Shown piece after piece: positions 1 to 64,000 of a stretch of 64,000 bases of DNA (positions within the stretch are counted from its first letter, which is position 1; each line of letters opens with the position of its first letter). The position numbers and the translations under genes were made by a program. The DNA lies in NCBI RefSeq assembly GCF_910592395.1, contig NC_088308.1, positions 1,736,001 to 1,800,000 of the forward strand. Reading direction: 5' to 3'. This DNA is from Lineus longissimus (taxonomy: Eukaryota; Nemertea; Pilidiophora; Heteronemertea; Lineidae). The notes beneath the pieces are model-generated. The model was not told the origin of the DNA, made no database searches, and was given only the letters and a program-made list of their open reading frames with translations.

Positions 1-152
1 GTCGTGCTGAGAAGATAGTGAAAGAGAATTACAAGTTACTACCAGTTATCAAAGAATATCTGACCGAGTCGATCACTATCGACATTGTTGTCAAAGTAAA
101 GAGAAATATTTAACTCAACATGCTTCTAGATATTTTTATGTCAATATTTCAG

Positions 153-3100
153 CATGTGGTGTAGGCTTCAGATGGAAAAAGGGAAAATGCCGCTGTAAGT
201 TGTGTACTAACCTAGAAATCAAACACCTCAGATCCAAAAAAAACCTAACTGGTAATGCAGCCACCTGGCCCAAACTCTTGACTTTTCGAAATAAAGAATT
301 GATAATGCGGGTGAGGTAACAACAAGAGCATGTTTGGTTTCCTCAAAGGGTACTACAGCACCTAAAGACCCTTTGGCCTAAACAGTTAGCTACATTTACT
401 TTGCCAGTAGAAAAAAAGAAGTCTTGCTGACTGAACAAGCTCGACCTTATTTTCTGATTGTCTTTCACTTTGTAGTCTACAAATGCCCATCTGGTTATAA
501 AAAAGTTCGGACTGGCATATTGAGACGGAGGACAGTCTGCAGGAAAAAAGGTGCGTTTGATTTTATTTTTTCTCTTCGACGTATTTCGCAAGCTTCTTAG
601 ATTTACTTTACCTCCATTTTCATTTAGGAATGTTCAGAGAGGACTAAGGGCCGGGCCATGTCCACAGCCACTGTTATATTTCGTCTTTCCACTGCTGCTG
701 TGTATCACCCACACATGTTATTATAGTCTCAAGATTCTAGGATACAGTCGCAAGAAAATGTTATCTGTCGTGCTGAGAAGATAGTGAAAGAGAATTACAA
801 GTTACTACCAGTTATCAAAGAATATCTGACCGAGTCGATCACTATCGACATTTGTTGTCAGAGTAAAGACAAAGATTTAACTCAACAGGCTTCTACAAAT
901 TTCTATGTCAATATTTCAGCATGTGGTGTGGGCTACAGACGGAAAAAAGGAAAATGCCGCTGTAAGTTGTGTACTAACCAAGAAATAAAGCACTTCAGAT
1001 CAAAACAAACCTAACTGGAAATACAGACACCTGGCTGAAACTCTTGACTTTTCGAAATAAAGAATTGATAATGCGGGTGAGGTAACAACAAGAGCATGGT
1101 TGGTTTCCTAAAAGGGTACTACAGCACCTAAAGACCCTTTGGCCTAAACAGTTAGCTACATTTACTTTGCCAGTAGAAAAAAAGAAGTCTTGCTGACTGA
1201 ACAAGCTCGACCTTATTTTCTGATTGTCTTTCACTTTGTAGTCTACAAATGCCCATCTGGTTATAAAAAAGTTCGGACTGGCATATGGAGACGGAGGACA
1301 ATCTGCAGGAAAAAAGGTGCGTTTAATTTTATTTTTTCTCTTTGAATTTCTTCCCATGCTTCATAGATTCGTTTTACCTCCATTTTCATTTAGTAAAAAT
1401 ATTCTCTGGTCTGCTTAGAACAAAGTGAAAGGGAATTGACAGTTACTACCAGTAATCAATGTATATCTGACCGAGTCAATCACTATCGACATTGTTGTCA
1501 GAGTAAAGAGAAAGATTTAACTCAACATGCTTCTAGATATTTTTATGTCAATATTTCAGCATGTGGTGTAGGCTACAGATGGAAAAAGGGAAAATGCCGC
1601 TGTAAGTTGTATACTAATCTAGAAATCAAACACCTCTGATCCAAAAAAAACCTAACTGGTAATGCAGCCACCTGGCCCAAACTCTTGACTTTTCGAAATA
1701 AAGAATTGATAATGCGGGTGAGGTAACAACAAGAGCATGTTTGGTTTCCTAAAAGGGTCCTACAGCACCTAAAGTCCATTTGGCCTAAACAGTTAGCTAC
1801 ATTTACTTTGCCAGTAGAAAAAAAGAAGTCTTGCTGACTGAACAAGCTCGACCTTATTTTCTGATTGTCTTTCACTTTGTAGTCTACAAATGCCCATCTG
1901 GTTATAAAAAAGTTCGGACTGGCATATGGAGACGGAGGACAATCTGCAGGAAAAAAGGTGCGTTTGATTTTATTTTTTCTCTTTGAATTTCTTCCCATGC
2001 TTCATAGATTCGTTTTACCTACATTTTCATTTAGTAAAAATGTTCTCTGGCCTGCTTAGAAGAAAGGGAAAGGGAATTGACAGTTACTACCAGTAATCAA
2101 TGTATATCTGACCGAGTCGATCACTATCGACATTTGTTGTCAGAGTAAAGACAAAGATTTAACTCAACAGGCTTCTACAAATTTCTATATAAATATTTCA
2201 GCATGTGGTGTGGGCTACAGATGGAAAAAAGGAAAATGCCGCTGTAAGTTGTGTACTAACCAAGAAATAAAGCACTTCAGATCAAAACAAACCTAACTGG
2301 AAATACAGACACCTGGCTGAAACTCTTGACTTTTCGAAATAAAGAATTGATAATGCGGGTGAGGTAACAACAAGAGCATGGTTGGTTTCCTAAAAGGGTA
2401 CTACAGCACCTAAAGACCCTTTGGCCTAAACAGTTAGCTACATTTACTTTGCCAGTAGAAAAAAAGAAGTCTTGCTGACTGAAAAAGCTCGACCTTATTT
2501 TCTGATTGTCTTTCACTTTGTAGTCTACAAATGCCCATCTGGTTATAAAAAAGTTCGGACTGGCATATTGAGACGGAGGACAGTCTGCAGGAAAAAAGGT
2601 GCGTTTGATTTTATTTTTTCTCTTCGACGTATTTCGCAAGCTTCTTAGATTTACTTTACCTCCATTTTCATTTAGGAATGTTCAGAGAGGACTAAGGGCC
2701 GGGCCATGTCCACAGCCACTGTTATATTTCGTCTTTCCACTGCTGCTGTGTATCACCCACACATGTTATTATAGTCTCAAGATTCTAGGATACAGTCTCA
2801 AGAAAATGTTATCTGTCGTGCTGAGAAGATAGTGAAAGAGAATTACAAGTTACTACCAGTTATCAAAGAATATCTGACCGAGTCGATCACTATCGACATT
2901 GTTGTCAGAGTAAAGAGAAAGATTTAACTCAACATGCTTCTAGATATTTTTATGTCAATATTTCAGCATGTGGTGTAGGCTACAGATGGAAAAAGGGAAA
3001 ATGCCGCTGTAAGTTGTGTACTAACCTAGAAATCAAACACCTCAGATTCAAAAAAAACCTAACTGGTAATGCAGCCACCTGGCCCAAACTCTTGACTTTT

Positions 3101-6100
3101 CGAAATAAAGAATTGATAATGCGGGTGAGGTAACAACAAGAGCATGTTTGGTTTCCTAAAAGGGTACTACAGCACCTAAAGACCCTTTGGCCTAAACAGT
3201 TAGCTACATTTACTTTGCCAGTAGAAAAAAAGAAGTCTTGCTGACTGAACAAGCTCGACCTTATTTTCTGATTGTCTTTCACTTTGTAGTCTACAAATGC
3301 CCATCTGGTTATAAAAAAGTTCGGACTGGCATATTGAGACGGAGGACAGTCTGCAGGAAAAAAGGTGCGTTTGATTTTATTTTTTCTCTTCGACGTATTT
3401 CGCAAGCTTCTTAGATTTTCTTTACCTCCATTTTCATTTAGGAATGTTCAGAGAGGACTAAGGGCCGGGCCATGTCCACAGCCACTGTTATATTTCGTCT
3501 TTCCACTGCTGCTGTGTATCACCCACACATGTTATTATAGTCTCAAGATTCTAGGATACAGTCGCAAGAAAATGTTATCTGTCGTGCTGAGAAGATAGTG
3601 AAAGAGAATTACAAGTTAATACCAGTTATCAAAGAATATCTGACCGAGTCGATCACTATCGACATTGTTGTCAGAGTAAAGAGAAAGATTTAACTCAACA
3701 TGCTTCTAGATATTTTTATGTCAATATTTCAGCATGTGGTGTAGGCTACAGATGGAAAAAGGGAAAATGCCGCTGTAAGTTGTGTACTAACCTAGAAATC
3801 AAACACCTCAGATCCAAAAAAAAACTAACTGGTAATGCAGCCACCTGGCCCAAACTCTTGACTTTTCGAAATAAAGAATTGATAATGCGGGTGAGGTAAC
3901 AACAAGAGCATGTTTGGTTTCCTAAAAGGGTACTACAGCACCTAAAGACCCTTTGGCCTAAACAGTTAGCTACATTTACTTTGCCAGTAGAAAAAAAGAA
4001 GTCTTGCTGACTGAACAAGCTCGACCTTATTTTCTGATTGTCTTTCACTTTGTAGTCTACAAATGCCCATCTGGTTATAAAAAAGTTCGGACTGGCATAT
4101 TGAGACGGAGGACAGTCTGCAGGAAAAAAGGTGCGTTTGATTTTATTTTTTCTCTTCGACGTATTTCGCAAGCTTCTTAGATTTTCTTTACCTCCATTTT
4201 CATTTAGGAATGTTCAGAGAGGACTAAGGGCCGGGCCATGTCCACAGCCACTGTTATATTTCGTCTTTCCACTGCTGCTGTGTATCACCCACACATGTTA
4301 TTATAGTCTCAAGATTCTAGGATACAGTCGCAAGAAAATGTTATCTGTCGTGCTGAGAAGATAGTGAAAGAGAATTACAAGTTAATACCAGTTATCAAAG
4401 AATATCTGACCGAGTCGATCACTATCGACATTGTTGTCAGAGTAAAGAGAAAGATTTAACTCAACATGCTTCTAGATATTTTTATGTCAATATTTCAGCA
4501 TGTGGTGTAGGCTACAGATGGAAAAAGGGAAAATGCCGCTGTAAGTTGTGTACTAACCTAGAAATCAAACACCTCAGATCCAAAAAAAAACTAACTGGTA
4601 ATGCAGCCACCTGGCCCAAACTCTTGACTTTTCGAAATAAAGAATTGATAATGCGGGTGAGGTAACAACAAGAGCATGTTTGGTTTCCTAAAAGGGTACT
4701 ACAGCACCTAAAGACCCTTTGGCCTAAACAGTTAGCTACATTTACTTTGCCAGTAGAAAAAAAGAAGTCTTGCTGACTGAACAAGCTCGACCTTATTTTC
4801 TGATTGTCTTTCACTTTGTAGTCTACAAATGCCCATCTGGTTATAAAAAAGTTCGGACTGGCATATTGAGACGGAGGACAGTCTGCAGGAAAAAAGGTGC
4901 GTTTGATTTTATTTTTTCTCTTCGACGTATTTCGCAAGCTTCTTAGATTTACTTTACCTCCATTTTCATTTAGGAATGTTCAGAGAGGACTAAGGGCCGG
5001 GCCATGTCCACAGCCACTGTTATATTTCGTCTTTCCACTGCTGCTGTGTATCACCCACACATGTTATTATAGTCTCAAGATTCTAGGATACAGTCGCAAG
5101 AAAATGTTATCTGTCGTGCTGAGAAGATAGTGAAAGAGAATTACAAGTTACTACCAGTTATCAAAGAATATCTGACCGAGTCGATCACTATCGACATTGT
5201 TGTCAGAGTAAAGAGAAAGATTTAACTCAACATGCTTCTAGATATTTTTATGTCAATATTTCAGCATGTGGTGTAGGCTACAGATGGAAAAAGGGAAAAT
5301 GCCGCTGTAAGTTGTGTACTAACCTAGAAATCAAACACCTCAGATCCAAAAAAAACCTAACTGGTAATGCAGCCACCTGGCCCAAACTCTTGACTTTTCG
5401 AAATAAAGAATTGATAATGCGGGTGAGGTAACAACAAGAGCATGATTGGTTTCCTAAAAGGGTACTACAGCACCTAAAGACCCTTTGGCCTAAACAGTTA
5501 GCTACATTTACTTTGCCAGTAGAAAAAAAGAAGTCTTGCTGACTGAACAAGCTCGACCTTATTTTCTGATTGTCTTTCACTTTGTAGTCTACAAATGCCC
5601 ATCTGGTTATAAAAAAGTTCGGACTGGCATATTGAGACGGAGGACAGTCTGCAGGAAAAAAGGTGCGTTTGATTTTATTTTTTCTCTTCGACGTATTTCG
5701 CAAGCTTCTTAGATTTACTTTACCTCCATTTTCATTTAGGAATGTTCAGAGAGGACTAAGGGCCGGGCCATGTCCACAGCCACTGTTATATTTCGTCTTT
5801 CCACTGCTGCTGTGTATCACCCACACATGTTATTATAGTCTCAAGATTCTAGGATACAGTCGCAAGAAAATGTTATCTGTCGTGCTGAGAAGATAGTGAA
5901 AGAGAATTACAAGTTACTACCAGTTATCAAAGAATATCTGACCGAGTCGATCACTATCGACATTGTTGTCAGAGTAAAGAGAAAGATTTAACTCAACATG
6001 CTTCTAGATATTTTTATGTCAATATTTCAGCATGTGGTGTAGGCTACAGATGGAAAAAGGGAAAATGCCGCTGTAAGTTGTGTACTAACCTAGAAATCAA

Positions 6101-9100
6101 ACACCTCAGATCCAAAAAAAACCTAACTGGTAATGCAGCCACCTGGCCCAAACTCTTGACTTTTCGAAATAAAGAATTGATAATGCGGGTGAGGTAACAA
6201 CAAGAGCATGTTTGGTTTCCTAAAAGGGTACTACAGCACCTAAAGACCCTTTGGCCTAAACAGTTAGCTACATTTACTTTGCCAGTAGAAAAAAAGAAGT
6301 CTTGCTGACTGAACAAGCTCGACCTTATTTTCTGATTGTCTTTCACTTTGTAGTCTACAAATGCCCATCTGGTTATAAAAAAGTTCGGACTGGCATATTG
6401 AGACGGAGGACAGTCTGCAGGAAAAAAGGTGCGTTTGATTTTATTTTTTCTCTTCGACGTATTTCGCAAGCTTCTTAGATTTACTTTACCTCCATTTTCA
6501 TTTAGGAATGTTCAGAGAGGACTAAGGGCCGGGCCATGTCCACAGCCACTGTTATATTTCGTCTTTCCACTGCTGGTGTGTATCACCCACACATGTTATT
6601 ATAGTCTCAAGATTCTAGGATACAGTCGCAAGAAAATGTTATCTGTCGTGCTGAGAAGATAGTGAAAGAGAATTACAAGTTACTACCAGTTATCAAAGAA
6701 TATCTGACCGAGTCGATCACTATCGACATTGTTGTCAGAGTAAAGAGAAAGATTTAACTCAACATGCTTCTAGATATTTTTATGTCAATATTTCAGCATG
6801 TGGTGTAGGCTACAGATGGAAAAAGGGAAAATGCCGCTGTAAGTTGTGTACTAACCTAGAAATCAAACACCTCAGATCCAAAAAAAACCTAACTGGTAAT
6901 GCAGCCACCTGGCCCAAACTCTTGACTTTTCGAAATAAAGAATTGATAATGCGGGTGAGGTAACAACAAGAGCATGTTTGGTTTCCTAAAAGGGTACTAC
7001 AGCACCTAAAGACCCTTTGGCCTAAACAGTTAGCTACATTTACTTTGCCAGTAGAAAAAAAGAAGTCTTGCTGACTGAAAAAGCTCGACCTTATTTTCTG
7101 ATTGTCTTTCACTTTGTAGTCTACAAATGCCCATCTGGTTATAAAAAAGTTCGGACTGGCATATTGAGACGGAGGACAGTCTGCAGGAAAAAAGGTGCGT
7201 TTGATTTTATTTTTTCTCTTCGACGTATTTCGCAAGCTTCTTAGATTTACTTTACCTCCATTTTCATTTAGGAATGTTCAGAGAGGACTAAGGGCCGGGC
7301 CATGTCCACAGCCACTGTTATATTTCGTCTTTCCACTGCTGCTGTGTATCACCCACACATGTTATTATAGTCTCAAGATTCTAGGATACAGTCGCAAGAA
7401 AATGTTATCTGTCGTGCTGAGAAGATAGTGAAAGAGAATTACAAGTTACTACCAGTTATCAAAGAATATCTGACCGAGTCGATCACTATCGACATTGTTG
7501 TCAGAGTAAAGAGAAAGATTTAACTCAACATGCTTCTAGATATTTTTATGTCAATATTTCAGCATGTGGTGTAGGCTACAGATGGAAAAAGGGAAAATGC
7601 CGCTGTAAGTTGTGTACTAACCTAGAAATCAAACACCTCAGATCCAAAAAAAACCTAACTGGTAATGCAGCCACCTGGCCCAAACTCTTGACTTTTCGAA
7701 ATAAAGAATTGATAATGCGGGTGAGGTAACAACAAGAGCATGTTTGGTTTCCTAAAAGGGTACTACAGCACCTAAAGACCCTTTGGCCTAAACAGTTAGC
7801 TACATTTACTTTGCCAGTAGAAAAAAAGAAGTCTTGCTGACTGAACAAGCTCGACCTTATTTTCTGATTGTCTTTCACTTTGTAGTCTACAAATGCCCAT
7901 CTGGTTATAAAAAAGTTCGGACTGGCATATGGAGACGGAGGACAATCTGCAGGAAAAAAGGTGCGTTTGATTTTATTTTTTCTCTTTGAATTTCTTCCCA
8001 TGCTTCATAGATTCGTTTTACCTACATTTTCATTAAGTAAAAATGTTCTCTGGCCTGCTTAGAAGAAAGGGAAAGGGAATTGACAGTTACTACCAGTAAT
8101 CAATGTATATCTGACCGAGTCGATCACTATCGACATTTGTTGTCAGAGTAAAGACAAAGATTTAACTCAACAGGCTTCTACAAATTTCTATGTCAATATT
8201 TCAGCATGTGGTGTGGGCTACAGATGGAAAAAAGGAAAATGCCGCTGTAAGTTGTGTACTAACCAAGAAATAAAGCACTTCAGATCAAAACAAACCTAAC
8301 TGGAAATACAGACACCTGGCTGAAACTCTTGACTTTTCGAAATAAAGAATTGATAATGCGGGTGAGGTAACAACAAGAGCATGTTTGGTTTCCTAAAAGG
8401 GTACTACAGCACCTAAAGACCCTTTGGCCTAAACAGTTAGCTACATTTACTTTGCCAGTAGAAAAAAAGAAGTCTTGCTGACTGAACAAGCTCGACCTTA
8501 TTTTCTGATTGTCTTTCACTTTGTAGTCTACAAATGCCCATCTGGTTATAAAAAAGTTCGGACTGGCATATTGAGACGGAGGACAGTCTGCAGAAAAAAA
8601 AAAGGTGCGTTTGATTTTATTTTTTCTCTTCGACGTATTTCGCAAGCTTCTTAGATTTACTTTACCTCCATTTTCATTTAGGAATGTTCAGAGAGGACTA
8701 AGGGCCGGGCCATGTCCACAGCCACTGTTATATTTCGTCTTTCCACTGCTGCTGTGTATCACCCACACATGTTATTATAGTCTCAAGATTCTAGGATACA
8801 GTCGCAAGAAAATGTTATCTGTCGTGCTGAGAAGATAGTGAAAGAGAATTACAAGTTACTACCAGTTATCAAAGAATATCTGACCGAGTCGATCACTATC
8901 GACATTGTTGTCAGAGTAAAGAGAAAGATTTAACTCAACATGCTTCTAGATATTTTTATGTCAATATTTCAGCATGTGGTGTAGGCTACAGATGGAAAAA
9001 GGGAAAATGCCGCTGTAAGTTGTGTACTAACCTAGAAATCAAACACCTCAGATCCAAAAAAAACCTAACTGGTAATGCAGCCACCTGGCCCAAACTCTTG

Positions 9101-12100
9101 ACTTTTCGAAATAAAGAATTGATAATGCGGGTGAGGTAACAACAAGAGCATGTTTGGTTTCCTAAAAGGGTACTACAGCACCTAAAGACCCTTTGGCCTA
9201 AACAGTTAGCTACATTTACTTTGCCAGTAGAAAAAAAGAAGTCTTGCTGACTGAAAAAGCTCGACCTTATTTTCTGATTGTCTTTCACTTTGTAGTCTAC
9301 AAATGCCCATCTGGTTATAAAAAAGTTCGGACTGGCATATTGAGACGGAGGACAATCTGCAGGAAAAAAAAAGGTGCGTTTGATTTTATTTTTTCTCTTC
9401 GACGTATTTCGCAAGCTTCTTAGATTTACTTTACCTCCATTTTCATTTAGGAATGTTCAGAGAGGACTAAGGGCCGGGCCATGTCCACAGCCACTGTTAT
9501 ATTTCGTCTTTCCACTGCTGCTGTGTATCACCCACACATGTTATTATAGTCTCAAGATTCTAGGATACAGTCGCAAGAAAATGTTATCTGTCGTGCTGAG
9601 AAGATAGTGAAAGAGAATTACAAGTTACTACCAGTTATCAAAGAATATCTGACCGAGTCGATCACTATCGACATTGTTGTCAGAGTAAAGAGAAAGATTT
9701 AACTCAACATGCTTCTAGATATTTTTATGTCAATATTTCAGCATGTGGTGTAGGCTACAGATGGAAAAAGGGAAAATGCCGCTGTAAGTTGTGTACTAAC
9801 CTAGAAATCAAACACCTCAGATCCAAAAAAAATCTAACTGGTAATGCAGCCACCTGGCCCAAACTCTTGACTTTTCGAAATAAAGAATTGATAATGCGGG
9901 TGAGGTAACAACAAGAACATGTTTGGTTTCCTAAAAGGGTACTACAGGACCTAAAGACCCTTTGGCCTAAACAGTTAGCTACATTTACTTTGCCAGTAGA
10001 AAAAAAGAAGTCTTGCTGACTGAACAAGCTCGACCTTATTTTCTGATTGTCTTTCACTTTGTAGTCTACAAATGCCCATCTGGTTATAAAAAAGTTCGGA
10101 CTGGCATATTGAGACGGAGGACAGTCTGCAGGAAAAAAGGTGCGTTTGATTTTATTTTTTCTCTTCGACGTATTTCGCAAGCTTCTTAGATTTACTTTAC
10201 CTCCATTTTCATTTAGGAATGTTCAGAGAGGACTAAGGGCCGGGCCATGTCCACAGCCACTGTTATATTTCGTCTTTCCACTGCTGCTGTGTATCACCGA
10301 CACATGTTATTATAGTCTCAAGATTCTAGGATACAGTCGCAAGAAAATGTTATCTGTCGTGCTGAGAAGATAGTGAAAGAGAATTACAAGTTACTACCAG
10401 TTATCAAAGAATATCTGACCGAGTCGATCACTATCGACATTGTTGTCAGAGTAAAGAGAAAGATTTAACTCAACATGCTTCTAGATATTTTTATGTCAAT
10501 ATTTCAGCATGTGGTGTAGGCTACAGATGGAAAAAGGGAAAATGCCGCTGTAAGTTGTGTACTAACCTAGAAATCAAACACCTCAGATCCAAAAAAAACC
10601 TAACTGGTAATGCAGCCACCTGGCCCAAACTCTTGACTTTTCGAAATAAAGAATTGATAATGCGGGTGAGGTAACAACAAGAGCATGTTTGGTTTCCTAA
10701 AAGGGTACTACAGCACCTAAAGACCCTTTGGCCTAAACAGTTAGCTACATTTACTTTGCCAGTAGAAAAAAAGAAGTCTTGCTGACTGAAAAAGCTCGAC
10801 CTTATTTTCTGATTGTCTTTCACTTTGTAGTCTACAAATGCCCATCTGGTTATAAAAAAGTTCGGACTGGCATATTGAGACGGAGGACAGTCTGCAGGAA
10901 AAAAGGTGCGTTTGATTTTATTTTTTCTCTTCGACGTATTTCGCAAGCTTCTTAGATTTACTTTACCTCCATTTTCATTTAGGAATGTTCAGAGAGGACT
11001 AAGGGCCGGGCCATGTCCACAGCCACTGTTATATTTCGTCTTTCCACTGCTGCTGTGTATCACCGACACATGTTATTATAGTCTCAAGATTCTAGGATAC
11101 AGTCGCAAGAAAATGTTATCTGTCGTGCTGAGAAGATAGTGAAAGAGAATTACAAGTTACTACCAGTTATCAAAGAATATCTGACCGAGTCGATCACTAT
11201 CGACATTGTTGTCAGAGTAAAGAGAAAGATTTAACTCAACATGCTTCTAGATATTTTTATGTCAATATTTCAGCATGTGGTGTAGGCTACAGATGGAAAA
11301 AGGGAAAATGCCGCTGTAAGTTGTGTACTAACCTAGAAATCAAACACCTCAGATCCAAAAAAAACCTAACTGGTAATGCAGCCACCTGGCCCAAACTCTT
11401 GACTTTTCGAAATAAAGAATTGATAATGCGGGTGAGGTAACAACAAGAGCATGTTTGGTTTCCTAAAAGGGTACTACAGCACCTAAAGACCCTTTGGCCT
11501 AAACAGTTAGCTACATTTACTTTGCCAGTAGAAAAAAAGAAGTCTTGCTAACTGAACAAGCTCGACCTTATTTTCTGATTGTCTTTCACTTTGTAGTCTA
11601 CAAATGCCCATCTGGTTATAAAAAAGTTCGGACTGGCATATTGAGACGGAGGACAGTCTGCAGGAAAAAAGGTGCGTTTGATTTTATTTTTTCTCTTCGA
11701 CGTATTTCGCAAGCTTCTTAGATTTACTTTACCTCCATTTTCATTTAGGAATGTTCAGAGAGGACTAAGGGCCGGGCCATGTCCACAGCCACTGTTATAT
11801 TTCGTCTTTCCACTGCTGCTGTGTATCACCCACACATGTTATTATAGTCTCAAGATTCTAGGATACAGTCGCAAGAAAATGTTATCTGTCGTGCTGAGAA
11901 GATAGTGAAAGAGAATTACAAGTTACTACCAGTTATCAAAGAATATCTGACCGAGTCGATCACTATCGACATTGTTGTCAGAGTAAAGAGAAAGATTTAA
12001 CTCAACATGCTTCTAGATATTTTTATGTCAATATTTCAGCATGTGGTGTAGGCTACAGATGGAAAAAGGGAAAATGCCGCTGTAAGTTGTGTACTAACCT

Positions 12101-15100
12101 AGAAATCAAACACCTCAGATCCAAAAAAATCCTAACTGGTAATGCAGCCACCTGGCCCAAACTCTTGACTTTTCGAAATAAAGAATTGATAATGCGGGTG
12201 AGGTAACAACAAGAGCATGTTTGGTTTCCTAAAAGGGTACTACAGCACCTAAAGACCCTTTGGCCTAAACAGTTAGCTACATTTACTTTGCCAGTAGAAA
12301 AAAAGAAGTCTTGCTGACTGAACAAGCTCGACCTTATTTTCTGATTGTCTTTCACTTTGTAGTCTACAAATGCCCATCTGGTTATAAAAAAGTTCGGACT
12401 GGCATATGGAGACGGAGGACAATCTGCAGGAAAAAAGGTGCGTTTGATTTTATTTTTTCTCTTTGAATTTCTTCCCATCCTTCATAGATTCGTTTTACCT
12501 ACATTTTCATTTAGTAAAAATGTTCTCTGGCCTGCTTAGAAGAAAGGGAAAGGGAATTGACAGTTACTACCAGTAATCAATGTATATCTGACCGAGTCGA
12601 TCACTATCGACATTTGTTGTCAGAGTAAAGACAAAGATTTAACTCAACAGGCTTCTACAAATTTCTATGTCAATATTTCAGCATGTGGTGTGGGCTACAG
12701 ATGGAAAAAAGGAAAATGCCGCTGTAAGTTGTGTACTAACCAAGAAATAAAGCACTTCAGATCAAAACAAACCTAACTGGAAATACAGACACCTGGCTGA
12801 AACTCTTGACTTTTCGAAATAAAGAATTGATAATGCGGGTGAGGTAACAACAAGAGCATGGTTGGTTTCCTAAAAGGGTACTACAGCACCTAAAGACCCT
12901 TTGGCCTAAACAGTTAGCTACATTTACTTTGCCAGTAGAAAAAAAGAAGTCTTGCTGACTGAAAAAGCTCGACCTTATTTTCTGATTGTCTTTCACTTTG
13001 TAGTCTACAAATGCCCATCTGGTTATAAAAAAGTTCGGACTGGCATATTGAGACGGAGGACAGTCTGCAGGAAAAAAGGTGCGTTTGATTTTATTTTTTC
13101 TCTTCGACGTATTTCGCAAGCTTCTTAGATTTACTTTACCTCCATTTTCATTTAGGAATGTTCAGAGAGGACTAAGGGCCGGGCCATGTCCACAGCCACT
13201 GTTATATTTCGTCTTTCCACTGCTGCTGTGTATCACCCACACATGTTATTATAGTCTCAAGATTCTAGGATACAGTAGCAAGAAAATGTTATCTGTCGTG
13301 CTGAGAAGATAGTGAAAGAGAATTACAAGTTACTACCAGTTATCAAAGAATATCTGACCGAGTCGATCACTATCGACATTGTTGTCAGAGTAAAGAGAAA
13401 GATTTAACTCAACATGCTTCTAGATATTTTTATGTCAATATTTCAGCATGTGGTGTAGGCTACAGATGGAAAAAGGGAAAATGCCGCTGTAAGTTGTGTA
13501 CTAACCTAGAAATCAAACACCTCAGATTCAAAAAAAAACTAACTGGTAATGCAGCCACCTGGCCCAAACTCTTGACTTTTCGAAATAAAGAATTGATAAT
13601 GCGGGTGAGGTAACAACAAGAGCATGTTTGGTTTCCTAAAAGGGTACTACAGCACCTAAAGACCCTTTGGCCTAAACAGTTAGCTACATTTACTTTGCCA
13701 GTAGAAAAAAAGAAGTCTTGCTGACTGAACAAGCTCGACCTTATTTTCTGATTGTCTTTCACTTTGTAGTCTACAAATGCCCATCTGGTTATAAAAAAGT
13801 TCGGACTGGCATATTGAGACGGAGGACAGTCTGCAGGAAAAAAGGTGCGTTTGATTTTATTTTTTCTCTTCGACGTATTTCGCAAGCTTCTTAGATTTAC
13901 TTTACCTCCATTTTCATTTAGGAATGTTCAGAGAGGACTAAGGGCCGGGCCATGTCCACAGCCACTGTTATATTTCGTCTTTCCACTGCTGCTGTGTATC
14001 ACCGACACATGTTATTATAGTCTCAAGATTCTAGGATACAGTCGCAAGAAAATGTTATCTGTCGTGCTGAGAAGATAGTGAAAGAGAATTACAAGTTACT
14101 ACCAGTTATCAAAGAATATCTGACCGAGTCGATCACTATCGACATTGTTGTCAGAGTAAAGAGAAAGATTTAACTCAACATGCTTCTAGATATTTTTATG
14201 TCAATATTTCAGCATGTGGTGTAGGCTACAGATGGAAAAAGGGAAAATGCCGCTGTAAGTTGTGTACTAACCTAGAAATCAAACACCTCAGATCCAAAAA
14301 AAACCTAACTGGTAATGCAGCCACCTGGCCCAAACTCTTGACTTTTCGAAATAAAGAATTGATAATGCGGGTGAGGTAACAACAAGAGCATGTTTGGTTT
14401 CCTAAAAGGGTACTACAGCACCTAAAGACCCTTTGGCCTAAACAGTTAGCTACATTTACTTTGCCAGTAGAAAAAAAGAAGTCTTGCTGACTGAACAAGC
14501 TCGACCTTATTTTCTGATTGTCTTTCACTTTGTAGTCTACAAATGCCCATCTGGTTATAAAAAAGTTCGGACTGGCATATTGAGACGGAGGACAGTCTGC
14601 AGGAAAAAAGGTGCGTTTGATTTTATTTTTTCTCTTCGACGTATTTCGCAAGCTTCTTAGATTTACTTTACCTCCATTTTCATTTAGGAATGTTCAGAGA
14701 GGACTAAGGGCCGGGCCATGTCCACAGCCACTGTTATATTTCGTCTTTCCACTGCTGCTGTGTATCACCCACACATGTTATTATAGTCTCAAGATTCTAG
14801 GATACAGTCGCAAGAAAATGTTATCTGTCGTGCTGAGAAGATAGTGAAAGAGAATTACAAGTTACTACCAGTTATCAAAGAATATCTGACCGAGTCGATC
14901 ACTATCGACATTGTTGTCAGAGTAAAGAGAAAGATTTAACTCAACATGCTTCTAGATATTTTTATGTCAATATTTCAGCATGTGGTGTAGGCTACAGATG
15001 GAAAAAGGGAAAATGCCGCTGTAAGTTGTGTACTAACCTAGAAATCAAACACCTCAGATCAAAAAAAAACCTAACTGGTAATGCAGCCACCTGGCCCAAA

Positions 15101-18100
15101 CTCTTGACTTTTCGAAATAAAGAATTGATAATGCGGGTGAGGTAACAACAAGAGCATGTTTGGTTTCCTAAAAGGGTACTACAGCACCTAAAGACCCTTT
15201 GGCCTAAACAGTTAGCTACATTTACTTTGCCAGTAGAAAAAAAGAAGTCTTGCTGACTGAACAAGCTCGACCTTATTTTCTGATTGTCTTTCACTTTGTA
15301 GTCTACAAATGCCCATCTGGTTATAAAAAAGTTCGGACTGGCATATTGAGACGGAGGACAGTCTGCAGGAAAAAAGGTGCGTTTGATTTTATTTTTTCTC
15401 TTCGACGTATTTCGCAAGCTTCTTAGATTTACTTTACCTCCATTTTCATTTAGGAATGTTCAGAGAGGACTAAGGGCCGGGCCATGTCCACAGCCACTGT
15501 TATATTTCGTCTTTCCACTGCTGCTGTGTATCACCCACACATGTTATTATAGTCTCAAGATTCTAGGATACAGTCGCAAGAAAATGTTATCTGTCGTGCT
15601 GAGAAGATAGTGAAAGAGAATTACAAGTTACTACCAGTTATCAAAGAATATCTGACCGAGTCGATCACTATCGACATTGTTGTCAGAGTAAAGAGAAAGA
15701 TTTAACTCAACATGCTTCTAGATATTTTTATGTCAATATTTCAGCATGTGGTGTAGGCTACAGATGGAAAAAGGGAAAATGCCGCTGTAAGTTGTGTACT
15801 AACCTAGAAATCAAACACCTCAGATCCAAAATAAAACCTAACTGGTAATGCAGCCACCTGGCCCAAACTCTTGACTTTTCGAAATAAAGAATTGATAATG
15901 CGGGTGAGGTAACAACAAGAGCATGTTTGGTTTCCTAAAAGGGTACTACAGCACCTAAAGACCCTTTGGCCTAAACAGTTAGCTACATTTACTTTGCCAG
16001 TAGAAAAAAAGAAGTCTTGCTGACTGAACAAGCTCGACCTTATTTTCTGATTGTCTTTCACTTTGTAGTCTACAAATGCCCATCTGGTTATAAAAAAGTT
16101 CGTACTGGCATATTGAAACGGAGGACAGTCTGCAGGAAAAAAGGTGCGTTTGATTTTATTTTTTCTCTTCGACGTATTTCGCAAACTTCTTAGATTTACT
16201 TTACCTCCATTTTCATTTAGGAATGTTCAGAGAGGACTAAGGGCCGGGCCATGTCCACAGCCACTGTTATATTTCGTCTTTCCACTGCTGCTGTGTATCA
16301 CCCACACATGTTATTATAGTCTCAAGATTCTAGGATACAGTCGCAAGAAAATGTTATCTGTCGTGCTGAGAAGATAGTGAAAGGGAATTACAAGTTACTA
16401 CCAGTTATCAAAGAATATCTGACCGAGTCGATCACTATCGACATTGTTGTCAGAGTAAAGAGAAAGATTTAACTCAACATGCTTCTAGATATTTTTATGT
16501 CAATATTTCAGCATGTGGTGTAGGCTACAGATGGAAAAAGGGAAAATGCCGCTGTAAGTTGTGTACTAACCTAGAAATCAAACACCTCAGATCCAAAAAA
16601 AAACTAACTGGTAATGCAGCCACCTGGCCCAAACTCTTGACTTTTCGAAATAAAGAATTGATAATGCGGGTGAGGTAACAACAAGAGCATGTTTGGTTTC
16701 CTAAAAGGGTACTACAGCACCTAAAGACCCTTTGGCCTAAACAGTTAGCTACATTTACTTTGCCAGTAGAAAAAAAGAAGTCTTGCTGACTGAAAAAGCT
16801 CGACCTTATTTTCTGATTGTCTTTCACTTTGTAGTCTACAAATGCCCATCTGGTTATAAAAAAGTTCGGACTGGCATATTGAGACGGAGGACAGTCTGCA
16901 GGAAAAAAGGTGCGTTTGATTTTATTTTTTCTCTTCGACGTATTTCGCAAGCTTCTTAGATTTACTTTACCTCCATTTTCATTTAGGAATGTTCAGAGAG
17001 GACTAAGGGCCGGGCCATGTCCACAGCCACTGTTATATTTCGTCTTTCCACTGCTGCTGTGTATCACCCACACATGTTATTATAGTCTCAAGATTCTAGG
17101 ATACAGTCGCAAGAAAATGTTATCTGTCGTGCTGAGAAGATAGTGAAAGAGAATTACAAGTTACTACCAGTTATCAAAGAATATCTGACCGAGTCGATCA
17201 CTATCGACATTGTTGTCAGAGTAAAGAGAAAGATTTAACTCAACATGCTTCTAGATATTTTTATGTCAATATTTCAGCATGTGGTGTAGGCTACAGATGG
17301 AAAAAGGGAAAATGCCGCTGTAAGTTGTGTACTAACCTAGAAATCAAACACCTCAGATCCAAAAAAAACCTAACTGGTAATGCAGCCACCTGGCCCAAAC
17401 TCTTGACTTTTCGAAATAAAGAATTGATAATGCGGGTGAGGTAACAACAAGAGCATGTTTGGTTTCCTAAAAGGGTACTACAGCACCTAAAGACCCTTTG
17501 GCCTAAACAGTTAGCTACATTTACTTTGCCAGTAGAAAAAAAGAAGTCTTGCTGACTGAACAAGCTCGACCTTATTTTCTGATTGTCTTTCACTTTGTAG
17601 TCTACAAATGCCCATCTGGTTATAAAAAAGTTCGGACTGGCATATTGAGACGGAGGACAGTCTGCAGGAAAAAAGGTGCGTTTGATTTTATTTTTTCTCT
17701 TCGACGTATTTCGCAAGCTTCTTAGATTTACTTTACCTCCATTTTCATTTAGGAATGTTCAGAGAGGGCTAAGGGCCGGGCCATGTCCACAGCCACTGTT
17801 ATATTTCGTCTTTCCACTGCTGCTGTGTATCACCCACACATGTTATTATAGTCTCAAGATTCTAGGATACAGTCGCAAGAAAATGTTATCTGTCGTGCTG
17901 AGAAGATAGTGAAAGAGAATTACAAGTTACTACCAGTTATCAAAGAATATCTGACCGAGTCGATCACTATCGACATTGTTGTCAGAGTAAAGAGAAAGAT
18001 TTAACTCAACATGCTTCTAGATATTTTTATGTCAATATTTCAGCATGTGGTGTAGGCTACAGATGGAAAAAGGGAAAATGCCGCTGTAAGTTGTGTACTA

Positions 18101-21100
18101 ACCTAGAAATCAAACACCTCAGATCCAAAAAAAACCTAACTGGTAATGCAGCCACCTGGCCCAAACTCTTGACTTTTCGAAATAAAGAATTGATAATGCG
18201 GGTGAGGTAACAACAAGAGCATGTTTGGTTTCCTAAAAGGGTACTACAGCACCTAAAGACCCTTTGGCCTAAACAGTTAGCTACATTTACTTTGCCAGTA
18301 GAAAAAAAGAAGTCTTGCTGACTGAAAAAGCTCGACCTTATTTTCTGATTGTCTTTCACTTTGTAGTCTACAAATGCCCATCTGGTTATAAAAAAGTTCG
18401 GACTGGCATATTGAGACGGAGGACAGTCTGCAGGAAAAAAGGTGCGTTTGATTTTATTTTTTCTCTTCGACGTATTTCGCAAGCTTCTTAGATTTACTTT
18501 ACCTCCATTTTCATTTAGGAATGTTCAGAGAGGACTAAGGGCCGGGCCATGTCCACAGCCACTGTTATATTTCGTCTTTCCACTGCTGCTGTGTATCACC
18601 CACACATGTTATTATAGTCTCAAGATTCTAGGATACAGTCGCAAGAAAATGTTATCTGTCGTGCTGAGAAGATAGTGAAAGAGAATTACAAGTTACTACC
18701 AGTTATCAAAGAATATCTGACCGAGTCGATCACTATCGACATTGTTGTCAGAGTAAAGAGAAAGATTTAACTCAACATGCTTCTAGATATTTTTATGTCA
18801 ATATTTCAGCATGTGGTGTAGGCTACAGATGGAAAAAGGGAAAATGCCGCTGTAAGTTGTGTACTAACCTAGAAATCAAACACCTCAGATCCAAAAAAAA
18901 CCTAACTGGTAATGCAGCCACCTGGCCCAAACTCTTGACTTTTCGAAATAAAGAATTGATAATGCGGGTGAGGTAACAACAAGAGCATGTTTGGTTTCCT
19001 AAAAGGGTACTACAGCACCTAAAGACCCTTTGGCCTAAACAGTTAGCTACATTTACTTTGCCAGTAGAAAAAAAGAAGTCTTGCTGACTGAACAAGCTCG
19101 ACCTTATTTTCTGATTGTCTTTCACTTTGTAGTCTACAAATGCCCATCTGGTTATAAAAAAGTTCGGACTGGCATATTGAGACGGAGGACAGTCTGCAGG
19201 AAAAAAGGTGCGTTTGATTTTATTTTTTCTCTTCGACGTATTTCGCAAGCTTCTTAGATTTACTTTACCTCCATTTTCATTTAGGAATGTTCAGAGAGGA
19301 CTAAGGGCCGGGCCATGTCCACAGCCACTGTTATATTTCGTCTTTCCACTGCTGCTGTGTATCACCCACACATGTTATTATAGTCTCAAGATTCTAGGAT
19401 ACAGTAGCAAGAAAATGTTATCTGTCGTGCTGAGAAGATAGTGAAAGAGAATTACAAGTTACTACCAGTTATCAAAGAATATCTGACCGAGTCGATCTCT
19501 ATCGACATTGTTGTCAGAGTAAAGAGAAAGATTTAACTCAACATGCTTCTAGATATTTTTATGTCAATATTTCAGCATGTGGTGTAGGCTACAGATGGAA
19601 AAAGGGAAAATGCCGCTGTAAGTTGTGTACTAACCTAGAAATCAAACACCTCAGATCCAAAAAAAACCTAACTGGTAATGCAGCCACCTGGCCCAAACTC
19701 TTGACTTTTCGAAATAAAGAATTGATAATGCGGGTGAGGTAACAACAAGAGCATGTTTGGTTTCCTAAAAGGGTACTACAGCACCTAAAGACCCTTTGGC
19801 CTAAACAGTTAGCTACATTTACTTTGCCAGTAGAAAAAAAGAAGTCTTGCTGACTGAACAAGCTCGACCTTATTTTCTGATTGTCTTTCACTTTGTAGTC
19901 TACAAATGCCCATCTGGTTATAAAAAAGTTCGGACTGGCATATTGAGACGGAGGACAGTCTGCAGGAAAAAAGGTGCGTTTGATTTTATTTTTTCTCTTC
20001 GACGTATTTCGCAAGCTTCTTAGATTTACTTTACCTCCATTTTCATTTAGGAATGTTCAGAGAGGACTAAGGGCCGGGCCATGTCCACAGCCACTGTTAT
20101 ATTTCGTCTTTCCACTGCTGCTGTGTATCACCCACACATGTTATTATAGTCTCAAGATTCTAGGATACAGTCGCAAGAAAATGTTATCTGTCGTGCTGAG
20201 AAGATAGTGAAAGAGAATTACAAGTTACTACCAGTTATCAAAGAATATCTGACCGAGTCGATCACTATCGACATTGTTGTCAGAGTAAAGAGAAAGATTT
20301 AACTCAACATGCTTCTAGATATTTTTATGTCAATATTTCAGCATGTGGTGTAGGCTACAGATGGAAAAAGGGAAAATGCCGCTGTAAGTTGTGTACTAAC
20401 CTAGAAATCAAACACCTCAGATCCAAAAAAAACCTAACTGGTAATGCAGCCACCTGGCCCAAACTCTTGACTTTTCGAAATAAAGAATTGATAATGCGGG
20501 TGAGGTAACAACAAGAGCATGTTTGGTTTCCTAAAAGGGTACTACAGCACCTAAAGACCCTTTGGCCTAAACAGTTAGCTACATTTACTTTGCCAGTAGA
20601 AAAAAAGAAGTCTTGCTAACTGAACAAGCTCGACCTTATTTTCTGATTGTCTTTCACTTTGTAGTCTACAAATGCCCATCTGGTTATAAAAAAGTTCGGA
20701 CTGGCATATTGAGACGGAGGACAGTCTGCAGGAAAAAAGGTGCGTTTGATTTTATTTTTTCTCTTCGACGTATTTCGCAAGCTTCTTAGATTTACTTTAC
20801 CTCCATTTTCATTTAGGAATGTTCAGAGAGGACTAAGGGCCGGGCCATGTCCACAGCCACTGTTATATTTCGTCTTTCCACTGCTGCTGTGTATCACCGA
20901 CACATGTTATTATAGTCTCAAGATTCTAGGATACAGTCGCAAGAAAATGTTATCTGTCGTGCTGAGAAGATAGTGAAAGAGAATTACAAGTTACTACCAG
21001 TTATCAAAGAATATCTGACCGAGTCGATCACTATCGACATTGTTGTCAGAGTAAAGAGAAAGATTTAACTCAACATGCTTCTAGATATTTTTATGTCAAT

Positions 21101-24100
21101 ATTTCAGCATGTGGTGTAGGCTACAGATGGAAAAAGGGAAAATGCCGCTGTAAGTTGTGTACTAACCTAGAAATCAAACACCTCAGATCCAAAAAAAACC
21201 TAACTGGTAATGCAGCCACCTGGCCCAAACTCTTGACTTTTCGAAATAAAGAATTGATAATGCGGGTGAGGTAACAACAAGAGCATGTTTGGTTTCCTAA
21301 AAGGGTACTACAGCACCTAAAGACCCTTTGGCCTAAACAGTTAGCTACATTTACTTTGCCAGTAGAAAAAAAGAAGTCTTGCTGACTGAACAAGCTCGAC
21401 CTTATTTTCTGATTGTCTTTCACTTTGTAGTCTACAAATGCCCATCTGGTTATAAAAAAGTTCGGACTGGCATATTGAGACGGAGGACAGTCTGCAGGAA
21501 AAAAGGTGCGTTTGATTTTATTTTTTCTCTTCGACGTATTTCGCAAGCTTCTTAGATTTACTTTACCTCCATTTTCATTTAGGAATGTTCAGAGAGGACT
21601 AAGGGCCGGGCCATGTCCACAGCCACTGTTATATTTCGTCTTTCCACTGCTGCTGTGTATCACCCACACATGTTATTATAGTCTCAAGATTCTAGGATAC
21701 AGTCGCAAGAAAATGTTATCTGTCGTGCTGAGAAGATAGTGAAAGAGAATTACAAGTTACTACCAGTTATCAAAGAATATCTGACCGAGTCGATCACTAT
21801 CGACATTGTTGTCAGAGTAAAGAGAAAGATTTAACTCAACATGCTTCTAGATATTTTTATGTCAATATTTCAGCATGTGGTGTAGGCTACAGATGGAAAA
21901 AGGGAAAATGCCGCTGTAAGTTGTGTACTAACCTAGAAATCAAACACCTCAGATCCAAAAAAAACCTAACTGGTAATGCAGCCACCTGGCCCAAACTCTT
22001 GACTTTTCGAAATAAAGAATTGATAATGCGGGTGAGGTAACAACAAGAGCATGTTTGGTTTCCTAAAAGGGTACTACAGCACCTAAAGACCCTTTGGCCT
22101 AAACAGTTAGCTACATTTACTTTGCCAGTAGAAAAAAAGAAGTCTTGCTGACTGAAAAAGCTCGACCTTATTTTCTGATTGTCTTTCACTTTGTAGTCTA
22201 CAAATGCCCATCTGGTTATAAAAAAGTTCGGACTGGCATATTGAGACGGAGGACAGTCTGCAGGAAAAAAGGTGCGTTTGATTTTATTTTTTCTCTTCGA
22301 CGTATTTCGCAAGCTTCTTAGATTTACTTTACCTCCATTTTCATTTAGGAATGTTCAGAGAGGACTAAGGGCCGGGCCATGTCCACAGCCACTGTTATAT
22401 TTCGTCTTTCCACTGCTGCTGTGTATCACCCACACATGTTATTATAGTCTCAAGATTCTAGGATACAGTCGCAAGAAAATGTTATCTGTCGTGCTGAGAA
22501 GATAGTGAAAGAGAATTACAAGTTACTACCAGTTATCAAAGAATATCTGACCGAGTCGATCACTATCGACATTGTTGTCAGAGTAAAGAGAAAGATTTAA
22601 CTCAACATGCTTCTAGATATTTTTATGTCAATATTTCAGCATGTGGTGTAGGCTACAGATGGAAAAAGGGAAAATGCCGCTGTAAGTTGTGTACTAACCT
22701 AGAAATCAAACACCTCAGATCCAAAAAAAACCTAACTGGTAATGCAGCCACCTGGCCCAAACTCTTGACTTTTCGAAATAAAGAATTGATAATGCGGGTG
22801 AGGTAACAACAAGAGCATGTTTGGTTTCCTAAAAGGGTACTACAGCACCTAAAGACCCTTTGGCCTAAACAGTTAGCTACATTTACTTTGCCAGTAGAAA
22901 AAAAGGAGTCTTGCTGACTGAACAAGCTCGACCTTATTTTCTGATTGTCTTTCACTTTGTAGTCTACAAATGCCCATCTGGTTATAAAAAAGTTCGGACT
23001 GGCATATTGAGACGGAGGACAGTCTGCAGGAAAAAAGGTGCGTTTGATTTTATTTTTTCTCTTCGACGTATTTCGCAAGCTTCTTAGATTTACTTTACCT
23101 CCATTTTCATTTAGGAATGTTCAGAGAGGACTAAGGGCCGGGCCATGTCCACAGCCACTGTTATATTTCGTCTTTCCACTGCTGCTGTGTATCACCCACA
23201 CATGTTATTATAGTCTCAAGATTCTAGGATACAGTCGCAAGAAAATGTTATCTGTCGTGCTGAGAAGATAGTGAAAGAGAATTACAAGTTACTACCAGTT
23301 ATCAAAGAATATCTGACCGAGTCGATCACTATCGACATTGTTGTCAGAGTAAAGAGAAAGATTTAACTCAACATGCTTCTAGATATTTTTATGTCAATAT
23401 TTCAGCATGTGGTGTAGGCTACAGATGGAAAAAGGGAAAATGCCGCTGTAAGTTGTGTACTAACCTAGAAATCAAACACCTCAGATCCAAAAAAAACCTA
23501 ACTGGTAATGCAGCCACCTGGCCCAAACTCTTGACTTTTCGAAATAAAGAATTGATAATGCGGGTGAGGTAACAACAAGAGCATGTTTGGTTTCCTAAAA
23601 GGGTACTACAGCACCTAAAGACCCTTTGGCCTAAACAGTTAGCTACATTTACTTTGCCAGTAGAAAAAAAGAAGTCTTGCTGACTGAACAAGCTCGACCT
23701 TATTTTCTGATTGTCTTTCACTTTGTAGTCTACAAATGCCCATCTGGTTATAAAAAAGTTCGGACTGGCATATTGAGACGGAGGACAGTCTGCAGGAAAA
23801 AAGGTGCGTTTGATTTTATTTTTTCTCTTCGACGTATTTCGCAAGCTTCTTAGATTTACTTTACCTCCATTTTCATTTAGGAATGTTCAGAGAGGACTAA
23901 GGGCCGGGCCATGTCCACAGCCACTGTTATATTTCGTCTTTCCACTGCTGCTGTGTATCACCCACACATGTTATTATAGTCTCAAGATTCTAGGATACAG
24001 TCGCAAGAAAATGTTATCTGTCGTGCTGAGAAGATAGTGAAAGAGAATTACAAGTTACTACCAGTTATCAAAGAATATCTGACCGAGTCGATCACTATCG

Positions 24101-27100
24101 ACATTGTTGTCAGAGTAAAGAGAAAGATTTAACTCAACATGCTTCTAGATATTTTTATGTCAATATTTCAGCATGTGGTGTAGGCTACAGATGGAAAAAG
24201 GGAAAATGCCGCTGTAAGTTGTGTACTAACCTAGAAATCAAACACCTCAGATCCAAAAAAAACCTAACTGGTAATGCAGCCACCTGGCCCAAACTCTTGA
24301 CTTTTCGAAATAAAGAATTGATAATGCGGGTGAGGTAACAACAAGAGCATGTTTGGTTTCCTAAAAGGGTACTACAGCACCTAAAGACCCTTTGGCCTAA
24401 ACAGTTAGCTACATTTACTTTGCCAGTAGAAAAAAAGAAGTCTTGCTGACTGAACAAGCTCGACCTTATTTTCTGATTGTCTTTCACTTTGTAGTCTACA
24501 AATGCCCATCTGGTTATAAAAAAGTTCGGACTGGCATATTGAGACGGAGGACAGTCTGCAGGAAAAAAGGTGCGTTTGATTTTATTTTTTCTCTTCGACG
24601 TATTTCGCAAGCTTCTTAGATTTACTTTACCTCCATTTTCATTTAGGAATGTTCAGAGAGGACTAAGGGCCGGGCCATGTCCACAGCCACTGTTATATTT
24701 CGTCTTTCCACTGCTGCTTTGTATCACCCACACATGTTATTATAGTCTCAAGATTCTAGGATACAGTCGCAAGAAAATGTTATCTGTCGTGCTGAGAAGA
24801 TAGTGAAAGAGAATTACAAGTTACTACCAGTTATCAAAGAATATCTGACCGAGTCGATCACTATCGACATTGTTGTCAGAGTAAAGAGAAAGATTTAACT
24901 CAACATGCTTCTAGATATTTTTATGTCAATATTTCAGCATGTGGTGTAGGCTACAGATGGAAAAAGGGAAAATGCCGCTGTAAGTTGTGTACTAACCTAG
25001 AAATCAAACACCTCAGATCCAAAAAAAACCTAACTGGTAATGCAGCCACCTGGCCCAAACTCTTGACTTTTCGAAATAAAGAATTGATAATGCGGGTGAG
25101 GTAACAACAAGAGCATGTTTGGTTTCCTAAAAGGGTACTACAGCACCTAAAGACCCTTTGGCCTAAACAGTTAGCTACATTTACTTTGCCAGTAGAAAAA
25201 AAGAAGTCTTGCTGACTGAACAAGCTCGACCTTATTTTCTGATTGTCTTTCACTTTGTAGTCTACAAATGCCCATCTGGTTATAAAAAAGTTCGGACTGG
25301 CATATTGAGACGGAGGACAGTCTGCAGAAAAAAAAAAGGTGCGTTTGATTTTATTTTTTCTCTTCGACGTATTTCGCAAGCTTCTTAGATTTACTTTACC
25401 TCCATTTTCATTTAGGAATGTTCAGAGAGGACTAAGGGCCGGGCCATGTCCACAGCCACTGTTATATTTCGTCTTTCCACTGCTGCTGTGTATCACCCAC
25501 ACATGTTATTATAGTCTCAAGATTCTAGGATACAGTCGCAAGAAAATGTTATCTGTCGTGCTGAGAAGATAGTGAAAGAGAATTACAAGTTACTACCAGT
25601 TATCAAAGAATATCTGACCGAGTCGATCACTATCGACATTGTTGTCAGAGTAAAGAGAAAGATTTAACTCAACATGCTTCTAGATATTTTTATGTCAATA
25701 TTTCAGCATGTGGTGTAGGCTACAGATGGAAAAAGGGAAAATGCCGCTGTAAGTTGTGTACTAACCTAGAAATCAAACACCTCAGATCCAAAAAAAACCT
25801 AACTGGTAATGCAGCCACCTGGCCCAAACTCTTGACTTTTCGAAATAAAGAATTGATAATGCGGGTGAGGTAACAACAAGAGCATGTTTGGTTTCCTAAA
25901 AGGGTACTACAGCACCTAAAGACCCTTTGGCCTAAACAGTTAGCTACATTTACTTTGCCAGTAGAAAAAAAGAAGTCTTGCTGACTGAACAAGCTCGACC
26001 TTATTTTCTGATTGTCTTTCACTTTGTAGTCTACAAATGCCCATCTGGTTATAAAAAAGTTCGGACTGGCATATTGAGACGGAGGACAGTCTGCAGGAAA
26101 AAAGGTGCGTTTGATTTTATTTTTTCTCTTCGACGTATTTCGCAAGCTTCTTAGATTTACTTTACCTCCATTTTCATTTAGGAATGTTCAGAGAGGACTA
26201 AGGGCCGGGCCATGTCCACAGCCACTGTTATATTTCGTCTTTCCACTGCTGCTGTGTATCACCCACACATGTTATTATAGTCTCAAGATTCTAGGATACA
26301 GTCGCAAGAAAATGTTATCTGTCGTGCTGAGAAGATAGTGAAAGAGAATTACAAGTTACTACCAGTTATCAAAGAATATCTGACCGAGTCGATCACTATC
26401 GACATTGTTGTCAGAGTAAAGAGAAAGATTTAACTCAACATGCTTCTAGATATTTTTATGTCAATATTTCAGCATGTGGTGTAGGCTACAGATGGAAAAA
26501 GGGAAAATGCCGCTGTAAGTTGTGTACTAACCTAGAAATCAAACACCTCAGATCCAAAAAAAACCTAACTGGTAATGCAGCCACCTGGCCCAAACTCTTG
26601 ACTTTTCGAAATAAAGAATTGATAATGCGGGTGAGGTAACAACAAGAGCATGTTTGGTTTCCTAAAAGGGTACTACAGCACCTAAAGACCCTTTGGCCTA
26701 AACAGTTAGCTACATTTACTTTGCCAGTAGAAAAAAAGAAGTCTTGCTGACTGAACAAGCTCGACCTTATTTTCTGATTGTCTTTCACTTTGTAGTCTAC
26801 AAATGCCCATCTGGTTATAAAAAAGTTCGGACTGGCATATTGAGACGGAGGACAGTCTGCAGGAAAAAAGGTGCGTTTGATTTTATTTTTTCTCTTCGAC
26901 GTATTTCGCAAGCTTCTTAGATTTACTTTACCTCCATTTTCATTTAGGAATGTTCAGAGAGGACTAAGGGCCGGGCCATGTCCACAGCCACTGTTATATT
27001 TCGTCTTTCCACTGCTGCTGTGTATCACCCACACATGTTATTATAGTCTCAAGATTCTAGGATACAGTCGCAAGAAAATGTTATCTGTCGTGCTGAGAAG

Positions 27101-30100
27101 ATAGTGAAAGAGAATTACAAGTTACTACCAGTTATCAAAGAATATCTGACCGAGTCGATCACTATCGACATTGTTGTCAGAGTAAAGAGAAAGATTTAAC
27201 TCAACATGCTTCTAGATATTTTTATGTCAATATTTCAGCATGTGGTGTAGGCTACAGATGGAAAAAGGGAAAATGCCGCTGTAAGTTGTGTACTAACCTA
27301 GAAATCAAACACCTCAGATCCAAAAAAAACCTAACTGGTAATGCAGCCACCTGGCCCAAACTCTTGACTTTTCGAAATAAAGAATTGATAATGCGGGTGA
27401 GGTAACAACAAGAGCATGTTTGGTTTCCTAAAAGGGTACTACAGCACCTAAAGACCCTTTGGCCTAAACAGTTAGCTACATTTACTTTGCCAGTAGAAAA
27501 AAAGAAGTCTTGCTGACTGAACAAGCTCGACCTTATTTTCTGATTGTCTTTCACTTTGTAGTCTACAAATGCCCATCTGGTTATAAAAAAGTTCGGACTG
27601 GCATATTGAGACGGAGGACAGTCTGCAGAAAAAAAAAAGGTGCGTTTGATTTTATTTTTTCTCTTCGACGTATTTCGCAAGCTTCTTAGATTTACTTTAC
27701 CTCCATTTTCATTTAGGAATGTTCAGAGAGGACTAAGGGCCGGGCCATGTCCACAGCCACTGTTATATTTCGTCTTTCCACTGCTGCTGTGTATCACCCA
27801 CACATGTTATTATAGTCTCAAGATTCTAGGATACAGTCGCAAGAAAATGTTATCTGTCGTGCTGAGAAGATAGTGAAAGAGAATTACAAGTTACTACCAG
27901 TTATCAAAGAATATCTGACCGAGTCGATCACTATCGACATTGTTGTCAGAGTAAAGAGAAAGATTTAACTCAACATGCTTCTAGATATTTTTATGTCAAT
28001 ATTTCAGCATGTGGTGTAGGCTACAGATGGAAAAAGGGAAAATGCCGCTGTAAGTTGTGTACTAACCTAGAAATCAAACACCTCAGATCCAAAAAAAACC
28101 TAACTGGTAATGCAGCCACCTGGCCCAAACTCTTGACTTTTCGAAATAAAGAATTGATAATGCGGGTGAGGTAACAACAAGAGCATGTTTGGTTTCCTAA
28201 AAGGGTACTACAGCACCTAAAGACCCTTTGGCCTAAACAGTTAGCTACATTTACTTTGCCAGTAGAAAAAAAGAAGTCTTGCTGACTGAACAAGCTCGAC
28301 CTTATTTTCTGATTGTCTTTCACTTTGTAGTCTACAAATGCCCATCTGGTTATAAAAAAGTTCGGACTGGCATATTGAGACGGAGGACAGTCTGCAGGAA
28401 AAAAGGTGCGTTTGATTTTATTTTTTCTCTTCGACGTATTTCGCAAGCTTCTTAGATTTACTTTACCTCCATTTTCATTTAGGAATGTTCAGAGAGGACT
28501 AAGGGCCGGGCCATGTCCACAGCCACTGTTATATTTCGTCTTTCCACTGCTGCTGTGTATCACCCACACATGTTATTATAGTCTCAAGATTCTAGGATAC
28601 AGTCGCAAGAAAATGTTATCTGTCGTGCTGAGAAGATAGTGAAAGAGAATTACAAGTTACTACCAGTTATCAAAGAATATCTGACCGAGTCGATCACTAT
28701 CGACATTGTTGTCAGAGTAAAGAGAAAGATTTAACTCAACATGCTTCTAGATATTTTTATGTCAATATTTCAGCATGTGGTGTAGGCTACAGATGGAAAA
28801 AGGGAAAATGCCGCTGTAAGTTGTGTACTAACCTAGAAATCAAACACCTCAGATCCAAAAAAAACCTAACTGGTAATGCAGCCACCTGGCCCAAACTCTT
28901 GACTTTTCGAAATAAAGAATTGATAATGCGGGTGAGGTAACAACAAGAGCATGTTTGGTTTCCTAAAAGGGTACTACAGCACCTAAAGACCCTTTGGCCT
29001 AAACAGTTAGCTACATTTACTTTGCCAGTAGAAAAAAAGAAGTCTTGCTGACTGAACAAGCTCGACCTTATTTTCTGATTGTCTTTCACTTTGTAGTCTA
29101 CAAATGCCCATCTGGTTATAAAAAAGTTCGGACTGGCATATTGAGACGGAGGACAGTCTGCAGGAAAAAAGGTGCGTTTGATTTTATTTTTTCTCTTCGA
29201 CGTATTTCGCAAGCTTCTTAGATTTACTTTACCTCCATTTTCATTTAGGAATGTTCAGAGAGGACTAAGGGCCGGGCCATGTCCACAGCCACTGTTATAT
29301 TTCGTCTTTCCACTGCTGCTGTGTATCACCCACACATGTTATTATAGTCTCAAGATTCTAGGATACAGTCGCAAGAAAATGTTATCTGTCGTGCTGAGAA
29401 GATAGTGAAAGAGAATTACAAGTTACTACCAGTTATCAAAGAATATCTGACCGAGTCGATCACTATCGACATTGTTGTCAGAGTAAAGAGAAAGATTTAA
29501 CTCAACATGCTTCTAGATATTTTTATGTCAATATTTCAGCATGTGGTGTAGGCTACAGATGGAAAAAGGGAAAATGCCGCTGTAAGTTGTGTACTAACCT
29601 AGAAATCAAACACCTCAGATCCAAAAAAAACCTAACTGGTAATGCAGCCACCTGGCCCAAACTCTTGACTTTTCGAAATAAAGAATTGATAATGCGGGTG
29701 AGGTAACAACAAGAGCATGTTTGGTTTCCTAAAAGGGTACTACAGCACCTAAAGACCCTTTGGCCTAAACAGTTAGCTACATTTACTTTGCCAGTAGAAA
29801 AAAAGAAGTCTTGCTGACTGAACAAGCTCGACCTTATTTTCTGATTGTCTTTCACTTTGTAGTCTACAAATGCCCATCTGGTTATAAAAAAGTTCGGACT
29901 GGCATATTGAGACGGAGGACAGTCTGCAGAAAAAAAAAAGGTGCGTTTGATTTTATTTTTTCTCTTCGACGTATTTCGCAAGCTTCTTAGATTTACTTTA
30001 CCTCCATTTTCATTTAGGAATGTTCAGAGAGGACTAAGGGCCGGGCCATGTCCACAGCCACTGTTATATTTCGTCTTTCCACTGCTGCTGTGTATCACCC

Positions 30101-30992
30101 ACACATGTTATTATAGTCTCAAGATTCTAGGATACAGTCGCAAGAAAATGTTATCTGTCGTGCTGAGAAGATAGTGAAAGAGAATTACAAGTTACTACCA
30201 GTTATCAAAGAATATCTGACCGAGTCGATCACTATCGACATTGTTGTCAGAGTAAAGAGAAAGATTTAACTCAACATGCTTCTAGATATTTTTATGTCAA
30301 TATTTCAGCATGTGGTGTAGGCTACAGATGGAAAAAGGGAAAATGCCGCTGTAAGTTGTATACTAATCTAGAAATCAAACACCTCTGATCCAAAAAAAAC
30401 CTAACTGGTAATGCAGCCACCTGGCCCAAACTCTTGACTTTTCGAAATAAAGAATTGATAATGCGGGTGAGGTAACAACAAGAGCATGTTTGGTTTCCTA
30501 AAAGGGTCCTACAGCACCTAAAGTCCATTTGGCCTAAACAGTTAGCTACATTTACTTTGCCAGTAGAAAAAAAGAAGTCTTGCTGACTGAACAAGCTCGA
30601 CCTTATTTTCTGATTGTCTTTCACTTTGTAGTCTACAAATGCCCATCTGGTTATAAAAAAGTTCGGACTGGCATATGGAGACGGAGGACAATCTGCAGGA
30701 AAAAAGGTGCGTTTGATTTTATTTTTTCTCTTTAAATTTCTTCCCATGCTTCATAGATTCGTTTTACCTACATTTTCATTTAGTAAAAATGTTCTTTGAC
30801 CTGCTTAGAAGAAAGGGAAAGGGAATCGACAGTTACTACCAGTAATCAATGTATATCTGACCGAGTCGATCACTATCGACATTTGTTGTCAGAGTAAAGA
30901 CAAAGATTTAACTCAACAGGCTTCTACAAATTTCTATGTCAATATTTCAGCATGTGGTGTGGGCTACAGATGGAAAAAAGGAAAATGCCGCT
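153..30992 (+). CDS. Exon A family: 42 copies of a 42-nt mini-exon (CGVGYRWKKGKCRF)
   Basis: Starts are 153, 920, 1560, 2202, 2967, 3733, 4499, 5265, 6031, 6797, 7563, 8205, 8973, 9742, 10508, 11274, 12040, 12682, 13447, 14213, 14979, 15745, 16512, 17278, 18044, 18810, 19576, 20342, 21108, 21874, 22640, 23406, 24172, 24938, 25707, 26473, 27239, 28008, 28774, 29540, 30309 and 30951; each is 42 nt long. The acceptor is tcaatatttcag and the donor is a consensus gtaagt. Phase is 1 on both sides, so any copy can be added or skipped in frame. The peptide has a C-x10-C pair and five Lys/Arg. Variants are few: Phe for Tyr in copy 1 and Arg for Trp in copy 2. There is no transcript evidence here; the call rests on splice sites, phase and cysteine pattern. 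Confidence 0.78.
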
Positions 30993-33900
30993 GTAAGTTG
31001 TGTACTAACCAAGAAATAAAGCACTTCAGATCAAAACAAACCTAACTGGAAATACAGACACCTGGCTGAAACTCTTGACTTTTCGAAATAAAGAATTGAT
31101 CATGTGGGGGGAGGTAAAATACAACAAGGGCATGTTTGGTTTCCTTAAGAGGTATTATTTGCAGCCAAAATCCATTTGGCCTCAGGTACATTTACTTTGC
31201 CAGTAAAAAAATGAGAAATCTTGCTGACTGAAGAAGCTCGACCTTATTTTCTGATTGTCTTTCACTTTCTAGTTTACAAATGCCCATCTGGTTATAAAAA
31301 AGTTCGGATCGGCATATCAAGACGGAGGACAATCTGCAAGAAAAAAGGTGCGTTTGATTTTAATTTCTCTTTGACTTTCTTCCCAAGCTTCATAGATTCG
31401 TTTTACCAACATTTTCATTTAGGAACGTTCATAGAGGACTATTAAGGACTGGGCCGTGTCCACTACCTTTATAATGCGTTTTTGCTATGCTGGTTTATAC
31501 TGCATTCTCGCCTGTCTAATACCCACACTTGCTATAGTCTCAAGATTCTAGGACCCCGTATGAAAATTATTTTTGCAGCACTTGGACGCTGCGTTTGTAG
31601 GGGTGCCGGAGATCCCCATTACAAGACATTTGATGGCCAGACCGTCCATTTCCAGGGCGTGTGCAAGTACCTCCTGTCACAGACGACCAAGCAGATTGAT
31701 AAGTGCTCTTACATTGTTCTCGTTGAGAATGAGTACCGTAAGAATAATCGGGTTTCATATACAAGCTCTGCCGAACTGCAGATGCCCGGCGGCATCAAAA
31801 TAAAACTGGATAAATACTATAACATATACGTAAGTTATGTACGGAGGTTGGGTAAGGACACCCCATGATTCTTTATTTTTAATATAAAACTTTTATTCCA
31901 GTAATATCTCGATCGATGGACTTATTATTATCTCGAGATAAATACTTGAGTTTTTCGATCGCATGAGAAAAACTATTTTCGTGTTAAAGAAAGTCATATG
32001 CTGTCCTTTCCCAGCCACCCCAGTCATACTTTTAGTTATCCTCAAAATAAATACCAATGCTAATCTGCTGTAATATCTAAAGCAGACAAATCAATTTTGC
32101 TTGATCTTGATCTCTGAGGTCCTGACATACTCAATTTGCTTGATTTATATTGATTGCTCTGACCGAAAATGAGATTTTCTACATCTTTTTATTCCTTGTT
32201 TTTATGCAGAAAGACGGAGCAAAGGAGAACTTTCCTCTCGATGCAACCAGTATTAATGGCGTGAACGTAAAGGCTCGTCTCCGTGGGAAAACTATGACGA
32301 TAACTGTGACGGAATGTGGGATTACCCTGACCTACAAAAACAGTCACATGGTTTACCTTAAAGTGGACAGCAAGCGTTATGGTGGTAAAGGAAAGCTTAC
32401 TGGCATGTGCGATGACTGTGACGGAGTTAAAACACCAACGGCAAAGATAGACTTCAACAATTACAGGGTGAATGGGTAGGTTTGATTTCTTTTTCGCTTG
32501 CATTATATAACGAAATCTAATTGATGATTGAGAGAGAATATTAGTCTCAATTTTGAAACTGAATTACAGCGAATGTATGATTTTAACATTTGGAGTTAAA
32601 ATTATCTCTTAAATCATGTTCCCATGACAAACCATATTGGTCGCCGTTTTCACGAAGTGGCCAGGCAACAAAGTTTGAAGTGTTGATGAGAATTGGTCTT
32701 ATGACGAGAACATGTTTACAAAAACCATTTGGTAAAAAATATGTCACGAAATAGGTGCTGACCATAGATAGGTACCACCATTTTGGCTAGCAATTGAAAT
32801 CCTAGAGCACTTAGAAGTTCTTCAAAATAAGTGAATGCCCATTTAAAACATGGTAGGCTGCTCTCTGGGAAACAAGGAACGGACTGCCACCCTTGAAACT
32901 GGCACTCACTTCGTTTTGAAGGAGTTCTAATTGCTTTAAGATTTCAAGTTCCAGCCAAAGTGGCGGTACTTATGGTCAACCCTTAACTTATCGCCATATC
33001 TGGGTCGCCTAGGTGTGGAACGTCGATGGCTATTCGGCTGTGAATAAGTAGAATATAACTTCGGTCACTGGTTGTAAATTTCTAGGGGCCTCTTGGGGTT
33101 TCAGACTTCAAAAACGTTTGGAGTGAACGCCCGAGGTCAAATCCATATGGATCTGTTGTATACAAAGTTGTACATTATATAAATAAGGTACAGCCCATGT
33201 AACCTTCTAGGTGCAAAACTACCTCTGCATCAGCCACAGCCGTCCCAGTCGATGAAAATAATTGCAATATGCCCCCGCCCGACAAGACGAAACATGGCCA
33301 TTGGGCTCAATTGTGTAGACATTTTTTTACGATGGATTACTTGTCCTTTCAGAAACTGTAAAATTGCACCTGCTAATCCAAAATGTCCAAAAACTAAAAA
33401 ACGCATCCTCATGCGAAGCTGCAGCATCATCCAAAAGAAGAATGGACCATTCAAGAACTGTATAAAAAAATTGAACGTATGGAAGGCATCCATCGAGAAC
33501 TGTATCTTCGATTCCTGTGAATTCTTCACACCCGCGAAAACCCGTAGGAGAGCCGTGTGCCAGTCCATTGAGGCTTTTGCGCAGAGATGCAGACAGAATG
33601 GTTTCCCATCTAGCACTCCGTGGAGAAAGAGAAACTTCTGCCGTGAGTCTTTCTCTCAGTCTCACAAACATCTTTGCAATGATTGTTAAAAACGAATAAA
33701 CCAGTGCACAGCACATTGTTAAGTAAGGGTAGTTGTCTCTCTCGTAGTCTTGATGGGGTGGGGAGCACTAAGTCAGTTTTTGTTCCAAATTTGACGGTGA
33801 CAATGCGAGAAAATGAAAAGCTGCCTGAAAAACCTATGTTATACCAGGACGCTTCCACGCCTCTTCCCTAAGCATGAGAGTGAATTTATACTTGAATCCA

Positions 33901-36900
33901 ACTATTTGTTCCCAATTTAATCATGTTCCATCGATTAGTAAAACTATATACAGTAATTGTTTTAAATCTGACTTGACTCTTCCATCCTGAAGCAATGACC
34001 TGTCCAAAGAACTCGGTTTACAAGAGAAGGATGAATCCTTGTCAGCCACGTTGCCCATTGCCTCGAACCGTGAAGCGCCGTATTTGTAAGCGGGTGAAAA
34101 GAAGTAAGATGGTCGAAGGCTGTAAATGTAAGAACGGTTATGTACTGAGTGGAACGGCCTGTGTCAAAAAGAAGCTCTGTGGTTGCTATATTGTAAAGAG
34201 AGGCAGAGTTGTTCACTATATGAAGGTATGTTAAATGTATACATATTTTACTGCCATGAGCAGGCTCAGTTGATGTTTGGCTATAAACATTTCCCAAAAG
34301 TAAATCCAATGTAGGCCTGAAAACCTGACCAATGCAATGTACATCAAGTTCTCGTTGTCATTTGGTGCGGTCCAATGGCCGCGGTGCTGAAATGTACACG
34401 ATATATATACAACACCTAATCAGAGATGATGTGTACAAATTTTGGACACTTTTTGTCCGTCCACCTCATAGACAGGTTTGTTTTTTTTCTGAATATCGCA
34501 TCACTTTGTCCGATCTATTTATTCGTACGCGATGTCGTTCATGCATAACTAATTTTGGTTGTCGTATTCGCAGTTAATCTGGCAAATGGAAGGGGTGACG
34601 GATGATTACATAATGCGCTGTTACCCCTGCTGCCTGCCTGAACGACTGCAAAAGTAATCACTTTGATTAGTTATTCATGAGCGAAATCGCGTACGAATAA
34701 AATGATATTGCCTTTGACCATAGATCGTGTAAATCATACTTGCTTGTGACGAAAAAACTTTTATTCAATGCTGATTTACTGACTTTTATCTCCCAGAAAG
34801 GACAGTTTAGGGTGTCCAGCAACTGTAAGTGGAGGTTTACATGCCGCAACGGTAAATTTAAAAGGTATCGACAAAAAGCCTGTCACAGGTTTGCCACTTG
34901 TAAAGTGAACAACATCACGCATAGATACGGTTGCAATTGCAAGTCTGGATACTATGGAAACGGATTCAAATGCAGTTAGTATCATTCTTCGACTCTAGTG
35001 TTATTTTCAGATGTTGCCAGTACCAAGCAATTAGCTGCTGGTTTGAAAGAAGCGTAACACATTTTCCCATAATGATGGAACTAAACCCCGAATGAATAAC
35101 TAAATGCAACCATATGTATTCTCACAGACATCAAGTATTTCTATGCATTGCTCTCCTGTAAATTACCATTTCGGCGGGCATAACCAGGTGGTACCTGATG
35201 TACGCAATATATTTGTTTTTTCTTGCTCACAGTTCGTTGTACTAGATTCTGATGTACATGATAAAAGTTTCATCCCTAAAATCACTTTTTATCACTTCAG
35301 AGAAGAGCTGCCGTAAACTAGGAGGTCGTTGTAGCCTATCGTGTGGATCTAAATCTGGATTCCTTGGGAAACGAAACTGTGGTTCGAAACGCACGTGCTG
35401 CAAAAGTAAGTATCAAAGGTGATGGACGTCACGTGCAGCCACGCCTTTGGTCCCGAGGAATAGGAAATAAACAGCTCGGACCAACGCGCGACTAACAAAG
35501 GTTTAACAGCGAAAGCCGCCCATCAATAACCGCTCAGTGACAACCCACTCCGCTACGCCTATTCCCAAATACAAACCGGAGGAAAAGGGGCCCTACGTGC
35601 TTTAATGAAGTCATCTCTTTGAAATAGACGAGAGAGACAAAGTAAAACAAAGCCATATGCAGTTTAGACGCTAGGTTTGCAGAAGGCCTATATCACATGT
35701 AATAGACCTATGAAACAGACGCACCAAAACCTGCTAAATAGCGTCTACACAGAACGTACATGTAAATCAGAATGTGAACACCCGCACTTCAAACATAGAA
35801 GAATTGGGCAGCCACAATATGGACAAATTGAAATAGAAGCTTTAGATTAATGCAAGTAGATTACATTTTGGTGTCAGTTGTTTTATCAAAACAGTTCAGT
35901 ATTGATTGAAATGTAGTGATTTTCCTGCTGCTGCACCAAAAATGCCCTAAAACATGCTAGATGTCATCGTTCTGGTAAATGTTATCTTGGTCCCGCTGAC
36001 TAATTGCCTCCAATCGATGTACAGACGAGAAAAATATGTCTGGCAGATAACTGAAATACCGATAACAAATTTGTTCTTGTTATTATTCAGATTTGAGTAA
36101 GTAAGAAAATAAAATCGGAGAAGTAAAATTGTTGTAGACAAATACGAGTTGGAACCTTTTAGAGTAGTTATCAGCGAGTCACTCTTTTAGATATGACTCC
36201 AAGTCTTATTAATGTTCACTTATAACAGTAACATTACACGGAGGATTTCTAACGACCATGTTATAATAAGTGTTGGACACACAAACATTTCTTGGATTTT
36301 CAAGTGCTCCAACCATGTTACCATAGACGGTACATGTACACGGCGGCGAAACGATCTCCTGCAATTCACATGTTTAGCTCGGACCATTTGAGTTTTGGGA
36401 CAATTTGCAAAAGTGACGTGGTCAAACATTACTTTTCCGCGACATCTACCGCAAAGGGGAAACGCCCTCGTAGAATTTTGCAGAATCTTTCTTTATCATT
36501 TGTAAGTGCTTTGTAAGTGACCAATTTCGTTTCTTTTTTACAGAAAAAACATGCAGGCAAGTAGGCGGAAGATGTCGCAACAAGTGCCTCACACGTGGAC
36601 GCTATCTCGGCAGATTTGGCTGTAAGAGGATGTGCTGCAAAAAAAGCAAGTATCCAAAGTGATGGACTTCACGTGCAGCCACGCCTTGGTCCCGAGGAAT
36701 AGGAAATAAACAGCTCGGACCAACGCGCGACTAACACCGATGTCCAAGCCTTTCGGGCGGGAGGGTGTTTTTGTGAACAAAGGTTTAACAACGAAAGCCG
36801 CCCATCACATGTAATAAACCTATGAAACAGACGCACCAAAACCGGCTAAATAGCGTCTTCACAGCACGTACATGTGAATCAGAATGTGAACACCCGCACT

Positions 36901-37217
36901 TCAAACATAGAAGAATTGGGCAGCCACAATATGGACCAATTGAAATTGAAGCTTTAGATTAATGCAAGTAGATAACATGTTGGTTTCAGTTGTTTTATCA
37001 AAACAGTTCAGTATTGACTGAAATGTAGTGATTTTCCTCCTGCGGCACAAAAAGGCCCTAAAACATGCAATATGTCATCGTTTTGGAAAATGTTATCTTG
37101 GTCCTGCTGACTAATTGCCTCAAATCGATGTACAGACGAGAAAAAATGACTGGCAGATAATTAAAACACCGATAACAAATCTGTTCTTGTTATTTTTCAG
37201 ATTTGCCGAGAAAGTGA
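153..37217 (+). CDS. Giant cationic repeat / VWD-C8-TIL-EGF / defensin-like protein gene (5' end outside window)
   Basis: This is a multi-exon gene model built from splice sites and reading frame. In order it has 42 pairs of mini-exons (A, B), two VWD exons, a linker exon, a C8 exon, a TIL exon, an EGF-like exon, two beta-defensin-like exons and a terminal exon. The spliced frame stays open from 153 to the stop at 37215-37217, with one doubtful junction at 33313-33352. The array would supply about 1,640 residues if every exon is used. All domains after the array are extracellular types, so the product should be secreted, but its signal peptide is not in the window. VWD-C8-TIL units are known from mucins, zonadhesin, otogelin and hemocytin-like proteins. 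The defensin-like end and the basic repeats are not part of those families as I know them. Function is inferred only: mucus, matrix or antimicrobial. Confidence 0.75.
476..31347 (+). CDS. Exon B family: 42 copies of a 75/78-nt mini-exon (CPSGYKKVRTGILRRRTVC)
   Basis: Ends are 550, 1316, 1957, 2598, 3364, 4130, 4896, 5662, 6428, 7194, 7960, 8604, 9373, 10139, 10905, 11671, 12437, 13078, 13844, 14610, 15376, 16143, 16909, 17675, 18441, 19207, 19973, 20739, 21505, 22271, 23037, 23803, 24569, 25338, 26104, 26870, 27639, 28405, 29171, 29940, 30706 and 31347. Length is 75 nt, except 78 nt for those ending at 8604, 9373, 25338, 27639 and 29940, which gain one Lys codon in an A-run. The acceptor is ctttcactttgtag and the donor is gtgcgt. 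Phase is 1-1. The peptide has a C-x17-C pair and ten Lys/Arg in 24 codons, with no acidic residue. It shares the pattern Cys-x2-Gly-Tyr-basic-Cys with exon A, so the two exons may themselves be an old duplication. Confidence 0.78.
31579..31829 (+). CDS. VWD domain exon, N-terminal half
   Basis: This exon follows a ttttgcag acceptor and ends before gtaagt. It enters in phase 1 (joining the g of exon B 42) and leaves in phase 0. It reads CVCRGAGDPHYKTFDGQ and then FQGVCKYLL, the signature of the von Willebrand factor type D fold (GDPHY-TFDG, then FxGxCxYxL). VWD domains are extracellular, disulfide-rich and often mediate polymerisation of mucin-like proteins. It lies directly after the last array unit, which ties the array to a recognisable protein in the same frame. 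Confidence 0.93.
32210..32475 (+). CDS. VWD domain exon, C-terminal half
   Basis: The acceptor is tttttatgcag and the exon starts in phase 0. It continues the VWD fold with SINGVNVKARLRGKTMTITV, then CGITLTYKNSHMVYLKV, and closes with LTGMCDDCDG. The last part corresponds to the GLCGNxNG calcium/vicinal-cysteine loop of typical VWD domains but reads CDDC, so the canonical Gly-Asn pair is altered. The preferred donor is gtaggt after 32475 (phase 2). A second possible donor, gtgaat after 32467, would shift the phase. Confidence 0.9.
32476..33210 (+). other. Intron between VWD and C8 parts
   Basis: This is about 735 bp without any coding segment that fits the frame. I see no repeat or element in it. 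Confidence 0.7.
33211..33312 (+). CDS. Linker exon before C8 (boundaries uncertain)
   Basis: After the acceptor aaccttctag, in the frame set by the VWD exon, this reads GCKTTSASATAVPVDENNC and continues to HGHWAQL. That resembles the usual Pro/Ser-rich, cysteine-containing linker between VWD and C8 domains. To reach the C8 frame it must splice over only 40 nt (33313-33352), starting gtgtag and ending ctttcag. An alternative is that the stretch is read in the C8 frame, which is open across the same bases, or that a frameshift separates the two. The exact exon end is therefore doubtful. Confidence 0.5.
33353..33642 (+). CDS. C8 domain exon
   Basis: The frame carries NCKIAPANPKCPKTKK, then NGPFKNC, IENCIFDSCEFF, RRAVCQSIEAFAQRC and finally STPWRKRNFC. 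This is the order of conserved features of the C8 domain found after VWD: F-x2-C, then C-x2-D-x-C, then A-x2-C, then W-R-x4-C. The donor gtgagt follows at 33643 and the exon leaves in phase 1. The domain is unusually rich in Lys/Arg, like the rest of the protein. Confidence 0.88.
33993..34225 (+). CDS. TIL (trypsin-inhibitor-like) domain exon
   Basis: The acceptor is catcctgaag and the donor gtatgt. It enters in phase 1 and leaves in phase 0. It reads TCPKNSVYKRRMNPCQPRCP, then RRICKRVKRSKMVEGCKC, then NGYVLSGTACVKKKLCGC. The spacing (C-P-x-N-S-x-Y, EGC-x-C, GYVLSG-x2-C, CGC) is that of TIL domains, which follow C8 in mucin/zonadhesin-type assemblies. The many KR clusters in its middle are atypical and fit the basic character of the gene. 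Confidence 0.92.
34797..34974 (+). CDS. Cysteine-rich spacer plus EGF-like domain exon
   Basis: The exon follows atctcccag and ends in phase 1 before gttagt. The first half, NCKWRFTCRNGKFKRY, looks like the small region that often follows TIL. The second half, ACHRFATCKVNNITHRYGC, then NCKSGYYGNGFKC, has the six-cysteine EGF pattern with the typical ending G-Y-x-G-N-G-x-x-C. The product is extracellular. Like the other modules it is Lys/Arg-rich. Confidence 0.88.
35301..35405 (+). CDS. Beta-defensin-like module 1
   Basis: The acceptor is atcacttcag and the donor gtaagt, phase 1-1. The peptide starts KKSCRKLGGRCSLSCGSKSG and its cysteines are spaced C-x6-C-x3-C-x11-C-x5-CC. This matches the beta-defensin spacing, also found in the C-terminal domain of mollusc big defensins. 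It is strongly basic. If the donor is not used, a stop follows after SKYQR at 35420-35422. In sequence this is a domain of a larger protein rather than a free peptide gene. Whether it is released by cleavage is unknown. Confidence 0.72.
36091..36104 (+). CDS. Possible short terminal exon 1 (NLSK stop) or 6-nt micro-exon
   Basis: After tattattcag the frame left by defensin exon 1 gives Asn-Leu-Ser-Lys and a TAA at 36102-36104, with AATAAA just after at 36108. The same bases contain a perfect donor gtaagt at 36097. The exon could therefore instead be a six-base phase 1-1 micro-exon leading on to defensin exon 2. The sequence does not decide between these. Confidence 0.4.
36544..36662 (+). CDS. 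Beta-defensin-like module 2
   Basis: The acceptor is tttttacag. The peptide starts KKTCRQVGGRCRNKCLTRGR and its cysteines are spaced C-x6-C-x3-C-x11-C-x3-CC. It has the same fold pattern as module 1 but many different non-cysteine residues. The place of the donor reads gcaagt after 36645, so either a GC-AG intron joins it to 37201 or it is a terminal exon ending KKSKYPK with TGA at 36660-36662. Coordinates are given for the read-through form. Confidence 0.7.
37201..37217 (+). CDS. Possible terminal exon 2 (NLPRK stop)
   Basis: After tatttttcag, the phase left by defensin exon 2 gives Asn-Leu-Pro-Arg-Lys and TGA at 37215-37217. It is the duplicate of the short exon at 36091. It is used only if the GC donor at 36646 is spliced. 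Confidence 0.4.
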
Positions 37218-37485
37218 GAAAAGAAAACCGGAGAAGTAAATTGTTGTAGACAAATACGAGTTGGAACCTTTTAGATTAGTTATCAGCGAGTCACTCTTTT
37301 AGATACGACTCCAAGTCTTATTAATGTTCACTTATAACAGTAACATTACACGGAGGATGTCTAACGACCATGTTATAACAAGTGTTGGACACACAAACAT
37401 TTCTTGGATTTTCATACGACTAAATGCGTTCTAATACCGTGACTTTTGTCGATTAAAAACTTCCCTGGACAGCATTTATTGATGA

Positions 37486-37491
37486 AATAAA
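37486..37491 (+). terminator. Candidate poly(A) signal AATAAA
   Basis: This AATAAA lies about 270 bp past the TGA at 37217 and is the first one seen after the duplicated block. It is a plausible 3' end signal for the plus-strand gene. Confidence 0.4.
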
Positions 37492-40400
37492 TGGTTGATT
37501 ACTCTAAGATGAAATACAGGAATTTTTGTGCAAAACGCATCAGAATTCAGGATTAGTCTCTCGTAAGCTGTGATAACTTCAAATGCACTTTGAAGCGTTG
37601 TAATCGATCATCGTTCACATGCAAAACATTACACCTTACCTTTCTTGTTTTCCGATCTAGAACAACATCTTTGTTCTTCGTTCATGTCTCCTCACCGCCC
37701 GTGAAAGAATTTTGAGAATACCCCATGTCTTCATAGTTTTGGAATGTTTAAGTCGTGTTAGTGGTGTTATAAAACTTGCCAACACTTGTAATTGCGCAAC
37801 TAGTTTGCATCCCGTGTACAAGACATAGTAGAATGTAGTAAAGCATCACAAAAAGTAATACCTCTTCGTGTTCCTTCTTATTCATATCCTTGCCAAGTGG
37901 GATGTGTGGCAAGACTGCAGGGTGTCTGCACGCATTTCGGTGCAAAGTTATGATGATGACCAGACATGTTTCGCATGATTCAAAGTATGGTTCTGGCCAA
38001 AGGTACTCAGTTGAACTCAGGAATGTGACAAGATCACATTTATCAAAATATAGTGGTGTTGCACAACACTAAGATCATCCTCAGGGAAGGACGAACAAAT
38101 GCTCTGCCGCGGTGTCAACAAAAGCTGGTCAATTTGTCCGAGGCAGTTGATAAGAGGAATGCAGACAAAATCACTCGGGCATGTATGAGAAAGAACCCTG
38201 TCTCTTTAGCATTGGACGAGACATGCCACAGACATCCAGAGGCATATTTTGGTAAGAAAGACATACAATTACTCCCATGACATTCAAACTTGTCCTCGAT
38301 GCACCCCATCTCCACCTAAGTAAGGCTAGGTATGGGGTTCAACCATATCCCTGGGCCCTAGTGTGTATTGTCGTTGTTCTCTATGAGATCCGACACCTGT
38401 GGATAGTCAGGGCAATAGCGGTCTCGATCATGTTCGGGTTGCGACCTGGGAGATACCTAGATGCTACTTCGTGTCCCCAGGTGATTACTTGACGAAATGC
38501 ATGTATTCAATGTCAATTCCTGGCTAGGTTAATGGGAATTGTTTGGGTGATCCGAATATACCTCAGCAGGTATGCACCATCGTCAGACAAGAGGCGAGAT
38601 CTTTCCCAGCCACTCGCCCACCCATTGGTTGGTGCATGGCCGGATCTCTACATCTTGTTGCAATTCCTGGCTGGACCAATGGGTTGCCGAGTGACCGAAG
38701 TTGGTTGCTCCTTCGTCTCTCCTGTAGCCGCCAATGCCACAAGTAGAAACGGCGAAGATAACTGGTGGCAAGGCCGATGTACCAGTTTTAAATGTCCCCC
38801 GGAAAACTGTCATTACTTCTTGGTTGGTGACAAATTGGGGTATAGTTCTATTCAGAGCCGTCAATACTTGACGATAGAACGCAAACTGCTAACCGTATCG
38901 TTCTTGACTGAGACATTGGGTGATATGAATAAAGACTAGCAAATGCTTTTATCTAAAACTCCATGTACATTTGCACTAGGCCTTTCTATACAAAATTGAA
39001 GTAAAAGCATTTACTAGTCTTTATTCATATCACCCATTGTCAAGCATCACCATGCAAAAATCAACATGCGACACAAAACAGAGGCATTGTTTACTGCTCT
39101 ATATAGTCGTTTATTGCAAGGGAAAGTACACAGTGAACTTTAAAGAAAAAAGGAAAATGTTTTTATCACTGAGATACACACACTGCTCGGCTTCAATATT
39201 AGTGTCAAGTCATTTTCAGTGACAAAACAATCCAGACTTTTAAAACAAAAGTGGTCAGAGTTGATAATTTCCATAGTTATATTGTCCTTCCAATGAGGGA
39301 GACTGACCTTCAGGCACTAGCTACAATGTTTCAACGACTGACAAATGGCGTACTATTTCTTTCATGGTCGCCATAAGTGGAATGAAAAACGTTTCAAATG
39401 TAACATGCAAGTTACAGTCGGAAAGGCTCAACCTACGAAACGCTACGTTTTGAGTAGAACTCATACTCGCTGCCTAATGTCGCCGATGAAAACATTTTCA
39501 AACTTAACAAAAACTAAAAAATTGTTTCATACTGGTGGCAAGGCAAATGTTGTGATCCTTTTACATGTTGGTTCAATCAGCGTCCAGATAACTGAGAGTC
39601 AACGTCCTTTCTTACTGATGATACTGTACTTCCAATCGGCTCATCATTATGAACCTTGCAAAAATTAAGTTAAGATAAAATAATATATACACACGGCCAT
39701 CTAAATTTGACTACGTCCACTTGTAGGAATCACTAATCACAAGGAAATATCCATACGTTATGACGTCATTCGCAAAAAACAATGACGTAGACCAAACGGT
39801 CTAGAATTAGGTGCACTCCTACATGACAGGTTGATGATTGATGGATCAATTAAATCAATGTCACTCTTCTTCATCTTTGGGATCTCCCCCATTGGATCGG
39901 TAGGACACAAACGAAGCTGAACGAGTCACGGGGGTTCGTACATATGCTGACGCGTACTGGAACAGAAGCAGAGAAAACATAAGCACGTGACATTTTAATT
40001 ATTTATGTAACAGGCCAGGTTGTGCTGTGTTGATTGTAGCTGAGAGGCTATAATTGATTGATTCAATCGTCAAGATCTGGTGATCCCAAGAGTTTGTTCC
40101 CGAAAAGAATGCCCACTGAAGCAGGTGGCCAGGCGTCTGTTCTTTGTCCTTCAACTGGCTTATATCGCAGCAAAAGTGTATTTCTCAAACTGCTTCTGGC
40201 ATTTGAACCAACTAACTCGCTGCTTAAAACGAGTTTTCTGAATTCCATTCTGAATGCTCTGCGGCATTGGCTAACTTGCAGAAAAGAGATAAACTGCCAA
40301 GCATGGATGCAACTAGCTATAGCTAATTCAAAAGCGATTTAAACCAATTTTTAAACCTGCAGTACATAATTTTAGGCTAGAAACACAACAAGCCCGTGTA

Positions 40401-43400
40401 TCTTGCATGATAGCTAAAACAAGCTATAGACTTTGATAACCCTGGGTAAAGACAGCAATAATGCTAATAAGCTGAAAATATAAAACGTATAAAAATCATG
40501 CACAGAAACAAAAAAAAACAAACCTACCAACTAGCCGCATGCGAATACGAGAAGTATAAGTTATTTGGATGCAGATAAACATAGATACAGATCACTGTAA
40601 GATAGCACTTTCCATCAGAGGTATAAAAGTTTTTTGGAAAATCAACTGCAAATACTTAGTCAGCTAGTTGTCTCAAATATGTTCCAATGTCAGCTATATG
40701 AACCTCAACAGCGGTATATGTTGCATGCCGATATTACCTCTGCATCTTGACCACAAAGATTTTACATCCAATCAATTTCAAACAAACATAGACTTGAAAT
40801 ATTGTGGCGGTGCATATATGGTGTTTTCACGGTCAGCCATGTTGGAGGGCAGAACAATGATTTGTCGTGGCTGACTTGTTTTCCTTTTTCTGATCCTCAA
40901 GCATGGCAGGAGATGACGCAACGTGAAACCACTTTGTGGTGAATTTCGCACTTACGTCATAATACAGATTATGAGTGCAGACGGTGTGAAAGTAGATTTA
41001 GACTAAATTAGTCCTGAATCATTGTTTACTTATTGTTCAAGGGTAAGCTGAAGAGGTACGGCCTGAGACTCTGTTCCCACAATGGAATGCATTGTTAGCA
41101 AATACTTAGTAAGACAATGCTATGACTGAATCGTCATAGTGATTCCCGTCACACCTGCAATTCGATCAGCGAATCTCTTTTTTTCAATTTAAGGAATTGA
41201 TAGTAAACTGAGGTTCTCGTTGACTCACCAAACTCCACGGGAGTGGAGCTGGGATGTAGGTCAAAACCAAGGCAGTACCGTGGTATTGGGCAAAATGAGG
41301 CATCAATGTCTGTTCTGAAACACCTTAAACTTTATAGGTGGTTGTGGTTGTCTCACCAAAATATCTGAGGTCAAAACGAGGTTAATACATAATCCATAAT
41401 GAAAATGAAACATTTCGACACAGTGTTTTTAAATGTTTTACCAAAGTGTAAAATCAGGTAAGTTCTTAACCAGTGACCTGTATCACGGTATCGATGTTAA
41501 AGACGCAGCGTGTTAATAAATCAACTGCTGACTTACAATTACTCGGAGGGTTCGCGTCGTCTCCTGGTTACTAATGAGAACGAGGCTGGTGGTGGCTGTT
41601 AGAACGAAGACAGATAAGAGAGGACCATGGTAAGGAGCACAACACAGAAAGGGTGGGAGAGGTGCAAAATGAATCTGATGGGAATGGTGGGGCAAGGGAC
41701 ACTCGCTCAGGGCAATATGTACAAAATATATGTGGCATCGATTTTGAAAACATCACAAAAACCACAATCTTTCATTCCATAGAACTTCTCTTTGCTAGAA
41801 CCAATATCACAGCGATGAGTCGGATGAATATAAGTATACTGGTTCCGGGCATCAATAGACACGCCGGCCCGAATCTCTTCTCACGCGACATTAAGAGGGT
41901 TAAGTACACTCCTTACACCCATTAATTTCATCAGCCACAATAGATCGGGCGGGTCAATTGTCACTGGAACTTTATTCCACGCTCTCGCGCGGCCATTCGA
42001 TATGTCACCATAATGTGTAGCGGAGATGCATTGCTGATGACAACCCAAGGCATTGGACTCTGAATTAGAGAACTTCGCGATGGGAATTTACGAAGTTCAC
42101 GCTGCAAATGTGAGTACAGTTCATGTGATGCTTTCATAAATTTGTCAAAGGGGTTGATGACAATGAAATCAAGGATACTATACAACACATAATGCAAGAA
42201 ATATAAACTGGTAAGGCTATATAGAATGAAATGAATGGCTATGACTATATCTATCTATGGTCTGGACAACCAATATTGACTTTCCACTCGAAGGGTACGG
42301 GCTCTCACTGCCATGCAAAATCACCCTCGTCAAAATTACCTTATGTGTTAAAAAAAGGAGTTTATGAGATTTCCCTTTTACTTTGCTGGCTGAAATGTCA
42401 AATCGTTCTTATGAGGAACTGTCTCAGAATGTCGCCACGGTCTATGATTTCCTCACCGACATAAGCAAAATGGTGACTGTATTATAAGTTTCTGCTCAGC
42501 AAGTATGGTTGACTCTTATGTAATATTCCGAGAGACAATGTAATTGCTAGTCAAAGTTACCCGTATAGAAATGGCCAAAAATGTTACAAATTGTGCCGAC
42601 AGTTCGAGACCCAAGTCAGACATCCACTTCATAGTATGTTAATATTATGTGCTAAGGTGTGCATGTTAAATTGAGATTTCATAATATTCTACTGACGAGA
42701 GTTAACATGAAGAATGTGATGTTATAGACCAATAACGGCAGTTTCTGAATTCAGTTTAAGGTACTGTGTCGACGAGCTTAAGCTGGTTGAGTAGCACCGG
42801 TACAAAAGGCATATTTCAGCTGTAAGAAGGCTTATGTGTGAAAGACGTGCCTCAACCCTATTCAACACGTCGGCACAGTTTTTAGATGACTAAAGATGAA
42901 TTATAATCTAGTCTACTTTCTGAAAGGAAATCGATAGAAAACTCTTGAACAGTGTTGCGATACTCTGCAATCAAAATTAAAAACAATGCAGAAAAAATGT
43001 TTTTGATTTTTCCTGCTAGTTTATAGGTCATTAAAGTTGATGCGTTCTTTTGATGCATGGCAATCACATCAACTGTTCAAGAGTCGAGCAGAAGGCATTT
43101 CGTAACTTACAGCACCGTCTCCAGGGAACTCTTAGAAAATTCTAAAACGTATTTTCGATTTGCTTCGAATTCTGATATATATAATTCCAGCTACATGTAG
43201 TACATGTAAGCTATCTTCGACCCGCTGGTAGAACTTTCAATTATTTGGCCCATTGTTTAGCTTCTCTAACACTTTTTCGTTGATGATATTGAAATGAATG
43301 ATTAGAAATACTTTCAATAAGCAAAGATGGGGAAGGACTGATTTTATAGACATTCGCATACATGTTTCAAGTGCTAGATTTTGTCTTGAAATTTTTGTGT

Positions 43401-43725
43401 GAAATATGTTGCTGGGGAGATAAATTCAGTGCAAAACTATCATAAAAGCATGATAATCAAGCTTGAATTTCCGCAGCTTATGTACAAAGCTGGAGAGATA
43501 AAATGGGGTGAATTGAGGGCAAGAAATAATCTATTCTGAAATAAGCATTGGAAAATTTGGGTGGCTTTGCGAACTCGTGCAAAACAGAAGCAGTGAAAGG
43601 ACTTGAACTTGAGCGACATTATATACAAAATAAGCGTTAGAGATGTTCCCATCTGTTTAAGGGTACAGGCCTAGTATTCCAGTTTCTCTACCGTTTCTAA
43701 TCTAAATTCAATACGAGTTCCCCGT
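37492..43725. other. Spacer between convergent genes
   Basis: This stretch separates the 3' end of the plus-strand gene from the stop codon of the MHC gene and includes the 3' UTRs of both. No open frame shows a recognisable domain, and the longest (about 135 codons at 38532) has none. An inverted repeat lies near 39 kb. I see no RNA gene. No AATAAA or ATTAAA for the MHC gene was found by eye within about 700 bp after its stop. Confidence 0.6.
38914..39039. repeat. Inverted repeat, about 38-bp arms
   Basis: The arm at 38914-38951 (containing tgatatgaataaagactag) is the reverse complement of 39002-39039, with about one mismatch, across a loop of about 50 bp. It could be a foldback/MITE-like element or a simple hairpin. 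No target-site duplication was identified. Confidence 0.8.
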
Positions 43726-43950
43726 TTAGCTGCTGAGAGTTCTCGAGCTCTTCGACTTGTGCTCGTAGGAGATCTCGACGGATGATCCGCCTGCGCCTAC
43801 CGCTGAGCTGCGTCCAACAGACACGGAACTCCTGTTCTTGGCACGGAGTTTCCCAAGGGCATTCTCAGATGCATCAGCACGCTCCTCGGCCTCTTCAAGT
43901 TCGTGTGTCACCTTACGGAATTTGGCCAAGTTGATGGCAGCAATTTCCTC
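43726..43950 (-). CDS. Mhc: MHC last exon: end of rod and tailpiece
   Basis: It starts [20 protein letters not shown], the conserved end of the myosin rod, and runs into a Ser/Gly-rich tailpiece ([17 protein letters not shown]) ending in TLSS and TAA at 43726-43728. The tailpiece is the region that is phosphorylated and varies between isoforms in molluscan myosins. It is shared by MHC and myorod. Confidence 0.96.
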
Positions 43951-46900
43951 CTGAAGAGACAAATCAAATTACGGTAGATCGGAGTTATTTTTTTCGAACA
44001 TCTTTCAAGACAATCTGATCAAGGCAAAGTAAGGCCAGGGTGTACGGTTAGGTAATAAATTAACTCTGCAAACCTCAGATCGATCAAAACAGTTTGTGTC
44101 CCGACCCTAAAAGTACGAAAAAATTATAGATAAACTTCAGACACAAAAGCCCAACATCATCCCAAAACCGGATTCCAATCCTTTATCTGTTTGTCCGGGA
44201 GCTGAGCGACTTTTATTTAACATGCAGGCTACAAATGATTTTAATGTGTTGTGGGATAGAGTACGCCTACCTGACCATAGGAACCCAATTCCTAAGTTTT
44301 TCCAGTTGTGGGTGCAGGAGATAGAGGGGTTAGAATTTTTGTTAATGACTTCATCATTGGACCACAAATGGAGCTCTGTACAGGACCACAAGCTTCAATG
44401 TACACGTAAATCTTGAACGGTTGGATTCAGACCATCTAAATGTACTCCTACACCCACCACTGGAAAAGCTCAAATGAATACTTACGGCTTCTTCAACCTG
44501 TCTCTTGTAGGTCTTGATCTTGTTCTGTAGCTTGTCAACCAATTCTTGGATACGCTCTTGGTTCTTGCGGTCCTCGTCAGACTGGAATGCCAGCTCCTTG
44601 AGGCGGCGGTCAGCCTTGCGCGTGTTCTTCTGGGTCTCGACGTGGCGGCGCTGTTCGGCGTCAAGTTCAGCTTCCACTTCATGGACCTGCATTACGAAAT
44701 TTAAACGCCAATTTAAAAACAAGGAGGAAAATATAGCACACCCAATTACATGTAAGATCAAGACAAGAAAAGCATGGAACTCGTTTAACTAACATTGTTA
44801 CATTTCCCGATTTTCTTAGTTGCCCAGGTTTTACACACCCGTGAACATCAACCGTTGTTATGAACAACTTGCATGGGTCCTGTGCGTTTGTCACCAACGC
44901 TGGTACTAGTTTTACTTTGCGTTATCTCCTTCAGTTGAGTCCATCAGGTTAGCGGTAAGTTACATGTAACTCTCATCCTTGTAACAGCCACAATAAACAG
45001 TGATAGTGACCTACCCTGGATTCTAGTTTCTGGAGCAGCCTCTTGCCTCCCTTCATGGCAGATGCCTCGGCTTCATCCAGGCGGACCTGCATTTCCTTCA
45101 GCTGGGATTCCAGGTTCTTCCTCATCTTCTCGATCTGCATGGTGTGGTCCTGTTCACTTCGGAGTTCCTCAGCAAGGCGGGAAGCATCAGCCATTGACTT
45201 CTTGCTCCTCTCGTCGGCATTCCTGATCTCGTTGCTCTGCTCGTCGAGGTCGGCCTGGTAAAGGAATGACAACAACAAATTAAGAAATAATGACCAATGT
45301 TTGGATGCTTTTACATTCTCTGACACATCACTGAGATATAACGCTGTTCAATCCGTTCTCATGTCATTGTGACTTGACGATAATGATAATGTTGATGATG
45401 ATGATGATGGTGATGATCGAACATTTCTCTCACCTGCATGGCGGCGATATCAGCCTCAAGCTTCCTCTTGTGACCAGCGAGAGATGTATTCTGGACTGAA
45501 AGCTCATTGACGCGGTCTGATGCCTCATGGAGCTCACTATCAGCAGCCTTGCGGGCTCTCTCAGCGGACTCCACGGCAGTTCTCAGCTCATCGACCTCAG
45601 CGTGGAGGGAGTTGGCACGGCGCTCAGCCATGGCAGCTTGCTCACGGAGCTCATCGCGCTGGCGCTGTTCATCTTCAACAGCAGTCTGGAGTTCCTGTGA
45701 GATGGAAAGATTGACTTCAATAGTTAGATTTGATATGCTTTTCTGTTAGACTATGGTAATGCGCTTCTCTCCAAGTATGTAATTCATTGAAAATATATTT
45801 ACATATTTGGATTTCGTCTTCTCTCGGGTTCTTCAAAGCCTTCAAAATCTTCTAATCAAAGCATATGATCATAAGTGAGATGCACCATGAAAGAAACGGA
45901 GAAACGATACAGCTTCCATTTGTTCACAAGAAATGGGGAGAATAAGTTCTTACTCTAATTTGTTGTTGGTATTTCTTGATGTTCTTCTCGGACTCGGCGC
46001 GGACTCTGTTGGAAGAGTCCAGTGCAACCTCGAGCTCGTTGATGTCACCCTCCAGTTTCTTCTTGGCCTTGACGGCATCGACCTTGCCCTTACTCTCAGC
46101 ATCCAAGCTAGCCTGCATGGAATCCATAGCGCGCTGGTGGTTCTTGCTGTAAGTTGGCGACAGATTAGCATTCATGGGGAGGGCCAGTTGGAAAGGAGAT
46201 TGGGTAACCTTTCAGCCATAGGGAGGTCAAATACAAAGTACAGAATCGTGTTTTTGCACTTTCTAGAATATGCACCAATCGATTGCCGATTACCCGGTGA
46301 AGGGAATTTCCCACTGGCCGTCATATTCAAAGCTTTTGAATATAACACCGTATATTTCACTTTGTTTGTTCTCGTTAAGTAAAAAAAGGCAATTTTACAT
46401 TTTCATCGATGGCCTGAATTATCGCTAAATTATGACACTTTTCCGAATTAGTTGCCCGAAAGAACAACATAAGTCATGAACAAAACTCAAATTAAAAAAC
46501 AAAATAAACGTTTGCATCTAAAATACTCAAAAATAACCATGACATAACCTAAATAAATTGATTTCTGAAATGAAATAATGAACAAAATCGACACGATAAG
46601 ATCATCCAAGAATGCTAGTTTTATACCCAGGGTGAGGATGGGTGCATGCAGTGAAGGTGTTTTTTAGGGTTTAGAGAAAGATTGCGTTCGACCTATACGC
46701 ACTAACCCTGACGTCATGCAAAAAGTGATTTCTTATTTTCATAATGGCTTGGTTTGGTTTTTGAGGCATTAGAGAGGAGATTTGGTAAGATGGGTTTTCG
46801 AGTCTTGGTATGTGGTATTAAGAGGTTTATTTAGGTGTTGAGGTTTCTGTGGAAGATGGTTTAGGTCGGATAAAGGGTAGGTATTTAGGTATGATTGGAG

Positions 46901-49900
46901 GGTGTGGGTGTGAAACGTAGATTTGCGTCTCAATTGACAAAAGGAGTTGACATCCCTATCTGTGGTTTGAGACTTAGGTAGGTGTAAGGAGAGGTTGATT
47001 ACATTATTGAATCATCTCAACATACCATACAAAGATTAAACTCCAACTGATGTGCTCCTAGGAGACACCTCAGCGTGAATTTTACCCCTTTTAAAAAATA
47101 ACCAAGTCTACTCAAAAACTGTACCACTTGATAGCATGTTCACTTAATGTGGAACATTAAATGAGTAGAACTTTAAAATAAATATCTCGATCATGACTCG
47201 GGGGAACAGAGAAGGAACGGAACATCCAGCTACAAAACAGATCACGAACTAGGTCCATGGCAGGTGAAGAAGGCCTCACAGGCACTTAACAGTTCATGAT
47301 TATTCGACTAGAGGAGAGTGCATAGTGAGTGTGAACAGTTTGGAGTTGGAAGTTGTGTTGAAATAGTATTGAAGTACAGTTTGCTTTTAAGTTAGCGTTT
47401 GTAGTTTGAAGACAGTTTTGAAAGAAACAATCAAGAGAGCTGAAATTTCTGTACTTTTTGTGTAAATAACTGTTTACTCAGCCTCTTCGAATGAACATCT
47501 ACAAGACACTAAACTATGAAGCCTTTCTACATGTCTACATGTACGTATGCTTACAGATTTTTTTTCTAGCGTATTAAATGCGGCAGGCATTGTAAAGAAA
47601 TTTACAGCAGTGCGAACTGTATGTACTGTAAATGAGAAGACTGAGCGCAGGCATGTCGGATGGTGCAGTTGTGCAATTGATGTTGAGCAGAATGTTCCAC
47701 GGCTTAATTAGATTCTATTGAATTGCGTTCATCACAAAATGAAAGCGGTGTTAACAAGTTTATCAAGCGTAGTACATTGCATCAGAATCTATAATTGGAA
47801 TATTCTGATTGTATTACCTAAAGCACAATGCTCTGTATCGTTTCCAAGCATAACAGAAGTGATGGTCAATTTATTTTAGATATCACTACCAATGTTATTT
47901 CATATTTAGCTTAGCACCATATGAGTATGGTATACGAGTTTTAACAAATGGACACAACAGAAAATTAAGATAAAAGTGTCATGCAAAAGAAAGAAAGACT
48001 GAGCATTTAGAAGTGATAGAAGAACTTAATTTAGTGCCAACCCAACTCGCGGTATCTCACGTACATTATGCACCAACCAGCCTTGTTAATTTCAAGAGAT
48101 TCACTCTGACTTTTTTTTATTTGTTCGAGTCCGTTAATTAAGCTGGCTTTGAAGCTTCAAGGGAATTTCGTCCTCAGAATGCAATCCAGACCTCGTATTT
48201 GCGCAGTTGCTTTCAGGGCTATTTTCAACTTCAAAATATTTCTTATCATATTTATTTTGTTGTAAGGTTTACAGTTTGGGATATTCTTGAGTCGTTTGAT
48301 ACGCATTTCATATTGTCATGTTAATGTACTTTTCCAAGTTTGCAGTTTTGTAATGATTTAACTTGGGTGGCACAGAGAAAATAACATATAAAACGTAAAG
48401 AACTTAAGGTAACAGAATTTTATAGAAACGAGAATTAAGTGTCTGTGAAATCTATAACCTAAACTGCCATGCACTAAGCCACGTGTCTGCTTGACATACC
48501 GAGTGTTCTCAAACTCCTCCTCTTTCTCCTGTAGTCTCCTGTCGATGTCTTGGCGGATTTGGGAAAGTTCCAGCTGTCCACGCATGACCTTGGCTTCCTC
48601 CTGTTCAAGGGCAGCCTCGGCCTCCTCTAGAGCCTGCTGAAGTTCTTCCTTCTCCATCTGCAGCCTCTTGCGAGCCTTGTCCAGCTCGTGGGTGCTGCGG
48701 CCGCCCTCGCCGAGCTGCTCAGTAAGGTCGTGGATCTCATCTAGAATGAGAGAACACAAGGTATAGTCAAAGAACATTGAGCATTACTTATAACATCAAA
48801 GCCTGTGATATCATGCTTCCGTCCTAAGAGTAGGCGTCCACCGATTTTGCTTGCATCGCAAAGGGCATGCGAAATCGCACAACCATCCTTTCTTTGGGTG
48901 TTTGGGTGTGCAGTGGGGCATAAACAAAGCCATAATATGTGCGTTGTCGCAATTTCATGCAGTAGAGAGACATACACCAAGGGTAGGTTTGCACACCCAG
49001 ACACCCAAACTAGCGATTCAGGCAAAGTCGGTTTCAATGGAAATCTACCCATCAGGTAAGCATACCCTGAATGCGAGTAGACGCAATTTCGAATAATTTT
49101 CACAATGCATGCGATTTCTGCATTGCTTGGTTGCAGCGCGGCATGAAACATCAAAGCACTGCAGTAAACTTTGTCGCTGTGGTATACACAGTAGATGAGT
49201 ATCAAAACAAAGACACCTACCTGCAAGGTTCTTGTTCTCCCTCCTGAGAGCATTGACCACATCGTGGTTCTCCTCGACAACGGACTTCAGCTTGAAGATC
49301 TCAGTGGAGTAACCGCGAGCTTCCCTGTGGACGTTCTCGAGCTCAGCGTTCAAGTCGTTGCACTTGTGCTGCCATTCGGCGACCGTCTTGTCGAAGTTGC
49401 GCTGCTTCTTCTCAAGGTTGGTGGCAGTGGCGTTGGCCCTCTCGACGTCGATCATGAGATCTTCGAGTTCTCCCTGGAGTCTGGTCTTTGTCTTCTCAAG
49501 GTTGGCACACTTGGCCTGGGCTCCCTCAACCGTAGATTCAGCCTCCTGCAATTTCTGTTGGAGTCTTCGCCTGAAAATAACGCGCGATACATTTAAAATG
49601 TATACCATACGATCTTATAATTGATGAAATCTGGCTATTCTGATCGACAACGAACTTGGTTTGAACGATTTCTTTGATTTTTAACAAGGACTGTAAATGC
49701 ATTTACATTCTTAAAAGGCCACTTCTTTCTGACTTACTTGGCTTCCTCGAGCTCTTCAGACCTGTTGACACCCTCACCCTCAAACTTGGCACGCCATTGT
49801 TGGATTTCGGCATGTGACTTGGCAAGCTGGCGCTGCAGATCAGATTTGCCCTCCTGTTCCTCTTCAAGTTGGTCTCTAAGGCCGTCAAGGTCGGCATTCA

Positions 49901-52900
49901 TGTTGCGGACCTCTCCACTCAGCTTGGCCTTGGCCCTGCTCTCTTCATCAGCGGTACGCTTAGCCTCCTCCAACTGTGAAGCAAGGCTGGATTTGACCTT
50001 GGTAAGTGCGCTAATCTGGTGTTCAGCTTCCTCTAGCTGCTTGGCAAGGTCACCGTTCTCAGCCTGGAGCTTAGTCTTCTGTGAGTTCAATTCCATGATC
50101 GCACGGTTAGATTCGTCGACCTTGGAGTTGAGTTCAGAGAGCTGGTGTTCGAGGTTCTTTGCGAGTTTCTCAGATGATCCCTGGGGAGAGAAAACATGGA
50201 GTCATGATCCCTCTACTGAGCGAGTAGATTTGCAAAAGGTATTATCTTAACAACAAAAACACTTTTGGACTTCAGACGTCATTTGGATCTGATATGCATG
50301 TATCATGGAGATTGTTCAAGTTTGAGTCCGAGTACCGTCAAGCCTTTCCAATGAATGATTTTCAAGAAATCATTTAAGTCCAGTACTGTACCTTTTGTTT
50401 TTCAGAGATTTCTAAACTGTTTAAAAGGTCTTCGCATTCCATATCCAAGTCAACTCTCTCTTTCTCTAATCTGCCAAGCACACAAGAAGCATTCGGATAA
50501 TGCATGCAAATAATGGAAAACACAAAAACATTAAGGATAAACATGCAAATGTATGAATAAAGTCATGAAGATGATTTGCTTTATCATTGTCAAAGAACAT
50601 GCTGTGTGAGAATCAAGCGAAAAATTAAACGAAATACACAAACAAATGTTTAAGTTGCTGTTGACTGTAAGTCGGACTGTTGCTTCATGCTGTGTATCGT
50701 ATCACGAAGTCCGTGATCGTATGCAGAGGCTTGTGTAGGTTCGACTTGCAGTCGAGAGTATCCGTTGTCCCTTCCATATGCGTTCAGATTTGGCCACACT
50801 TCTCATGGGCTGTGCCATGCACATGTAGAACAGGTAATGATTACTCCATGTTCCCATCCATATCTCGATGCTTAAGCTTACACCATGCAACAAACAAAAA
50901 AGCGGCTGAAATGAACTGCAAGAAGAAGTTGAAGAACATGCGGCGATTTCTTTTCCTGGGAGTCCACAAGTCTCATGGAAACTTTCAATCGTTATGCTGC
51001 ATAGAAATCTCACCGAGGAGGATGCAAAAGGGATGTAGTGAAGTTGATAAAGCCAATTGAAAGTCTCATGCATCTTGAACCATGCCTGGTCGTACCTTGC
51101 CCTTCTGGACATATTCAAGCTGGGATTGAACGTCATCGAGTTCAGATTTGAACTGGCTCTTTTCCTTCTCAGTCCTGAAGCAAGTTATGGCGACATGAAG
51201 AATGTGCTGACAAAGAGCTTCATTTTGCAAAATTTCAAATGACTTCTCATTTGCTTGACTCTACGTGATCGTCTCCATTGAAATGGTTACAGCAATGTGA
51301 GGTTTTGGGCTCGTGGTAGTTCACCATGATCGCCAGCTATCCCATTTATTAGAAAATCCCTTCTGCGATGGCATTCATCTGTTTCTAGTTATTTAACGGA
51401 ACGAAAATCAGGCACATGGTGCATTACGGATTACAGTTTGTGAAAATGAATTGCCAGGCGCCAAGACGGTGGGTGTAGTATTCTAAATATCAATATCAAA
51501 ACACTAACGGGCTTGCTGCACATAAAGAGAAAAAATCTTGGTTATTGTGGGCGAATTGTCCTACCTGCTCTTGGCCTTCTGGAGCTGGTCGACTTGGTCA
51601 GTCAGCTCGTTGGTAACGTCCTGTTGCTTCTTCCTAATCTGAGCGACCTGGGATTCACTCTGCATGGTCTGTTCCTCAAGGTCACGGCGGAGCTTCTGTA
51701 GTTCCATCTCACGCTTCTTGTTGAGCTCGAGCTGAGCGGCGGTGGCACCTCCAGCCTCATCGAGCCTCTCGCCGAGTTCCTCCAATTCGCGGGCGAGCTC
51801 AGCGCGCTGCTTCTCGACCTGCAGGAGAGTGAGATCACTTTTGAATGGTTTGTCGAGCTTTAGTCTCTGATATCAAACTAATTATTTAGGGCAATATCCG
51901 CTATGAGCTTCGAATGTAATCTCAGTGAGAGAATAGCCTCGGATACATACGTATATCTTCAATCCAATTTCTGAAATCTGGAACTCATGGAACTTTCTCG
52001 TTCCACTGATTCATCGAAAAGGTAACCACAAATCTCCACTATTTTAAGATCTTGGAGCTTTTTCTCTATTTACTCCATCTAGACACGGCCTTAACAGCTA
52101 TAAATACACCAATCATCTGTTCGTGATCACGAGTCGATGGTGTTTATTTTTCTCTTGAAACAACGAATGTTAGACAAGCGTTGGCAGGTAGCCCCAACGA
52201 GTGGAATATTGGGCTCATCATTGATACGGGAGTGAGGGATAACTATGTACACCTAACGTAGATTGACCTGCTCCGAACTTAACTACAGATTAACTAGAGA
52301 GTCAGCCTGAATTTCATTCCACGTGATCTTACCTTGGATCTTGATTGCCTCTCGGCTTCAAGTTCCTCCTCGAGTTCTTCAATACGGGCCTGAAAGATAA
52401 AACCAAATATTGTGAGGGGCGTTGATATTTGTAAGTGATCTTCCAATTGTTTTGGCATACTGGACAGGCTCGCTCTTTACATGTAAAATATTAGATTTAG
52501 TTCAACACTACTAATCTTGTTGGATGAATAAATGAACACTTTTCAAAAAGTCAACACTGACCGAAACAGTGAAATATGGTGAATGTGATAGGCAACACGC
52601 AGACATACACACATGACACAACTGACACACACTCAAACAACCGCGACAAACATACCGGTCATTCTAAATGTTTATATGAACCTATCATACCCGCCCAGTA
52701 TTTGAAGCCCAAACAAAATCTGCTCAATTCCTACAGACACCGAAGTATATCTTGCTACGTATACATGTCTTAAGGGAATCAGAAACTGGTTAAAGAATCT
52801 CTGGTGAAAATAAAAATGGCATTTGATATTATGATACCAACGGGGGCCGCGTATACGTACTTCGTACATTTGTTTCGCCTGGCGGTCACTGTAACCGCCC

Positions 52901-53388
52901 CACTCCCCCACTTCGCGAATCACCCTCTTACTCTTCGCACTAAGGTGTGGATTTATCGTGGACAAGCTCGCTTTGAGCTTATGAAGGGGATGACGGTAAC
53001 TATCTTTGGAATCCCAGGATGAATATCCATTCGCGCTGTAGCTATCGTAGCTCCTGTCATAGTCTTGCACACGTTTACTTGGTCGGTAGTCGTTTCCATA
53101 AGTATAAGCATAGCCAGCGTGGTGATGCTGACGATAGGTATCAGAATCGTTTACTTTTGCACTAACTGTCGGGATTCCGTGCCCATTAACATGAGCACGA
53201 GGAGGGGAGTTCCGCTGATAGTAATCGTCCGACACATCACTCTCAACTACGCGTGGACGGTTCGCGGAGACCTCAGCCTCCACGGCTATTTGAGCAGGGG
53301 TGGGTTCGTGAACGACCGCGTGTTCTCTATCTGGGTACTCCTCCACGGTCACAACGGGTAAAGGCATTCCGTTAACTTCAACCGACAT
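43726..53388 (-). CDS. Myorod/catchin: alternative product with its own first exon, sharing the MHC rod
   Basis: The first coding exon (52861-53388, 176 codons) ends in phase 0 before gtacgt and joins the MHC exon at 52389, which also starts in phase 0. From there the transcript shares all downstream rod exons, giving about 176 plus 847 = 1,023 residues. That agrees with the roughly 110-120 kDa of molluscan catchin/myorod, a headless rod protein of thick filaments in smooth and catch muscle with a unique non-helical N-terminus. It implies a promoter inside the MHC intron upstream of 53388. Confidence 0.85.
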
Positions 53389-56300
53389 CCTGAATCCTTA
53401 GATGCCGAAAGATCGAAACAAAAACACGCGTTAGCTTACTAAGCTAACTTAGCCAAGCTATATCAAAATACCTCCAGAAAACACAAGAACACGTTGGATG
53501 AACTCCACTGTCCGAAAACGCAATTTAACTATCCACGGTATCGACAGCGTGTTCACTTTAAGATGACTGCATCTGACATCGGCATTTGAGAATCGAAAGG
53601 TGAGGAGGATTTCTAGGAGGGGAGTGGAAAGTAATCACTAGTCTATATCCATTAGTCTAGTTGTTGGATGATCAACACTCCCTCCAACTGACGCAACAAC
53701 CACAACCACCGCCCAGTCAGGATTAAGAACGCGGAGAGGATGCTGGGAGATTCCAGTTTGCCTCTCCAAACACCTGGCGCGGTATCTCTAAACGTTTTTT
53801 AAGTTTGGCATCTTGAACATGTTAAAGTGATTCTGGGACCGGCGCATTCACGCTTTATTGGTTTACTTCAATGACTCATGGTAGTACACAGATGAACGGC
53901 AGCACGAATACGTTCCAAGAATACTTGAAACCTTAAATGCACAGACGTATGTACACAAATCAGTGCATAGAGGCGTCCTTCTTAGCTTGGTTCTGGTTTG
54001 AATGTTGAATATCTTCATTTCACCAAGACGTGAACGGAGAATACAATTGGAATGTGCAGATATCAGTGTATAATGTACCACACACTTAGCTTGGGTCTTT
54101 GGGTATTTTTACTTTTCTCCGCCGCCTCTTACCTGAACTATTTCAGGAAGATAACTTTTTAATGGCATGTACAACATGTGGAATCTTTGTAAAAGTTCGC
54201 ATAATCACTGATAAGTGATTATAAGGTATGCACTTTTTCGTCATGTTGTCTGCCCACCTACACTCAAATATGCCTGGGGCGGTCTCATGCGTTGCCCAAA
54301 CTTAATCGTTTGTATAACGCACACACTTTGAATATTTTAAGAATATCGGTCCCGCCACTACAGCCATCAAATCATCATTAGATAAACGATTACTTCCAAA
54401 TCATCTTTTGATTCTCTTCACATGAGATGAGTCTTTTGGGATTCTTGCAACCAATGTTCCACCACAATTACTCCAAGTTGATGATATGATATCCTCACCA
54501 TCTATGACCTTAAAGGATATGCATGAGTTCAGTCTCCAACCTGAGCGAACTTTCTCTGTAGAGGGAGTGAACATGCAGGTTTAAGTGCTTATCAGTAGGA
54601 AGGCCTTTGAGGAATCTGCTCTGATCGCTCTAAAGACAGACGCGGGCGGACACACCCAACATTCAGGTGCCATATACCTTAAACTTATCTCTACGAAAAC
54701 ACATATTATAGTTATAGAAATTGGCAGACGCACCTGCGGAGCATAACTGTTTTTTCCAGCGATAAACGCACTGACATGGCGAGAGAAATTCACTTTTTTG
54801 CTTCCCAATTTTAGAATCACCATGCCATAAACCAGTTGTGAAAGCCAGGCTTCGCTACAGCGGTAAAAGCAGAAAAACTGCGTGGCTTTCGCAGGCGTTG
54901 GTAGGTGATTGGTGATCGGATTTGCGAAGACAATTTGTAGGAATTTGAGATACATGTTAAAATACGACGAAACGGAGATTGATCATGATAGTTTGGCAAC
55001 TGCTTTACTTCGTCAACTATCACCATCTGTTTGAGGAACATCTGTAGGTACATTAAACGTCCTCTGGTCCTGAGGTTCGAGGCAACAACCTACCACTGCC
55101 CAATCCCCCTCCCGCGATGTGATTGGTCAAACCACTATTCTGCCAGAAACGCCAAGGTCAAGAAACATGTGGCAGAGCAGGGATGCACTGACCACGCAGC
55201 ACACGAGTCACACAAATCAGACAGACCAAGCATTCATTTATGATTGGAGCTTCCACCAAAACTGAATCACACAGGCAAAACTCACATACGCTCGTCAACT
55301 TCATTTTGAACTTGATGGTGTAAATTTCATCACGGAATGTGAGTTACAGAATGTCCCCTACCTGGAGTTCCTTGATCTTCTTCTGGAGTTGGCCGACAAG
55401 GGACTGCTCGTCTTCGTTCTTGGCGTTCAAGCTGGCGATCTCCAAGTCCTTCCTTCTCACATTCTCCTCAAGGTCCCTCTTGACTCGCTCGAGCTCTTCC
55501 ACGGTCTCCTGAGTCATCTTCAAGTCTCCCTCGAGTTTCCTCTTCACCTTCTCAACGTCGCCGCGGACCTTCTTCTCGCGCTCAAGGTTGTCTTCGAGCT
55601 GTCGTGAGACACGAAAGGAACATGTGTAGTTGTTAAGAAACGGAAAGAAATAACTGTAAAAAACATTACTAAGAATTTACTTCATTAAAATATTTGAGGC
55701 CTGTAGCACTTTGTTGAACCGTGCAGTTGTGAAGCACCAAGGTCCATGGTTGAAGAATAGCTCATTCGTTTAACTTGCGCTGCAGAAGACGAGATTACTG
55801 ATCTGCTATCACTCACCATAGAGGAAATGCAAAGAATCATGGACGACATGCTGGAAAGTTTCATATACATATACAATGAACACTGATCTTCTCTTCTGTG
55901 TCATGGTTCGATATTTTGGCAGTAACAAAAAGGATCAGCACAATGTAGAAAAGCGTTGTACTCACCTCGTCCAGAGTCTGTTCAAGTTTAGCCTTGACCT
56001 TGTTCAAGTGATTACACTTGTCCTGCGATGCCTGGAGTTCCTCGACGGTCTTCTTGTTGGTCTCCTCAAGGCTCTTCTTCTCCTTGTTCAACTTGGAGAT
56101 GGCTTCATCCTGCTGGGCCATTTCTTCGTTCAAGGTCTTGATCTGGTTGTCCTTGGCAGCCTTCTCCTGTTCAGCTTTGTGGAGGTTGCCTTCCAAGTCC
56201 TCGATGTCCTTCTTGAGTCCATCCATTGTACCCTCTAGTTTCTTCTTCACATCTTCCAAGCCATCAGCTGCGTTTTCCTCCTCGGCGAGCCTGTCTTCCA

Positions 56301-59300
56301 ACTCCTTGATCTGTGTCTCCATATCAGCTCGCTGGGTGATGAACTTAGCGATCTTTTCTTCAGCATCGGACAAGTTATCCTGTTCAGCTTGCACCTGGAG
56401 GAAGAGGTCGTTCTTCTGTTGAAGAAGGGTAACGTTTTGCTCTTCGAGCTCCTTCTGGAGCTTGGTGATTCGTTCGAGTTCCTCCTTAGTCTTGTCCAAC
56501 TCTTCGAGTTTCTGCTTCATCTCGTCCTCAGCAGCAGCGGCCTTCAGGAGTGGCTTTACCCTGACGTAGAGCTTCCACCATACCCAGTTCCTCAATCCGA
56601 GCCACTTCCTGATGTTACGCTGGATAACAGACAGGCCAACACTGCAAAGAGTAACAAGACAGTTTTGTGACTTGTTTGATCCCGGCATCGATCTGTTCTA
56701 TGGTCTCTTCGATAGTCTGAATGTAATTACCTTTGAGGTGTTATACTCACAAAAAGTATTTGATCGAAGTCATGGCAGCCTGAAAGTGATATTAGGGCTA
56801 GCTTACCGTTGGTCCTGGAGTTTCTTGTACTGTTTCCTCATCAAGTATCCACGGATGTGGGCCTGGAACAGCGAGATGATCCTGGAGAGACGCTCATCAC
56901 GCAAGTCTTCAAGTGTACCGAGCACACCAGCACGGAAGAACACCTTGGTGTTACCCAACCGGTATTCATTTTCACCCAATTGGAGGGCTTCAAGGATCTT
57001 GCCTGTCACGATCTTGCCGTCGATGAATCCCTGGGGGATGGCATTGGGAGCCAGGATGGAGTATCTGGAAAGATAAGAAATTGTGCCATTCGATAGGTCC
57101 CAGAATCCTTTACTTTTGCACTAACTATTGGTATTCCGTGCCCATTCACATAAGCACGAGGCGGGGAGTTCTGCTAATAGAAATCGTCCGATGGGTCACC
57201 CTCAACTCAGTCTCTACGGCTGTTTGAGCAGGGGTGGGTTTATGGACTAACGCTTGTTCTTTATCTGGGTACTCCTCCAGTCACAACGGGTAAAGGCATT
57301 CCAATAGTCAGTTATCTTGCTACTAAACGGCAAAGTTCAATCATGAAAAATAAAAAATTTAATTGAATTCTGAAAGTGGCCAGATATTCATGGAATACAA
57401 CCTTTCCTAGTGTGTACGTGTGTACGTTGATATAAAACACCACCCATTTACCGGTCATTTTGTTATTTACCTCTGCTTGAATTCAGAGTAGATCATCCTG
57501 TTGGGGAAGCCCTTTCGGCAGATACGGATGCCCTCGAGCACACCATTACAATGGAGCTGATGGAGGACGAGTCCGGGGTCGACAACACCTGAAGACAGAC
57601 ATCATAGGAAATGAGAGATCAAAGAAGAAGAGGAATGAAATTGAGCCATCAAGTTGATAGAAACTTGTCATTTAGTGTCTACTCGTGTAATTGTATTGAA
57701 TTTTATTCATTCATGTATTTATTTATTGGTTCATCTGTAGAGAAAAGCATTGCAATTGAAACGGTTGGAAACAACCAATGGTGACGTCCATTTGCTGAAT
57801 GATGTCGATAATTATTCGCAACATCCAAGGTAAGAGATAATTGGTATCAGTTTTTATTTGAAACACTAGCGACACAATCTGCATCATGTTATATCACAGT
57901 TGTTGCTTGTTTCATTTCTCGTTTTAAACGCTCAAAATCATCATTTCAAACATTTCAACTCCACTCAAATACATGTACAACAAAGTGCATACGAGAGAAG
58001 CTGCTGCGCACTCGAGGTATGCCGGACCGAGAAACAGAGAGTGTGCCTAATGGTAGCATTGGGTTCCTTCAAAGCAGAAGCACATGTAATAGGGTTAGTA
58101 TTGTCTTCTGGACCAGATACTCTCTGGCCTAATGGTTCATGTAACCACCAGAATTTACTTTTCTTCTTTTGAAGAAAATGAGATGACGATGTGAGAAATA
58201 TCACCCAGTCACTTTCCGATAAAGAAAAGTTATATTAAAGGTTACTCGTTTCGTGAACCGGCGTCATAGCATCATATCTTATTTTGAACCCAAAGCACCC
58301 ATTTAGAGTACATTCCGAACCACACAATAGTGAATTCAAACTTGATCATAGTCCTCGCATTCAGCATCTCAACGAGTGAATACAGAAGTTCCAAATGAAG
58401 TTTGATTTCAAGCGGACAAGTGAACAACCTGATGGTTAAAGAGTAATGGTAAGTTAAGGACCTTTGAGGAAGGCACATGCATTTGTGAGATTGGTGATTT
58501 TGTTACTTTACTGGAATGTCAGACTTCGCTTGTACCACACCAATTTACGTACAGCGAAGGTATGATTTCATAACAGACCCAGTAGGAGTTTGAACGGAGG
58601 TAGGTTTATTGAAGATTTGATAACACCGTCAAGAATTGTTTTCTTTTCTTTCTTGAGGAATGTCTTTATTGCAAAATGAAAAAAGCATCACACGATGTTA
58701 TGGACACTTTTCCTTTTTGCTAAAAAAAGGAATTCGTGGTGGCATAGCGCCGAACTTTTGATCCCAAGTCGTGGGTTCGAGACGCGGCCAGTGCCACTCT
58801 GTACTGTTAACTGCCCAGAAATGGCCAAGTAATAGTGCGGTATAAGGGCTCTTGGTTTTTACTGAAAGGTTTCTAGATGAGGCTGGGGAATGAATGTAAA
58901 CCGCTTTGAGACAGTACATTTGTACAGTATAAAAGCGTTATTCACAACATGTCATTCCATCTTAAAACCTACCTGGCTCCTTTGATTCATTGGGAATAAT
59001 GCATCTGATAAAGTTAGGGTGGGTACTTCGCAGGGTTTTCATCAATTTGTTCAGAGACTCCTACAAAAGCACACAGAGTGAGAGAAGACATGCACATGGA
59101 GTTGGGTGGAGAGTTATAGGAAAGGTTGCACACATGGAAACGAAACACACGGGTCTAATGATTATGTAAAGAGGATAGCTGTACTTAAGACGTTCATCAA
59201 AATGATATGCTGAAGTTTTAAATTTGGAAACTTGAAACTTGATTGAACTTTCATCAAGTGTTTTGTTCCACCAAGAAAATGCATATTCTTCTACAAAGAA

Positions 59301-62300
59301 GATCCTACCTTCCAACGAAGAGATCCTCTTTGCATAAACAGAGATAACCCTGGTTCACACATGACATAATGCTTTACACCACAACTTGTTTTTGTTTAGC
59401 ATTTTATCGTTTTGATACAAGATTTAATGATGGCAAAATAAAGTGAAATACTGGAGGTTGAACTGACTGAGTTCAGTCATTGTACCATTAGTTATGTGTG
59501 ACCAGGTGAGGAAATGTGAAAATCAAAAGCATGGTCAATGGGAGCATATCAAAGACCATTCTTTTGCTTTGCCGGAAAGGTAAGGATTTTAGGTAAAGTA
59601 GCATTTGATGGGATCCTGGGTTATTCTTCATGTGCGAGGACGCTTAGTTTGGAGGAGGTGGAGGTGCTGAAAGGAAGAAGGTGATCAAATACGCATGCTA
59701 GAGGAATATTTTGATTGGTTGGACAGGGCAGGGAAGAGTAGAACCTGCAGAAACGGAGAAAATGTACTGAAGAAGTCAATCACTCTTTTCTCTTTTGGAA
59801 ATAATGTCTTTTTGTTGGAACAAGGTTTGGTTCCAGTTCCAACCAAAAAGATAGAATGGTTCGTGAAATGTCTGCAGGCCATTAACACGACGCCCAATCG
59901 ATTGAGGGTACTGATGGATAAGTGGCTTTCTAGTATAAATAGACTCGCCCGAGCCTTTGTGTCTGGGGATATTCAGGGGTGTAAGGAGTGCATTACACGC
60001 CTCTAAAATACGTTTGAGAAAAGGTTCGGGCGTGTCTATAATTGTGGCCTGTAATCGGTGGTGTGTTCGTTCGATTCGGCACCGTGATAAACCAAGAGGA
60101 AGGTGGATTGTGGGCAGGAATTGAGCTGTTCCGGTGCAAAAGACAAATAGAAGTTAAACAGGAGCAGTATACATCTATAGAAGTCTCTTGACACAAACCG
60201 TATGCAAACATGAATTGTTAGATATTTACATAAAAAGACAGTTAGGTTTCTGACGAGGTTTGTTGGTTTGGGATGCTGCGGTTGCCTCAATGCATGGAGG
60301 GGCTTGTCTCACTGGGAACTGAAAGTGCGCAGAGTAGCCAATTCCGACAACCAATCTCATCCTCATCGTTAAGACATCCTGAAGATACAACAGGTAATAC
60401 ATAGCCACCACTCGGACTATGCTCGAGGAATAACAAATTGAAGGCAGTTGTCTGCATGACTATGCGCACTGACAGTCCAAGTGAGACGAAGAACTCAAGC
60501 GTTGACGGTGATGGTCAAGCCTAGGGAAACAGTGTCGTTTACCTGGAAACTTTTCTTCATTGGGGATGATACAGCGGATAAAGTGGGGATGGGTACAGTT
60601 GAGGTTGTACATCAATTTGTTCAAGGATTCCTGTAGATTTATGCAAATCAGGAAAGGAATATTAGATGTTGGAAGGTGGGGAATCGTTCTGTCATGCTCG
60701 ATGCGCATGAGCACAAAAGGTATAGGTTTTGGGTGACCTGCAAAGGACTTGCTTAGGTGCGATCGGGGATAGACCTTACACGAAGGTTTTAGGGTTTACA
60801 CGGTGGAAAAGGTTGGGGATTACCTGAAAATGACTTGCTCAGGTACAGTCGGGGTTAGAGGAGGGGACGGATAGACCTTATACGAAGGTTTGAGGGTTCA
60901 CACGATGGATAGGGTGCACACTTGGATTGTGGAAAACTCAATTGGGAAGCATGTATAAAAGAAGTAATATTCGCATGTTTTACCTGCATCTTTGGCCTCA
61001 TTGGGAATGATGCAGCGGATGAAATGAGGGTGGGTCTGGTGGAGGTTCTTCAATAACTTATTAAGAGACGCCTGGGGGAACAAACGGGGTATTGAATGCA
61101 AGCATAATGACAAGTGACCAAGTCTAAAACCTTGCAACTTGAATGCAGCAATGTTTCAGATACATTGGTCAATCATCGCAGGTACACACGGGGCACTCGG
61201 GAATAAGTCAAGGTCAAGGCCATGTGACGATGCAATCGGAGGGAGAGCTGGAATAAAATGCATTAGGTTCAAGGAAAGGGGAAGATAGATTTGGAGCACA
61301 CGGCACATCATGGAGAGTCGGGCATCCACCAGTTAAGTGCATTGGAAGGGACATAGTACAGTACAAGGTGCCTCTTTCACCGGCAATAAGAATCAAGTGC
61401 TAAAGTAGACAAGGTATACAGTGTAGTCACAGTATTGTTATGAAACACCGAAATGCGCGTCAGACTCACAGTGCAGTGATAGTTAACCGACATTGAGTTC
61501 AGTGATGTGATGACTATGAAGACGTTCAGTCAACTTTGTTAAATCAGTGAGGACGAATATCATTGTCGATTTAACGTTATACCAGCACTACGGGTACCTG
61601 ATAGTTTTTCATCATTAGGGAGGAGGCATCTTATAAAGTGGGGTTGCGTGCTTTTGAGGCGTTTCATTAACGTGTTTAGGGATCCCTGGAGAAGAAGAGG
61701 AGTTAGGGGGATTTACAGTGACAGGTACAGGTAGGGCAGGGCTACTCTGAAAAAGAGGTGAGATTTAGAGGATTGGTTGAAGAGCAATATTAAGAAGTCA
61801 CGGAGACGGGGGCGGGTTGATTGTGTATATTATTCAGTCGGTGCCAAGTCCGATCAAACGAGTGCAATGGGGACAGGAGTTGAGGAAAGGGTCACACAGT
61901 CAAATATTTACGAGAGAGGTTCCGGGGAGCATGTTTTAGAATGGACGGTGCACTGTTATACAGAGTCATGTGTTAAGTGTGCAAGAAACCTACCTATAAC
62001 AAACTTGTCGTTTGACTTTCCGAGCAAGTGCGGAGTCGGGCAATTTTATCAGTAAGGTAAAGGGTATACAAGGTATCTTCAGTGAGAATGTGGACAGGAT
62101 CACTCAGATTGTTCTTAGGGCAGGGGCCACACAGGGAAGAGATATTGAGTAGGTCATTCATTGGTGGGTCCTAAAATGCCATTCCTTTCGGGAGGGATAG
62201 TTCATATCAGAGATAACAGTCATAATTACCAACGCCCTTGATCTCATTTGGCACAATGCATCGGATAAAGTGGGGCGAGGTGGTGTACAGGTTCTTGATA

Positions 62301-63884
62301 AGTTTGTTTAGAGATTCCTGATGGGAAAAAGTTGTATAGATTAGAGCATGCGGGTTTTGACAATTCTTGTCTGTTCTTCCATAAACTGGATGTTGGGTTT
62401 ATAGCAGGTTGGCTCATTTTGGCTTCAACGTGGCAGAGGAAATTGGCCAGAACAGCCACATGCAGTTGTAGTGCGCGTCGCGTCGTTGGCAGCAGAAGCG
62501 CAGTCATTTCGCGACTTGGCGAGGCATATCCAATTGGCAGGGTCGGATAGTTGCCAGCCTTATTTGGAGGGGTGGTAATTCATATCACAAGGCAAGCTCG
62601 TAATCGTGTTCTTACCGGCGGCTTTTATCTCATTTGGTACAATACAGCGGATAAAGTGGGGTTGGGTGCAGTACAAGTTCTTGATAAGTTTGTTAAGAGA
62701 TTCCTGGTGGAAAAAAAGGAATAGTAGGATTAGATCAGGCGAGTTCCGCCAGTTCTTCCTGTCTTGCCATGAACCAGTTAGACTAGGGAGATTTGCCTAT
62801 TCAGGTGTAAAACAGATGAGAAGTGTTGATGGAGATATAGGAATGGACGTGAAAGAGGAGCAGTGTGCGTTACAGTGGAACGTTGTGTTGCAGCACTTAC
62901 ACCGCGGTTGGTGGGGCGACAGAGTCGACAAGGGGTGGGGACAAGAGACTACTTGTAGAGGGGAGGTGGTTAATCCTATGCATACACAATTGACCAGGGA
63001 AAGAAGTCACGCCATTTTTAGATGTCTGGATGGGGTTTCACACATACCTTGCATCAGTCCGGTGCACTACCGTAATTGACCAATAACCTTGCTCTTGTAC
63101 GGGGTTGGAGATTTGGTGGGATGGGTGCACACTTGTGGGGAACTCAGAAGACGGGTAATGGCGTATGCAGAGTTTTTACGGGGCCACGCCAAGAAATGGG
63201 CATTCATCACAGAAGTATCGCCGAATGTTTTATAGGGGTCACACCACTCAAGGGGTCACTCTTTCTAGACAGTTTCTTGGGGACACACAACAATACAATG
63301 AAAAGAAAGGGTCAAACTATTTCGTATAAAGTCGTGTAGGTCTAGGGGTAACTCTAAGGTGGTTAATGTTCCTTGGTTTATTTGGCGTAGTACTCAACCT
63401 CCGTTGGAGGGGACATATACACGGCCAAACCAACAGGAAGAGTATTATCAAATCAATCCACCAACATGACTGGCATTGCAGGCTGTCGAGATTGACAAGT
63501 TAGGGTTGGGACAGCTAAAAACCGGGTTACAATACTCTGGGCAAAGAGGAAAAGTGGCTCGTTTTGAGTTCAGGAGTTGGTCAAGGTGTTGATCACTCGG
63601 GGGAAGATACTTCGACTGGGGGGTGCTACAGATCAAACCGGTGAGAGAGATAACCGATTGATCTTACGGGGAGAGAGGGGGGCACGCTGATCTCAGATGG
63701 GGCCACTCGGGTTCAAAACAGGTGAATCGGCGACTTCGGGGCCTTGGCCCCATGTTGCTGATCATGCCGCGGGTTTCTCTCGATGGAGATTCTTACCACA
63801 CGCTTTGTGCTCATTAGGCACCAAGCAACGGATGAAGTTAGGTTGAGTGGTGTACAAGTTCTTGACAAGTTTGTTCAGAGACTC
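43726..63884 (-). CDS. Mhc: Muscle myosin heavy chain gene, 3' part (motor C-terminal region to stop)
   Basis: Reading right to left, the spliced exons encode the segment before the SH helices, SH2/SH1, converter, IQ motifs, S2 and light-meromyosin coiled coil, and a non-helical tailpiece. The exons, with alternatives counted once, give about 1,306 codons with consistent phases at all junctions. The product is the thick-filament motor of muscle, an actin-activated ATPase that pairs through the rod. The 5' half (nucleotide-binding part of the motor) lies beyond the window. Two exon positions have alternative copies (seven of 88 nt, two of 79 nt). An internal exon at 52861-53388 starts the myorod product. 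Confidence 0.98.
44486..44686 (-). CDS. Mhc: MHC rod exon (LMM)
   Basis: 67 codons, phase 0-0, from [17 protein letters not shown] to YKRQVEEA. It is heptad-repeat coiled coil of light meromyosin. The acceptor is aatgcag and the donor gtaagt on the minus strand. Confidence 0.97.
45015..45254 (-). CDS. Mhc: MHC rod exon (LMM)
   Basis: 80 codons, phase 0-0, from [19 protein letters not shown] to the conserved [19 protein letters not shown] segment near the assembly-competence part of LMM. The donor is gtaggt. Confidence 0.97.
45379..45418. repeat. GAT microsatellite
   Basis: A short run of imperfect gat/gtt triplets in the intron between two MHC rod exons, close to the donor of exon 45434-45694. 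Confidence 0.85.
45434..45694 (-). CDS. Mhc: MHC rod exon (LMM)
   Basis: 87 codons, phase 0-0. It starts [18 protein letters not shown] and contains the conserved [16 protein letters not shown] and [14 protein letters not shown] segments of LMM. Confidence 0.97.
45954..46146 (-). CDS. Mhc: MHC rod exon (LMM)
   Basis: 193 nt, entering in phase 2 and ending in phase 0. It reads [20 protein letters not shown] through [19 protein letters not shown] to QQQIR, typical LMM coiled coil. Confidence 0.97.
46147..48499 (-). other. Large MHC rod intron
   Basis: An AT-rich intron of about 2.35 kb. I see no coding exon that would fit the flanking phase (2 into 2) and no recognisable element. Confidence 0.7.
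48500..48740 (-). CDS. Mhc: MHC rod exon (LMM)
   Basis: 241 nt. It completes the codon for Asp, reads [20 protein letters not shown], then [18 protein letters not shown], and ends FENTR. This is one of the most conserved parts of the LMM. The donor is gtatgt. Confidence 0.97.
48893..49009. repeat. Inverted repeat inside an MHC intron, 20-bp arms
   Basis: The arm 48893-48912 (tttgggtgtttgggtgtgca) pairs with 48990-49009, 19 of 20 positions, with about 77 bp between. It lies in the 480-bp intron between two rod exons. It may be the remnant of a small inverted-repeat element. Confidence 0.7.
49221..49570 (-). CDS. Mhc: MHC rod exon (S2/LMM)
   Basis: 350 nt, starting [20 protein letters not shown] and reading [38 protein letters not shown]. 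It is continuous coiled coil and ends in phase 1 before gtaggt. Confidence 0.97.
49738..50180 (-). CDS. Mhc: MHC rod exon after the hinge position
   Basis: 443 nt, starting [20 protein letters not shown], with conserved segments [39 protein letters not shown] and [19 protein letters not shown]. It ends in phase 2 before gtaagt. It is the constant exon that follows either of the two alternative hinge exons. Confidence 0.97.
50392..50470 (-). CDS. Mhc: Alternative hinge exon, copy 2 (79 nt)
   Basis: The acceptor is tgcttggcag and the donor gtacag. The single leading base completes Arg and 26 codons follow: [20 protein letters not shown], then ISEKQK. It has the same length and phase as the exon at 51096-51174 and the same place in the rod. 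Since 79 is not a multiple of 3, using both would break the frame, so the two are mutually exclusive. It is acidic, unlike copy 1. Confidence 0.9.
51096..51174 (-). CDS. Mhc: Alternative hinge exon, copy 1 (79 nt)
   Basis: The acceptor is tccttcag-like (cttcag) and the donor gtacga. It reads [20 protein letters not shown], then YVQKGK, with the same phase as copy 2. Alternative exons at the S2 hinge are known in insect and molluscan muscle myosins and are associated with muscle-type-specific filament properties. Confidence 0.92.
51565..51818 (-). CDS. Mhc: MHC rod exon before the hinge position
   Basis: 254 nt, from [20 protein letters not shown] through [20 protein letters not shown] to [14 protein letters not shown]. 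It ends in phase 2, with the last Arg codon completed by the first base of either hinge exon. Confidence 0.97.
52333..52389 (-). CDS. Mhc: MHC rod exon, first exon shared with myorod (57 nt)
   Basis: 19 codons, [19 protein letters not shown], phase 0-0. The acceptor is aactttcag-like (ctttcag). It can follow either the MHC exon at 55362 or the myorod first exon at 52861, since both end in phase 0. Confidence 0.96.
52861..53388 (-). CDS. Myorod/catchin-specific first coding exon
   Basis: An open frame of 176 codons from ATG at 53388 to a gtacgt donor. It starts [20 protein letters not shown] and becomes rich in Tyr, Ser, His and Arg (for example [19 protein letters not shown] and [19 protein letters not shown]), ending RQAKQMYE. 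It is not helical in type and unlike the rod. Its size and its place in a rod intron match the unique N-terminal domain of mollusc catchin/myorod, which is phosphorylated and has actin/myosin-interacting roles. A cap site was not located. E-box-like hexamers lie upstream (near 53571 and 53771), but no clear TATA box is seen. Confidence 0.85.
53389..55361 (-). promoter_or_regulatory. Rest of the rod intron; presumed location of the internal myorod promoter
   Basis: About 2 kb between the myorod start codon and the preceding MHC exon. The myorod transcript must start here. A non-coding first exon is possible because the bases just before the ATG include an AG. No coding segment was seen, and no motif is strong enough to place the start site. 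Confidence 0.5.
55362..55598 (-). CDS. Mhc: MHC S2 rod exon
   Basis: 79 codons, phase 0-0, from [20 protein letters not shown] to [14 protein letters not shown]. This is the proximal S2 coiled coil. It is present in MHC but absent from myorod. Confidence 0.97.
55966..56641 (-). CDS. Mhc: MHC second IQ motif, head-rod junction and proximal S2
   Basis: 676 nt. It starts [20 protein letters not shown], then [15 protein letters not shown], the regulatory-light-chain-binding helix with the conserved invariant-Pro junction (KPLL). It continues into proximal S2 ([18 protein letters not shown] to AKLEQTLDE). It ends in phase 0 before gtgagt. Regulated molluscan myosins use this region for calcium control. 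Confidence 0.97.
56807..57064 (-). CDS. Mhc: MHC converter and first IQ motif exon
   Basis: 258 nt: [75 protein letters not shown]. It covers the converter and the essential-light-chain IQ. In insects the converter is encoded by alternative exons; here it is one constant exon, and only one copy was found. Confidence 0.97.
57107..57305 (-). pseudogene. Decayed partial copy of the myorod-specific exon
   Basis: This intron segment matches 53148-53368, the first part of the myorod exon, over about 200 bp. Clear shared blocks include the stretch encoding GMPLPVV and the stretch encoding VNGHGIP. It has a frame-shifting deletion after the Val codons (actggaggag in place of accgtggaggag), a missing block and in-frame stops. 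It lacks the start region. It sits between the converter exon and the SH1 exon, about 4 kb upstream in gene order from the intact exon. Confidence 0.85.
57471..57588 (-). CDS. Mhc: MHC SH2/SH1 helix exon
   Basis: 118 nt, encoding [20 protein letters not shown], then [18 protein letters not shown]. It contains the two reactive cysteines SH2 (HQLHC) and SH1 (RIC) of the force-transmitting helices. It enters in phase 1 and is joined by whichever of the 88-nt exons is used. Confidence 0.97.
58735..58950 (+). mobile_element. tRNA-derived SINE
   Basis: The head has a pol III A-box-like tggcatagcgc (from 58740) and a perfect B-box ggttcgagac (about 58774). The body follows, and the tail reads aaccgctttgagac...gtataaaagcg, a type of 3' end common in animal SINEs. 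It lies in the MHC intron next to the last 88-nt alternative exon, in the opposite orientation to the gene. The ends are approximate. Confidence 0.7.
58973..59060 (-). CDS. Mhc: 88-nt alternative motor exon, copy 7 (nearest to SH1)
   Basis: It starts [17 protein letters not shown], then [13 protein letters not shown]. The acceptor is cttttgtag and the donor gtaggt. It is the copy most like the standard muscle sequence (THP[10 protein letters not shown]). The segment lies between the actin-binding loop 2 and the SH2 helix. Confidence 0.95.
59061..60542 (-). other. Intron between alternative exons 6 and 7
   Basis: About 1.48 kb with no additional exon of the 88-nt family and no recognised element. 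An open frame of 103 codons at 59695 on the other strand has no recognisable domain. Confidence 0.6.
60543..60630 (-). CDS. Mhc: 88-nt alternative motor exon, copy 6
   Basis: It reads [17 protein letters not shown], then [13 protein letters not shown]. The acceptor is tctacag-like and the donor gtaaac. It enters in phase 0 and leaves in phase 1 like all copies. Confidence 0.95.
60737..60907. repeat. Imperfect tandem duplication in the intron between copies 5 and 6
   Basis: About 70-85 bp are repeated: 60737-60807 and 60824-60907 share cttgct-aggt, atagaccttacacgaaggttt and aggg-t-cacacg blocks. Copy 2 has a short GA-rich insertion. Confidence 0.75.
60984..61071 (-). CDS. Mhc: 88-nt alternative motor exon, copy 5
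   Basis: It reads [17 protein letters not shown], then [13 protein letters not shown]. The acceptor is tcccccag and the donor gtaaaa. Ala replaces the usual Glu at the first codon. Confidence 0.95.
61598..61685 (-). CDS. Mhc: 88-nt alternative motor exon, copy 4 (divergent)
   Basis: It reads [17 protein letters not shown], then [13 protein letters not shown]. Length and phases are the same as the others, and the frame is open. It is the most divergent copy (Gly start, NTL for NKL, LLPND for IIPNE) and has a weaker donor, gtaccc. It may be a rare isoform, one for a non-standard muscle, or on the way to decay. Confidence 0.85.
62230..62317 (-). CDS. Mhc: 88-nt alternative motor exon, copy 3
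   Basis: It reads [17 protein letters not shown], then [13 protein letters not shown]. The donor is gtaatt. It is a close sister of copy 2: the introns on their 5' sides also look alike (62318-62400 against 62704-62790), which points to a late duplication. Confidence 0.95.
62616..62703 (-). CDS. Mhc: 88-nt alternative motor exon, copy 2
   Basis: It reads [17 protein letters not shown], then [13 protein letters not shown]. The donor is gtaaga. It belongs with copies 1 and 3 to a subgroup with KNLY and a Gln or Ser in place of the His of THPHF. Confidence 0.95.
62704..63796 (-). other. Intron between alternative exons 1 and 2
   Basis: About 1.1 kb. No further exon of the family was found. The part next to copy 2 resembles the intron next to copy 3; the rest is unremarkable. 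Confidence 0.6.
63797..63884 (-). CDS. Mhc: 88-nt alternative motor exon, copy 1 (first seen; more may lie outside)
   Basis: It reads [17 protein letters not shown], then [13 protein letters not shown]. The donor is gtaaga. It is 116 bp from the window edge, so the cluster may hold further copies, and the constant exon upstream of it is not in view. Confidence 0.95.
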
Positions 63885-64000
63885 CTAATGGGGGAAAAGT
63901 GATAAAATAGCAATTTTACAACGAGAAGAGACGTAGTGCTTTCAGAGGTGCATTATTCGCGCTGCTGGAAAAAATAGTTCATTAATAGGGAAAATGCCAT

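Follow-up and report, generated by a model that had tools for sequence, protein, structure and literature searches.

A 190-exon gene model in the nemertean Lineus longissimus places two tandem arrays of tiny, basic, cysteine-paired exons ahead of a VWD-C8-TIL-EGF tail

The window analysed here, a stretch of 64,000 nucleotides from the genome of Lineus longissimus, opens inside a tandem array of exon pairs, each made of an exon A and an exon B, and continues on the same strand with exons for VWD, C8, TIL and EGF-like domains, two beta-defensin-like exons and a short last exon (Table 1). The original prediction had described 42 units that each add two tiny basic exons to one gene, and the paired exons did prove to be flanked by AG/GT sites, in phase 1-1 and free of stops (42/42 A, 42/42 B). 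Exon A is 42 nt long in all 42 units and exon B is 75 nt in 37/42 and 78 nt in 5/42, with units spaced mostly at 766 bp and otherwise at 640–642, 765 or 767–769 bp; for a unit of 640–769 bp the earlier label "minisatellite" is a misnomer. The consensus unit, ACGVGYRWKKGKCRFYKCPSGYKKVRTGILRRRTVCRKK, has 39 residues with 15 Lys/Arg, no Asp/Glu and the cysteine pairs C-x10-C and C-x17-C, in agreement with the composition proposed for it. As also anticipated, the array runs into the VWD domain of one gene: the last B exon stops at 31347 and is continued in frame by the exon at 31579. The intron between them resembles the second intron of the units (71% over ~200 bp), so that the VWD exon occupies the place of a next A exon.

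Table 1. Features of the modelled gene inside the window (window coordinates).
Feature	Position	Strand	Remarks
A/B exon array, in-window part	1..31578	+	42/67 units; window starts within array; first A 153-194, last B 31273-31347
First exon A in window	153..194	+	CGVGFRWKKGKCR; phase 1-1
First exon B in window	476..550	+	YKCPSGYKKVRTGILRRRTVCRKK; phase 1-1
Exon A of last unit	30951..30992	+	67th and most diverged unit
Exon B of last unit	31273..31347	+	modelled as spliced to the VWD exon
VWD exon 1	31579..31829	+	with GDPH
VWD exon 2	32210..32475	+
C8 domain exon	33353..33642	+
TIL domain exon	33993..34225	+
EGF-like exon	34797..34974	+
Beta-defensin-like exon D1	35301..35405	+	C-x6-C-x3-C-x11-C-x5-CC
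Beta-defensin-like exon D2	36544..36645	+	C-x6-C-x3-C-x11-C-x3-CC; GC donor
Last exon	37201..37217	+	17 nt, with stop codon

The window edge cuts the array, and the count of 42 therefore holds within the window only: the genome contains 67 A/B units, with the first A exon at C1:1718997 and intact phase 1-1 exons in 67/67, a tandem homogenised coding unit in one frame. The predicted charge of about +600 over more than 1,600 residues likewise fits the in-window part (1,642 aa, 636 K+R, 0 D+E) and is exceeded by the whole model, at +1,743; the complete 67-unit array has 2,617 aa with 1,016 K+R and no D/E. The A/B unit is confined to this single locus, with 129 of its 131 genome matches falling in the array.

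The array is homogenised. Aligned with one another, the 42 in-window units have a median pairwise identity of 99.5%; 31 are distinct, three groups consist of identical units, and two length classes are interspersed. Because the units are near-identical, the open frame of 84 exons does not amount to 84 independent observations. Independent support comes from the 42-unit alignment, in which variable columns numbered 15/120 in exons versus 139/677 in introns (p=0.044), and a single one of the 14 distinct gap runs is exonic, with a length of 3 nt. Six marked units were also compared with the consensus for exon versus intron changes: unit 42 showed fewer changes in exons (9/117 vs 88/485, p=0.005), as did units 41 and 3 (p ~0.02), and units 11, 2 and 4 showed no significant exon deficit (p 0.066, 0.23 and 1). 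Purifying selection in the array exons is not clear from the coding changes, which comprise 4 synonymous and 8 non-synonymous change types versus 78:249 possible.

The tail was identified by profile searches. VWD scored 57.9 bits (Pfam cut-off 22.9; 56 bits in another scan), and C8 (48.8 bits), TIL (29.7) and EGF_3 (28.9) were also above their Pfam cut-offs. TIL was again detected in a longer query and in the NCBI protein P0001, for which Pfam did not report C8 and placed EGF_3 below cut-off; an NCBIfam scan gave nothing relevant. The best solved relatives are FCGBP (8rde, 8r0t) and mucins including MUC5AC, with the GDPH motif aligned with FCGBP, and the 190-exon model described below contains one VWD assembly and GDPH once. 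A stop after the EGF exon (34979) was ruled out as the gene's end, the frame of P0001 continuing through a GTTAGT donor, and beyond that exon lie the two defensin-like exons and the last exon, which ends the gene at 37217.

By cysteine pattern the gene has three beta-defensin-like domains, namely D1, D2 and an N-terminal one, defN. The beta-defensin pattern has six cysteines spaced C-x4-8-C-x3-5-C-x9-13-C-x4-7-CC; the intervals of D1 (6/3/11/5) fit it, and those of D2 (6/3/11/3) and defN (6/5/8/5) each miss one interval by 1 residue. None of the three matched a Pfam family. D1 gave a weak match to 2b5b ("Defensin", E 0.45) and a structure model of low confidence (pLDDT 59.4, pTM 0.24). We also considered the A/B unit as a beta-defensin minus two cysteines, and rejected this, keeping it as a lead: the unit has four cysteines only, and a single unit matched Defensin_beta below cut-off (18.3 bits vs 21) over 19 of its 39 residues. 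Cysteine-fixed shuffles of the unit did not match the profile (0/10), and it is the summing of copies that lifts tandem units above the cut-off (27.5 bits with three units, 39.4 with five). The last cysteine of the unit falls at the sixth-cysteine place of a beta-defensin. Searched against PDB chains with E values of up to 10 admitted, the unit matched seven, the best being R-spondin-2 (E 0.09) and none a nemertean peptide.

Ahead of the window the model has a signal-peptide exon and 97 further exons of the same phase, 98 in total. The signal peptide, MNSSILAAFLLLVLAAWT, was judged by eye and hydropathy; after it come one PAN-like and one defensin-like exon, six diverged CGxGY exons and then a second array, upstream of A/B, of 38 basic six-cysteine C exons, a count on which exon scan and genome search agree. 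With the thresholds used when these exons were first discovered, the 4.5-kb N zone held 8 phase-1-1 cysteine-rich candidates on the plus strand and 0 on the minus strand, compared with 20 in 146 kb of flank with both strands counted. The PAN exon scored below the Pfam PAN_1 cut-off (16.3 bits vs 21.4), and Pfam detected no PAN domain in a 327-residue context. Exon A and the CGxGY exons share CGVGYR (tblastn E 0.046) and may have a relationship; no DNA similarity was found between them. The main C module has 17 K/R, 1 D/E and cysteines spaced C-x4-C-x6-C-x14-C-x2-C-x3-C. Its assignment to antistasin was rejected as sub-threshold, two C modules scoring 10.5 bits against a Pfam cut-off of 21.2. 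In the C array the lower variability of exon columns relative to intron columns was not significant (24/120 vs 58/212, p=0.15).

The whole-gene model joins 190 exons over 70.8 kb into a protein of 4,904 aa (pI 11, net charge ~+1,743, 571 cysteines, 1,810 Lys/Arg vs 67 Asp/Glu). Its order is signal peptide, PAN-like, beta-defensin-like, six diverged CGxGY, 38 C, 67 A/B, VWD-C8-TIL-EGF and two beta-defensin-like domains. The frame has no internal stop, all boundaries between the signal exon and the 67th B exon are phase 1, and splice sites comprise 189/189 AG acceptors and 188/189 GT donors, the sole GC donor (exon D2) being also required for P0001. The two arrays account for 84% of the protein (4,138 aa, with 174 T, 144 S and 105 P, ~10%), and the model contains no mucin-type Ser/Thr/Pro region. 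P0001, named "zonadhesin-like", is identical to the C-terminal 412 residues of the modelled protein. Its start Met lies inside the VWD domain, which it cuts, leaving an exon with a phase-1 acceptor unpaired; all repeats are left out, and 4,492 of the 4,904 modelled residues are missing from the annotated protein. As read from the genome, the gene structure of the model is well supported, and we infer that both arrays are transcribed.

Two relatives in the same genome bear on the history of this gene. The nearest among eight VWD loci compared, the C2 paralogue, has five exons that look PAN-like, followed by VWD (GDPHY), C8 and TIL. It is alike in that phase-1 PAN-like exons precede VWD-C8-TIL; the PAN exon of our gene matches 4/5 of its PAN-like exons (E 1e-10 to 1e-6), and two of the five scored 19.7 and 19.9 bits when scanned (PAN_1 cut-off 21.4). 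It differs in that the 10 kb read there contained no arrays and gave no array-unit or D1-D2 (defensin-like) match better than E 0.006. The C unit has 38 of its 44 genome matches in this array, and the remaining six lie on C13, where near-neutral modules of identical cysteine spacing form a tandem array of phase 1-1 exons at 458 bp (tblastn E down to 6e-8). The C13 modules have 5–7 K/R and 1–4 D/E each, where the main C module has 17 and 1; one scored 12.7 bits for Pfam Antistasin (cut-off 21.2), a resemblance of look only. The homologue search covered the 7,990 candidates with most words in common. A literature search of limited coverage found no title or abstract opening about this protein, and the terms von Willebrand, zonadhesin and mucin are absent from the main texts of PMC10674772 and PMC11768458.

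We consider it reasonably likely that the A/B array forms the middle of a single 190-exon gene for a secreted polycationic mucus or adhesive matrix protein of ~4,900 residues, its function class being probably that of a mucus, glue or antimicrobial-coat protein. The arrays look like insertions that separated the PAN from the VWD exons in an ancestor of PAN-VWD-C8-TIL type, and they may have grown by duplication of phase 1-1 exons with unequal exchange or gene conversion. Since near-neutral relatives of the C module occur at other sites in the genome, the charge of this module looks acquired. Gland cells would secrete the protein into mucus or glue, where the VWD module may anchor or cross-link it. 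In MUC2 and FCGBP the GDPH motif is a site of self-cleavage that can react with amines, and here the lysines of the arrays would supply them. A disulfide-stabilised polycationic rod might then bind polyanions (acid mucus glycans, surfaces, bacterial envelopes). The protein would in this way combine the role of a cationic gel former or adhesive with a tethered antimicrobial character. In favour of this reading, the mucus of the congener L. sanguineus contains a beta-defensin-like protein (PMC10674772, section 2.5.6).

Several other readings were weighed against this one. It is very improbable that the locus is non-expressed or decaying, with the arrays an expanded satellite or set of pseudo-exons next to a short VWD gene: the repeat-free P0001 starting within VWD and the few independent frame tests offered by near-identical units would suit such an origin, but that start truncates VWD and strands a phase-1 acceptor, the 190 exons are intact and begin, as they should, with a signal peptide, exon columns of the A/B array vary less than intron columns with an exonic indel of only 3 nt, and the intron before VWD resembles a unit intron. 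A rather doubtful, if serious, alternative is a purely structural protein, in which the arrays serve cohesion or adhesion as a polycationic backbone, comparable to polyelectrolyte cements, and play no part against microbes. The extreme composition, with 2,617 aa of A/B array free of Asp/Glu, and the homogenisation of that array favour it, and VWD-C8-TIL-EGF tails occur in many marine adhesive proteins; the three beta-defensin-like domains of the same gene, recognised by cysteine pattern, count against it. That the gene is real and its copy number over- or under-assembled appears unlikely, even though reads of 10–20 kb, the length in question, have difficulty with units at 99.5% median identity and with three groups of identical ones. 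PMC8593623 describes HiFi reads at 79-fold assembled with Hifiasm, 31/42 units are distinct, and the two length classes are interspersed.

We give still less credit to a polyprotein precursor whose units are cut apart into cationic antimicrobial or toxic peptides of ~39–40 residues, with the VWD end a mere carrier. Small disulfide peptides are abundant in L. longissimus mucus (PMC5864730), the size and two-disulfide make-up of the units resemble peptide effectors, and A/B units end in RKK/KK before A, a possible dibasic site. Equally basic sites lie inside the A/B units, however (WKKGK, YKKV, RRRT), the borders of C units (KSKP-G/V-C) have no dibasic site, and neither C nor A/B unit sequences showed a conserved processing site restricted to unit borders. 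An acidic spacer is also absent, and the three prominent mucus peptides that PMC5864730 names have masses of 3308, 3260 and 6419, compared with 4635 computed for a unit.

Returning to the secreted matrix protein, we tentatively entertain a bolder version of it as a possible mucin analogue in which a protein polycation replaces the anionic sugar-coated domain. This would be a defensin-capped, VWD-assembled gel former with >100 disulfide-locked cationic modules (~+1,700), supercharged from near-neutral ancestors and acting as a covalently tethered antimicrobial and adhesive mucus backbone, whose length would vary between animals as a coding VNTR. If translated, the protein would be, to our knowledge, among the most positively charged; mucus or glue may then rest on a giant protein polycation instead of an anionic glycan brush, which might account for some of what characterises nemertean slime. 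Because the NCBI protein lacks 4,492 residues, mucus proteomics searched against it alone would be blind to them. The locus is also a clear example of two adjoining coding exon arrays that differ in how far homogenisation has gone, and for comparison the same genome offers a paralogue free of the repeats and, for one module, a near-neutral relative.

Among known systems, FCGBP, zonadhesin and the gel-forming mucins share the order VWD, C8, TIL and the GDPH at the start of VWD, and differ from this gene, which has one assembly and no Ser/Thr/Pro mucin region; zonadhesin/FCGBP-like proteins carry several tandem VWD assemblies. The GDPH of gel-forming mucins is present here, aligned with FCGBP, and self-cleavage or cross-linking is predicted by analogy. 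Beta- and big defensins resemble D1, and approximately D2 and defN, in ending in CC with a GGxC motif; unlike them, the A/B units have four cysteines and a 19-residue Defensin_beta match, and D1, D2 and defN have no Pfam match. In the coding VNTR of apolipoprotein(a) kringle IV-2, a homogenised kilobase-scale tandem unit of 5.5 kb adds an exon pair, encoding a kringle domain of ordinary charge, to a secreted protein. The homogenised tandem exon-pair unit is common to both genes, whereas the present one has two unrelated arrays of tiny basic exons. Tube worm polycationic cement proteins and repetitive marine adhesives are likewise very basic, repetitive and secreted, and this gene differs in combining cysteine-paired modules on separate exons with a VWD tail.

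The A and B exons fit into a complete predicted gene for a secreted-type protein. Our model comprises 190 exons spanning 70,820 bp, with a coding sequence of 14,715 nt and a product of 4,904 residues (586 kDa, pI 11) containing 1,810 Lys and Arg, 67 Asp and Glu, and 571 Cys; the arrays make up 84% of the protein. Every boundary from the signal exon through the last B exon is in phase 1. Upstream of the array of A/B units (exon A, 42 nt, plus exon B, 75 or 78 nt; 39 residues with four Cys), the model has another array, made up of 38 exons that are each 120 nt long and encode VCRRKRCRSTRQICRYGRKKVYRNDRRGCRQCYRVCKSKP and its variants; their spacing is 284 bp in 22 cases and 332 bp in 15, and the median identity is 93.7% across 37 aligned repeats. 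We refer to this basic six-cysteine module as the C module. Trypsin would cut the consensus A/B unit into fragments no longer than 7 residues and the C unit into fragments no longer than 5, and Glu-C would find no cleavage site in the A/B array. Further 5′ are six diverged short exons encoding CGxGY...WKC, followed in the same direction by a beta-defensin-like exon, a PAN-like exon, a linker exon and an exon encoding MNSSILAAFLLLVLAAWT. A control exon scan of this 4.5-kb upstream zone returned 8 candidates on the plus strand and 0 on the minus strand; the 146 kb of flanking DNA gave 20 over the two strands together. The PAN-like and defensin-like exons are separated by an intron in which CCTAA pentamers run for about 200 bp; CCTAA is complementary to TTAGG, the arthropod telomere motif.

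The original prediction of paired exons with good splice sites and an open frame was borne out, as all 42 A and 42 B exons in the window are flanked by AG/GT, are symmetrical in phase 1 and contain no stop when spliced. The two unit lengths it proposed, 766 and about 640 bp, measured 765–769 and 640–642 bp, with a last unit of 628 bp. Counting the DNA upstream of the window (80 kb fetched before it), the array totals 67 units, a number that comes from one individual and depends on the assembly; the published genome of the heteronemertean L. longissimus (391 Mb) is described as a Hifiasm assembly of HiFi reads at 79-fold (PMC8593623). Since the in-window copies are nearly identical (31 of 42 distinct; pairwise identity median 99.5%, minimum 83%), the open frame alone is little evidence. 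Units with the short intron (2, 3, 11, 17 and 41) and with a variant A exon (2, 4, 12, 18 and 42) lie scattered among those of the common class, the pattern that unequal exchange or conversion would be expected to leave.

Comparison of exons with introns was more informative. Across the 42 aligned units, 15 of 120 exon columns were variable versus 139 of 677 intron columns (p = 0.044). Unit 42, the outlier, differed from the consensus at 9 of 117 exon and 88 of 485 intron sites (p = 0.005), with ten indels in introns and none in exons. Units 41 and 3 also had fewer exon changes (p about 0.02), and the difference fell short of significance for units 11, 2 and 4 (p = 0.066, 0.23 and 1). The single exonic run among 14 distinct gap runs in the array is 3 nt long. 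Constraint is not clear from the coding variation, which comprises 4 synonymous and 8 non-synonymous change types.

The predicted continuation of the array into a VWD domain was also supported: the VWD exon continues the array's phase, and the intron 3′ of the final B exon resembles the second intron of the units (71% over about 200 bp), so that the VWD exon sits at the next A exon's expected start. One Pfam scan placed VWD, C8, TIL and EGF_3 above cut-offs; with a longer query and with P0001 (below), Pfam left C8 unreported and EGF_3 under cut-off. FCGBP and mucins are the best solved relatives, and GDPH is aligned in the comparison. Of 7,990 candidates scored in a protein search, two matched a query of six A/B units plus the downstream exons. 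P0001, an NCBI "zonadhesin-like [Lineus longissimus]" model of 412 residues that lacks the arrays (100% identity across the 53% of the query covered), equals the final 412 residues of our model and reveals an extension of the gene by two six-cysteine, beta-defensin-like exons (D1 and D2) and a 17-nt last exon, one GC donor being used. P0001 is unlikely to be complete, because its start Met falls within the VWD domain. P0002, a JGI metagenome protein of 419 residues, contains CxxCPxGYKR repeats that resemble exon B (E 2.6e-5; 29% across 30% of the query), a likeness that is possibly convergent.

D1 and D2 are 65% identical in exon DNA (62 of 96 aligned sites), and identity in the introns that follow them is 96% across 90 sites and 94% across another 402, so the exons have diverged far more than the introns. 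Exon divergence above intron divergence is seen in fast-evolving toxin and defensin families. In the neighbouring myosin gene, one exon, encoding ESLNKL or SLNKLL...HPHFIRCI(I/V)PNE, has three alternative versions. The Tyr/Ser-rich exon in that gene had no Pfam match, and its position resembles that of the catchin/myorod start exon in molluscs.

Positions of features in the window (C1:1736001-1800000) and in the L. longissimus genome (G000)
Feature	Location	Strand
Muscle-type myosin heavy chain gene	window 43700-62800	minus
Exon within the myosin gene, own Met, 181-aa non-myosin Tyr/Ser-rich sequence	window 52672-53397	minus
Alternative versions of one myosin exon (one version checked)	window, near 60.5, 60.9 and 62.6 kb	
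D1 and D2 comparison	window 35301-37413	
CCTAA pentamers	G000:C1, about 1703690-1703890	
Tandem exons related to the C module	G000:C13:5606001-5616000	minus
25 of the 67 VWD matches	G000:C17:83728-1360669	

We searched the genome (391,118,348 bases, 30 contigs) for relatives of each module; contig C1 has a length of 29,440,000 bases in this assembly and 29,445,314 in the record of P0001. Of the 131 matches to the A/B unit (E up to 10), 129 lie in its own array and two are weak (contig C10, E 0.054; contig C9, E 0.57). The three matches to D1-D2 (E up to 1) comprised its own two exons and one more, at E 0.85. With the C unit, the limit of E 1 admitted 44 matches; 38 are the exons of its own array, and the other six, which all lie within 12 kb on contig C13, are weak (E 0.12 to 0.33). 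The 10 kb read there hold tandem phase-1-1 exons of 114–117 nt, 458 bp apart where adjacent (for example CKEPVCISTKEACPGKRENVYTTNADGCQSCRSVC), with nine tblastn matches to the C module (best E 6e-8) and identical cysteine spacing. These modules are near-neutral, with 5–7 Lys/Arg and 1–4 Asp/Glu each, versus 17 and 1 in the C module. Given this shared spacing at low charge, the C module may well derive from a near-neutral module that became supercharged.

VWD matched at 67 places, and the nearest among eight loci fetched, on contig C2, reached 47% over 72 residues. The surrounding 10 kb contain five PAN-like exons, then VWD, C8 and TIL; the PAN exon of the array gene matches four of the five (E 1e-10 to 1e-6), and no array-unit or D1-D2 query matched these 10 kb better than E 0.006. 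Given this layout, the ancestor may plausibly have been a PAN-VWD-C8-TIL gene whose exon borders were in phase 1; small phase-1-1 exons would have been placed in it and then amplified. On contig C17, 25 of the 67 matches, similar in score and extent, are spread across 1.3 Mb and may reflect an independent, recent expansion of a VWD gene.

The array gene belongs to the broad VWD-C8-TIL class; by the features tested it is not a gel-forming mucin. The original view that no named family is known to have this repeat stood, as single repeat modules exceeded no family cut-off in Pfam (all parts) or NCBIfam (A/B unit, D1, D2 and P0001). The C module is not an antistasin in the Pfam search. A single A/B unit scored 18.3 bits against the Pfam beta-defensin family, below the cut-off of 21; because none of ten shuffles with cysteines fixed matched that family, a remote link is possible.

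We infer from its sequence that the product is probably a mucus or adhesive matrix protein. The mucus of the congener L. sanguineus is described as containing a beta-defensin-like protein that has homologues throughout Pilidiophora as well as in Cephalothrix and for which the authors weigh a toxin versus an antimicrobial role (PMC10674772), and another nemertean study describes VWF- and mucin-like transcripts elevated in the proboscis (PMC9132205). Each module has an even number of Cys (A/B four, C six), which suggests closure by disulfides, and the absence of any acidic residue among the 2,617 of the A/B array suggests that it binds polyanions. The VWD-C8-TIL tail may assemble or anchor the protein, and the defensin-like ends suggest action on microbes. 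Self-cleavage at GDPH and amine coupling are known from work on MUC2 and FCGBP, and one idea is that the array gene product might behave likewise.
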